Origin: Siphonodentalium dalli | Lineage: Eukaryota > Mollusca > Scaphopoda > Gadilida > Siphonodentaliidae | DNA: 64,000 bases | Direction of reading: 5' to 3' | Assembly: GCA_032622095.1 (NCBI GenBank) | Contig: CP136065.1 | Coordinates: forward strand, 96,853,343-96,917,342 | Part shown: in pieces, positions 1 to 64,000 of the stretch | Numbering within the stretch: the stretch's first letter is position 1 | Layout: each line of letters starts with the position of its first letter | Program-made: the position numbers and the translations under genes | The notes under the pieces: model-generated | Database searches by the model: none | What the model saw: only the letters and a program-made list of their open reading frames with translations | What the model was told of the DNA's origin: nothing

Positions 1-1256
1 GATTATAAATAACATATGCACTGTATTGCGATTATACATGTTGCCTTCACGGACGTTTCTTCATATTTGGCATTGTCGACCTGCTTGTATGTACACATGC
101 AATATCATAGCAACGCTAATTATTTAATGAGTTTTAGCTATTACAGAAGCAACCTGAATCAGAGTGTAATTGAACAAGATATTGAGCACACACAGTTATT
201 TACAGTGTTATATATGTAGGTTGTCTAAAGTGAAATATATATATTGCAGCAATTCGATTAACTTTGCATATAATGATTATGGTCTGAATATAGATATTTG
301 TTGTATGGTCCGGAGTGTTTTTGACCGATCCAGATAGCGGTAGCGGATCACAATTGTGTTGGACTTGTCCGGACTGGACCGTCTTGGTGTAGTGGACCGA
401 AATCTTGGAATAGCTAGATGTCCAGCTTATTATTAATTCAATTAGGTTTTGTCAATTATGTTGACGTTCCAGTAATGAGGAACATTGTCATTCAGCACAT
501 AATCTCATACCAAGTCTATGCAGAGTCGCAACCAGCCTGTTGATTGAGCCCGATCAACTCAACCGTCAGTATTGAAGCGATGTAGCTCCAAGTTGAGCCA
601 TGATATAACCAGTACCCGGCCGTTGATTCCATATATCGACCTATCACCACGGGGACACCAACACTACCTCTCACATGCTACAGCCAACGGCAAGGCAAAC
701 CTGGCGCCCGTCTTACCTTATCTCAGCTGTTGAACTAATCTACCTGGACCCAATAACGGTGCGAAATGTTGAAATGCTAGATGTAATATGAGGCTTGGAG
801 CCAAAATGTCAACAACAAAAAATGAAGATGCGCGTGTGATCACATACTTCAAAAATTATTACAGTTCGCCATAACAGTATCCGCTGTATAACACATCTAG
901 CGGAAGGCTCTTTACGAATTTGCTTCATAATGTTGTTCATACAAATTGTTCATTTCTCTGAGATTAGTAAAATAAAACGGCAGGCGGGCTGGAGATTACT
1001 GGTGTGGGGAGGAACGTATCCGCAGAGAAAACAAGTTTGATTAGCTAAACTGTTGATGTTTTGAACGAGTTTTATAAGTTTTGTTTATTATATGTTTTCC
1101 CCAAATGTTTGTTGTTTTTTTTCTTTTGTTTTTGGAAACAAAATAATTGCTTGTTTTATTTTTTCCTTTGGACAATTAAACTTTTGATGTTCTATTTGCA
1201 TTTGACAACATAAACAGTTACAAACACGTTTCCAATAAAAGTATGTCTCTGTCTAC

Positions 1257-1373
1257 CTGTAGTGCAATTGGCTTCGTCTGAATTATCCTGACAATTGAAG
1301 TTGCCATCACATTTATTTGCACGAGGGATGCATCTACCATCGCCACATCTGAATTCCCACGGGTCACAAGTAT
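1257..1373 (-). CDS. Gene A exon 6: LDLa module 3
   Basis: A 117-nt 1-1 exon after TTTTTGTAG, with a GTAGAC donor. It encodes [20 protein letters not shown] and then [15 protein letters not shown]. All six Cys are present. One calcium-loop position is Asn instead of the commoner Asp (CDGNFNC), so calcium affinity could differ. The phase-1 donor means at least one more exon lies beyond the left edge; no further exon was recognised in 1-1256. Confidence 0.9.
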
Positions 1374-4300
1374 CTACAAAAAAGACCAGATCCGTCAGTA
1401 TGTTGCTATTCTGTGTATATTACGGTCACCCGTGATACATTCATATATAGTTTAAAGCATGTATATTTAGTGTAAAGAATCATAATTGTCTATTTTTTAA
1501 ATGTCAGCTGTACACCCTTTACTGTGGGTATACATGTCTACCGTGGGTGTAAATGATCTACGTAAATGCATGTGTTAAACGTTTATACATGTGCACAGTA
1601 GAACTACATCGTATAGTTAGCAAAATAGTTCTTACGTTACATTCATTTAAAATTGGAAATTGTCATAATATCAATTAAATATGAGGTAAATTGCCTGCAT
1701 TTCAGTAAAATGTAGCTTGATAGTGTTCTATACTCTACGTTTTATGATACAATACATATTATGCACATGTGTTGTCTGCTAATCAAATAGGGTCGGAAAT
1801 CACGTAGGGAGAGTTAGGTTGGGATCTGCCGGCAGTTTGAAAAGGATGTGTGTGGCGACAGCAAAAGTCACGTGGTACCACGAAAATAGTATGGAATATT
1901 ATCAGTGTGACACACTATTAGGACCTCCTACTAATGTTCCGCTTATGTCGACATTGATGCATTAACCAAACCGACACCACAAGCTGTTGTGGACCGAGAA
2001 TAATTGGTCTACATGTATATAGTATGTGGATAATAATAACACAATATAAGTTATTGATGAATATGTTACATTTTACTTACACGTGTAATTATTAGAACAG
2101 TGTTACGTGTATATATACATAAACATGGTTAATGTGGATCTGAAGGGAATCAGTATGGTCTCTGAATTCTACAAAGAAAATAAATATTTAAAAAATTAAA
2201 TCCGCCCGGCCCAATTTTCCAAAAACATCGGATGATAATCTAGGTACATGTATTTATTTGTTTAGAAATACCTGTCTTGTTGCAATGCCTCTCATCTGAC
2301 ATATCGCCACAGTCATCGTCGTGGTCGCAGACCCAAATAGACGCTATACACACCCCGCTATCACAGTGAAAGAATCCGGGCTTGCAGTGCGCTGTCAAAA
2401 GTATGTAGAATATATTCAGTCCAATTGAATGTTAATTTACTTCCTGATTAAAGATGCTCTGTCCGATTTAATAACCACAGAATACTATTTTGTTCGGCTT
2501 CGGTGAACATTATTTGATTAGTTGAACCGCCATTCAAAACTCAAAGCTATTCGATTTCGATTTGTGTAATATATTTAGTTACTACACCTCGAATTCCATA
2601 TGGTGATGCCTTGTTCGAACTGGAATTCCCAAGCACGTGTCATCACAAATTTAAACAAACATCTTTCACGTGCGATCGGCATGCATACAATATGCTTGCT
2701 AAATCACGAGTAAATATACCTATGTCTCCACATGCCATCTATCACATTATACTAAAACTGTTCTTCATGATAATGTTCGTAGTCTTTTATTCGAAGAATC
2801 AGCGCTATACGCGACTTCCCAACTCTCGGTAAAGTGGTGCGCGCATGATATACGTCAATATTCCCGGTGGAATTTTTGCTAGGCTGAGGGTATGGTTCTC
2901 TGTTCCGAAGGTTCTTTATTCCGAGGTTCTCTATTCCAAAGGTTCTTTATTTCGAAGTTTCGCTATTCCGAAGGTCTACTATTCAGGGCGAATTTATTCA
3001 GTAATGCATCAAAATTGTACCCCCCCCCCTAAAAAAAACCTACACATGCATGGACTGAAAAATACAATTGCACTACATTCCCACAGTACATTGTATATCA
3101 CACCCCATTATAATTTTCCAAATTGTAGCAGATGTCGGTTATTAATAGCAAGAAGACATTATAAGTTTATCGCGTATTATGGAAACAAGGTGAATGCATG
3201 ACTGAAACGAAATAAGGGATAAAGTCCGACATCCTATCTTTGGAAGAAACATAAACTGTCAATAAAATGTCACACTTTCATGATTGTGGGTTCATAGCCC
3301 GTCAATATCGCGATATTCCGCAATACAGTTAGTTATGGAGTTCCTGTACTGATCTACAGTTATAACGCCACCGTTATAAACTTCCTTTAGTTGACGTATT
3401 CTTGCCTCCAAAATCCTCAACCCCCTTCGTCGTATAGGTGGTCGTTCTTTGTTTTTTTCGTGCGTTCCCATAACATGCGTAATGTCATTCGTATGACTAA
3501 GGTGACATTGCTTACTTATTCTAAATTCGACATACACTCATTACATATTCGCTACATTCGCCATTGGGTCGTTGTATACGACGAATAAAGATTACTGTGA
3601 GGTGCATCCTACCATACAAGTAAGATGACACCAGAACGTTGCAAAAACTAAATCGACAAAATAAGGGGTCAAAATCGAATTTTCCGGTTTTCGTTGTTTT
3701 GACCGGATACAGATTACCACGGCGTGGCCCCGACAATACAAGTAAGTTTTCACTAGAAAGTTGACAAAATTATGGTTAAAAATCGAAATTTTCACTTCTC
3801 GTAGTTTTCACAACATTTCGACAAAACGGTACGGTGGGGAGGTCCACCAGTGTTTATTCTTCATAATCTAGAAACAGAACACCTCTAGCCCGTGCCGTGG
3901 TCGCAGCAGGTGGCAAAGGTGGCAACCATTACCCATATGGTCAGTGGTCGGTGGTCTTTATCCGACCAAAATATGGTCTAAACTACGAAAAATAAAAAAT
4001 TCGACTATTGTCGAATATCGGCAAGTGTTTGGTGTCATCTTACTTGCATGGTCGGGAGCCACACAAGGGTAGTCTTTTTTCGTTGTACAAAGACCCGGTG
4101 GCGAATATGCGAATAAGAAATGAATGTATCGAACTTCTAATAAGTAACCAATGTCACTTTATTTAACGTATGACGTTATTTATAAATACCTATAAATTTA
4201 CTTCAGCCCACACACGAGTCACAGTGCCAGTACGTCCATAATACAAAATGATGTGTGTTTGTAATTGTAACCCAGACCATCTAGGAGGAACGGTGCTCTT

Positions 4301-7300
4301 TATAATTGAATAAAAAAACCTTCGGAATAACAGACCTTCGGAATAGCCAACTTTCGGAATAAAGAACCATCGGAATATAGAGACATATCCCCGCTGACAA
4401 CAGTTCGCGGTGTAGAAAATAAATATATTTAAAAAATCGAAATATGTTACATTTCGCTCTGTTCATAGACATGCACACACTGGGCAATCTATTTACCCGT
4501 GTATGTAACTCCAAGATTTGTTGTAGTCAGACATATATGTGCATGATATTTCACATGTACACAGTGCGAATGCATTGATTATCTGTAATGAATTATTCCT
4601 GGACAACTGCTTCTTTCGTACATGTAACTCTTACTCGGAGATTTACAACTTGTCACGTGACATCTCCCTTAAAGATCACAAAATATGAACGTCGACGGGT
4701 ATACCGCTGCCAATCTCTCTCGGGGATCTCTTTTAGCAGGAAGCCCCTTTTTTGCAATCTGGGTGTGTGTTGAACTTTATGGCAACGATTCCAAGCCCAA
4801 TTATGTCAACACTAGGCCAGTGACATGTCCTATTTTAACACAATAGCTTCAGCAGCGGTTCAAAATAAAATGCCTTAGATTGTACATGCGTAGCTGTTGA
4901 AACGATCATTGCCGTTCCAAATTGGCGGCGTGTTTGTTTCATTGGCGTTTATCGCCATTTCAGTGTTTATCACGACTTTCTCAGTTTTATTGGTGGATGA
5001 AATACCGCACGTATACAGAGTATTACGTCCACTCGGAATCATCACACGTAGGTAACCAAAAACCCCATAAAATCAATGCTGACAAACTTGTCAAGATACA
5101 CGAATTGATAGGTTATATAGTCGTACCTTGCACACAGTGCATTTCATCGCCGCCGTCATCGCAGTCTCGGTCTCCGTCACATTGCCATGTCGGCGCAATA
5201 CATTTACCGTCTGAGCATAACACGCCTTGGCAGTGACTTGCCTGTGAAGCTAAAGTGATAACATGTTGCAAGTATGTTTAGTTTTTATTTAGCCAGGTAA
5301 GCTGCAAATTAACTTAAAAACTTTCACTATTTTGGTATCAAATCGGACGGTGGATCTTTAAGAAGCCATGTTCTAAAGGCTGTATACGTATAGTGTTCAT
5401 ATACATGCATACTGTATTAAGTTTGCTTGTGTTAATGCGTTAAGAAAAATGCATAATATTTAATCATTTTTACATTCACACCTAAAACAAATTAGACAGT
5501 ACATTATTTTCAATGCGCTTTTCAATAGCAATCCACGATTAAAACAAAGCTATAACAACATAGGGGGAAATATAATGATAATTTGAGTTTAAAATAACCC
5601 AATGAAAATTAAAATACTACCAAATGTAAATTACGTACACAATTAATTCGTGAATCCAGAATCTATGAGAAATTAATGAATTGATAATAAGTGCGAATAA
5701 TGTCAAGAAGACAACTGAAAACATTGACGAAACAGATATGTCTTCAACGACTTTTTGAAATGTTAAACTGAATAATATCCCCTGAATGTTGATTGCCAAG
5801 TTTATTCCATATTGTGATGGACACCTCCTGAAAACATAACTGAATGCCATTACGAATCATCTCGAAGGACAAAAACTGTTATCCACAAAACAGAACGCTT
5901 GGCCGTGGATATAAACGAGTTATGATTGTGGTGAATCGCGCTTTTCATGTACATTTTTCGGTTATAATGCATGTACGTTTCTTGCACGCCGCTCTATGTT
6001 CTGGGTTATTGCACAGCCAATTAACTGGGACTACTGCACACGCAAGCAATTAAAATACCATTAATATGCCCTGATCCATTAAAACATGGCATTAATTATC
6101 GTAACAAAAATAGTAATAGATCTCACATTCACCCATTAAAACACCATTATTTTTAGATTTAATAGCCCACGACCAATTGAATAGGTTACCTTCCCCATTA
6201 AACATACCCAATGTTGTTTAATGCATATTAAAAACCGATTAAATTTGTAATGAGGAAATGTTATGGCCATGAACACGTGTGTGTCTAATTTCTGCACATT
6301 AATAATTGCAATGGTAATTAATACATCCATTGTAGGTTAATGCCAATCCACATTAATGTCCATCATGTTAGAATTAATGGTCTTCATACCAATTAATTTT
6401 CTAGTTTTTACGCCCATTAATCTTCCAAAATTAATTGGATTTCAATGCCTATTAAAATATGCATTTAAAGAGGTTATTTTAATGGGAGTATCATGAATAT
6501 TTAATTGGATTTTAAGTGTTTATCTTAGGGTGTTTTAATGGGGCTGATTAATAGCCATTTAATGGGTGTGTGTGCAATAGTGCGTTGGCCGAAATATTAT
6601 GTCCAACATATACCTACAATGTGCAACCAACAAGCGTTCTACACACGGTTCTTAGATGTACCAACTGATAGAAGCTTGTCATTGGCTGACAATGTTAACC
6701 GACCGACAACTATTTACTACTCCGAATACTCAGCGTGATAAGACGACATGTATCATTTGCAACACACGGGCACCAAGTGAAGGTTTCTAATCCTCCAAAA
6801 ATTGGTCAAAGTGTTCAACAATTGCAAAGTTCATGACTGACGCAGCATTAGTGGGAAATGTTAACCGCGTATAGGTTGAAATTATTCTCTTTGTTGTATT
6901 TTCCATCCAGTAAGTCTAGTGGATAACTTATTGTTTTTAGACCAACAGTAGCATATTTGTTTCTACTTTTGGGCAAATTTTTGGTCTGAAATGGTCAGTT
7001 GGAAAACATTAGGGTGGTGTCAGGTTGGAGATGTGGAAAGTTGCAAATGGAATGCTGCTAACCTGCTGGTATTGTGGTCTGGTTCAAGTGTGGGTGTTAT
7101 TGGAAATTTCAAGGGGATCCTCTATTCACGCCCCTGCCGTTGGTATATTTAGATGAACTTCTCAGTTGTAAATTTTAGATCTGAACGTGCCTATTTACAA
7201 CATAATATTGTCATTGGTTTGGTGGATTGAAAATTTGAATCAATTTGTTGACCCTTTATATACTAGATTCCCCCATTCAGTTCTAAGAGTATACATTGTA

Positions 7301-10300
7301 ATGGTCTATTATTCATCAGTACTGAAAGCAGAATACATGCAGAAAAAACAGATACTACATAATGATTCATATTCATTGGTGGGAAATGTTCAGATAATAA
7401 GTTCAACAAAATTACTACTGTACTCATCAATGATACTTTAGTATATAAAGGGCTATTCTCATTTCATGTTTCGTAACTATAGGAATTGCCTACAGACAGT
7501 TGACTTACATTTTGTATCAAAGGAATACGTGAACTGGAACCCATTGGCATTGTTTGTAGCATCTGTTTGGAATTCCAAAAACAGACTCCGTCCAGTTGAG
7601 AGGACGACTGGTGGATGTCCAGTCCCACAGAATCTCCCGATTTGTTTTGATAATGCTGTTGAGCCGTCTCTTATTGTAACGAAGTCGTTGACACATCTAT
7701 TGGTCACAACAAGAAAAAAACACTCTATTGTGAATCACTCTAGTATTACAGATGATGACCGGCCTATATGATATTAGCTTAGTCCGATTTTCCAACAATC
7801 AAATCCAAAAACAATTGTGAACACTCTTCAGTATAACTATCGCTTTTGGTAAATTAAATCATGTGCACTCTTTATCGAGATATGGGTATAATATGGTAGT
7901 ATGTGAGTTAAGGGAGGGAAATACATACACACATATATATCGAGACAGGGAGCTGTTTTACATAACATGCATTGGACACAATACAACATACATTCAATAG
8001 AAAATAGAAAAATGAAATAGCACATTGTAACCTGATGTACGTAGTGGAATCAAGAGGAATCGACATAATACAGTCTTGTGCCTGGTCATCTTATTATTTT
8101 ATTTGAACATTTTCTGTTTTTCTTTTTACTTGAGGCAATTGTTTTCTATCCGGTTTATAATAGTAGGTTACGATCACTGGTGTGAATATACACCTCCTAA
8201 AGTTGTTAGCTTGCTACGATGTGCATTGTTGAGCGTCATAGCTATATCTACACGTACGATCAATTATCCGTATGGCATAACAACTGTACAGATTTTATTG
8301 TGTCAAATCTTTCATATAGTGGAAATGTTAACCCAAATCCAAATCTAGAAAATTATGGTAAAATGTAGGCAAACAATGTTGTCCCCCCCCCATCCACCAA
8401 ATTTGGTCAAACTTTTCATTTGGAATTTTTAATAACTGAAGTTGAATATTTTAGGCACAAACTGTTTCAGATCAGTTCGATTGATTGATTTTCCAATTTC
8501 CGATTAAGGTCATGCAAGTCGGGAGGGTATTAGTTTACTCCCAATTTTAGACAATCACCCCCAAAATTTCACTAAGTATTGTTTAAAACCGCCTAAAATC
8601 CTATTACTCATATGGCTGGGAAATTATATCCCTTAGCTGACAGGCATTATTTTGCATAATTATACTTGCATTTGATTTTCCATGTCAGTGTGTGATTAGA
8701 GTATGCTAGGTCTACCTGGGCGGTCAAATTCCACAATGCTAAATGAAAACTCTAATGAATCAATGTTGTGGAGTAATACAGTAACCCATCATAAGCTGAC
8801 AGGTGCATGCACATATAACACAATGGTATAAGGAATATGCATCAAACTTTACAAAAACAAATAATACATATCCCAGGATATCCCCTGCATATCCAGTGAT
8901 ATATAATTCCCCCTGCAAGCTATTACATGAACTGAACATATGTTTTGCCTATTTGGCTGCAATACATATTAAGCTGGTAACATCTCAGGACAGTGAACTC
9001 AGTCTTGACTTTCGAGTAATTGTTGACCTTTTAAGGTCCAATTTAATTATAGAGTATATTTACAAGGCTGCAATTGGAAATATTATTTTATAAGTTGCTG
9101 ATATTTGCAAACATGGGTCATGCAGGATACACACAAGTCCTAATACCTAACTATTTCCTATTTTAGGTGTTATGAGAGTAACATATCATCTGAGTTGATA
9201 GATGTGCAAATAATTAAAAGATTGGATTAATGCACTGATGACATTTATTTTCTCGCCATTGATTGTCACATTAATGTTTGAGATAGTTGCTTGCTCTTGT
9301 TCTAGGTTATAGGTCTTAGTTACATCAGGACAAGTTTATTTATTTCAGATTTACATATCTCGAAGTTTCTTTCCGAAGGGTGCTGGGAAGGAAATATTTC
9401 GCCTCACCGTGCCATATAGCTTAATGTCATCTCCACTAAGTCCCATATGAGGTTCCAGTATATAAATATGGTGTTTTGCTGTTATAATATGCCTTAAACT
9501 GTTACCAGCTGGTTACACAATGTCATGTCAAAAAGGGACACAGAAGGTCTTTGGTAGCACATTTACATGCGTAGGTAAAAAACGCGTGTTTTTCCTCTCG
9601 AAATACTCACCCACCTCGGCATACATTCCCGCATATTTGTTATTGGGTGGGACAACCCAGCCCCCTCCAATTCAGCACATGCATGGTAATTAGGAATGTC
9701 GAGTTTCAGACATCGTGAGTTGAAACAAATATAGTAAAACAAAAAGGAATGTGATGACAGGGGGTTGGTATGTCGATCCCGCCACTCCCCGATTTTGGTC
9801 TATAAATTCAATAAGTTGATATAAACCTATTGAATTTTCAATAACTGAATTTAAATATAGGCACAAACTATTTGCAATAGTTTCAGTCGTCTAATCAACC
9901 AATATTTATGTTACAAAATTTAGTTTTTTTTTTCCACAAAGATTATTATAGATTTATATTGTCATAAGCTGGAATTCATACTCGAGTGCAAATGAAAATT
10001 AGTAGTTGTGGTCGAAAATTAATGTACCTCTCCCCCACGAAGGCTCTCTGGCCTCGTCACCAAATCTCTCATGTTATGATGTGACTAGATGTCCCATCAT
10101 ATTAGACACCAAACGATGAGAACAATCAAAATATGTTTACAATACACTTGTATTATAATAAATGGCCATTGTGGGCAGCAAGACATATGCCATAAGGCTT
10201 ATATAGATATCATGAGAACATGATAATTTGACAATAGTTGTGTTCTCTCGTAGATATTGAGAATATAGCTGTAGGGACGATACGGAGGGGGGTGACGTAG

Positions 10301-13300
10301 AAGGGAGACGTTAATACATGTAAGTTGTGTATATGGAGTATAATAGGAAACCAAATACGCCTCAGCGCCCAGTAGAGAAGACGAATGCAAGTATTTATAA
10401 GAATGAGTGTTGCTTGCGAGTATAAAGCTGCTTTCACATAAATGCGTTTAGATTACGCACGGCGCGTACACATTTAACATAATTGCGTTGAACTGTCCGT
10501 TTAACGCAAACGTTTGGCACTCAGGCAATACATTTAGCTCCATTTGCTTGCTCAAAATGGATACATCGAAAGATGTAAAATTGTTTGTAGAGTCAAAACC
10601 CCAAGCTGGTGTAGACCGAGAAGAATTGGTCTACGTATAATATGAAGAAAAAAAACACTTTACAACGGCATCAACTGGCCATGGAACATGGTAGAGTACC
10701 CTCGTACAGTCATGGTCAATATCACTTTCCATTGTAGTACCATGGTAGTACAACAGTTGGTAGTACCAACTGTAACATTGTAGAGTACCTTGGCACAGTG
10801 TCATTGCATAGTACCATGGTAGATATCAATTTAACGTGGTAGTACCATGTTAATACGATACTACCACGGACGTATCATGATCGAGCGCCCTAGTATAGTT
10901 CCATGATACCATGGCAGTACCTTGGTAAATATCACTTAACCATGGTAGTACCAAGTCAATACGACACTATCATGGTAATACCACGGTAGTATCACGGTGC
11001 ATTTTTATATGGGAGTCTTGATCTCATCCCATGAATTTGTGCATTTCTGGGCGTCACGCTATGAGTTCGCGAACGAATTTACTGATTTGTTAGTCAAGTC
11101 GTCCGCTAAAATTAGCGGACGTCTTTTTACGCAGTTATGTGGATGGTCCAGTGCTGTTTGAATCAATGCGCCCTTTGTCTAGCTAATGCATCCGCATAAC
11201 GCATGTGTTAAACGCATTTATGTGAAAGCAGCTTTATTAAAGTGAATACAATTCGTATTAGGTTAATTTGTATATAAATATAGTAATGTTCACACATTTG
11301 CTGCTGAAGTAATAATCATAGCGTCAACATAATTATCTAGATATATACATGCACATGTATATGTTTATAGGAATGTTCACAATTGATCAGCTATACCCAC
11401 CCATTGGTCTGCTCCAGGTCAAAGAATGTGAAGTTCAATGTCACTATTTTGCCCTCCGGTGCCTCCATTGTCCACGTGCAATGGGCGTTGGCAGGATACT
11501 GGGATGACGGGAAACCTGTGTGGGACGTCATCACGGATGGGGTTCCATGCAGGGCGCTGGGTCCAGGACATCTTCCTAAATACGTAAGTTAAATAAAACC
11601 AAGCTGAATATTTTTACATACATGTAGTTCTTAGTGCTATGAGACCCAAACGCGCTAATTAACCAAGCCATATATATATATATAATCCTGACAAATATAA
11701 TGTGCGCTGTCATTTTCGCTTCGGGTGATCTACCATTTTATAGAGGTATAACGTTTAACTACTCGTTGTCGTAAATTTCGTGTTGGGCACAGCAATTAGT
11801 TTCGCAAAATTGATGACGCCCAGTAGGATTATTGAACACATTTGTTAGTCGTACGCATGGAGGTTTTCGCTTTGCACGATCTATCAGATTAAGCTCAACA
11901 TTAATCTGTCATTTAATCGGCCAATTAATGACAGTTTTCACATGCATAAGTGATGACTGTATGATACATCAAAACTAATTGACTGAATTTTTTGTATACA
12001 ACGAATATACCCATCCGTTGCGACACAGTGCGCCGAAACCAATGTTGTTCTAATTGGTTTCTAGGTAGAACTAGAAACGTATCTACAATTATATCGTTAT
12101 CCCAGATGAGAAATGCGAAATTATCTTTCAAGAATCGAACAGTAATATAATATTGCGTTACGTGACCATATTTTACAATTCTAATTGATAGTCTTTTCAA
12201 TGCAAGCTCCCCTAGCAACAACATATAAACTATCACAGTGGCGTACTGAATTCGTATCATTTTGTTTGTATGACAAACTAACATGTATAATTATAACCAT
12301 ACGGATGATTCGCTGTATTTTATATCGGCCAGTAAACACTTTCCTTCTTAAAGCGATATAGGATGGAAATGAATAGTACAATTAATCCAACAATTATGCA
12401 TCACATCCCCAAATGAAGGTACGTTCACGTTCACATTCTAACTAATTTATCTACATAACTTCTTTCATGCAATTCGCCTGAAGTACTGCAGTGTTGATAT
12501 GCATGAACGACAAACTAAACACATACAATGTAACGGAACGACAGCACAGTGCGGGACTCGCAGCAACAGTTACGGGTACACGTGGCAGCGCCCGAAGTCG
12601 GCAACCGGTCGCACACACAGGGACTAACCGTGCTCGACGTTGTTCAAGAGGGAGTCACACATTTTGCATAAATCCAGCCAAAAATGACAAGATATTTTCA
12701 ACAAAGAATTTCTCTGGATCTATCTGGCGAAAAATCTTGAATTCCATTTTAGATGTTGAAAATAAAATGTTCTTATTTGTCCCCTTCGGTACCAAAACTA
12801 CTAGAACAAAAATTTCACACAACACTCCAATCACAAGGTATCGTCTTGGCTTCATTTGTATCATAAAGTTCAGTTAAATATTGAATTGCAAAATATAGCA
12901 TCATACCCCATATATTACAACAAAGAATGAAGCAGTCACACATATTCCAGCCCAATGAAACAAATGTTAATATGCAGTGTGGTCCACTCAGCAGGGAGCA
13001 ATACACTGGAATTAAGCCACATTATTGAGCGATATGGTGGTCAGCTATAACTTGGTTGTGAACCCATAACACAGAAGTCCACTGAATTATTCATTGACCA
13101 GCAAACATGACATGAACATTATCAATACTAGAAAATTATGTATGGGTAGTTGTCTTTCTAATTGAAAATAACCATTACGTTTCACGAATCAAATCAATTA
13201 AGTCTCCTCTCACGATCTTCAGATATAATGTCATCGATATATGAACTGCACTTTTGAACAAAATAAAATTTGACAGATGTTCTTTGCACCGAAACAGTGA

Positions 13301-14802
13301 AGTTTTAAATATCTCTCATGCCGTGACAGTAAAATAGATGCGGTTATAATGTCTAATTGGCCGAAGGATATTGTGTTAGAATAATCGCTTGTACCACATT
13401 GCACAAAGACATTTTTGACATATTATGAGATACCAGGAAATATGGCAAAACGCGCGTCTGATAATTAACTTCAGTCTAACGACTGTGACCAAGATAACTA
13501 TATATCTCGTGCAGAGAAGTCATTGGCCTTCTATCTACATATACACTATTCTCCTTTCTTTATGAAGTTCACCACATGTGAACATCAGCCAGCTGGTCTT
13601 CCGCCATAGCTTCGTACATATACCATGGACATTGGGCACATGTACTGCAGCTGTTGAGTAACAGAATGAACACCCAATACACATGCACCACTGCATGAAC
13701 ATTGTGATACATGCGATTCATCGCACATTTTCCAGAGATAAGTAAGATCAGATGTATGTTACGAATCGATTGTACAATAACTTGTACCGTTCCTTAAATA
13801 GCTAAAACAAGCGATCAAACGATCGAAGCCTCATATTCTGTAAAATCGAAATTCGAAACTAAACAAGAACACCATGCACCGGACGTGGCACAATATGTCT
13901 GTTGGTTTATTTCAGATTGCATTTCAGAAAGCTACCATGACAGTTGCAGCTATCGGCCAAAAAAAAAGAAGAAGAATAAAACGAAAATGTATAAGTCAAA
14001 ATGTGTCTATAACTTTTGTCTATAACATTAGACAATCCCCGGTTAAAGAACAGCTTGTTTTAAATACACCGCCAGTTAAGCCAAATTCCAAGCGTGAGCA
14101 AGTAAACCTAACTTCAATCGTCAACTAACACTGATTTTCGAAGTTCAAAACGTTCCATAACTCAGGCAATATTAGGTGAACATAAGCCAAAATCGAACTT
14201 GACCTGTTTGTTTTAATTATTTGTAATCTCCATACCAATTGACATTCCATTCAGCCATCACTAACCAAATTTATTATCCGGAAACCGAGAAATTTCCAAT
14301 GTTAAAGTCGGAAAAGGCTAGTAACTCTGACAACATGTGCGTAATGAAGTCAAAGCGATATCCACTTGTATTTAATTGTTGTAAACCTGCATACCAAATT
14401 GTATCCCATTGAGTTAACATCAAATAAAGTTCATAATCCGGAAACGAGGAATGAGCCCAAAATTTAAAAAAACGTAAATCTGTTGACTAAGTATATTATG
14501 TAGTAGTGAACCCACACTCATACCAAATTCCATTCCATTTAGTTCAGTAAAGCTAAATTTATCGTCCGCAAACGAAAGTTGATAGGATGGACAGAAGGAA
14601 GGACGGCTAGACCAAAAATGTAATACGACCCATTTAAAAAAAAGGTCAAATACGAAGTGTCAAATAAATAGTCATTGGTGAAAAATAAATGCAGACAATT
14701 TGCGCGAGCTGTGAATAAGTAACATAAGGCGTTTATCGTCATACCTTCACTGTTTGCCACCGCAGCCAACACGAGAAGGAACGCCAAACCTCGACAACGC
14801 AT
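1257..14802 (-). CDS. Gene A: CUB-LDLa modular extracellular protein, 5' part (6 exons, continues beyond the left edge)
   Basis: Six minus-strand exons join in a consistent reading frame: 14802-14745, 11575-11401, 7696-7509, 5249-5127, 2391-2272 and 1373-1257 (781 nt, about 260 codons). The order is signal peptide, one CUB domain split over two exons, then three LDLa modules of one exon each. The exon boundaries have AG acceptors and GT donors, and every boundary phase matches the next. The LDLa exons are 1-1 symmetric, as in other shuffled extracellular modules. By family, such proteins are secreted or type I membrane receptors that bind ligands through Ca-loaded LDLa modules. CUB+LDLa combinations occur in LRP3/10/12-type receptors and in many invertebrate secreted proteins. 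No transmembrane segment or stop is in the window, so membrane attachment is unknown. The domain calls are strong; the specific ortholog is not identifiable here. Confidence 0.87.
1977..2012 (+). repeat. Dispersed 35-bp motif, copy 1
   Basis: The sequence CCACAAGCTGTTGTGGACC followed by GAGAATAATTGGTCTAC recurs with few changes at 10601-10634 and, inverted, at 53086-53120. Internally GTGGACC and GGTCTAC form an inverted repeat. This copy is in gene A intron 5 and stands without the CCATGG-rich array that accompanies the other two. Confidence 0.6.
2272..2391 (-). CDS. Gene A exon 5: LDLa module 2
   Basis: A 120-nt 1-1 exon after TTTTGACAG, with a GTATTT donor. It encodes [13 protein letters not shown] and [18 protein letters not shown], a complete six-Cys LDLa module with intact acidic calcium ligands. 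It is too short to show as a long open frame, but it is unambiguous by pattern. Confidence 0.9.
2890..4388. mobile_element. Foldback element with tandem ATTCCGAAGG-type ends
   Basis: At 2901-2985 the unit TTCTTTATTCCGAAGG is repeated about five times in slightly varied form. At 4318-4380 the same unit is repeated in inverted orientation (CCTTCGGAATAAAGAA). The outermost TATGGTTCTCTGTTCCG and its counterpart near 4388 also pair. Inside, matching inverted segments occur near 3605-3635 and 4030-4065 (ACAAGTAAGATGACACC and its complement). This fits a foldback-type non-autonomous element in gene A intron 4. No transposase was seen and no target duplication could be fixed. Confidence 0.6.
3292..3537 (-). 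CDS. Unrecognised 81-codon open frame inside the foldback element
   Basis: Open frame with a basic stretch ([14 protein letters not shown]) and then a segment that could form a helix ([17 protein letters not shown]). I recognise no family. Its composition looks more protein-like than neighbouring random frames, so it could be a gene fragment captured by the element, but there is no splice or homology evidence. It is most likely non-functional. Confidence 0.15.
   Translation of the reverse strand: MYVEFRISKQCHLSHTNDITHVMGTHEKNKERPPIRRRGLRILEARIRQLKEVYNGGVITVDQYRNSITNCIAEYRDIDGL
5127..5249 (-). CDS. Gene A exon 4: LDLa module 1
   Basis: A 123-nt 1-1 exon after a CACTTTAG acceptor, with a GTACGA donor. 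It holds six Cys in LDLa spacing and the calcium-binding end [18 protein letters not shown]. It joins the CUB exon in phase through a Ser codon. The plus-strand open frame over this place is a shadow. Confidence 0.9.
6055..6570. repeat. Foldback cluster of CATTAA / TTAATG motifs
   Basis: About twenty CATTAA or TTAATG hexamers occur in 0.5 kb. The left half is mostly CCATTAA and the right half mostly TTAATGG, so the halves can pair. The ends TGCACACGCAAGCAATTAAAA (about 6025) and TTTAATGGGTGTGTGTGCA (about 6555) also look complementary in part. This is likely a decayed foldback element in gene A intron 3. Confidence 0.45.
6840..7130. repeat. Degenerate copy of a TTGGAAATTTCC-type repeat
   Basis: Fragments such as TTTTTAGACCAACAGTA and GGTCAGTTGGAAAACATT resemble 36760-36890 (TTTTTTAGACCAACAGTTG, CAGTTGGACATTTTTCC) and, more loosely, the CAGGGACGTG family at 27852-28629. 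The similarity is patchy and the borders are not definable. Confidence 0.3.
7509..7696 (-). CDS. Gene A exon 3: C-terminal half of the CUB domain
   Basis: The exon (188 nt, phase 2 in, phase 1 out) follows AATAG and ends at a canonical GTAAGT donor. It encodes [11 protein letters not shown], then [19 protein letters not shown], then [18 protein letters not shown]. These match the second half of a CUB domain (C-x-x-D-x-V-x-I-x-DG ... CG ... P ... SD ... GFxAxY). Joined to exon 2 it gives a complete domain of about 110 residues. The usual Tyr before the Asp of the CUB calcium site is Asn here, while the Asp is kept. The open frame on the plus strand at 7466-7771 is a shadow. Confidence 0.9.
7710..10420. 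other. Gene A intron 2, no gene seen
   Basis: AT-rich intron sequence between CUB exons 2 and 3. It has short open frames only, with no domain-like translations or clear splice structure. Weak remnants of TTGGAA/TTCCAA repeats occur at 8380-8630 and 9780-10080. Confidence 0.5.
10424..11235. mobile_element. Non-autonomous TIR element with a CCATGG-rich core
   Basis: The ends are a 27-bp perfect inverted repeat beginning AAAGCTGCTTTCACATAAAT at 10424, with its complement ending at 11235. The core (10670-11000) is a loose tandem array of TACCATGGTA palindromes, and the dispersed 35-bp motif sits at 10601-10634. There is no coding capacity. A target duplication is not obvious, since the flanks are TAT and ATT. 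It lies in gene A intron 2. Confidence 0.7.
10601..10634 (+). repeat. Dispersed 35-bp motif, copy 2
   Basis: CCAAGCTGGTGTAGACC followed by GAGAAGAATTGGTCTAC, the same motif as at 1977-2012, placed just before the CCATGG array of this element. Confidence 0.6.
11401..11575 (-). CDS. Gene A exon 2: N-terminal half of the CUB domain
   Basis: The acceptor TTTAG precedes 11575 and the exon ends at a GTGGGT donor in phase 2 (175 nt). It encodes a Cys near the start, the [18 protein letters not shown] segment that corresponds to the CUB SPGYPxxYPxNxxCxW signature, and then [13 protein letters not shown]. These are the first five strands of a CUB fold with the first disulfide pair. The plus-strand open frame at 11383-11592 is only a shadow of this exon. 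Confidence 0.88.
11576..14220. other. Gene A intron 1, no gene seen
   Basis: Sequence between the leader exon and the first CUB exon. Open frames at 12491-12877 and 13874-14128 have no recognisable domain, low-complexity basic runs and no supporting splice pattern, so they are not called. Confidence 0.5.
14222..14600. repeat. Three degenerate tandem units of about 145 bp
   Basis: The phrase CATACCAAATT...CATTCCATT...ATTTAT/TTCATAATCCG GAAAC recurs at about 14230, 14388 and 14520, with spacing of about 135-155 bp. The last unit ends GATGGACAGAAGGAAGGACGG. It resembles tail repeats of invertebrate retroposons, but the family is not assigned. Confidence 0.5.
14745..14802 (-). CDS. Gene A exon 1: start codon and signal peptide
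   Basis: The ATG at 14802 begins a 19-residue secretory leader: basic MRCR, then the hydrophobic core [12 protein letters not shown], then a polar NSE end. The exon stops at a GAAG/GTATGA donor in phase 1. Its last base completes a Gly codon with the first two bases of the exon at 11575, which supports the pair. This short leader exon followed by a long intron is typical of secreted metazoan proteins. The 5' UTR is not delimited and no clear TATA box was recognised. Confidence 0.8.
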
Positions 14803-16000
14803 ATCTAGTTATTTCCAGGAACCATAACATACCACATCAACGGTCTGTCGTATTGTACAGACGTGGGAATTGTCACGTGTTCTGTCTGAATTCCGTTGCG
14901 AGACGATTTGCAATAGAGCCCCAAATCTAAAGCGAACGGTGACGTCACTGACAGACTATCGGCTTGGACAGAGTGTAGGTTACACACAACTAATTATTTC
15001 CATAGGCGACAGTGTTAACTAAAAGTCCCGCCGGCCATGGGTTTGACCTATTTAAACTTCAAGTTGTCAATTTTCCCTTAGAACATCATCCTCTGCACCA
15101 GTATGTGACAACAAACGCGCCCTTTTCGGTATTTGTTTCAAACGATAATCTTGCATTTCCACAACTACCCCATTTACTGCACAAAAATCAGCAGCATAAA
15201 AATACCCAGACCCCTTCCGTAACTTCTGGACACCACCAGACTCTTCCTGGACATCTAAACATACACGATCGCCATATTTACGTAGGTTATGATTTTCTGT
15301 TCCCGATTAGGGATATTTCCCTCAATGATAATCAACCAATCAGCAGCCAGAATTTTTTTTTTATGCTGACTCGAGTTTCAAGAAGCGTAACTCTATATAA
15401 TTAGTTGTTTGTAACCTGTATATCACTGGTTTTAACCGGAAGTAGAAACACATACGCGATATTCATTAAAGTTCTTTGACGGGGAATTTGTTTACAGTGA
15501 TTGATCTTATTAGTTGGTAGAGGGGTAATGTCGCAAGAGCTATACTCGACCTTCACCTCAGAATTTCAGTCACTTTATATTCAACTGATTAACGGGTCTT
15601 TTTCGGGTGGTTTCTAGAACACCAAAGTGGGTGGAACATCTTGAGATATAAGTCAAATTGCACACGCGGGTGGAATGGAGTAGATTTGTGATTATAGATG
15701 CGCGCCCTACGAGTATATTATGTATTGAGGTCAAGGACGAGTATAGCTATTGCGACATTACCCCGCTACCTTGTTAGTTCTCAAAAATATGGTGCGATTA
15801 GCTTTTTACCTTAAAAAATAGCCTCGTAAATTGGTACTTGTTGTGTATGATTTAATGTCAAGATCTCAGTTTGTTGCGACCAACTACTTGTAGCAATATC
15901 CAATACGGGCGTTAAAAGGAGTAATATATATACATAGAACAAATTTGAATTAAAAACGAGCGCGCCACTTTCTAATGAGTCTAATGGGACCACAACATGA
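14803..16000. promoter_or_regulatory. Gene A upstream region (5' UTR and promoter expected), no motif fixed
   Basis: This is where the promoter of gene A must lie if 14802 is the start codon and there is no further 5' exon. No convincing TATA box or CpG island was seen. The plus-strand open frame at 15012-15404 has no domain and is not called. Confidence 0.25.
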
Positions 16001-16005
16001 CCAAA

Positions 16006-16133
16006 CCTTGAAATAGCAGAATGAGGTTCCCAGAGGGTGAATTTGGTGATGATAGCCCGCTATGCGGGGTAGCATCACTAAATTCACCCTCTGGGGACCT
16101 CATTCTGCAAATGACAGACACACTATTTCAAGG
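16006..16133. mobile_element. 128-bp hairpin element
   Basis: CCTTGAAATAG at 16006-16016 pairs with CTATTTCAAGG at 16123-16133. The block GCAGAATGAGGTTCC and GAGGGTGAATTTGGTGATG pairs with its complement at 16073-16108, leaving a loop around CCCGCTATGCGGGG. It is an imperfect inverted repeat nearly end to end, most likely a small MITE. Confidence 0.65.
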
Positions 16134-17230
16134 CTTGAACATGACTCGTGTGATGAAAACCTGGTAGGAATTGACACCGCGAACATGGTTAAAGATGTCA
16201 TCAATTTGCCACCCCAGTTACAACAGCAACAACAATTATTTGGGGGGGGGGGGGGTATGGTGCTGTTGTAGCTGGGGCACATTGTGTGATTGCCCCTAAC
16301 GACTACAGCGCCGCATCCCCCAACAACATATACACCCACTACATGAATGTCTATAGCTTTTTGATGATTTATTCCCATAAAAAGCTGAGTGTATTCGTAT
16401 TTATTTTCACAAAATCTGCCGAGAATTTGAGACAAACCCACACAGCACATTCAGTCAGCCCAATATAAGATTTCCAAACACTTAGCAACGATTACGTGAT
16501 CGCTATAAATTACTGGTTTAAGATGCAATTCGGCTGAACTTTGAAAAGCACGCCCAAATATTCAGTGATTATGTCAACAATGATTTGTGACGTCGTGTTA
16601 CGTTCTGTGTGTTATTGGGTATTATTGATTATTTGGCCTCAGACACTTCGCTCAGTCATTATCCTTTACTTAAAAACACGATCTAGTGTAAGACAGACTG
16701 GCTATGTAAATATTACGGATTACTGCCAATTTATTTCGGAGACATAAAACGGACGGTGTATTGGCGGATGTATAATACGTTATTATATAAATAATGCCAG
16801 GCCAGGCTTGGCGGTGACTATGCCAAAGTAGTCCGATGGGAGTAAATTCGAGGAATAGTACGATTACACCACAAAGGGTCACTATTTTGGTATAGTCAAC
16901 GATAAGCCGTGCAATATTTATTATATTTTATCGAACGTTCTTCGCGCTGTCCCAGATTCCATAATGTCAAACAATTCACAGTCAGATCATTTAAATATAG
17001 TGATTAATTTCAAAGATCGTTTCGAAAATATAGTAGTCACTCAGTAATTATAGTGCCAACAATAGGCAATTGACAACACATATCGAAGCGACTAGTCCAG
17101 GAGATATTGGTCGACCTCTGCACCCCCCCCCCAGGACTTAACTTCACCCCACTAATTTTCTTCCTTAAGGTCTCCTCTAATTTTTTTCACTTGTTAACAA
17201 GAAAAAAAAGTGGCCGCAGAGACTCCAGAC

Positions 17231-18300
17231 AAGATGGCGTCCATCATGGCGGCCATTTAAAAAAAAATGCACCAGGTCTCTTTGATCGCCATTATAGTAA
17301 AGATGATAGCACATGCGGTCTTGTTTTCCGCTCGATTCGTTATGCTAATATACAACTAATTAGCCAAAAATCCGACACGAGAATCCAATATGGCGGCCAA
17401 GATGGCCGCCGAAATGTGAAAATAGGCTATTTTTTGACATGTTACCACCTTTCGTTTGTCTCTGTGGGAAAATGTTAGAATTTTTGCGTCATGTTATACA
17501 TTTATCATATAGAGGAGTCATTGGCGAACACATGGGAACCATAATATGCATTCGTTGCGGGATATTTTTGTCCGATATCACGTTTTCCCAAATGCCTGTA
17601 TCATAGGTCAAAGCCGAATCTCCGTTAATAACGCGATGTTATGTTTCGAATCAATGAATGTTATTGCTATTATAACAACACCCATGCATATATATTTGCA
17701 GGAGATACTCGAGCTAGGATTCCTCTTATACATGAGTTAAGGAATATTTACCCGAATCCAAGATGGCGGCCAAAATGGCCACCAGAAATAAAAAAATCGC
17801 CGAAAATTGCTGATTTTAACATCAGTGAGCATTATTGTCATGACAACTCCACACCTGCTTACTATTGTAAGTTGGGAACACTTAGGCGAAGAACTTTCCT
17901 TGTACCATATCCAAATAAAAGTCCCCCAAATCCAAAATGGCGCCCACAATGGCGGACATATTTTGAAAAATCACCGAAATTCCCTCATATTCACATCATT
18001 GGGCATTATTGTCGAGACAACTCCATCCATGCGTACAGTTGAGTTGGAAATACTGAGGTGAAGTAATTACCTTACATCTCATGCAAGAAATGGTTTTCCA
18101 AATCGAAGATGGCGGCCAAAATGGCGACCGAAATTTGAAAACACGCCTACATTTCTTTACTTTCTTAGGATGGGCGTTATTGTTTCGCGATTTCTACACA
18201 CCATTACATGTTGATATGTATGAATTATTCATTATGGTTTGGCAAGTGATACTCACAGTCAATATGGCGGCCAAACTGGCGGGCAGAAATTGAAAAGAAA
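17231..18300 (+). repeat. Tandem units with AAnATGGCGGC motifs, left arm
   Basis: AAGATGGCGGCC or a close variant occurs at 17387, 17760, 17934 (AAAATGGCGCCC), 18106 and 18260, with a related AAGATGGCGTCC at 17231. Spacing among the last four is about 155-174 bp. Each is followed by a second ATGGC box and GAAAT..AAAA, then by GGGCATTATTGTC-type sequence, so the whole unit of about 170 bp repeats. AAnATGGCGGC equals the known YY1 consensus in animals; binding here is inference. The long frames over this stretch (MAAKMA, PKWRPQWR repeats) are by-products of the repeat. Confidence 0.75.
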
Positions 18301-20929
18301 CCGATATTATCACATACTAATTTCAACTTTTTGTCATAATATTGATTTGTATAAACGAAACGGTACATAATATAAGCCATCTATTGGTTCCAATGTAAGT
18401 CGTAGTCTTTTGGAAGGATGAAAACCCACAATCGCGATGAGGCTTTTCAAAATCCATTCTCCAGTAAGGGCTCATACTGGCCGTAACCATATATAGGTGC
18501 GCCGAATAGTCATATTATGACTTCCAAGAATCAAAACAACAGTACCTGAGCTTATTCTGAATTGCCACATTCAGCATTATCTAGACTCGTTTCCGTTTCT
18601 TCGTCAGATTAATCTATCTCCCTGACAGCAACAGTTCACTACTCTTCTTTGTAGAAGGGTGCCACTAATCGGAATGTTTCAAACAATACATATGCCTGTG
18701 TCCAGCTCACGTGTTTGTTTCGAAAGCTTGGAATTCTTAGCGAGCTTCATTCGTGGTATAGCTTATGGTATAATTCAGATGCTACATACGGGGTATATGC
18801 GTCATCTTGTGCGATACACTATAAAGGTATTCGGTCGATGCGTATACTAGCTTCCAGAAGGACCTATCTACCTGCGTATTGTCAGCTTTGGTGACCTAAT
18901 GGGGATAACAACGTGTACACCTGGTGATCTTCCCAAACAGCCACTTCTCAATATATGGTTCATCAATTCACATACTCATCTAATGCACTGACGTACCCGG
19001 ACAACTTCTGTATATGGCTTCGAATGTTAAAAGCCCGACATTTGACGGATGCATTTCTGCTAAGGCGTAGAAGACCATAATGCATAATATACCCAAACTC
19101 GTTGAACATGATCATAAGAACAAGCTGGTTGGCGTCCAGCAATCGTCTCACCGAACAGATCCAAGCAGATGATAACAATACACACGGTGCTAGTTTGTGG
19201 GTATGCGTCATGATAGTGGAAATGAAATTGGACCATGACTGCACCGCCCCTTATTTTGTTATGTTTTAGATTCAGACAGGATCTCATGTGTGGCTTTGCT
19301 TTCCTTGTGTGCTAAGATTGTATGTTCCAATCCGTTTGGAAGCCGTTCTTAAACAACTGGATCAGGAGTATGCCATTGGCTACTGCTGTATAAGCCCCAA
19401 CAAGACTGGGGTGTAGTCTTAAAGGCGATACCTTTGATAGTTGGTTGATATGTCATACTCACGCAGGGTGGTATGGTTCAAGAAAGTACAAATGCCATCA
19501 ACAAAAGGGTGAAATGTTCAACGCGAAGAACATCCAGAGGAATGTTACGTTGATGACCTCTTGCATTCAGTTCAACAAACGTTGGTACACCAAGTGATTT
19601 CTTGGTAACATCACCATTGCGACCATTTTCCTGCATGAGACATTAACTACTATATTCTAAAGTTATATATATAAAGCTATATGATCATAAAGGTCGCGTT
19701 CCCCAACGTCCACAGCCATTGCCATCGAGACTGTAAATTGTTCTTTAAATACATAGTGAAATAAATGCACCACAGTTCCTGACATTTTCTTGAATAATAC
19801 CGCCCACATACTGACACTAACCCCGAGAGAGGATAAAAAAACACGCATACATTCATGCTATAAAGACATTATCCGTTAGTCTGACTGTTTAGAGGGAGGC
19901 TAGCATAGTATTATCCAGACAAAAGTGTACGTAGTTGAATCAGAAAGGCTTCGAAACGGATGTGGAAATACAATCTTACCACACCAAATAAAACCGACAC
20001 GCATGACATTCGATATCTTAAACATGCTCCAGGTGTAGGGGTGGTGTATACAGTGGCCCATTTCATTCCCACTATCATGGCGCATGTCCACAAACTAGCA
20101 CCGCGAGCATTTGATCTTCTCTGCTGGGAGATATTCGATGAGACAACTCCTGGGCGTCACACAGTTTGCTTAGGATAATGGTCAAGAAGTGTAGGTAGTC
20201 TGTACAATAGGGTCTTCTCATTAGCAGATAGACATCTGTCCAAGGGAATGAGACAGCTAGAAACCTTCGAAACACTGTCGAAGTTGTCCACATATGCCAA
20301 TGCGTTCGCTGAGTTTGTGAGTTGACGAACCATCTATTGAGAAGTGACTAGCTAACTGGTTCGCCAGGTGTACATGTCGTTATCCCATGGGGTATGAGAC
20401 ACATACATAGAGATGACCTTCTGTAAGCTTGTATACTCATCGGCCATATGCCTTCCTAGTTCAAGATGACACACAAATATCATATTTAGCAAATATTTAA
20501 AATCGTAAGCTAGACACAGGAAAATGAATTGTTTGAAACGTTATGATTAGAGGGACCCTACTCCCAGGAAGTGGTGAATACTTTGTCGGTGTGAGCGACC
20601 TAGATTTATCAGACAAAGAAATGGAAGCTGGTCCAGATAATTATGGACGTGACGTGGCAAATCAGAATCTGTTATCAGGTAATTGTTCTGATATAACTAT
20701 TCGGCGCACCTACGCTTACGGCCATTATCGGCGCTAAGTGGAGACTGGATTTCGAAATGCCACATCGCGATATTAATCGTGGTTTTTCATCTTTCCAGAA
20801 GGTTACGAGCTATGTTATACGTTTTGATACCTTTAAGTTGAACTAGTAGATTGTTTATGTACAGTTTCGTCCATACAAACCGATATTATGACAAAAAGTT
20901 GAAATTAATATGTGAAAATATCGATTTCT

Positions 20930-21990
20930 TTTCAATTTCTAGCCACCCTTTTAGCAGCGTTCTTGGCTGTGAGTATCAATTGCCAAACCATAATGAATAC
21001 TTCATGTCACTATTCCATATCAACATGTAATGGTGGATAGAAATCGCGAAACAATAAAGCCCATCGTAAGAAAGTAAAGGAATGTAGACTTGTTTTCAAA
21101 TTTCGGTCGCCATTTTGGCCGCCATCTTCGATTTGGAAAACAGTTTCTTGCATGAGATGTAATGTAATTACTTCACCTCAGTATTTCTAACTCATTTGTA
21201 AGCATGGTGGAGTTGTCCCGACAATAATGCCCAATGATGTGAATATGAGGGAATTTCTGTGATTTTTCAAAATCTGTCCACCATTGTGGGCGCCATTTTG
21301 GATTTGGGGGACTTTTATTTGGATATGGTACAAGGAAAGTTCTTCGCCTAAGTGTTCCCAACTTACAATAGTAAACAGGTGTGGAGTTGTCATGACAATA
21401 ATGCTCACTGATGTTAAAATCAGCGATTTTCGGCGATGTTTTATTTCTGGTGGCCATTTTGGCCGCCATCTTGGATTTGGGTAAATATTCCTTAATTCAG
21501 GTATAAGAGGAATCCTAGCTCGAGTATCTCCTGCAAATATATATGCATGGGTGTTGTTATAATAGCAATAACATTCATTGATTCGAAACATAACATCGCG
21601 TTATTAACGGAGATTCAGCTTTGACCTATGATACCGGCATTTGGGAAAACGTGATATCGGACAAAAATATCCCGCAATGAATGTATATTATGGTCCCCAT
21701 ATGTTCGCCAATGACTCCACTATATGATAAATGTATAACATGACGCAAAACTTCTAACATTTTCCCACAGAGACAAACGAAAGGTGGTAACATGTCAGAA
21801 AAATAGCATATTTTCATATTTCGGCGGCCATCTTGGGCGCCATATTGGATTCTGGTGTCGGATTTTTGGCTAATTTGTAAGAGTTGTATATTACCATAAC
21901 GAATCGAGCGGAAAACAAGACCGCATGTGCTATCATCTTTACTATAATGGCGATCAAAGATACCTGGTGCATTTTTTTTAAATGGCCGCC
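20930..21990 (-). repeat. Tandem units with AAnATGGCGGC motifs, right arm
   Basis: Mirror copy of the left-arm array. GCCGCCATCTT-type boxes occur near 21118, 21290, 21462 and 21826, and a GACGCCATCTT variant near 21998. The mirrored unit near 20945 has lost most of the ATGGCGGC box (CCACCCTTTTAGCAG), a local difference between the arms. Confidence 0.7.
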
Positions 21991-22629
21991 ATGATGGACG
22001 CCATCTTGTCTGGAGTCTCTGCGGCCACTTTTTTTTCTTGTTAACAAGTGAAAATAATTAGAGGAGACCATAAGGAAGAAAATTAGTGGGGTGAAGTTAA
22101 GTCCTGGGGGGGGGGGTGCAGAGGTCGACCAATATCTCCTGGACTAGACGTTATGATCAGCGAATACAGGAACAGGATTTCACATCAAACATTTGGAATC
22201 ATTAACAAATAACATCAATAATTTGCTTAAATCATTCATTTTGCTTTTTGGCTGCCATCTTAGGGATGCGGAGAGTATCAAGTTTCTTCCAAAACGTTGC
22301 ATATTGTTAATAGGCCACACGTGTAAACGTCCCTATACCTACATTTCACAAGATATTATTTATAAAATTCAGATCAAACTCACTTGGTGCATGTTCTTTA
22401 TTAATAACACCGACCACGTTGGACGCCACCTTTGTGGTGTCTATACGGCTTATTCTCACTTTGCCGACGAGCCTGCAAAAATATCGCCGGTAAGGTGTGA
22501 TCGTCGCGTCCACTAATATGTGGAACTGGATGTGGACATATATAGCATCATATATAATGTTCACTCAGTGAAATAGTAGTAAACTGTTATTCGTATTGAG
22601 CGATCGTATTGAGCTATAAAAACCCCATG

Positions 22630-22902
22630 TCTCTCCAAAGTTGATCATATTCAATGTTCTATCTTCATCATGGCAAGTTCTCAAGTAAATGTATTCTTCA
22701 TCACCAACGATCGAGGAGGCAAACACCTGGTCTTCAACGACTTCAAATTCCGCATCAAATCACGTCGATCCGAGAATGTCCACTGGGTGTGTTGTAAGAA
22801 TGGCTGTGGTGCCACCATCAACACAATAAAGAGCATTCTAATTTATAATAATATTTAACTGATATATCTATATACAAAAAATAGACATCAAATCTAATTT
22901 TT
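22630..22902 (+). repeat. Direct repeat A1, 273 bp, carries a FLYWCH exon
   Basis: Nearly identical (one difference noticed) to 24852-25124. The match starts at TCTCTCCAAAGTTGATC and stops abruptly after CATCAAATCTAATTTT. The flanks differ completely. The recent direct duplication is about 2.2 kb apart. Confidence 0.85.
22670..22858 (+). pseudogene. FLYWCH zinc-finger fragment, copy 1
   Basis: A 62-codon frame starting with MASSQVNVFF. It has GGKHLVFNDFKFRIKS, then WVCCKNGCGATINT, which matches the end of a FLYWCH finger (L-x-F-x-x-F/Y ... W-x-C ... C-x-A-x-I-x-T). FLYWCH fingers bind DNA and are common at the N terminus of MULE-type transposases and their domesticated relatives. The frame ends in AT-rich sequence right after the finger and nothing that follows looks like the rest of the protein, so this copy is a truncated fragment. 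Confidence 0.6.
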
Positions 22903-23311
22903 ACCGTAAGATATAAAAAAGTGATTTTTAAGCAGTGCATTCAGAGTGAAGGTGTAATTAAGTTTGTTTTGAAAGCGATTAGTGTGTGATAACTCGTGTT
23001 GTTTTAATCAGTTGGTTCATTTGATCTCCTGATCTAATCATTGGCAACTTACTTGTGTTTGCTTGTAACAACTGACCAGCTCATCATGCAGCAGTGAGTT
23101 TGTTTAACAGTTTACCCAAAAGACAACACATGGTCAGCTACATGTATATAGATGCCTATTTGCCATCAGTCAGCATATACAAAAAATGTCTTCTGATACT
23201 GATGTATCTTGTATATCGTGCGGCGATGTAGTTAGATGTGATTACTAATTATGTCAGATCCACATAGCACTATTATTGGGGCCTGCACTTTTATTTGGAG
23301 CCCGATAGTAA

Positions 23312-23339
23312 GTGGACACTTGTTTTGTCCAGCAGGGTA
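23312..23339 (+). repeat. Isolated end of the TACCCTGCTGG element
   Basis: AGTGGACACTTGTTTTGTCC followed by AGCAGGGTA is the exact complement of the left end of the element at 24267. It is the right end of another copy whose left end was not found. Confidence 0.6.
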
Positions 23340-24266
23340 CATCTACGGTATAAGTTATATAACCATGTAGTGACTCAAGTTCAGTTCTTTAACATGCACA
23401 CCGATGCATATACGCAGTTCTTGGAAATTTGTGTCAAAATTTGACCAAAAAAACCTGAAAAAAAAACAGATATCCCCACCCCTATTTATTATTATCCTAT
23501 TGAGAAGTACAAAAGATGCGCGAAGGGAAGGGCTTCACGAAATTTATGATTTCATGCAATTCGTATGTAGCAAATTTAGTGGACGGGGCCAAACTTTAAC
23601 ACTGAGGCCTATGGAAACATTTGTGGTACAAGTACAATAGTTCCTTCTAACCTAAAAATCCGCCATTTTATTCAGAAACCCGGGAAGTTCAGTTTAACGA
23701 AGCATATAATCTGAAACATGATTAACAAACATTGTCTATGTCGTTCAGTGCCTGCGCACTGTGGACATTAAAGGCATCTTCTGCTCGATTAATGATTATT
23801 TGTTACCCAAACTTCCACCGATTTTGAGACATTTTCCAAATAAGGTACTAGTATGTTGTGACCACGAGGCACCCATCATTTTTAATGTTGAACTGCAGAC
23901 GACACTGATCAATTCCTGAATATTACTTCTTTGATTAATGAAAGGACATTCCCATAATTGCCGACGACAAGGACAAATTTCCATCGAAATTTTCCTGGTA
24001 AATCAGGGGGGTGGGGTTGGAAATATTTTTCAGGCATGTATGCTGATTTTTTTCTTTCGACCCTTCTTGGGGACCCACCCACCCCTCGTCCAAATTTTTT
24101 TCTGTTTTCGGCAGTTTTTTCCGACCATTTTTGGACACCCACCCCCCTTAACACTAAAACAGAGATTTGCAGAGGCCCTGGGGGGAATTCACTGTAAATA
24201 GCTGTATATGAATTTCTGTGCATACTATTAGTCATGGATGACTGGATGTTAACATTGACATGTAAA

Positions 24267-24633
24267 TACCCTGCTGGACAAAACAAGTGTCCATTGGCAC
24301 CGCTGTGTATTTGCCGTTCGGCCTCTGTGTCAGAGTTTGTAACTGCAGTTGAGCACCGCGGCCGAACGGCAATTATACTCAGACACTGCGGCCAAACAGC
24401 AAGTTCACTGCAACTGCCCTCGCAGTCGAATGGCATGTACACCGTGGTTATATTTCTGGTTTGTATTGTATTTTTTCAGTTTGATGAAAGTACACTGTGG
24501 CAACTACACCATGCTGAATGGCAATTATACTGCTGCCCAACTGTAGTTAGCCGGCGGAGCCGCGGTGTACATGTAGTTGCATTTCGGCCGCGGTGGCAAC
24601 GCTAACCGCACCGCAGTTTTGTCCAGCAGGGTA
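24267..24633. mobile_element. 367-bp MITE with TACCCTGCTGGACAAAAC ends
   Basis: TACCCTGCTGGACAAAAC at 24267 and its complement GTTTTGTCCAGCAGGGTA ending at 24633. The core is GC-richer than its surroundings, with repeated CGGCCGAA/TTCGGCCG and GCAACTGCAGTT-like pieces that can pair. There is no coding capacity. The open frame at 24234-24605 runs through it and is not a gene. Confidence 0.7.
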
Positions 24634-24851
24634 GGAACGAGTCATTTTGGGGTCATTCGGCCAAAAAAACAATGGCTGCCAGTGGCCATGTTGGATTTCA
24701 AAATTCAATCCATTAGCATGGGCAACAGGCTACATGTATACTGTTTGTCTGATAATCATGAAATTTGTCATTTAGGTTAATATTAACATATAGATGTGTT
24801 TTAAGCCAAACTCATTGCAAAAACAGTCAAAAAGACTTGCCGGAAAATTTT

Positions 24852-25124
24852 TCTCTCCAAAGTTGATCATATTCAATGTTCTATCTTCATCATGGCAAGT
24901 TCTCAAGTAAATGTATTCTTCATCACCAACGATCGAGGAGGCAAACACCTGGTCTTCAACGACTTCAAATTCCGCATCAAATCACGTCGATCCGAGAATG
25001 TCTACTGGGTGTGTTGTAAGAATGGCTGTGGTGCCACCATCAACACAATAAAGAGCATTCTAATTTATAATAATATTTAACTGATATATCTATATACAAA
25101 AAATAGACATCAAATCTAATTTTA
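24852..25124 (+). repeat. Direct repeat A2, second FLYWCH-bearing copy
   Basis: Second copy of the 273-bp segment at 22630-22902. After it the sequence continues with TTTCTTGTTAACAG, which is a good splice acceptor, so this copy is probably the less truncated one. Confidence 0.85.
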
Positions 25125-25490
25125 TTTCTTGTTAACAGGTTATGGTTGATGCCTTCGTCGCAGATCTCAAGCAGCCTGTCCGCAGTGGCTCTAGACCCGT
25201 GTCGTCTATATACCATGAGGAAATCGGCAGCCTCAGAACAGATGAAGTAGACCGGTAGTCATCAGCCGAGTTCCGACCTTTTACAGCATCGCCTTACCAT
25301 TCGTCTCCGTCGACCAGTTGAGCTATGCTTGGCTCAATGTACTAGAAGAATGGGAAGAATATATGGAAACAACAGACCGCCCAACGCGTCTCTTAGACAT
25401 TTCAAGAGAATATTCAGGGAAAACGAGATCGATGTTGTAGAATACTTAGATTCAATCGCTAAATTAGTTCGCCATTGAGCTTTTTGTTAA
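24892..25490 (+). pseudogene. FLYWCH element remnant, copy 2, with downstream coding pieces
   Basis: The FLYWCH frame at 24892-25080 is followed, after TTGTTAACAG, by FVADLKQPVRSGSRP and SSIYHEEIGSLRTDE (25145-25250). That is the region that follows the finger in FLYWCH/MULE proteins (L-K-x-R ... P ... IY-x-EE). A shifted frame then gives VPTFYSIALPFVSVDQLSYA and WLNVLEEWEEYM (25258-25372), and another gives RHFKRIFRENEIDVVEYLD up to a TGA at 25478. Stops and frame changes separate the pieces, so this is a decayed, partly deleted transposase-like gene. The family name is inference from pattern; a MULE catalytic core was not seen. Confidence 0.5.
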
Positions 25491-25499
25491 AGTATTGTC

Positions 25500-27850
25500 G
25501 TGTATTTGTTATATGTTTTTTATCTCCTTGTATGTATTTTATTAATTATTTTGCATCAATAAATAAATAAAACATGACATAGATTATTTCCTGACATCAA
25601 CTTTGAATCAGCACCAAAGGTTCCAAAACCCTCGTTCCCAAATTGACAAATCATTAAAAACCTACAAAAAGAGAGGACAAACCAGGAAAGAAAAGAGGAA
25701 TAGACTATAAGCGGCAAATGATTGAAGTAAGGGATTATTGCCACCTCGTGCAGGTACCCCCGAAAACAATAGCCGTCGGCAAAGTGAGATGCTCCCGTGT
25801 ATACTAAGTCGCCGTTTGTTCAATCTGACATTTACCAAATGCATCTTTATGTCAAAATGAACAACTGAGTGGGGAAAGTTAAATGTTGGCGGGGTACTCA
25901 GTTCGTTGAACCGGCTCCGGCAGTAAGTGAGCGATCGAATACAAAAACACGAAAAGTAAGTTTTTGGTCATATATTCAGCGGGAAAGCAGAACTTAATCG
26001 TATATGTCTATTGTGAATGTGTGTTAGTCATATGTAGCAACATAATCACTCGCCACCTGATAACAAAGTGAAACGACTGATTATGTGACGTCATCAAGTA
26101 TAACGATAACTGGATTGGGCATTTTCTCTGGTCTGTGAACGTTTATGGGTGGGGTAAGTTTCAGAATAGTAAATGATTTTGTATGTGTTAAGCATATCTC
26201 TCATGCAGTTTCTATTTTGGGGCCATGTGGATATTTTAATAGGCGATCAAGATATTGGCATTTGTTGGTCAGAACAATAATGAAACGTTTGTCGTCTTTT
26301 GACCTTTTCTCCAAGTTCAGCTGAAAATTGACTGTTTAGTAAGCACATATAATCGGACACTTTCATCACAGCTGTCACTATATGGATAAAATGATTCCCC
26401 CTTAGAAAATATTAGATTTATAGATCATGGGTGAATATCAGTTTTCATTTGCAATTTTTTTCAATTGTGTGCATATTTTGGGTCAGTAATCCACACATGT
26501 CGATTTTTTTCATAGCAGCCAATCCAGAATCAAAAATCGCACACTCATACAGAGTGTACCAAATGTTGATTTAGAACATATAGGGCATATGTTCTCGAGG
26601 TCTCGAAAGTGAAGGGTATCTCAACAACTATAGGCTTTCTGAGAATCTCACACTGGCCTAACGGGTTAAAACAACGGAATACAAATAATATGTAGTTCCA
26701 AGATTTAGCAATGATCCACGTGGAACATAGATACTAAGTCATATCTGTGACGAATTTCATGAAAATTTGCCAGAAAATTTTGTCAGCTGTGTGAATGTAT
26801 CCTATATAACCCAAAACAACTGGAGACAACGTGTTACTATACGATTTATAAAAATAATCTAAAAACTTGGGGACTCCCTGTATCGACTCGTTTCTCTCGC
26901 TTTAGGACAACCACTTTGCTGAGATAACGACAGACAGTGAATTTGAAAGAACTTTTATTTAATAACTGATTCCGACAATAGCGAGTTTGTGATACCCGTC
27001 CGACGGGAACGGGTACGGATAAATCGGTGAACATCGTCACGGTCTCTTGTGTACTTTCAATGCAGCTCATAAAGCGATGGCGATTTGGAACGGGTAGATG
27101 TGTCCTGTTTACCGGTAACCGTTCACTACGATTTTCTCACTCAAAGGTTCATGAATTACATGAATTTCCAGTCACCTATGCGTTAACCTATTTATTGCAA
27201 GATGTCATGAGCAAACATCATTGATAAAGTTGTCATTTTAAGCCAGGTTTTATGTTCAAATTCTCGAGGCGGCTTCTAGGTTACAGTGAAGTAATTCGAT
27301 TGGTAGCGCCCTCCAACCGATTTTGGACCAAGATGCAGGAGAGAATTAAAAAAAATCTGGGCTCTGGTTGGTTAATAGTAGTTTCGATATTTAAACATAT
27401 AAAATACATGCAATCACTCCTCTTGAAATTTCAGACTCCAAACAAAACATTGGCACATTGTAAAGCACGTGGTTCTTAGATTTAATTTTGTTGGTGTGAG
27501 GTAAAAAATGTCAATATGTTTTTCATGCAATTCTGACTCTCGATTATAAATCCCAAATTTAAAGGTACATTCCATGCTCGACGATATGATTTTTTTCATG
27601 CAGAAACTTTGCGCAGATGCCAATTCCGGTGACCATGTACTCATTTATCACAATTCGTGGATAGTCAGGGCTGCAGGCCATTATATGTTAACACTGAGGC
27701 CTATGGGAAATAATTACTTCACTATAACCTCTAGCTCTTAGATAAATACGGAAGGGCGATCATTTCACTGACAACTTTGTTCACGCATAAATGACAGGTT
27801 GTCGTTAATAGAGTGGGTATATAGTGCTATAGATAGAGTCTCGACCCATT
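25500..27850. other. Intergenic stretch, no gene seen
   Basis: AT-rich sequence without domain-like translations. The short phrase AACACTGAGGCCTATGG at 27688 repeats one at 23597. CCCGT/ACGGG-rich pieces at 26993-27020 match, inverted, the cluster at 29614-29667. Confidence 0.45.
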
Positions 27851-27851
27851 G

Positions 27852-28629
27852 CAGGGACGTGACTATATATCGTCTCCGCGTAAGGAGGGGTGTCCACCTT
27901 CGAATTTCTTACTACACCCCTTGAACCATATCAATTTCACAAGTTTGCCCGTAATTCCATTTGCACCCCCCCCCCCGGGTTGGGCTTTGATTTTTCCCAA
28001 CTGGTCCCTCACAACCGCCTGGATGGTAGCATATTCTAAATAAATCAGTAGTCTTTTTTGTCACTAGTCGGGGGGCATAATCAACTGGGTCGACCATGCA
28101 GTACAAGAAAATGTGCAGATCTGAGCCTGAAAATCATAATATCTAGTGGTCTAACGCCATGCAAATTCACTCAGAATTGTTTTTTCTTAAATTAATTATC
28201 AGTTTCTGACTGGCCACTGGGAGGGACCGGGACACACCGGATCGACCATGGTTCGGCCCGGTGTGAGAATTTTTTTTAATCTGAACATGAAATTTGCTAA
28301 ATCCTGGCATCCATGCAGACTGGCATCAAACTTTCCAATTGTTGTACATTTTGAGCCCTGACACCCCCCCAGGTTGGAAAATTTCCAACAGTTTCTGATA
28401 GCCATTTCAGTCCAATTTGTTTACTAATACTAGGAAAATATGCAAATGTTGGTCTAAAAACTACAAATTCTCCACTAATAATTTTTTGGAAAATCAAACT
28501 ACGAGAACAATATCAACCTATTGTTAGTGTGAAATTTCCAACAAATGTTGTTTCAGGTATATCACATTTCCAACAGTTAAACATTTTATCAAAGTTGGGG
28601 GGCGAGACACCCCTGTCGTCACGTCCCTG
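27852..28629. mobile_element. CAGGGACGTG-family element, copy 1
   Basis: CAGGGACGTGAC at 27852 and its complement GTCACGTCCCTG ending at 28629. Just inside the left end is GGGGTGTCCACCTT and later ACCCCCC tracts. The core contains TTTCTGACTGGCCACTGGGAGGGACC, then many TTGGAAATTTCC / GGAAATTTCCAAC boxes and ATGCAAATGTTGGTC. The same body recurs at 30600-30925, 37041-39312 and 41714-42068. No coding capacity was seen and no clear target duplication. Confidence 0.7.
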
Positions 28630-28639
28630 TGTCAACCCT

Positions 28640-30215
28640 TTGTACAAGGGAATCAATATACCGTGGATTTATCTATGCATTGTACATTTGAATATTTAGT
28701 TACTTTATCGTATACAGGTGGTGACTGATTTCCCATTTTAATATATATTTACAATTTGAACGGACATGACTCATTTGAACCACAACATACTTGTGTATAT
28801 TGTAGCGGGGATAATATAGGTCGCTAAAGGCACGAAATACCTATACATACTCTACAAAATCTAAATATAATCAGAACGAGTTTCAGCTGTTTTCTGAGGT
28901 TCTCACAGAAGTGAAGCAAACACTCTTTATTCAATACATGAAAATAAACAGACTACATTTTAACACCTTTTATGCTACCAAGTTTAATTTTTCAAACCTA
29001 CCACCGGGTTTAGATCCCGACAAAAATCCCAATTCTTGGGATAAATATTCCCTTGCCCCGACCCTTCGATCTGTTGAGAGATTCCAAACCAAAGATTACT
29101 TAATATGACTAAATATTCCCAAACTAAAATAAAGGACAAATTCGGTCTTATATCTGACTGAAAGTACACGCACGACATTATTAGACCCTGGGTCTAAAAC
29201 AATACATTTTATAGCGATTATTGGTTGGAAAATTTAACGTAATTGTATATTTGAGCTATCATAATCATTTTCTAAGTCTGAAAATTCCAACCGATTTATA
29301 GTCAACACTCGATCGGTCTATGACTTGTAGAATCCAATTGTTGAAAATGTTATCAAGATGAGTGAAAGAAAAGCACCAACCCCTTCCAACTGCCACCGCG
29401 TCCTTTGTGAAAGCAATTGATTATCCCGAGGCCCGCCCATCTAATCTAAATACAAATTTCCAACAATCCATAACGGTAAGTATAACGTCGGCCAACAAAG
29501 CGAATGCGAATAACAATCTATCTATATTATAATATCTTGTTTGTTGCAGTTGGCTCACCATACATTACCAGTCGATGTGATGAATTCTACCCGTAAAACA
29601 GTTTGCGATTACAAAACGTGTACCGGTACGGGTAGCTACCCGTACGCGTACCCGTACCGTTACGGTTTGAAATCACAAACTCGCTATTATCATCGCAGCG
29701 GGTCATCATTTAGCAGTAATCATTCAAACATCTTCTGGCCACGCGGTATCTGAAAAGGAATGATCAAAAGTGTTATGAGATACATGTATCATGCAAACAA
29801 TCTTAAATCGAATTTCCAAAATATATTGTAGATGGAAATCTGTTTCTGTCTGCAATATTAGTTCCGCTAACGAACAAAAAGCTAATATAGAAACACGTCA
29901 CATATAGGTATTCCTTGAATATAATGTGACTTTTACATTTTATTCCTGAGCGTTTGACTCGCTAAATATTTCCGTAGTAATTATCCCCGTAACAGAAGTT
30001 TGGCGGGGAATATAAAAATGTGTTATATCCCCCGTGAGTCTTCTAGCCGAACTTCGGAGTTATATATAAGCTTTTATCCATTTAGCGTATTATAAAGCCA
30101 ACAAATTTAAAAACCTATTTTGGTGTTACATTTTCGACTCATGTTGTGACAGGCATGGTTTTGCCATTATGTTGAACTATTGTGAATGGCCAGCGGGGGA
30201 TAGTCTGGATAAGGC
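28640..30215. other. Intergenic stretch, no gene seen
   Basis: No coding signal. It contains the CCCGTAC palindrome cluster described separately. Confidence 0.4.
29614..29667. repeat. CpG-rich palindrome cluster of ACCCGT / ACGGGT
   Basis: TACCGGTACGGGTAGCTACC and CGTACGCGTACCCGTACCG form overlapping inverted repeats of the hexamer ACGGGT, very CpG-rich in an AT-rich setting. Just after it TCACAAACTCGCTATTATC is the complement of a sequence near 26975, which is next to another CCCGT cluster. The pair may be the ends of one old inverted structure. Confidence 0.45.
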
Positions 30216-30218
30216 TAA

Positions 30219-31174
30219 GGGTGCATTTACACTGATATAGAACTGTATACAGGTCTGTATGAAGTCACGTGTCGCGTATTACTGTGATCACAATATGATT
30301 ACTAATAGTGAACGCGCGCTGATCAGTACTCTGGTAATTGAAAATTCACTACGAGTCGTTTCAGTTTAGGCCAGACATAAAAATGGATCTACCATCAGCA
30401 GACAACAGCGATTTGGTATGTGCCGCATGTATTTAAAGTGTATCCTTATATACCACTTGATAATGGTTCGAAGAAAGAATGAAAATCGCATAGGAATACA
30501 CAATAAACAACAGTATACACAAATAGAGGCTAGACTGATGACAATTCCAATGACAATGTTGACCAAATGTAGGACAATATTGTTTTATTAAATTAACTAG
30601 CAGGTTTTGACTGGCCACGGGGAGGGATCAGGACACAATCTTTCCAAGTGTCTGAAATTTCCAACCTGACACCCGCCCCCATGATAAGGTTGGAAAATTT
30701 CCAGATGATGGCCATTCCAGCCCAAAACTTTTATAAAAAGTAGGAGATTATGCAAATATTGGTCCGAAAACAATAACCCCCCCCCCCAATAAAATGTTTG
30801 AAAATCAAACTACAAGATCATTTTCAACCTATTGTTGGTTTGGAAATTAAAGCTAATGTCGTGTCAGGTATGAAATTTCCAACTGTTGAAAAGTTTGACC
30901 AAAGTTGCCAGGTCCCTGTCCGTGTTCAATATTCGAAATACACGGGTTGAAATGACAACGAAAACTAAAACACATTCGCCAAGCCCGAGTAACAATTAAT
31001 CAAAACAGATTTGCCTGTCGCAGTGCTTCGGCGTTGACCGTGACGTATAGCGGACACGATTTTTGCTCACACGAAATAATACTGTTTTCTTTCTGTGTGC
31101 ATTTCTATATCAACCCGTTTACACTAGTCTGCGTGTAGATCTGTGTGCAGTTCTATATCAATGTAAATGCACCC
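30219..31174. mobile_element. 956-bp TIR element with TAA target duplication (PIF/Harbinger-like MITE)
   Basis: GGGTGCATTTACACTGATAT starts at 30219 and its complement ends at 31174; the first 27 bases match with one difference. TAA directly precedes (30216-30218) and directly follows (31175-31177), a 3-bp duplication of the TWA type used by PIF/Harbinger elements. There is no transposase inside. Part of the CAGGGACGTG family is nested in it at 30600-30925. Confidence 0.72.
30600..30925 (+). repeat. CAGGGACGTG-family fragment nested in the TAA element
   Basis: GCAGGTTTTGACTGGCCACG, GGTTGGAAAATTTCCAGATG and ATGCAAATATTGGTCC match the body of the elements at 37041-39312. It ends near CAGGTCCCTGTCCGTG, a decayed terminus. 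The left terminus is missing. Confidence 0.6.
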
Positions 31175-31553
31175 TAACACCGCTTTGAATGGAACACCAA
31201 TCCGGCATATTCGTAAAAAGAACCAGCTTTGTTATCGCGAATGGCTTACAAATAAAAGTTTATGGTTCGCTAGATGCATGGGACGTTACCATTATCAATG
31301 TTGTTTTGTATTGAAAATAAAAGATGTGCGCTCGACCCCATCGATAAATATAATATATGTCACTACTGTGAAGTGATTATCGTGTTCGGGTCCCTCGTAT
31401 TATTCACACATTTTATTAATGAGCTCAAACTCGATCATTGTATAGTCTCGATATTTATTACTTCCCGGTTGTAACCGCGTTGCCATTTTTGCGTAAAGCA
31501 TTAAACTGTTTAAGTTACTGTTTTATAATTTCTGCAAAACCGATTCGGTCAAG

Positions 31554-31632
31554 ATGGACAATTTATTGTACACGGTGATTACAATCTTCGTTCTGCGAGT
31601 AACTGTATCTTTGTCGCAGCCTGTTAATACAC
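31554..31632 (+). CDS. Gene B exon 1: start codon and signal peptide
   Basis: The ATG in a good context (TCAAGATGG) opens 26 codons: MDNLLYTV, the hydrophobic [12 protein letters not shown], then SQPVNT. The exon ends at C/GTAAGT in phase 1, and the next exon starts by completing a His codon followed by NVARHK, the usual start of an FTP domain. Signal cleavage after the hydrophobic core near LSQ is likely. A TTTTATAAT stretch at about 31520 is too close to the ATG to be called a promoter with confidence. Confidence 0.75.
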
Positions 31633-34600
31633 GTAAGTGCATGTTACTTTATATAGCCGACATATTAAAGGGATACTATGCGCCGATAAAATGAAACTTG
31701 CCAAAGCCATAAATGTTTCCAGCTGTGCATTTGCACACATGTGGGACAAATGACGCTGTATGTTTGCCATAATTACCATAAGTCAGGGATAGACTAACAA
31801 TCAATTACCTCATCGAAGTCTGACGAAGAATTATTTGGAGATAAATGTGTTAATATAAAATATTGGATTGACGTGGGTTAAAGATGGGGCATATCTGAGT
31901 GATTTGTGATAGTACTTCACCGACCCTCACACACAAATTTAGTAAAGTAGATATTCGATTATCACTGTGTACTTGATAGGAAAAGTGGAATATACGTCTC
32001 GCAATCAACACCGTGGTAAGCGTTTGGCTTTCAGTTACTCTCTCAGTATCATGGACATGTTATGTATAATGCTATTTTCCTTATATACGCTATAGGGACA
32101 GGTCATGCTATGTATAATGCTATTTTCCTTATAGAAGATATATCTCCAATTACAAACATGTACAGCAGACGAGTTGTATCGGCTCATGTGCTGTTAACGA
32201 GACAAATAAATCGAAGTATGAAACTCACATGTACGGCTCTATTATGCGTATATAACATGTTGCCATGATTGTGACATTTCTCATTTAAAATCTGTTTTTG
32301 TAGCATATTAGTGTACGACAGTATGCTTGGAATTGTATACAGTTATCAACATACTGTCGTACATGCACCAACAATGCTGCAAAACAGTTTTTAAATGACA
32401 AATGTCGCAATAATGGCAACATGTTATATACGCTTGCATAGAACCATGAGAGTCAGAAAAATGCAACATGAACACAATGTACGTAAATATATTTATTATA
32501 CACATACAGTTATTGAATACACATTGAAGCGGATGACGGTATTATTTACATGTGAGTTTTATATTTTCGTTTTATTTATCTCGATAACAGAAATTGAGCT
32601 TATATATACAAGTCGTCTGTTGTATGCAATTGGAACTATATCGTCTAGGGAAAATAACATTACATAACATGTCCATGAAACCGAGAGAGTAATTAGAAGC
32701 CAAAACACTCACTATGGTGTTGATTACGATGCGCATATTCCACTTTTCCGATTCCACTTCCAGTTTCGAATGTACACAGTGATTATATCGGCTTTTGATA
32801 AAGTTGATCATCAACATATACATGAATAGATATCGCAAAGGGTAGTTTCTTTGCATGTCTATAATATTGCATGTTTTTATGTGATTATATTACAACTAGC
32901 TGAAACAGGCTTTAATGAGCCTTTATTCGGCGTTGGAGGTACCTGTGGCCCATGTGTGGAGATTTTGATCGTTTAAAGTTTGATTAAAACATTTTTTAAT
33001 TGTTTTTATTCATTAATTTTTTTTATATTGAGCTATTTGCTCAAATTAACAAACATTTTATTTATATATATTTTTAATTTTTAATTAAATGTGTTTTAAA
33101 TCAAAAATTTGAAAGACTAACGCCGTCATAACCTCCACCAGGGTACCGCGAGTCACCGCAGCAAATTTGTATTGAAATCGGCATATTGGACCTAAATATT
33201 GATATTGGTTCATACTATCGGACTTACTTGGTTCTGATATAAGCCCACTGTGAACTTATACCCGTTATTATGTTGGATGGTGCGCGCCACAGTGAAAACA
33301 TATATACAAAGAGCGTACATCTTGTGCTGAAATAGGCCAACAGAGAGCGTATTCGTTTTTTGTTATTTATTTAATTAAAATTTTTAACATGAATTTCTAG
33401 ATAGACTCACGTTGGTGTAAATGAGCCATGTTCAGGTATCTGCCAATAACTATGCACAACGCCAATATGGTAGTACATACAACGATAGTATTCGCAGAAA
33501 TAAAACAATTTGAACATTTCTGGTTTTATGGAAGCTAAGGAACGCGATCGAAGTTCGGTTCCATACCTCTGCTTGATAACTCGCGGGAGGTCTCTGTTGA
33601 TCAGACGAAGCCAGGTCAGTACAACGTAATTTTCTAGAGTTGGGGTCATTTCTTCGTCATCGTCTAATGCTTCCCCATGATGTGTTATGCCACTTTCTTT
33701 CTTCATCATGTTATCTTCAACAAATGCGACGAGTCGTTGATAGAGGTTTTCAGGACGTTCATCGGGTTCAAGGTGTATCAAATCTATGTCGATGAAATGT
33801 GCTCCAGTCGTGTCGAATCCAAAGTGGGCTCTGATTGTTTGCCATACTGCATCGATGTTGAATTTTGTATTATTGCATTGCGGGATATAACATTGCAGAA
33901 ATTGGATATCTGGCCGATCATGAGTTCTAAGAGCGTGACTTTTTGTACTGCAGTGTGTCCACTGGGTTCATCATAATCTATGCCTGCATCATCAGTGAAG
34001 CCTTTGAGGGAAGTAGCCTTCGATTTTCGTGTCCATGTAGTTCCCTCAAGCAGAAATGGCGCAAAGTTATGATCCAGTGATAGTGTGTACTGTATATTGG
34101 ACTTCCAACTTTCAAATGATGTGACAGTTTCGTTTTTCGACAAACCCCATTGTTTTGGGGCCCTGGATGCCATGTCTGTAGTTGTATTTTGGTATTTACG
34201 GTAATGGAATTCTGGAGCGAGATGCTGTGCTTTCGTATCTAAGCAGAATTCTGGTTCGGTATTTACGGTAACTGTATATTCACTTCAAAGCACCTTCCCT
34301 ATAGATTAGGCAGATTCCACGTCGTTTCGACGGCTCTCTTCGGTATATCGTTGAGTTCTTATCCAAACTCTGTCACCACGCCAATATGGTAGCACATACA
34401 ACGATGAAAGAAATGCAATTTAATCGAACTGGAAGTAACTTTGGAAGGAAGGTCCAAATTCGGACTGGCATCAACCGTACTTGACTATATACAAAGGTTA
34501 ATACAAACATAAGTGTCAACAACACTGGCGGAAGAACACTTCATATCACAGTTGTTATAGTAAATACTTTCATATTCACTGAGTGGTTGATGAGAAAACA

Positions 34601-35226
34601 TGATTTGATTGGGTTATGCGATACTTTGGAAGTTAAAAATCGAAATCTTGTCAATACAACATTTTAGTTTTGACAATTCCCGCGGCTTCGTTAGTCTCTG
34701 TCATTCAGGATATGGAGGATACGCCCTCCGCCCATTCTTCAAAAACAATCCTATCAGAATGATAGACATTTTAGAATTTTTTTTTTGACCTTTTAGATGC
34801 CCCCCCCCCCCCCCACCAATGGTATGTTCGTTTCTCGAGAAAAGACTTCTCCAAGTCACACAATTCAGGGGGAAATGGTCCTTTTAGCAAGCATGAACCA
34901 ACATGGATCGTTCATTCTTATTGCATTTCTCACTGGTGTGGAATACAAGGAGCGTTGTCTCACTTATTTGCGGAACAATTGAATAACAATTGAGTAAATC
35001 AACGCATGTTTTCTGTTGGGGTTCTTCAGTAATAAATATTAGAATTAATAGTCAAATGGGTGTGGAACCATGGATGTAACTCGCCTTCTCTAATATAAGG
35101 CAGTGAATCGCAACGTGCCATTCCGATCGATACATGGCCATTTCTATAAGAACTGAGAATTTGATCACGCTCACATTGAAGCATTGAACACTCATACTGA
35201 GTCCTTGCATCCATAACTCTGATATT

Positions 35227-35278
<52 letters not shown>

Positions 35279-38200
35279 ATAGAAGAGTAGGATCTGTCTG
35301 TCTGTCTCTGTCTGTCTGTATATCTGTCTGTCCGTCAGTCTGTTCGCGATTCTCCCAGACCACTGGGCCCTGTACTGTATAATACAATTACTGTGATCAC
35401 ATCTTCTGTGGTGCGCACATAAGGTCTACACTAAACTAAATAACAACTAAACACATGTTTGAGCAGATAGCCAGTGTCTTTATTCGCAGAAGTTGACACC
35501 AGATGGGCGCACCAAAAACCGCTGGATGTACAACATATACAACATTCGTTACAAATTAATATGTGTGAGCATCTCATTTCAATAGTATATTCACATATTG
35601 TAATTCCGATAATTATACTGTAATAATTAACATGTCATTCTATGCACAAGAATCCTACACAAATCTCCAGCAGTTTCCGGTTAGAATTCCTGCGATAAAC
35701 CAGAGATAAAACCACATTTTGTGGGGAAAACTCTGGAAGCATTGGATGCTGCATGCCCAGTGAACATAATTTTTATGTTGTCATATATATGTAACATGTC
35801 ACATTCGAAACGTATGTTTATGTGCGTGTACGAGACGTTTCCGTCCGCTTCGCGATTATATATAACGTTTCATTAATTAATGTGTTATACATCTGTATGT
35901 AATAAATCTTATTCGATGTGTAATTATTAATTTGTACAATTATATTACCATAATGGTGCTAATGTAACTAGTAACTATACTCATATAAAATTATTTTTAC
36001 TCAGATATGTGGAATTTAAGTTGTCACTCCTAGCGAAAAACTGGCTAAAGTGACCCAACTTTATTATGCGCTAACGAAATTACTCACTCACTCAGTGAAC
36101 TCCAATTATCGTTAGCCAATTATCTACTGATACTCTAGACAACTCAGTTGTATTCACACGATACGCTACAGACAATAGTTTTGGGCTAATCTACGAAACG
36201 CTCAAAACATGTAGTGTCGAGTGCAATATGCCACTGCATTATAATAGCGGGCTCATTATCGAAAGGTGATTGGGTTTAATCAGAACGGCATTCGCACTGC
36301 AGCATTCAAGCGGTTTTTTTGGGGCAAACAACCTAAAGTATGTATTGGAGTATCGACACTATTATGACATTCGTGCAGGGACGTTGTTAGAGGGTCTCCA
36401 TTGTGAGGCACCAAGTTCCCGCAGTCATGTAACTTTCATAACGAGCGAAATGACAAGCAAAGTGGTCAAGTTATTTCTAAATAGATATGCACGCATGTTA
36501 TAATTTAATCATACATACACATGCATATAATATATGTGGGTGGCGAAAATGACTTGTTTCGGCAAATCGGAGGACCCTACCCCATGAAGGTTTGTTGAGT
36601 GGGGGGTATAGTTTGGTATACGATGTTGTGTGTTATAGCACTGGCTACCACACATACATGATGTCACGACTCGGGGCTTGATGTCTCACCCCAACGTTGA
36701 TTATTGTTCAATAGTTGAACATTTCATATACTTAACAATATTAGTTGAAAATTTCACGGCAACAATAGGCTGAAATTGTTCTCGTATTTAATTAGCGGGA
36801 ACACGTTCTTGTTTTTTAGACCAACAGTTGAAATTCTTCCCACGTTTATTTACAATCAGTTGGACATTTTTCCAACCTTATAGAGGATGTCGGGTTGTAT
36901 ATGTCTAACACTTGGAGAGATGGATGCCAGTCTATAGATGCTGCAGATTTTACAGTTTTCACAGGTTCAGATTTCAAACCTTTCTCACACCGGGCCCCGT
37001 GTGTCTCGCTCTCTCTCCGTTGGCCATTCCAATCGAGGCCCAGGGACGTGGCTAGAGGGTCTCCGTTGGGGGGGGGGGGTGTCCACCTTGTGAAATTCCA
37101 ATTGCACTCCCCTTGAATCAGAAGAATCAGAATCAGACCAAACACAAGTTCTGCATAATTCCTCTTGCACCCATCCCTTGCACCTCAGTGCTCAGGTCTA
37201 ATATCCTATATATTCACAAACAATGGTTCTATATATTCCCGGTATGAGAACATTTAGATATTTTAACCTAAAAACTTGCATAAATCCTAACATCTAGTGG
37301 TCTAACTCCAGACAATGCACACGGCTACGGGCAAGAGACCAGGACAAATCAGCTGACCATTGTTGTTCGGCTCCGTGTGAGATAATTTTGAAAACTCTAC
37401 AAGAAAATTACAAATCCTAGCAGCTAGACTTGCCTCAACTGAAGCTTTCATAGTGTTGGAAATTTCAAACCGAATGTAGTAAAATTGTTGATTATTTTCT
37501 TAAACTAATTAGCAGTTTTACGTTGGCCACGGGGAGGGACAATGACACACCGGGCCGACCATGGTTCGGCCTGGTGTGGGAAAATTTTGAAATCTCAACA
37601 AGAATATCGCAAATCCTAGCATCTAGACTAGCCTCAAGCCTTCTTAGAGTTGGAAATTTCAAACCTGACACACCCACTTAGGTTGGAAAATTTCCAACTG
37701 ATGACACTTCCAATGCCAATGTTAACCAAATGTATGACAATATTGTTTTCTTAAATTAACTAGCAGGTTTTGACTGGCCACGGGGGAGGGAACAGGACAC
37801 AAGCTTTCCAAGTGTTGGAAATTTCCAACCTGTCACCCCCATAAGGTTGGAAAAAAATTTCCAACTGATGACCATCTCAGTCAAATATGTTGACCAAAGA
37901 TAGGAAAATATGCAAATATTGGTCCAAAAACAATTAATTCCCCAATAAATTGTTTGAAAATCAAACTACAAGAACATTTTCAAGCTATTGCTGGTGTGAA
38001 ATTCCCAACTGATATTTTGGTAGGTATGAAATTTCCAACTGTTGAAAATTTTGATCAAAGTTGGGGGGGGTGAGACACCCCCCAAACCCACCTGTCGCCA
38101 CGTCTCTGACAGGGACGTGGCTAGAGGGTCTCCGCTGGGGGGGGGGGTGTCCAATTTGGGAAATTCCAACTGCACCCCCCTTTGAATCCAACCAAACACA

Positions 38201-41200
38201 AGTTTTGCGTAAATCCATTTGCACCCCCCCCCCCCCATTGCACCTCAATACTCAGGCCTAGTAGCCTATATATTCATAAACCGTGGTTCTATATACCCAG
38301 TATCAGAACATTCAGATATTTGAACCTGAAAATTGCATCAATCCTAACATCTAGTGGTCCAACTCCAGACAAATGCACACAGCTACGGACAAGAGACCAG
38401 GACACACCGCGCCGACCATGGTTGTTCGGCCGGATGTGAGAAAAGTTTGAAAACTAAACAAGAAAATTGCAAAATCCTAGCATCTAGACTGGCCTCAAGC
38501 TTTCCAATAGTATTGGAAATTTCAAACCTCACACCCATAGGTGGGAAAAAATCTCCAACTGATGACCATTTCAGTCCACAATTTTGACCAAATGTAGTAA
38601 AATATTGCTTTCTTAAACTAACTAGCAGTTTTTAATGGCCAGGGGAGGGACCATGACCATGGTTCGGTCCGGTGTGCGAACAATTTTAATATCTGAACAA
38701 GAAAATCGCAAAATACTAGCATCTAGACTAGCCTGAAGCCTTCCTCGAGTTGGAAATTTTCCAACTGATGACAATTCCAATGACCATGTTGACCAAATGT
38801 AGGACAATATTGTTTTCTTATATTAACTAGCAGTTTTTGACTGGCCACGGGGGAGGGACCAGGACACAAGGTTTCCAAGTGTTGGAATTTCCAACCTGAC
38901 ACCCCCCACTGAGGTTGGAAATTTTCCAACTGATGACAATTCCAATGACCATGTTGACCAAAGTGACAATATTGTTTTCTTATATTAACTAGCAGTTTTT
39001 GACTGGCCGCGGGGAGGGACCAGGACACAAGGTTTCCAAGTGTTGGAATTTCCAACCTGACACCCCCATAAGGTTGGAAAATTTCCAACTGATGGCAATT
39101 TCAGTCCAAAATATTGACAAAAAGTAGGAAAATATGCAAATATTGATCCAAATACAATAAATTCCCCCCATAAATTGTTTGAAAATCAAACTACAAGAGC
39201 ATTTTCAACTTATTGTTGGTGTGAAATTTCCAACTGATGTTGTGGTAGGGATGAAATTTCTAACTGTTGAACATTTTTACCAAAGTTGGGGGGGGGGTAA
39301 GACACGTCTCTGCTCAGCCACATATGATGTGTAGTCGTGGGCATTTCCCCCTTTTATATACAAGTTCCGATGCTCGTTTTCCGATGTCACTGTCAGTGGA
39401 ACGCGGTGGTTAGATTGGACAACGAAGATACGCTAATACTAAACCAACTGTGGCTGGATTTGGCGAAAACGAAGATGACGAATCCGTCAATTAGACCTGT
39501 GATATATCGAGTTTAAACTTTGACTATAGGTGACACTCCACAGTTTCAACAGGAATGGACCCAAAAATAGGGGGCCCATGGATTCATTGAAATTTATCTG
39601 GATTATGATCCCAAACCATATAGACAATATATATATGCCTGAAATTAGTACAGAATAGGCATTCAGAATTTGATACATAATTTCCATAATATATAGGCTA
39701 TCAAGAGTTATGGCCCTTGATCTTTTGATTGAAAATGTGATTTGTATTCAAAAAATGACCAAAATATTGCATTTTCATACCCAAGGGGCACGAATACCAG
39801 ATTTTTTCAAGCATGGTCACCTATGTTGGTTTAAAGGCCTCTGGCTTCCAACATCAATGTGAATACAATTCCAACTTTCGCCGTTAAAAATACCAGAAAA
39901 TCAATTTTTAATGCAGATGACAAATTTTGGGTGCTAAAAAATGGATCCAGTATCTAGAGCCACTGTTTCGCAGAAAACGCTACTGCTGTCTATGGGTGGG
40001 GTCAAGGTCACTTGCACTTATTTTTGTCATCAGTCTAGAACACCTTCTAAAATTACACAAATTCATATCCCACCTTGTCTTAATATACATACCACATTAA
40101 TGGTGCCAGAAACCACTAGCACTTTATATCTATAAAATCACCCCTACTGATCATTCGAACATGTGGAGTGTCACCTTAAGGGGAATGCAATTTCAATAAT
40201 CTTTAATAGCGACCACACCTCCTTATTCTCTGCATTATACCGCTTAAAATGATATATTACACCCCATGCGTTATTGCAATCACAAGCAGCAAGATTGGGT
40301 GGGGATTTACATGCACCCCAATAATTTCACCCCATTTGGGTCTTTCAGAACCCAATGACGTTATGCTTGACGTAGTGACAAAATGTATATATTCAACCAT
40401 CATCTATAGCTTGAAAAAGGTCTGAAATGCTAAAATCTTGTATAAAATATATTATGAGATGCATATTTTCCTCAGATATAAAAATAAAACATAATATTTC
40501 ATGCAACTACTATCTTTAGTACTCTCCCAAAACCATGGGTTAAAAAATTCCAAGTCTTATTTAGCATTAAGGGAAAGCTATACAAGGTTATGACATCACA
40601 TGAACAATATGTTGTCAAGTGAAATATGACCAAGGAAACCTGAATCATTATATTTCACACTTGTGAATAAGAAAGACTGAATATCTAATCTTGTAGTATA
40701 CTGTGTAATGTCAGTCTTTTCAGCTAAGATTCAAGGAGCATGTCATGAAGAAGTACCCATCATCTGAAAAATCATCAATAACAACACACATGAACCACCA
40801 TCACCACCCCCACCGCTCCAAGACTCCATATCCCCACCAATTCATATGACTAAAGGCCACCTGTATTGGAATATCCATAGATGAATGGTGTATTTAGCAT
40901 AAAATGTTCCTTCTAACTGAGCAGATTTGCTAAAAAATGATTTTCAGTGTAAATATTTGTCTATTTGCTGGTTTTTAAGGTGACATTCCACAGTTTCAAC
41001 AGGAATGGACCCAAAAATAGGGGGCCCATGGATTCATTGAAATTTATCTGGATTATGATCCCAAACCATATAGACAATATATATATGCCTGAAATTAGTA
41101 CAGAATAGACATTCAGAATTTGATACATAATTTCCATAATATATGGGCTATCAAGAGTTATGGCCCTTGATATATTGATTGAAAATGTGATTTTTATTCA

Positions 41201-44200
41201 AAAAATGACCAAAATATTGCATTTTCATACCCAAGGGGCACGAATACCAGATTTTTTCAAGCATGGTCACCTATATTGGTTTAAAGGCCTCTGGCTTCCA
41301 ACATCAATGTGAAAAAAATTCCAACTTTCGCCGTAAAAAATACCAGAAAATCAATATTTAATGCAGATGACAAATTTTGGGTGCTAAAATATGGACCCAG
41401 TATCTAGAGCCACTGTTTCGCAGAAAACGCTACTGCTGTCTATGGGTGGGGTCAAGGTCACTTGCACTTATTTTTGTCATCAGTCTAGAACACCTTCTAA
41501 AATTACACAAATTCATATCCCACCTTGTCTTAAATACATACCACATTAATGGTGCCAGAAACCACTAGCACTTTATATCTATAAAATCACTCCTACTGAT
41601 CATTCGAAACTGTGGAGTGTCACCATAGCTGGTAAACGGCGGTTGAAACCAACGGATTTACTGATTACTGAATTGGGTTTACTCTGGAGATTACGAATCT
41701 TACCTTAGTATTTTTGACAATATTGTTTTCTTATATTAACTATCAGTTTTTGACTGGCCACGGGGGAGGGACCAGGACACAAGGTTTCCAAGTGTTGGAA
41801 TTTCCAACCTGACACCCCCATAAGGTTGGAAAATTTCCAACTGATGGCAATTTCAGTCCAAAATTTTGACAAAAAGTAGGAAAATATGCAAATATTGATC
41901 CAAATACAATAAATTCCCCCAATAAATTGTTTAAAAATCAAACTACAAGAACATTTTCAACTTATTGTTGGTGTGAAATTTCCAACTGATGTTGTGGTAG
42001 GGATGAAATTTCTAACTGTTGAACATTTTAACCAAAGTTGGGGGGGGGGGCGGTAAGACACGTCTCTGCTCAGCCACATATGATGTGCAGTCGTGGGCAT
42101 TTCCCCTTTTATATACAAGTTCCGATGCTTGTGTTCCGATGTCACTGTCAGTGGAACGCGGTGGTTAGATTGGACAACGAAGATACGCTAATACTAAACC
42201 AGCTGTGGCTGGATTTGGCGAAAACGAAGATGACGAATCCGTCAATTAGACCTGTGATATATCGAGTTTAAACTTTGACTATAGCTGGTAAACGGCGGTT
42301 GAAACCAACGGGTTTACTGATTACTGAATCGGGTTTACGCTGGAGATTACGAATCTTACCTTAGTGTTTGTTACACTTTTCTTCGTAGACAACGTAGCGC
42401 GACACAAGGCGGATACAGGCATTTCCCAGCCATTTGGAAACGGAATATTTACCAAGGAAGGGGGCGTTGACGGGGACAAAGAGTGGAGCGACACGTCTGG
42501 TGTTCATTCGAAAGGTACCAATCGGCCCTGGTGGTATGTTAATCTCGAAGCGGATTACGGAATTCGCCAGATAGGTGTCTATAACCGAGGATGTGAGTAT
42601 GTTATGGATAAGTACTGTCGATATAATGTATATATATAGGCGAACAACATATAACAAACAAGGCTGTATAAAGGGAGTTTAACGCACATTCCATAGAGAT
42701 GGAAAATGTTATCTTCGGTTTAAAGATTGTCTATCTCTTTGTAAGCATGCGTTATATAGGAATTCTGGACGTTTCCGCACCTGGACGTTTCGGTATCCGG
42801 TTTTATAGTTCGGCACCAGGACGTTTCGGCACACGATTTTTCGGCGCTTCAGACGTTTCGGCACCTGATAATTTTCGGACCAAAGAAAATACCTGGGATG
42901 AATATAAATGCATTCTTGATTTCAATAAATGTAAAAATGGAACACATGATAACGATGTTGGTGAACATAACTATCACTAATCATGTACATTATGATACGA
43001 TCAGCTGCGGCCCCGAAGAGCTCACTAAGCGATATAGAATTGTAAATCTCAGCATTCACTTTGCGCATGAACAATAAAGAGCGTTCCTTGATCAGTCAAA
43101 AATTCATAATAATTGAGACCATAAAGAGCGTTTTTCTTACTTCTGTTCGAACTGTTCAAATTACTGATAACATATTACTTATCTAAGCTTCCCCGTTGTA
43201 TAAACGGTCCGCGTATTTGTATAGCAAGCAGTTATTTAGTATTATATGAATGTATATTTCTATGTTTTTTTCTACCAATTTTAATAAAACACAGAGACGG
43301 GGCTTAATTCCAGGGATGTTTTCATCATTATATTATTAGTGAAGATAAGACTACCTGATTACAAAAAGTGATTCGGGTAATTTGTGCCGAAACGTCTTCG
43401 ATGAAGTGCTGAAACGTCCAACTGCTTGGGCCGTAAACCCAGGTGCCGAAACGTCCCGAAAACCAGGTGCCGAAAGGTCCAGGCGCCGAAAGGTCCTGCA
43501 CCCGTTATATAGTTACCGGGGTATAATATGAATCGAAGGGCCCTGTCTGGAAATGCTTCTATCGATTAATATTGATTATATTTCGAAAATTTTCCGTTCT
43601 AAAACATGTGGTTGTTTAGCTAACAATCAATAGCGGTTACTTTTAACAGTGTCCAGAAATTTATTGTGTCACAGATAAACTTTAATTAGACTCATTATAC
43701 ATTATCGCTTATAGATATGTATTAAAACAATTAATCTGGGACAATTGACGTTCGGGTATAACTATGGGAACATGTTCTAAAAATAGAACAATACAGTATC
43801 CCATTTAATCATCTCATTTTATAATAAGATTTTAGAAATAAAATCAATATTAATTGATAGAAGCGTTTCCAGACATGGGTCTTCAATTGATATTCATTAT
43901 TTTATAACCACGAAACTATATTTAAAAATTGTTATATGAAGAGATAATCCATCTTTAATAATTTCTCACGAGGTTGAGCTTATATGATCATCTTTGTCGT
44001 GATGGAATCACCTCAAAATGACTTGTATTGTAATACCTTTTTACAACATACAACGTGGATGGTTCATTGTCAATGCAAAGGTCGATCAGGACAGAAAGGC
44101 TATAACTAGCTTCATCTTCCAAGCTTCGATTGGTTGTGTTTTGTCATATGCACGTACTGTACGTGAATCAAGTCGGAATATACATGCCGTGTACCTGATG

Positions 44201-47200
44201 TGATAATTGGTTTAAACGGGTATAATAATATAGCTCGTTTGAACGTCCACATTTGGCAGGATAAATATCAACATATACATATGCACACGATTGTTCATCC
44301 ATATTCACTCGCATGTGGATCCACATATGAACATCAAACACCATTTAACGTTTGTTGACGCTATACTACAATCACCGTTATACCAATGTATTGAACTGTT
44401 ATAGATTTAGCTAAAATATGCGAGTAATGAGTGCAAATCGCCGGCATTAGTCTTTTATGGATCCGTCCCGTCTATTTTTAGCAGTTATGGAATAGGAATT
44501 TTAGTTTCTTAGTTTCCATTTATATTAATGGTCATAACATAATTGTAGTCGCTTGAGTTCGATAGCAAATAGTTTAGGAAATAAACGTCAGTATGATGAT
44601 TATAAAACATTAGATTTTGTGTTTTGAAAAGGAACTATTTCGCGCGTCGGGCTACGTTACTCGACGAGCGATACAGGTGTATGGATACAGCCTCTTTTCT
44701 GCGAATATCAGCCTGGTATAATTCCACCAAAACATCTTTCAGCAGCAGAAAAGAGCCCATTATTCTCATTACCCATCCCCCATCCAACCTCCAATATTGA
44801 CTTTCCCCTCATCCGTTGATTCAGGGACTTATCAGGGGGTTGGTGACGCACTTGTGTCGCTCACTATATACACCCTGCACCTCACCATCATATATCATAT
44901 TTTCTTAATGTCAACTTTTCCTTTTTAGGGCAATTGTTGTTCATTACATTCTGTGATATGAGTTGGTGTCGCGCTTGTATCACACACTATCTCATTTTCG
45001 GTTTTGTCGTCCAACTTTATGTAGTTCAACTTCTGTATTACTATAAAGTTACATTTTTTGACTCTGTTTGTGTTGGGGGGAAAAATCATGTTAAATTTTT
45101 AAAATCATATAAATTAAAACAAAGTCCATCCGAAAACCATCGTTTCTAAATTCACCTTATTATCCGATGGGCCGTGTTCATAAAATATTATCCCAATATT
45201 CGTGACTGTCGGTTCGAATTATCGCCATAGGGACAACACCTACCTTAACCATTATCGTTTCTATTTGAAATTCTCACGTTTGTCTTAATATGATAAGCGT
45301 TGATGTGGTGAGATTGTCTAGAAATTAGTTTTTCATGCATGACAACAAAATTCTTTCTGAGAGGAAAACTCGGACAATGTTTTACAACAGCATCAAACTC
45401 GTTGAAGTTTGTTCATGCAATTGCACACTGCTGTCAACGCCTCACCACATATCTACATGCACATGCAGATCACAGGTAAGAGTGCTCGTTGTGTGTGCAT
45501 TTATATCATAATATATGCATGCCTGTGTCATCCATATCCAATTACATGTGCACTAACATATAATCACACATCCTCCACATTCAGGCAATTGGCGCCCGTA
45601 ATATCAGTAAAAGTCGCCATACCGTTTACACGAACGTGCCCGATGTTCATCAACCAACAGCTGCGGCCTTCTCTTCATACAAAGCGATGAACCACTAAAC
45701 GCCATCTGACATGCAACATTTCACTAATACATTTTAATTTTACAGTTTACGACCGAATACGTGGTTTCCAAATATTCGTGGCGGACAGTTCGTATTATGG
45801 GAACTGGGACACAAACAATCTATGTCACACTGATACGGATATCATCAAGGATGTTTATACATTCGCCTGTGATAGCATCAGGACTGGCAGATATGTGGCA
45901 TTGAGGTTACAGAGCAACGGGCTTGATTCATATCTGAACTTCAACGAACTCGAAGCCTATGGTTAGTGCACATTATTAGTGCGAACATCTGAGATATTCT
46001 TGACTATATTGTTTTCATAGCGGTACATAATGTACCAATAGAAGATACAACTCTACAGCTCATGTACATTTATAGTCATACCAATAATACAACAAAATAT
46101 GAAGCAAAATTACAAGGTAATTCATGCATGTTTTCTCGGGACAACACGGTCATATACTGAACATACAGTAATCAATCCGTTTATTTTTCATAAACACATA
46201 CGGTACATACCACATGTATGAATATATATAGTACTAGCAGGGTTACCCGGTGTTTCCCAGGTTAAAGTGATGTGAAACCCTCTGTGGATATTTGGTGGGA
46301 ATAGAGAATGCTCTTGCTCTCAAAGTGTTACACGTATTCTCATAAATTGTATATCCAAATGGCTTCACAAAACATGATTCTTACACATGGAATATAAGTA
46401 GTGGCTCACCTTGTCAGGTTGGAGCGATTATCATTTTGTTGATCGCGTTTAATCCGTCTCACCAATAAAGAAGTATTCATTTATTTACAACTGTGTATAC
46501 GTTATAGCATGACGTTATATCATGAAACGTGAACATCATAAACACATTATTTCGAAAAACATATAAGACGACAATTGTGTTTTACATAGAGATATACCAA
46601 TCAATCAATCAATCAATCAATCTAGTTTATCATATCTTCATGAAGATACAGATGTTTTAAGGATATGTCCAGGTGCTCCTCTGTTCTTGTGCTATGTACT
46701 GGCTAATCATTTTCAGTTTAAAAGAAATGATGTTGTGCACGTATAGCAGCTACATATGCCCGACACAGCGAGATTTTGAGTTGTTTATGTTAGGTGATGA
46801 GTCCACTATTGGAGGATCCTGAAAAGTCATGTGTTACTGACTGCGTTTTCCTTTATCTCAGAAGTAACAATATTTGACTGCACACTGTGACCACTATTTT
46901 TGAACAGGCCTGCTCTACATTTCCATATCTCTTGGCAATTGTAAGTTTTTTGTGGAAACTATACTGAATGGGACAGACTCAATCGCGTTATAATATATAC
47001 ATGAGCCATTCTAATATGCAATCCTCTGACGTTTCAAGGTCCCTCAGTTTGAATGAATATATGTATCTCTTAAATAGATTGATATAAATATACTTTTCAT
47101 GCTTTCTTCTATGTATCTGTTTTGATAGATCATTATAGAATTGCCCTGATTTGCATCCCCATATAGAAAAATATATAATTCGCCGATATCCAACAAACTT

Positions 47201-50200
47201 TGAAAGTTTGTTGGATATCGGCGAATTGAACAATCATAGTGAATCTCCTCTGCCATCCATGACCCAAACGGCCCCAAATGTGATTTAATTCATCATATGA
47301 TTAGAGAAGAACGTGCATGAATTTGGTGGAATTAGTGCTAAATATATTTGTATCAACTTTGGTACAACTCCCCTCATGCATGACTTGAACAGCGCCACGT
47401 TTGTCATATTTAAACCACATCTATTAGACTCATGCATGCATTATATAATGGAGATAATTATATATAAGTTTGGTGATAATCGGCAACTAAACAAATTCTT
47501 ATCACAGTTATTACGTCTTTAAATCACACGTTTATATTCCTCGTATCATGAAGAAGAATAATGTATCATCTTGGTCGAAATATGCGCTAAAAATAGCCCC
47601 TCCCCTGACACAAACAACGTCACTTTAGAAAATGTTAACCCGCATCATTATCTTATTCGTAAATAGTTACCCCAGTTAGACCGCATTGGTGCCATCTCGA
47701 TTGTACCCTTAAAGTTATATATATAGAACACAGACAGATATTCGCAAATATTTGATTCATTGTATCATTTGAGAAGAACGTATATGAGTTTGATGGTAAT
47801 TGGCACTAAACATATTTTAATAAGTTTTTGGTGACCCCCCCGTTCCTATTTCGGACTCAAGCGGCGCCACTTTTGGCATAATTAAACCACACACTTAGAC
47901 TCATTATAGAGATGAATATATATGAAATTTATGAAAATTGGCGAGTATACAAATTCGTATCAAATTTAGGGCCACCATTACATATATCTCACCCAAAAGG
48001 CACCAATTTGGCACATTTAAACCACACGATTAGAGTATTCGTATCACGGAGAAGAATATGTATCAATCAGGTGGAAATCGGCGCTAAACACATTGTTCAT
48101 CAATGGTTGTGTCCCTCTCACCCTCTAGGCACCCCTGACTCGAATGGCCCAACTTTTGACATCCTTAAACCATACAATTAGACTCCTGGTATTATGGAGA
48201 TTATTATTTGTAAATTTGGTGCTAGTTCGCGACTAAACAATTTTTTATCAAATGTAGTGCCCACCCCACCCCACCCCACCACTCACCAAAGCAGAACCAA
48301 TATGACGTCTTTAAAATCACACGATTAGATTCCTCATATCATGGATAAGAATGTGTATCAATTTGGTGGAAATTGGCGGTAAAAATATTATGTATCAATT
48401 TTGGTGCCCCTCTCCCTTTCAGTGCAGCCCTGACACGAATGACGCCACGTTTGACAGCTTTAAGCCACGCCATTAGACACCTCATACCATGGGGATGAAT
48501 TTGTATAAGGTTGGTGGAAATCGGCGACTAAACCAATTCTTATCAGATTTAGTACCCACCCACCACCCGCCCCCAAATATCTCATCCCAACGACACCAAT
48601 TTGGCGTGTTTAAATCACACAATAAGATTCCTTGTATTATGGAGAAGATCTCAGAAGAATGTGCATCAATTTGGTGGAATTCGGCGCTAAAATTATTTTT
48701 TATCAATTTTGGTGCCCCTCTCCCCTTCCGGGCATCCCTGACGCGAACGGCGCGACGTTTGACATATTTAAACCACATAATTAGATTCCTAATATTATAG
48801 GATGATTATATATATAGGTTTAGTGGCAATCGGCGACAATTTGTTTTCGGCCCCTCCCCCTTTCTGCCCCTGACAACAACAGCGTCACTTTATAAAATTC
48901 TAACCCTCGCCATTATCTTTCTCGTAAAAAGTTACCCACAATAGACCCCTTTTCTGCCATCTAGGTGGTCCCCTGTGAATTTCTATAGAACACAGACAGA
49001 CAGACATAATAGATACATAAGGATTAACTGTCATGTGGACTGTTTTTATGGAGATGTAACCGCGAGGTGAGTGGCCATAACTTGTGTAAAACCCGAAGTG
49101 TTTTACATACAAGTTATGACCACTCACTTCGCGGTTACATATCCATAAAAACAGTCCATATGACAGTTAACCCTTATATTTATATACATTTAGGGAAAAA
49201 GCCACTTTTGTAAATGTATTTAAATCGAAAAGTGTATCGTGACAAAATCAGCCCAAAATATCCCATAGCAGCCGATCAGAACCCAGCTGAGAAGTTGTTT
49301 TTGTACCATTTCAGAATTTCCCATTTGTCACGTGACGTGTTTCTGAAATCCGGTCAAATTCTCTCACCTGCTGACAACACTTTCATCAAAATTCATTTTA
49401 TTTTCTGTTTTATTTACAAAATACAATTGTCAACAATGTTCGAACAATAACAGTATACAATGAGATGTACTACATTACTCTGGAACATAAAAGCGGATAC
49501 ATTTCACGCCGATTTACTGTTCAATTTTATTGGATTCGGAAACAAAAATAATTTCAGTGTTCACTGACAAGTTTGCACAAGCGGAAAATTGACCTGCATC
49601 TACAAATGAAAACTATAAACTAAACATTGTTATTCTGCGAACGATTATCCGAAGCAAGGTGTATATGAAACACACTGAGTTCATTCTTTATGCACCTGGT
49701 TTGGTGTTCCCAGAGTTATGGTGCAATTTGCAAAACTTCAGTTGTTCAAAAATCCATGTGATGCTGTGTTGTAATTCCCACTGTTGGCAGTGACCATCTG
49801 ATCTGTGTTAGTAGCAACTGCCAAACTTTGACTCATTTGATGGGTATGCCTATCGGATAGATTTATCTGACGACTTGGCTGGATATCTCGGTGAGTATTA
49901 TCTTCCGTCTGAATATTTGTTGCATGATCTGTATTCAAATTGCTGCTGTTTGTTAAATTTGCGATGACATACCACACTTTTAGCCGAAGTTTTATCGGGG
50001 ATGGTTCAGAGAGATAAACATTTATTCTTCTCACATCCTCTTCATTTATCACCGACTTATGTTTGGTTGGCTGGGAATTCCCTGTTGTCAGCATTTGTTT
50101 TAGCTTGGCATTTATTATTGTGTTACTGTCTTTAAATTCTGTATCTCGCACGATGTCAATGTTTCTCTTTAAATCTGACATCTGTCGATTTAGGGCAGCT

Positions 50201-53200
50201 CGCAGATTTTTTAACGTATTCTTGTGATATTCTGCCGCGCCATTTCTATTTCCTGCTTTTGCTTCGCAGTAAAAATGGCGTTGGCGAACATTTAAATCTG
50301 CCTTCCCCATGGAGCCCAGGTCCACAACATCATCCATTTCCTTGCACCAATCTGCAAATAGATTATACACATTTTAGTACAAACTGCCTGTGTTCATGAG
50401 TTGTGAATGATCAAAATATATTTACATATACGACATGTCTTTTTGCATTAAATCCAGTATTCCGATTGATCGACGCCCATATGACCCGATGCAATTATTT
50501 CTTGACAAACCTGCAAGCGCGTCATAATTACTGCCATAAATACAATGACTCTATATTGATTTTGGTAAGAACTGACAAAAAGATAAATCGGTTATTATTT
50601 AGCCGCATTTTCACTGCCATGGACTTAAGTTATTCAATTGGGTTTAGGTTACAATAAGAGCCTTGTTTTCAAATGTTCTGTGTCATATCTTTTTTGTATG
50701 CGAAACCAATTGACATTTATTCTTGATTGATTTAAAGGATCAGTACGCACTCGAAGCAAAATAAATAGCAAACAATATTGTTGTTTGGAACGATTCAGTG
50801 GCTTCAGATATTAAGGCAAACATATAGGCCTCGCATTTAAAACATATCATATTTTTCATGTATTCTCATTTTCAGAAACAATGCACATGAATGATACATG
50901 ACTTGAATTGCAATATAAAACTAAGAACACTGTTTAACCTGTATTTTCATCTTATTTTGTGATATAAACATCCTTTCTTATTTATTCTGAATAAGTTCTT
51001 AATTTTAATGACCAAATTATGGAACATAATAAAATAGTCTGAGTGAAATGGCCGAAATGTGCCTCTTGTAAACATTGCATGCAAATTGTTATGATACAGG
51101 TACCTGTTTTTTATCTCTTTTCATAATTTTGCGAGTTAACAAATTTATATAAAATACAATTTTTACCTTAGCATATTCTCACACCCCACTGTGTATTCTT
51201 TTTTGTGGCTTTTGACTGGTTGAAGTCTGCAATTTCTTCCAGCTCTTGTTCACTCTTCCTTTGAAATATGTGCCCTGTGTGGCCTGTAACTGCAGTAGTG
51301 GTACTAGTAGAACATTCCAAATGTTGGTCCGATGATGCAGATGGTGGGTCATCATTTGAATTTGTCTACGGTTGAGCTTGGGATGGTTGTAAGTCATCAA
51401 ATGGTATATCCATGAGCTGCTCTAAAGTCACACCTGGGACACCTGCCATATCTTCTATTCCATCTAAGTCAACAGCCATTAAAATATCATCATCATCAGA
51501 AAGTTCATCATCTGAGACACTACTGTGATTTTAAAACGCCCATTCTCTTGAGAATAATTGTTGGCCATTTTAATTATAGCAAAGTCGATTGAGAACTACA
51601 CGTGGGTCAAATGGGTTAATTTACTGTCGTGCATGATTTCACAGGTAACAATAACAGGTGTGGTCAGGTGAGGTTGGGATAATTACATTCAATGTGGAAA
51701 TAAACAACCCAAACTGGATTTGACAGGGTTATAATGACTTTCATTGTCATAATTAACTTATCAATTGTACCATAGCATTTACATTTGTAACACTGTTATT
51801 GTGATCGAGTGGGACTGTTTTATTAAGGTGTAGTAATAAATAGTCCCAAAATATACCGGAGCGTTTCCATTCAAAGGGGAATAACTTGAACTAATTTAAA
51901 AAAAACAACTGAACTATGATTATCTATCCCGCAATTTATTCATGTATCATCCACGTGCTTTGTTTTTAGAAATTAATACTACGTGACACCAAATGTGTTT
52001 TTAATCAATTTTATATTGGCAAAAGTTAACACGAACAATTTCAAGACTAGGCTCTTTGTATTGAAACCTGATGATTTATTAAGTCAATCCTGCGCGAGTC
52101 CAAATGCGTCCAAAACATTACGCGTTCTTCTTTCCAAAAGCCACGACGCGTCGATGTAATTATGGGGTTGCAGTTATGACCTCTTGCGCGTTCACCAAGA
52201 AATAATTGCAACTAGTCACGTGGGCGCCGACCAATAGGAATGCTGGATTTAGTGATAATTACACTTGGTATGTAAATATATTCACATACATGTAGTTTAG
52301 AGTGCGTACTGATATAAACATGTATCAAGAACAACGTGGGTGACCAAAGTATATTGTGTTCTTGATTGATTGATTTATTGCACAAGTCACATAACAGTGA
52401 AACGTCACTTAGATCATGCCATGAATCTCTACTCTGGCCTGCTCCCGTAGAGATCATATTCCACCAGTACAAAACCTGGTAACTTTTTAATGTTCTGACC
52501 CGTTCTGACAGGGAACTTGATAACATTGATTGTAATACGACATTGACTAAACCTAAACACAAGGCTCGTCCTGATTGGTCAGTATCCTGTTTTCTCATGG
52601 AGACACGGCCATCGTTTTGTGGTATATGATATATTACGATTGTATGCATGCCATTGCATGGTGCTCTTTGTATGGGTTGGTTCCAGTTAGAGATGGATTT
52701 TGGCGAATAACTAAGTTATACATTCCCTAGTATTAATGGTAACACATCCTGTGATTGTGAATGAGGTGATGTAATAATGGTAGTACTATGGCATTTTTAT
52801 TTTATAAGGGATGTTTTCAAATTTCCCGACACAAGTGATCCAATTTTACTATCATGTTTTCATGTTAGCTATGTTATATCGTAGTAATATAATTACAGCT
52901 ATAGTAAATTAGAGAATTTTGCACAATATCATCACAGTGGTATCACGATATACCATGTTATTAGATAACTGCAACATGATATAATACAATAGTACAAGAC
53001 ACAAATCAACCATGGTGCTACTACGAGAATAGACATTACATAATTGGTAGTATCATGGCAGTATCAACTGCAACATAGTTATATAGTAGACCAAATCTAC
53101 TTGGTCCACGACAGCTTGGGATATATAGGTTGGGTTGATGCTGCTTATGACCGGTCCCGTCCCTTTAGTCTTAAATAACAGATGATATAGTGGTACATGG

Positions 53201-56200
53201 TATGTGGAACCTTACCATGGTAAATGTCTATTTACCGTGGTATTATGATCGTTTAACATGGTATGTAATAGTTATATAAGTTGAAAGCACAGCAAAGTAG
53301 CTTGACTTACATAGTAATATATAACTTATATAACTTACTGTGGTAACCACCATTTTACCATGGTCTTATCATTGTAAACGATGATTTACCGTGGAAAAAT
53401 GGTGGTACATTTTTTACAATGGTAAATGTCTATATACATTGCCATTATGATAGATTACCATGGTATATAATAATGCGAGTATAGTAAAGTACCTTGGTTT
53501 ACGTATTAATATATAATTTATTGTGATAACAATATTGTGCTATGCACTTACCATGGTAATTGATAGTTTACCATGGTAAGAGCGTAGTAAAATGTAGTTT
53601 ACCATGGTAAAACCGTGGTACTTTGTATATGGGTATATGTCGTTGTTATTACTTGTTCCTTAGTAATCTACTTCACATTAGGGGGTGGTCACAGCTCGAG
53701 ATTGAATGTATCTTTGTGACTTTTGTGAGCCGATATCGCAATAAACATTGAATTAATTCCACGGGAGAAACTCCATAATTGTAAGCGCATCAAAGAAAAA
53801 TTGCTCTTAAAGTCACTTAAATCGTGCAATTTTGAATTGGGATCTTCACCTTCAGCGTGTTACATTATTAATGGACGGGTAATAACTAAGACATATGTAC
53901 TTAGCTGCACTGTTTTTCCCCTTAAATTTAATACATTTCCCTGTCACAACATCAAAAAGTTCTCAGGTTTTATTCTGGTCTATTATGATATCTACGGCGT
54001 TAGCCAAAGTAGAGACTCACGACATGATCTAAAAGTCACTATGACGGGGCTTATGTGCCATACAGACTATCCAACTTGGGGTGCACGTACACACCGGTCT
54101 GTGACACCATAGCATAATCGAAGTCCGTGATACAGGCTGTAGTAGAATACAGCGTAGTATATCCACACATGCATGCATATACGACCACATAATATATTCA
54201 AGATTCGATAATGCATGCCAGGTCCATATACTATATGTGGTAAATCGTGGTGGCGGCACTATAAGCAGATAGGCTTGCAACTGAATCATATACCTTGTTA
54301 TATATAATGAACACAATAATATCCACCTTTATCTATATTTGTTTAATTGGAACAACATAATTATTATACCACCAGCATGGTACAGGTTCAGTTGGTATGC
54401 ATGTTGGTGTATCTGATCACATCTGAATAAGGGCAGAAAGTGTTTTGGAAATTAATTTTTCGCTGTATGGAGTAACGGGCGGTGATTAAACTTTAAACGC
54501 AAAAGCAGCGTATATAGGCGTTTGCATCAATTCTACATACGTTTTGTATCGCGGTGCCCTTTCAAAAACCAACCCGATGTCACAACCCATTGCCACGTGT
54601 CATCTCTCGTGAATATTATAGAGAAGTTCGACAATGGTGCCATCAGACTAACGACTTTGTCACTGACATTTATTTATTCTTGTAGTTTGCACAGAGGGGT
54701 GGTACGGAAATTTCTCCAGCGGATGTGTTAATAGATGCGACGAGCGTAATTGTGCATCCGGGAGTAGTTGCCCTACCTGGGACGGATTATGCACAATTGG
54801 TTGCTCGCCTGGTTGGCATGGGGCATATTGTAAACAACGATGCCCTTTGAACTGCGCAGCATGTGACCAAGTTAGTGCAGCGTGTCGAAGCTGCAGTGCT
54901 GGATTCTACAACCTGACCTCGAATTGCCACGACGTATGCGCACTTCGTAACTGCGCCGTTGGAAGTAGCTGTCCTACATCCGGGGAATGTGTCACTGGCT
55001 GTCAATCTGAGTGGTACGGATCACAGTGCCTCACGCGCTGTAGCGGGAATTGTAACATATGTGAGCAGAACACTGGAATATGCTCCTCCTGCAAACAAGG
55101 GACATATGATTTGGGATTGAATTGTACGATGTCGTGCGACGAACGAAATTGTGCGGGGGACAACACGTGCGACGACACCGGCGAGTGTTTTGGAAGTTGC
55201 CAGGATGGTTGGTTCGGATCAGATTGCCGCGAACCTTGTCATATGGGCTGCTTAACCTGCGTAAAGACCAATGGGGCATGCTTGCAATGCAAGAGTGGGT
55301 TCTTTCTTGATGTGACAAGCTGTTCACAGTGCCGTGGTGGTTGCTCTATATGCAAGTCATATGACACATGTTTTAGTTGTGTCCCCGGACGCCACGGAAC
55401 ACTATGTGATAAATTGTGTAACCAAACTTGTGGAGGCAGCGACCCAATGGATAACGCCTGTTATCAAGACAACGGCACGTGTGTTGTTGGGTGTGACGAC
55501 GGTTACCACGGTGACACATGTGGCGGCGTTTGCAGCGCTAACTGCGTTCTCGGAGCATGTGACAGAGAATCATCAGCATGCATAAGGGGGTGTCAAAGTG
55601 GATGGGAGGGCGAGACATGCGCCCAACGTATTCGTAAGTAAAAGACTAGTGTTACTTTTCGGCCGGTCTGTTGGACCAAGGGAATTATATTATGGTTTAG
55701 AATCCACGGACATGCGCGTTTATATTCGCGGCATGAAACAACAGAACAGTTGGCATGCACCGAAGTGACAACCAGCGTGGGTACCACTTTAGCTAGGCAT
55801 TTAATCAGTTGGACAATATTTGCCTAAGGCTTCATCCGTTGGAAATGTCAAACCTATAATATGTCAAGGTCGTTCTGATATAAACATATCACAACAGTCC
55901 TCTTTTGATCAATTGATTTATATTTTATTTGTACAATAACCAAAAATAAAATTGAACAATGAATTATGCATGAGCACCATGACCACTTTAGATCAAGTGT
56001 CTAATAAATTCAAACACGCACTTTTAAGTCAAAATGTACAATGGAACGTGTGTACAATTAGCTGTGTTAGGTTGGAAGTTTTCCGCAGTTTAAAACTGTG
56101 AAGAGGTATCGGCAAATTCAATCCATGGAGATGCAAACAATATTTCAATGTTTATAAAAGTTGTCTCCTGATTGCTGTAAATTTAAAGGTTCAAAACCAT

Positions 56201-59200
56201 TAAGTCCAAGGGTGCTGGTCACATCCCTGTTGATATGGCTGAAAACTCCATTATTAAAATACGAAATGTTTCCGAATTGGCCAGGGACTGGCAATATAGT
56301 CTCATAAATCTTTCATCTGAGCTACAGTATGCTAGTCACTGGTCCCACTGCGGGTTTTTAACATATACATGCACAAAGGCATGAATTACTTTGACTTTCC
56401 AACTCGTTGCCATGCATGGTGTACCAGTAAATGTACGCAATGTAGCAAATCCACACCATCATTATATTGATGTTGTTAAGGTTATAACACAATACATATG
56501 CAACGCATACATTATTTGCATATATGCGTACATCGAGTCCATACCCTGAACGGTTTGATTTCCAAAGCCCATACCCTTGTGCTTTAATTCTTGATTTAGT
56601 ATAACCTGTTTTTCAATATTGTCCACACAAATCATTTTCCTTCGAACGCATAACTTGATCTGCATCATATTTCATATTTTGCAGCAGAGGACGGCGGATT
56701 TCCTGTTGCGGCGGTTGTCGTTCCTGTTATCCTGATTATTATTGTCATACTCCTCGTCGTGGGGTTTCTCGTTATCCGTCGTCGAAGGTCAGTGATTGGT
56801 CTAATCACATCGCTCAGTATCATGTCTCTGAATCGGAAATCTGAATTCTCAACCGGGTCTGTCACCTTTGTGTAATTTGTATGGCTGAATTGGTTGTTTG
56901 GGAGGAACGGGGGTCCTTTTCCCCGGATATTCGGAAGGACTCAGTGGTCAGGGTCAGGGTCGATTCATATATCTCACTCATAGTGGATGAAATTTCTTTC
57001 ACATGGGTACATATTCGGGACTACCACGAAACCGCATTCATCTTCAGGGTGAAGCAAGACTTTCAAGTGTCAGCCAGCCATAAATTCCACGCAACTCTAT
57101 TTTGATTGGATGTCATCATACTGGCGCAATTTGTAGCTGGCTGACATAGACGCAACATGATTTGTGGTTCAAGACTACATAGCTTTTCCTCTACTTCACG
57201 TATTCACGCAAGCAACCATACATGTACAAACAAGTTACTTCACACATCAACGCCCTCGGATTTTATCGGTATGAACAATAGTAAAAGTGCTTATCAATTA
57301 TATAGTTGGCCTGGTCATAAGAGTTAACATATAACATCGTCATGGTAAGACTAAATACCCCCGATATATGCGAGTTAGCCGCACTGTCGCAGTCTCTATT
57401 TTTTCTAACATTGATATCCAGCTCATAATAAGATGTCGACTTCTCTATAATTGTATACATGTCATGATAAACGGCTGTGGTGATTTTTTCAAATCTCTTA
57501 TTCACAGACAACCGAAACACAGGGACGGATTGAACTTGGCATACAGTGGACCTTATGCTGATGGTAAGATTGTAATTCGATGGATATTTCTGATACGGTG
57601 GTAGTTTCAGTTTTGCTGTGGACAGGTTTTCAAAAACTAAGCTGTTATCGTCAGCGGGAAAGTGACTAAATTGTCAAAACTCAATGCGTTTTGAATAAAA
57701 CTGCCTATAATTACAACAGCGAAGAACCACCACGTACACACACATAACTTTAATAACGAACTTATCGACTTTATTAATTAACATAGTTATTTTTACTAAT
57801 CAAATAACTATATTCAGATGTTTTGTTAGTCACCGTATTGGCTTGTTTAGCCATAATACTCAAGTTGATCAATCGAAATAATAAGATAAACTAAACAAGC
57901 AATTTACTCATCGAACTAAGCAACGGAACAGTCTAATTTTTTGCAAAAATTGACAATGTGTTAGATTGATAATATGCACCTCTGCATGACTAACGCAATA
58001 TCGTTGAAATAGATGTATGCCAATATATACATGTATGACAAACTATTCACATGGATACAACCAGACAGTATGAAGGAATCTAAGAGAAACCAAGAACACA
58101 AACCCACAGATATCGGGACCACAAGGACAGTGGATGAGAGTTCCCTTTGTCAAAACGACAATGACGGAAACACGGTGTATGAAGACATGGCATCTGATTT
58201 AATACCTATTGGTGTTCTATGGGAACAGATCAAAGAGAAGGAGTGTACCGGATCACTAGCTGAAGAATTCAAGGTCAGTCTTTGTATTACGGAAAATTGT
58301 GAGCTTGGTGTGGTTAAAGGAAAGGAAAGGGGTGCAGTTGGAAATTCCAAGGTGGACACCCCCACAACAGAGATTATCCACGTCCCTGCTTACACGATTC
58401 GAACATGGCCACTTTGGTTCCTTAAAACGTAAACACTCTTAAGGATGTGTGTATATGGTCTGGTTAAAATGTTTTATGGTACTTTTATTCGGAATTCCGC
58501 CTTAGATACACCCATGCACGTCACTGCAACAAAAACGTCCGATGGTACCTAATAAGTGTAAATACTAGCTAATTCCCCAAAACGATTCATTTATTCATCA
58601 CCAAATCATCCCTACCAAACTCGTATAGTTGACAACCAATGGTATGATGGTATGCTAGGATGCGTCCACCCCCATGATTAACTGCACTGCCACTCCGTTC
58701 AACCAATCCCATTTTCAACTCTGATATAGATTCAATTTACCCCAGGCTATTGGACAATTTCAGCGAACTGTCATCAGTGCTGTCGTCTGACGTTTTCGAA
58801 CGGAATGTGAATTTGCTAATTGTATATATTGCAGTCTCTGGTAACAGATTTAGCATACCCAGCGACTGTTGCCACGAGCAAGGACAACATGCGTCGAAAC
58901 AGATACAAGGGCATATATGCATGTAAGTGTACATATGTTTAGTCGTAATCTGTGTGGAATAATTATGTAGTACAAACTCGCCCAATTTATATATATACTA
59001 ATGTAGGCCGTGGGGAGTAATTACAGTAATGCTCTAAGTAATCGACTCCTTAACCACAGCATAATTATGGGTAATTTTTCAGGATTTAGTCGGAAATATG
59101 GCTTGTTGCCATTCATCGGAAAGAGCTTTCCGATTAATGGCATTGCTGTATATGCGATGATCAATGCAGTTTCCGTCACACAGAACTGATGTTTGTATCC

Positions 59201-62200
59201 GGACAACAAATTGATTATCAAGTCACAATGATCAGACCAAATTTCGCATTTGAACTAAATTATCTTGTATTTTTCTACCTGGAACGTTTGAAAGATAACC
59301 TTCTTCTTCTGATGGATGTCGAACATTCACTGACCATTATTAGCGGTTGTGTGGATTTTCTGTGTGTGTTTATACTAGCACTAAAGGAGTAGTTTCTCGT
59401 TAAATATTTAAATCTGTGTTCAATCTGAGCTGTTTATTGTATCAGAAGAAACTGTCATCTTGGTGCTTCCGAGTCTACATCATGAGAAGATACAGACAGG
59501 AGATGTATTGTATCGTGCGGATTAGAATTGTTTTATGAGTACACCGTTTGGGATCAGAATTGACGAGTTCGTTATTAATTGTGTACATCATAGTGAGTCT
59601 GAATTTAAGACGTCTATTTTATAGGCTAAGTTGGTGTATGTTGTCAATCAAGTCGGCAACTGAGCGAATATTATGGAATCTGTTTCGTACATACTTGTAT
59701 CTGGCTGGCTGAGTGAGTGACGTTTTACACATACACTGCCATGTCCTGTGTTTGTTTAATTGCCCTGTCTTGTGTGGGTCCCATTATTGGCGAGCAATAT
59801 TCGAGTTTAGGCCTGCGAGATTGTTATTACCAAATTACCAAATTAGTTAGTCAAGAAGCGTAATTGTGACAAAATTCGTTAAAGACACGGTTGGCCTTGG
59901 CGGTGGGTATCCTGTGAAAATATCTCCACCCGTCAAAAACCGCCACAAACAGAAAGAACATCAAAATGTAGATTGACTTTGTCCGTATACAAATAAGACA
60001 AATCGCGTAAACAGTATGTTATGGTCATATGTTTGACCATTGTTATGTAAACAAAAGCATAAAAAGTTACTTTTCTGGTGTTTGTTTATATTATGATGGT
60101 AAAAATAAAGAGCGTTCTTTGTTGGTGAATACCTGATATGGAACTAATAAAGAGCGTTTATGCCATTTGTGTGTGATTAGCCAGTAGCATTGTGCTGTCT
60201 TCTGTAACCCAATCAGGCTCTTGCTTAGGTAAAATATAGTAGGTCTTTATGATATCATGCTGTTTACGCGATGATCATGGTATATATGAACGGAACTGTG
60301 TGCGTTTTAATGTTTTTCTGTTTACGGTGTTTGGAACAAATATGAATATTTTCGACAATTAAGGCCGCACGTGCCTTTAAACATATCCGAAATAATCCCC
60401 TGTATGTTTATGGTCTATGTTTCAGACGATCACTCCAGAGTGGTGCTCAAAGTTGACGACAAAAGCGAGAATCAAACAGATTACATCAATGCTAACTATA
60501 TCGACGTGAGTTATAATAAATACGGAATATTTCCTTCACATTTTCAAACAGTGCAGTTCATGCAGTGACACAGATTTGACACCACCTGATGAAGCTCCAG
60601 TATGGTAACACTGAAAGCTAATCATATATACACATTTAGGAACTAACGAAATTATCAACTTTACCACGACCTATACTGATTTTGCCAAAAGCTGAGGCTA
60701 CATAAAGAATCGCTAAATAGTAAACTTAAATAGGCACTCGCAGTGGATAAATGTGCAAACAGTATAACAATATATAAAACATCTCCACTAGGAAGAACAT
60801 GGTGAGATAGATACACGTCGTGCTTCTATCCATTATTGATAGTTCTTCAGTATATACGCTTTGCATTTAAAGGTACCCAATCCGAATTAACGCTCCTAAA
60901 TTACTATTTCTTTGGCTTCGGTGGTCAACAATGTTTGATTCGAGTCGAGTAACCCACCTATTGACGCTCAGATTGATCATATATCGATTTCTTGAAGTTT
61001 GTCAATTTTCGAATTTGCAATTAAAAGTGGCACAGAAACACGTGACTAAACAGATGGTCTCGGACAAAATTGCGGATGAAGATAGATAACTCTAAAATCA
61101 AGTGGTAATACGGCCATATTTTGTTGAACACAATTTTGACAAATAAAAAGTTTTGGGAAATTTTATGCCATAGTTGACAGAGGTGTTAGCATTATTTTGT
61201 TGCGATAAATCGATTCTGATAACTAAAGCGTATTTTAAACAAATATTAGTGTTGTATATTGATGATATGGGGACCGCCTGGTCGGATTGAGTACATTTAA
61301 CCATTGTTACTGATTCTAAAAACAATTGTTACATTGATTTATCAACAAACGTCGCTATCGTTCAATATTAATGGAGACAGTACGGCAATCATGGTTGTAT
61401 CTGAATTATACTAACACCCTGATAAAACTGCCTCCTTTAAAAGTAGATGACTTACATTCAAGACGTCATACGAGATGGTAAAATTTACCCCGTTGACATA
61501 AACAGAAATGCATTGTGTCAACGAGACATAGTACATCCTCAAAAGTACAGTACAATAAAGACGAAACAACCACATTTCGCTCAATGTGGCGGTCGGAATC
61601 CACTCAAAATCTTCGACATCGGATATACTGATATGTGGCGACGTCGCCGTGATTTTGTGTGGATAATTAATACTAAACACACATATCTATTGTTCGTCGC
61701 GACAAATCGCAGATAGTCGCCGCGAAAATCGCTGCAGAAAAAAGTTATGTTGGATATTCCCCGAGACGTTTCGCTCAAAAATAGGCCCGCCGCGTAGAGC
61801 GAAACGGTTGTTTCGTCTTTGATATATTGTAGGTAAAGTCCGCCTGTACGCAATTCATCTACTCATCGATATGCATGTACCATTGTGCTTATAAGCTACA
61901 CAGTGAGCAGAGACTATATGATTGATTCGAAGCATGCAAATTGTGACCAACGTTTTGTGTTTTGTGTTTTGTGCGCATGTATATCCAAACATCGCTTTTT
62001 CAGGGATACGATAAGACTAAAGAATACATTGCTTCACAAGGTAAGGGAATGTACTTAGTGGAAAACATCCACGCTGAATTACAGCGTAGAGTTATATCCC
62101 AGCTAACGTGACAAAGCTCACTCAGTATTGGTTCATAACTTGCAACCATTATACAATTGCCCATTCTTTCGTCTAAAAACAGTAGAGGATACAGAGCATT

Positions 62201-62545
62201 CTCAATTGGTATATGGTGTATATACTGTTTATAACTGATGGATGTTTTTTTTTATTTTCGCGATGCCTGTGTCATGCAGATATTGATACTTGGAAGTTCT
62301 TCTTTTGTGTTGTCCGGTGAACTCATAATTGGTTTCGGATATTTTGACTAATTTAATGTAGAGTCGGACGGGGGATTTTTTTCTAAACAAAGTGTGGTAA
62401 TTATTCTGGTGGCAAAATATAATTGTATGAAGTTTTCGATTTCACAGGAGCAACGAATGTTAATATTAAAGAGCTCTGGAGGATGTTATGGCAAGTGAAT
62501 CCACGAGCAATAGTCATGCTTACGAGACTGGAAGAAGCTGGCGTG
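31554..62545 (+). CDS. Gene B: FTP-lectin / EGF-repeat receptor-type tyrosine phosphatase, 5' part (10 exons seen, continues beyond the right edge)
   Basis: Exons: 31554-31632, 42389-42592, 45746-45961, 54686-55633, 56685-56787, 57508-57563, 58065-58273, 60426-60505, 62004-62040 and 62448-62545. They encode signal peptide, FTP (fucolectin/tachylectin-4/pentraxin-1-like) domain, EGF-like repeats, one transmembrane helix, juxtamembrane region and the N-terminal third of a PTP domain. Boundary phases agree at every junction except 58273 to 60426, where an exon is missing. The catalytic HCxxGxxR loop lies outside the window. By family it would be a single-pass receptor with an extracellular carbohydrate-binding-like head and a cytoplasmic phosphatase. 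Such architectures are seen in predicted bivalve proteins, but I know of no functional study. Whether this copy is intact cannot be decided here. Confidence 0.85.
31633..31955. other. Start of gene B intron 1, nothing recognised
   Basis: Short AT-rich stretch between the leader exon and the inverted-repeat element at 31956; no feature seen. Confidence 0.4.
31956..32790. mobile_element. 835-bp near-palindromic element
   Basis: CGATTATCACTGTGTAC at 31956 pairs with GTACACAGTGATTATATCG at 32772-32790. GGAAAAGTGGAATATACG, CAATCAACACCG and CATGGACATGTTATGTA have complements in 32640-32760, and the pairing continues to a hairpin centre (GTGTACGACAGTATG at 32311 with its complement at 32350). A 43-bp piece with TGTATAATGCTATTTTCC is tandemly duplicated in the left arm only (32055-32140). 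The arms differ in length by about 70 bp. It lies in gene B intron 1. Confidence 0.7.
33407..34173 (-). pseudogene. Retrotransposon gag relic (two frames, truncated)
   Basis: The frame from 34173 begins [13 protein letters not shown], with [20 protein letters not shown] and [20 protein letters not shown] second frame to 33407 continues with [40 protein letters not shown] and [12 protein letters not shown]. This is the order seen in gag-like proteins of LTR retrotransposons from molluscs and cnidarians. A frame change near 33784 separates the halves, and homology stops after KPE at about 33520. No protease, reverse transcriptase or integrase follows, so it is a dead fragment. It lies antisense in gene B intron 1. 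Confidence 0.7.
33457..34404. repeat. Short direct repeats bracketing the gag relic
   Basis: CGCCAATATGGTAGTACATA at about 33460 recurs as CGCCAATATGGTAGCACATA at 34379, both followed by CAACGAT. The two copies enclose the gag fragment and may be pieces of a terminal or template-switch sequence. CGGTATTTACGGTAACTGTA near 34256 also repeats TTTACGGTAATGG at 34194. Confidence 0.5.
34410..36370. other. Gene B intron 1, no gene seen
   Basis: It contains a poly-C run at 34800-34814 and the microsatellites at 35230-35344, otherwise no recognisable feature. The open frame at 35052-35387 is produced by the simple repeats. Confidence 0.45.
35230..35344. repeat. Compound microsatellite (TA)n then (CTGT)n
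   Basis: About 25 TA units (one interruption) at 35230-35280, followed by CTGT/CTGTCTCTGT repeats from 35294 to 35344. Confidence 0.9.
36376..36440 (+). repeat. Isolated left end of the CAGGGACGTG family
   Basis: CAGGGACGTTGTTAGAGGGT and then CTCCATTGTGAGGCACC match the first 40 bases of the element at 37041 (CAGGGACGTGGCTAGAGGGT). The match then fades. Confidence 0.55.
37041..38108 (+). mobile_element. CAGGGACGTG-family element, copy 2
   Basis: Starts CAGGGACGTGGCTAGAGGGT with a long G-tract and GTGTCCACCTTGTG, and ends CACGTCTCTG. Its core has several repeats of an internal unit built on ACTAGCAGTTTTGACTGGCC, GGGAGGGACC, GACCATGGTTCGGCC and GGAAATTTCCAACCTGACAC. It has no coding capacity. 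It abuts copy 3 with one base between. Confidence 0.75.
38110..39312 (+). mobile_element. CAGGGACGTG-family element, copy 3
   Basis: Same end sequences and core as copy 2, arranged head to tail with it. The ACTAGCAGTTTTTGACTGGCC unit appears at about 38620, 38825 and 38988, so the core has expanded by tandem duplication of a unit of about 160-200 bp. It ends GACACGTCTCTG at 39312. Confidence 0.75.
39529..41624. mobile_element. 2.1-kb composite element: two 647-bp direct repeats with TIRs, ATA target duplication
   Basis: The element begins GGTGACACTCCACAGTTTC (39529) and ends with its complement (41624). It consists of copy 1 (39529-40175), a unique middle (40176-40978) and copy 2 (40979-41624). 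The two copies are in the same direction and nearly identical, each with the same inverted ends. ATA flanks the whole (39526-39528 and 41625-41627). The unoccupied site GACTATAGCTGG is preserved in the right copy of the tandem duplication (about 42272-42283). No transposase or retroelement proteins are visible in the middle part. The class is uncertain: a nested pair of MITEs or an LTR-like non-autonomous element. Confidence 0.8.
41714..42068 (+). repeat. CAGGGACGTG-family fragment, copy 4 (right part only)
   Basis: Carried along in the tandem duplication. It matches 38964-39312, including TTTGACTGGCCACGGGGGAG, GTTGGAAAATTTCCAACTG and the terminal CACGTCTCTG. Confidence 0.75.
42389..42592 (+). 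CDS. Gene B exon 2: first half of the FTP (fucolectin-type) domain
   Basis: Acceptor TTCGTAG, phase 1; donor GTGAGT, phase 1 (204 nt). It encodes [27 protein letters not shown] and [20 protein letters not shown]. These match the opening strands of FTP / F5-8C-type galactose-binding-like domains (NVA..K.A.QSS...A.DG...........WW.VDL...Y.I..V.IYNR). In classical fucolectins a His and an R-x-D-R group bind fucose. A His is present (GVHSKG), but the spacing to the following Arg is not the standard one, so sugar binding is uncertain. Confidence 0.88.
42760..43503. mobile_element. 744-bp foldback element with ACGTTTCGGCACC multimer ends and 9-bp target duplication
   Basis: The left end (42760-42865) has about five units of GGACGTTTCGGCACCTG or variants. 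The right end (43385-43500) has about five units in the opposite orientation (CAGGTGCCGAAACGTCC). GTTATATAG lies immediately outside on both sides (42751-42759 and 43504-43512), a perfect 9-bp direct repeat. A 9-bp duplication is typical of Mutator-like elements. No transposase is inside. It sits in gene B intron 2, and the left-end units create the spurious open frame at 42699-42980. Confidence 0.75.
43066..43160 (+). repeat. Paired AAAGAGCG repeat, copy 1
   Basis: AATAAAGAGCGTTCCTTGAT is followed 48 bp later by CATAAAGAGCGTTTTTCTTA and TTCTGT. The same pair occurs at 60100-60165 and 63058-63145. This copy lies within the foldback element. Confidence 0.6.
43515..45740. other. Gene B intron 2, no gene seen
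   Basis: AT-rich intron sequence without recognisable coding or repeat structure. The short frames here have no domain features. Confidence 0.45.
45746..45961 (+). CDS. Gene B exon 3: second half of the FTP domain
   Basis: Acceptor TTTTACAG, phase 1; donor GGTTAGT, phase 1 (216 nt). It encodes [15 protein letters not shown], a Cys pair (NNLCHTD and YTFACDS), [12 protein letters not shown] and [10 protein letters not shown]. The ending matches FTP domains (G-R-Y-V-x-I/L ... L-x-L-x-E-x-x-V/A-Y/F-G). Together with exon 2 it makes a complete domain of about 140 residues. Confidence 0.9.
46598..46622. repeat. (CAAT)n microsatellite
   Basis: Six CAAT units in a row. Confidence 0.9.
47177..47227. 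repeat. Perfect 51-bp palindrome
   Basis: Two 25-base arms around a single G. The left arm starts AATTCGCCGATATCC and ends CAAACTTT; the right arm is its exact complement. No mismatch was found. It lies just before the 150-bp tandem array. Confidence 0.9.
49017..49178. mobile_element. 162-bp hairpin element
   Basis: ATAAGGATTAACTGTCATGT pairs with ACAGTTAACCCTTAT at the right end. The arms (about 75 bases each) pair through ACTGTTTTTATGG, TGTAACCGCG and CATAACTTGT, with a loop near 49092-49099. It is a typical small palindromic MITE, next to the end of the 150-bp array. Confidence 0.75.
49180..49735. other. 3' flank of gene C, no further gene
   Basis: It contains TTTATT (AATAAA on the minus strand) at 49526-49531, which could serve as a polyadenylation signal for gene C. 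No coding signal was seen. Confidence 0.35.
49738..50351 (-). CDS. Gene C exon 2
   Basis: 614 nt with stop, open throughout. Acceptor CTATTTGCAG, phase 1. It encodes about 204 residues. The first 110 are the helical recombinase N-terminal-like region, and the rest is a low-complexity tail rich in Asn, Thr, Gln and His. An unspliced frame from the ATG at 50370 is also open but would lose the conserved NT..W part. Confidence 0.65.
51185..51479 (-). pseudogene. Gene C exon 1 with in-frame TAG
   Basis: 37 codons from the ATG at 51479, then TAG at 51368-51366, then 61 further codons in the same frame to the donor at 51184. Upstream of the ATG the frame remains open for a further acidic run ([15 protein letters not shown]), which could belong to the protein if there is an earlier exon; CACAG at about 51527 could be an acceptor. 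Both parts look coding, so the stop is the odd point. Confidence 0.5.
51530..52386. other. Gene B intron 3, no gene seen
   Basis: AT-rich intron sequence. No coding pattern was recognised. Confidence 0.4.
52387..54060. mobile_element. Element with inverted ends of about 110 bp and a CCATGG-rich core
   Basis: The complement of 52387-52520 (CCCTGTCA, ACATTAAAAAGTTACCAGG, TATGATCTCTACGG, CAGAGTAGAGATTCATGGCA) aligns with 53930-54050 (CCCTGTCA, ACATCAAAAAGTTCTCAGG, TATGATATCTACGG, CAAAGTAGAGACTCACGACA). Between them, 52950-53640 is rich in ACCATGGTA palindromes and contains the 35-bp motif at 53086-53120, as in the element at 10424-11235. The borders are approximate. Confidence 0.6.
53086..53120 (-). 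repeat. Dispersed 35-bp motif, copy 3 (inverted)
   Basis: GTAGACCAAATCTACTTGG and TCCACGACAGCTTGGG are the complement of the motif at 1977-2012, again beside a CCATGG array. Confidence 0.6.
54061..54685. other. End of gene B intron 3, nothing recognised
   Basis: No repeat or coding signal until the TTATTCTTGTAG acceptor of the EGF exon. Confidence 0.4.
54686..55633 (+). CDS. Gene B exon 4: EGF-like (MEGF/SREC-type) repeats
   Basis: One 948-nt exon, phase 1 in (CTTGTAG) and phase 1 out (GTAAGT), encoding about 316 residues with a Cys every 5-8 residues. Units read [87 protein letters not shown] and [15 protein letters not shown]. These are laminin-type/MEGF EGF-like repeats of the C-x-x-G-x-x-G-x-x-C class, plus shorter furin-like CXXC units ([28 protein letters not shown]). 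The region forms the rod between lectin head and membrane. Several repeats in one uninterrupted exon is unusual and suggests growth by internal duplication or an intron-less ancestor. Confidence 0.9.
55634..56684. other. Gene B intron 4, no gene seen
   Basis: At 55800-56300 there are weak TTGGAAATGTC / GGAAGTTTTCC remnants like the CAGGGACGTG family. Nothing else was recognised. Confidence 0.35.
56685..56787 (+). CDS. Gene B exon 5: transmembrane helix
   Basis: 103 nt, phase 1 in and phase 2 out (GTCAGT). It encodes EDGGFP, about 25 hydrophobic residues ([23 protein letters not shown]) and then RRR, a stop-transfer signal, so the N terminus is outside. The acceptor is GCAGCAG, a NAGNAG tandem site; using the second AG would drop one codon. 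Confidence 0.88.
56788..57507. other. Gene B intron 5, no feature
   Basis: Nothing recognised. Short open frames here are read-through of the flanking exons or chance. Confidence 0.4.
57508..57563 (+). CDS. Gene B exon 6: juxtamembrane
   Basis: 56 nt, phase 2 in (TATTCACAG) and phase 1 out (GTAAGA), encoding [19 protein letters not shown]. It is a basic start right after the membrane, then two Tyr. The size and phases fit between the transmembrane exon and exon 7. It has little sequence signature of its own. Confidence 0.7.
58065..58273 (+). CDS. Gene B exon 7: juxtamembrane with YEDM and start of the PTP lead-in
   Basis: 209 nt, phase 1 in (ACAACCAG) and phase 0 out (GTCAGT). It encodes a polar [15 protein letters not shown] stretch, [20 protein letters not shown] and [15 protein letters not shown]. 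The ending corresponds to the helix before receptor PTP domains (I-P-V-x-x-L-x-x-x-I ... F-x-x-E-F-x-x-L). YEDM is a Y-x-x-M motif, in other proteins a docking site for PI3-kinase SH2 domains when phosphorylated; this use is inference. Confidence 0.8.
58328..58393 (-). repeat. Isolated end of the CAGGGACGTG family
   Basis: On the minus strand it reads CAGGGACGTGGATAATCTCT, then GGGGGTGTCCACCTTGGAA, then TTTCCAACTGCACCCC, the same order as the left end of the element at 37041. It starts 55 bp after exon 7 and would be translated if intron 7 were retained. Confidence 0.7.
60100..60165 (+). repeat. Paired AAAGAGCG repeat, copy 2
   Basis: AAATAAAGAGCGTTCTTTGT and, 42 bp later, CTAATAAAGAGCGTTTATG, with TGATATGGAACT between them. 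Confidence 0.6.
60426..60505 (+). CDS. Gene B exon 9: PTP domain, DHSRVVL ... DYINANYID
   Basis: 80 nt, phase 1 in (ATGTTTCAG) and phase 0 out (GTGAGT), numbered 9 to leave room for the missing exon. It encodes [16 protein letters not shown] and [10 protein letters not shown], the conserved PTP motif 2 that forms the pTyr-loop side of the domain. The sequence is as conserved as in active enzymes. Confidence 0.92.
60506..62003. other. Gene B intron, no feature
   Basis: No coding pattern. The frames at 61411-61853 overlap one another on both strands and have no domain. Confidence 0.4.
62004..62040 (+). CDS. Gene B exon 10: PTP domain, [13 protein letters not shown]
   Basis: A 37-nt micro-exon, phase 0 in (TTTTTCAG) and phase 1 out (GTAAGG). 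[13 protein letters not shown] is the classic PTP YIAxQGP segment directly after NANYIDG. The small size and phases match PTP exon layouts. Confidence 0.92.
62448..62545 (+). CDS. Gene B exon 11: PTP domain, ELWRMLWQ ... [11 protein letters not shown]
   Basis: 98 nt, phase 1 in (GATTTCACAG) and phase 0 out (GTTAGT). It encodes [20 protein letters not shown] and [13 protein letters not shown], matching PTP T-x-x-D-F-W-R-M-x-W-E and I-V-M-L-T-x-L-x-E-x-G. Three usually invariant or near-invariant positions differ: G-P after YIASQ is G-A, D-F is E-L and the last E is Q. The exon expected next (K-C-x-x-Y-W-P) was not found before the window ends. Confidence 0.88.
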
Positions 62546-63530
62546 GTTAGTGAATTAACTGATTCAACTGATCGGATATGTGGATCTCAACAGGCTACAT
62601 GCATTATGCAGGAAATTCATGGCTCATTTGAACTTGCTAATATACATACGTAATTAGGTAGCAAAAATATAGGTTTGCAAATGAACAAAAACAAGAATAA
62701 TTCTGATGTATGATAACTGTATACTGTTTCTTAACTGTGTCATTGTTCTCGACCAACATCATTGCTCAATCGGCAGGACCAACCAACATCATATAGCAAT
62801 TCAACAGGACAACTTAAGAGTGACTCGTACCCTTCAGCTGTCAAATATAGCCTAATTATTTGTTGCTTTTGCCACGTTCCAGTGATTAAAATAGGTCGAT
62901 ATTTAATTGTAGTACCTAAATGTGCACTCTGTCCTTCGGAAAAAAAACAACCTATTGGAATCTACATGACATGCATTTGCTAAGTACGAAACATGGGTCT
63001 CTTTTCAACAGCATAACACTATACATCTCGTTTTTTATTGGTCTCTTCCTGGTATGCTAAAATGAAGAGCGTACTTTGTTGATATATTCATGATACGGTA
63101 ACATGAAGAGCGTGTGTCTTGCTTCTGTGCGGAATGTTGGAAACAGATGATGATTTTACAAGACCTCAGTAATAATTTAAGAGCATATGAAGTCTATATA
63201 TATTAGTATTTCGAGTTTTATCTACCTATTTTGGTGATCAGAACGTGCGAAACTAATAGGCCTATTTTGAAGCTTGATGTGTACTGGCACCTATAACGAC
63301 CTATCTTGTTTTTTTAAACGTGCGGGCGTGTGTCAGACATGATTATCACTATAAGTATAGTCTCAGACTCAATCCGCCAAGTTCTTTTAATGGAAAGGTT
63401 TTCAATCGTCGCAAAAATGACGATGACGAGTGGGATTATTGAATTCAACACTGCTTGGCTAATCGTGTGACGTCACGTCTCCCATGACAAATCATGGCTA
63501 ATCGTACGCGGTGATAATTCGCTTAGCATG
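62546..63530. other. Gene B intron, no exon seen
   Basis: No K-C-x-Y-W-P-like translation was found. It holds the third AAAGAGCG pair (63058-63145). Confidence 0.4.
63058..63145 (+). repeat. Paired AAAGAGCG repeat, copy 3
   Basis: AAATGAAGAGCGTACTTTGT and, 40 bp later, ACATGAAGAGCGTGTGTCTT and GCTTCTGT. Both core boxes read GAAGAGCG here. Confidence 0.55.
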
Positions 63531-63533
63531 ATA

Positions 63534-63674
63534 AGTTACGGGACGCTTAGTGGTCGGATATGGTGTCATGTGAGGCAAAGTGAGATCAATATTAGGCGTG
63601 GTCGTAGGTCGAGCCTAATATTGATCTCGCTGAGCCTCACACGACACCATATCCGACTACTAAGCGTCCCGTGA
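63534..63674. mobile_element. 141-bp hairpin element
   Basis: GTTACGGGACGCTTAGTGG pairs with CTAAGCGTCCCGTGAC, and the arms (about 63 bases each) continue through CGGATATGGTGTC, TGAGGC and GAGATCAATATTAGGC to a loop at 63598-63611. It is a small palindromic MITE in a gene B intron, with no coding content. Confidence 0.75.
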
Positions 63675-64000
63675 CGTATGTATTATGTCAGTGGACAAAC
63701 TGCAACATTTTGTTGCTGTAATTTATTTTAATTTGGTAAGTTAAATGTGTCGTCTATGGCCATTAATTTGTGTAACGTCACAGTGACGCGCCATGGGCGT
63801 TGAACGTCAAGGCATTGAGTCAATGGCTAATCGCCTGAAGTGGGACAACGTTTTGCGTTTGATAGTTAATGTTTGAGTCTATATAATTCCTCAAATATAT
63901 CGCATGCAGGTTTTGGTACATGGTACTATGTCTTTAAATTCACAGAAAATGATTTCCGACAGATATCACCTTTCTTGTCGCCAAAATACACAAAAAATAT

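Follow-up and report, generated by a model that had tools for sequence, protein, structure and literature searches.

Can an F-type lectin (FTP) domain, a rod of EGF-like repeats and a receptor tyrosine phosphatase belong to a single gene, and what would such a receptor do? The question is raised by a stretch of 64,000 nucleotides (C5:96853343-96917342, hereafter the window), for which a first-pass annotation had proposed exactly this combination at 31554-62545. We built a gene model from the plus-strand reading frames of the window together with 36 kb of DNA 3′ of it, setting exon borders by AG/GT and phase, and searched the 2.23-Gb genome (nine contigs) for relatives. The resulting gene has 21 exons on the plus strand at 31554-95056 in window numbering, the window itself ending at 64000, and encodes 1142 residues (Table 1). 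All 20 joins are in phase, every intron is GT...AG and none of the 1142 codons is a stop. The predicted protein consists of a signal peptide and an F-type lectin domain (exons 1-3), an EGF-like stalk (exon 4), one membrane helix (exon 5), a juxtamembrane stretch (exon 6), phosphatase domain D1 (exons 7-14) and a degenerate D2 (exons 15-21); every part that the annotation named is found in the sequence, in its order, in phase and on the plus strand. Its boundaries, the ATG at 31554 and the end of exon 10 at 62545, coincide exactly with exon borders, but the second half of the gene extends beyond them, with WPD, HCSAGIGRTG and D2 at 68976-95056.

Table 1. Exons of the modelled gene, in window numbering.
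Feature	Position	Strand	Remarks
Exon 1: start codon and signal peptide	31554..31632	+	donor GTAAGT, phase 1 out
Exon 2: FTP first half; variable loop 1, triad His and first Arg	42389..42592	+	
Exon 3: FTP second half; third basic residue, two cysteines	45746..45961	+	donor GTTAGT
Exon 4: nine and a half six-cysteine EGF-like modules	54686..55633	+	
Exon 5: membrane helix, phosphatase type	56685..56787	+	
Exon 6: juxtamembrane stretch with NTVYEDM	58069..58273	+	acceptor weak
Exon 7: D1, RRNRY stretch	58835..58922	+	
Exon 8: D1, DYINANYID	60426..60505	+	
Exon 9: D1	62004..62040	+	
Exon 10: D1, last exon within window	62448..62545	+	
Exons 11-14: D1, beyond window	68976-69101; 74359-74510 (WPD); 75662-75797 (HC-SAGIGRTG); 76268-76420	+	
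Exons 15-18: D2, beyond window	77502-77601; 78382-78452; 85645-85782; 88020-88148	+	
Exons 19-21: D2, beyond window	91592-91746; 93610-93745; 94982-95056 (stop)	+	

A domain search of the joined protein, one of the checks that the annotation had suggested, recovers both ends of this model from Pfam: Y_phosphatase (PF00102, E 7.2e-126, in two stretches) and F5_F8_type_C_2 (PF22633, E 4.4e-11). Whether the ends belong together can be judged from the wider family. Merging 79 matches of the joined protein by hand gave 32 EGF loci, and the lectin and phosphatase places at each were taken from genome searches that score the best candidates. A second lectin exon lies no more than 90 kb 5′ of the EGF exon at 27 of the 32 loci, on the same strand in all 27. 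A downstream end was assigned at 24 loci, always on the same strand: 15 are phosphatase ends (the window gene included) and nine are a different end, here called a tail, with eight loci left without an assigned end. The signal peptide in exon 1 was assigned by eye and by related exons elsewhere, of which the genome holds 22 (E 3e-4 to 0.17); such an exon lies within 70 kb 5′ at 14 of the 16 lectin first exons compared, a set without 82h-k and 44, and is on the same strand in each of the 14. The exon 5 helix is 76-94% identical at the three other phosphatase-type loci examined (80c, 80d and C2) and about 40% identical to the helix of tail-type loci. Because the order lectin, EGF, phosphatase recurs on one strand at 15 of 32 EGF-exon loci, the lectin, EGF and phosphatase exons most likely form one gene and not two, as the phases and the upstream signal exons also indicate.

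The competing gene structure would be a secreted single-domain lectin, made of the signal exon and the two FTP exons with a stop after exon 3, followed by a separate EGF-phosphatase receptor. Exon 3 read unspliced does run immediately into Gly-stop, the GTTAGT donor with its immediate stop is also present in C2, 80a, 82g and 92a-d, and FTP-type exons are frequent in the genome (142 matches). However, the donors in 80b-e, 82f, 82h-k, 44, 242, 438 and 450 are GTGAGT, GTGAGA, GTAGGT or GTATGC, with GTGAGT or GTGAGA throughout 80b-e, 82f and 82h-k, and in all of these the unspliced stop comes at least four codons on, at a place that varies, so the site is conserved as a splice donor and not as a stop. 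The EGF exon also opens in the phase in which exon 3 closes, and lectin and EGF exons never differ in strand at the loci that have both. Phases, donors and paralog order led us to set the two-gene structure aside as very improbable. As a separate observation, the GTTAGT donor (45962-45966 in the window, and its counterparts in C2, 80a, 82g and 92a-d) is in phase 1, and intron retention there could yield a secreted lectin.

We regard it as extremely improbable that the exon string is decayed or mis-joined, that is, a pseudogene or an assembly artefact. Such an origin would fit the very long introns, which hold repeats and a retroelement-like frame, and the near-identical copies in mirrored clusters at 80.3-81.0 and 82.4-83.4 Mb. 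Against it stand the absence of frameshifts as well as stops along the coding sequence, the presence of splice sites, the recurrence of the exon order on a second contig, C2, and the substitution rates: across six copies, dN/dS is 0.15 in D1 (three exons of six loci, with 82i and 82j left out) and 0.34 in the lectin. We hold the receptor architecture as modelled to be nearly certain. Several repeats were noted around these exons. Frames resembling LINE reverse transcriptase, read by eye, occupy about 82.2-85.1 kb (window numbering) of a D2 intron; three direct-repeat families with two copies each, 97-98% identical, lie within 39011-42287 and adjoin the first lectin exon on its 5′ side; and tandem units of 161 bases (38749-39100) and 295 bases (47986-48785) occur in the window.

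Signal peptide, single helix, intact D1 motifs and degenerate D2 identify the predicted product as a receptor-type tyrosine phosphatase. Among PDB sequences, D1 is closest to PTPRS/LAR (E 1.7e-100 for a two-domain chain and 9.5e-52 for the best single domain) and D2 is closest to PTPRE (E 2.4e-58). D1 keeps the NRY stretch (RRNRY, exon 7), WPD, the HCSAGxGRTG loop (HCX5R) and both Q-loop glutamines, and is very likely to be active as a phosphatase. D2 keeps the loop Cys and Arg (CMDGAER); its WPD has become WTD, the NRY tyrosine is lost and the first Q-loop glutamine is Met, losses that make it probably inactive. PTPRS/LAR and PTPRA/PTPRE share this plan of a single helix, a D1 with WPD, HCSAGxGRTG and Q loop, and a degenerate D2. 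At all eight loci examined, WPDKGVP and HC..AG[IV]GRTG are kept, which lends the proposed signalling by dephosphorylation support at the level of sequence. In contrast to mammalian receptor phosphatases, whose outer parts are described in excerpts of PMC10815196 as Ig, FN3, MAM, carbonic-anhydrase-like or disordered, the outer part here combines an F-type lectin with EGF-like modules. RPTP gamma and zeta offer a precedent for placing a folded head of another protein class, in their case carbonic-anhydrase-like, on a phosphatase receptor (PMC10815196, in the same excerpts), although their head is a different one and their spacer is FN3 plus disordered sequence where the window gene has EGF-like modules. 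Elsewhere in the genome, an intronless 767-codon frame at C9:171617200-171620400 contains a helix and two phosphatase domains and shares 33-34% identity with the window protein; it has HCGTGVSRTG as its D1 loop and resembles a retrocopy-type gene.

What the head might recognize depends on its putative binding site. The closest PDB sequence to the lectin is FBP32 (E 1.4e-15), with further matches to Sm-hPAF and to 1k12 (labelled 'LECTIN', E 9.7e-7), which we take to be eel agglutinin. Among 17 properly paired lectin domains, a count that excludes row 44, whose first exon (C5:44.641 Mb) and second exon (44.828 Mb) are parts of two different genes and which enters no tree or rate, the triad His and the third basic residue are present in every copy and the first Arg in 16. 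The complete His-Arg-Arg triad is thus found in 16 of 17 copies, the window gene included, the exception being 80d with Gly for the first Arg, and every copy has a His-to-Arg distance of 26. In eel agglutinin this triad holds fucose; the published motif adds an Asp, and the eel site a Cys-Cys contact (PMC5712786, in part). The window lectin (NRGFYDR) has no Asp two residues after the first Arg and no Cys-Cys, and it places four residues between the Arg residues where the canonical fucose motif has six. Because Asp, spacing and Cys-Cys all depart from the full motif, we class the predicted head as F-type-lectin-like and not as a canonical fucose lectin; its ligand may be a sugar other than fucose, or binding may have been lost. 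The earlier suggestion of glycan sensing accordingly keeps its triad but lacks the canonical Asp and Cys-Cys, and on this sequence evidence we consider a glycan the probable ligand.

The copies vary most in loop 1, where dN/dS is 0.79 among six copies and 0.83 among 13, against 0.29 in the remaining lectin, 0.32 in the EGF exon and the low D1 value given above. By alignment, not structure, loop 1 corresponds in position to the protruding CDR1 and lies beside the presumed binding site. Its ratio is high but below 1 and comes from 12 columns with dS of 0.86-1.04, near saturation, and it may therefore reflect relaxed constraint. Most variation in loop 1 is a trait shared with F-type lectins such as eel agglutinin, striped bass FBP32 and oyster bindin, as are the domain family, the His-Arg-Arg triad and a VDGD stretch resembling a cation motif; unlike them, the window lectin is joined to a phosphatase receptor and has an Arg-Arg loop without Asp and Cys-Cys. 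Two irregularities among the lectin exons were also seen: one gene has its second lectin exon twice, at C2:166.120 and 166.123 Mb, 2.2 kb apart and encoding identical peptides, and an additional partial second exon near 80d (80ddup) holds a stop.

The incomplete fucose site also bears on a different view of the receptor, in which the head serves structure or adhesion instead of sensing glycans, and the protein is an ordinary receptor phosphatase of development, like the ones that act in axon guidance. The kinship of D1 with PTPRS/LAR and of D2 with PTPRE would suit such a role. FTP domains can moreover lose triad residues and probably sugar binding with them, as in Drosophila CG9095 (PMC5712786, in the part available). 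Yet the triad is kept in nearly all copies here though loop 1 varies, and the family numbers about two dozen copies or more. Guidance phosphatases are not known to have expanded to two dozen copies. We consider the developmental reading unlikely and a sugar-reading head the better account of the sequence.

Between head and membrane, the stalk comprises nine six-cysteine modules and a half in a single exon. The first six modules alternate two spacings, and each module starts with C-x2-[GE], usually with an aromatic residue next. Ten such starts are present, a number that none of 5000 shuffles reached (maximum 4), for a pattern that was defined after the sequence was seen. Pfam yields no significant family for the stalk (the best, DSL, has E 0.49, and a curated EGF profile does not recognize it), NCBIfam yields no family and PDB sequences give a sole match at E 0.68; single-sequence structure prediction returns a mean pLDDT of 34. 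The designation EGF-like is taken from the cysteine spacing. Scavenger receptors of the MEGF/SREC type likewise place a long series of short, cysteine-rich EGF-like modules ahead of a single helix; unlike them, the window gene has a lectin head and a phosphatase, and its modules go without Pfam recognition.

The annotation's guess that the gene may belong to an expanded family is borne out within this one genome by the 32 EGF loci. By their sequences the family arose by duplication, mostly on contig C5 in several clusters with one cluster on C2, and the copies share ancestry and are not independent of one another. Two of the C5 clusters mirror each other, at 80.25-81.04 Mb on the plus strand and at 82.35-83.38 Mb on the minus strand; several of their rows are near-copies, and 80a and 82g do not differ in lectin domain or tail. 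The mirroring reflects either an extensive inverted duplication or the assembly itself.

Do all members end in a phosphatase? At nine EGF loci (803, 80a, 80b, 82g, 833 and 92a-d) no phosphatase exon was found among the best-scored candidates, and a candidate tail exon lies 3′ on the same strand. Lectin exons were found at seven of the nine, and at 803 and 833 there is no second lectin exon within 90 kb. Each of the four genes at 92.6-92.8 Mb carries lectin and EGF exons but no phosphatase exon by the same measure, and none lies in the 20 kb after 92a or in the 10 kb after 92b. A different membrane exon (GYPLAAVIVPSAILGAV...RR) lies 3′ of 92a and 92b and is also present in 80a, 80b and 803, hence in all five tail loci examined. 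The phosphatase-type juxtamembrane exon, conversely, was detected at 6 of 15 phosphatase loci but not at any of the nine tail loci; its YE(N/D) stretch resembles the YEN present in some tails. On C5 there are 11 tail exons, nine of them following an EGF exon on the same strand. All 11 open tails, which fall into three near-copy groups, have YST[IMV]N and a C-terminal tyrosine, and the candidate tails of 92a and 92b end in TYENPV. ITAM and ITIM labels were considered for the tail and dropped, as spacing and flanks do not strictly fit. Tail exons at C5:81035686 and 83041901 (81.036 and 83.042 Mb) have no EGF exon assigned.

How the tail would be joined to its helix requires one further element. 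A tail exon starting further upstream ('SSSIVHH...') was rejected because that stretch looks like an acceptor pyrimidine tract, and moving the start downstream left the helix exon out of phase with the tail exon. A search for a linking exon, within fixed bounds for length, donor and pyrimidines, gave a single candidate in each of 92a and 80b, of 16 residues (RCIHSTEERYTKSNIT and RCIHATKEHYSKSNIT, respectively), 12 of the 16 being identical. With it, the 92a chain reads through lectin, stalk, helix and tail in phase and without a stop. The introns flanking the linking exon are alike in the two genes as well, so the two occurrences do not count as separate evidence.

No constraint at the codon level is seen in the tail itself. 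Between 92a and 80a, the tail exon has dN 0.32 and dS 0.27 (dN/dS 1.2), with 12, 14 and 12 differences at the three codon positions; identity is 115/150 in the tail, 69/90 in the intron before it and 24/47 in the stretch after it. Given this evenness over codon positions and a tail no more conserved than an intron, the candidate tail is supported by its open frame, splice sites and kept tyrosines, and not by selection. The membrane exons, which are short, have dN/dS of 0.50-0.66.

If both ends are real, have heads and ends been inherited together? The lectin tree and the EGF tree each require three changes of end type. Placing the six phosphatase-type rows in one clade is rejected for the lectin (p-AU 4e-47) and for the EGF exon (p-AU 9e-9); with 82h counted as a phosphatase row, p is 0.00027. 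The lectin trees hold 15 of 18 rows (44, 82j and 82k left out) and the EGF trees 15 of 21 (82i, 82j, 82k, 833, 44 and 242 left out), and the p-AU tests additionally omit 82h and, for the lectin, 82i. The window gene itself is split: its lectin groups with the tail-type genes at 92 Mb (support 92/98), whereas its EGF exon is nearer the 80 Mb genes (support 92/95) and can be forced into the 92 group at the cost of weak rejection (p 0.041). Synonymous divergence also varies with the part compared: dS between 92a and 80a is 1.37 in EGF, 0.70 in lectin, 0.22 in helix and 0.27 in tail, and the means over 15 phosphatase-type pairs are 0.61 in lectin, 0.44 in EGF and 0.19 in D1. On these trees the outer parts do not sort by end type, and the simplest account would be exchange or homogenization between genes, the outer and inner halves differing in their histories.

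These results can be read as a system of paired receptors, in which one lectin-EGF outer part is fitted with either a phosphatase end or a short tyrosine end and the two oppose each other on the same ligand. The nine tail loci, the differing juxtamembrane and membrane exons, the read-through of 92a with a linker that is the sole candidate in 92a and in 80b, the tyrosines shared by all 11 tails and the rejection of one phosphatase clade for both outer parts all point in this direction. Against it, the tail lacks codon-level constraint and is matched by its intron in conservation, the linking exon sits in introns that are themselves alike, and the absence of phosphatase exons comes from searches scoring best candidates. 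We hold the paired-receptor reading tentatively, as the less probable side of the question. The wider claim, an invertebrate paired lectin-receptor system independent of that of vertebrates, with at least two dozen clustered genes, a fast-changing loop, heads swapped between two ends and an 'off' enzyme borne by the receptor itself, is somewhat more doubtful.

ITIMs recruit a phosphatase. KIR and Ly49 paired receptors likewise combine related outer parts with alternative signalling ends (PMC3533184, in excerpt), but there the inhibitory member bears ITIMs, whereas in the family described here the phosphatase would be within the receptor. The two-ended family is to us the most interesting part of the finding: if true, the paired-receptor principle would have been invented here independently, in a form whose phosphatase is integral to the receptor, and a threshold for self and non-self sugars in animals without antibodies would become a directly testable question.

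With or without a second end, we somewhat favour the explanation that the gene encodes a lectin-headed receptor phosphatase reading surface sugars. The head would bind glycans, each copy a somewhat different one, while the stalk would set the distance; glycan binding may then cluster, displace or exclude the receptor and so change the access of D1 to phosphotyrosine. D1 would dephosphorylate nearby signalling proteins, perhaps also the tyrosine tails carried by sister receptors whose heads are related, which would make tail-type sisters possible substrates or opponents of the phosphatase type. Surface sugars would thereby be read in a tunable, on/off manner, with defence or self/non-self recognition as the most likely setting. 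That the role is one of immunity or recognition is borrowed from other species, and we put it at even chances.

The context comes from molluscs. In the excerpted text of PMC13070813, receptor-type phosphatase transcripts of oysters differ between circulating and mucosal haemocytes, and three T-like ones are higher in mucosal agranulocytes than in granulocytes. In snails exposed to schistosomes, 45 receptor-type phosphatases fall into response categories (PMC8791074, in part). In a vent snail, the expanded families that are named include fucolectin and MEGF, and PTPRK appears in the same figure legend (PMC7895826, in part). As far as the excerpts of PMC8791074 and PMC13070813 extend, such immune transcriptomes list receptor-type phosphatases without a stated ligand; a lectin head offers these phosphatases a testable ligand class, surface sugars. 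The word phosphatase is absent from the main text of a 2017 review of F-type lectins, and phosphatase, EGF and lectin are all absent from the main text on snail resistance clusters (PMC7494358).

Receptor phosphatases are a known kind of protein, and the combination of lectin, EGF-like stalk and phosphatase is a new variation on it. Public databases contain molluscan entries, without names, that combine EGF repeats and phosphatase domains; the architecture may thus already be on record, though undescribed. The first-pass annotation had known of no functional description of this architecture, and there is none among the full-text literature matches listed, in a search that most subscription papers lie outside. 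One further feature of the genome concerns kinases: at C2:149.83-150.59 Mb, about 90 near-identical intronless protein-kinase frames, mostly of 281 codons, stand in tandem, and many of them have the same PF07714 score (145 best of 743 candidates scored).
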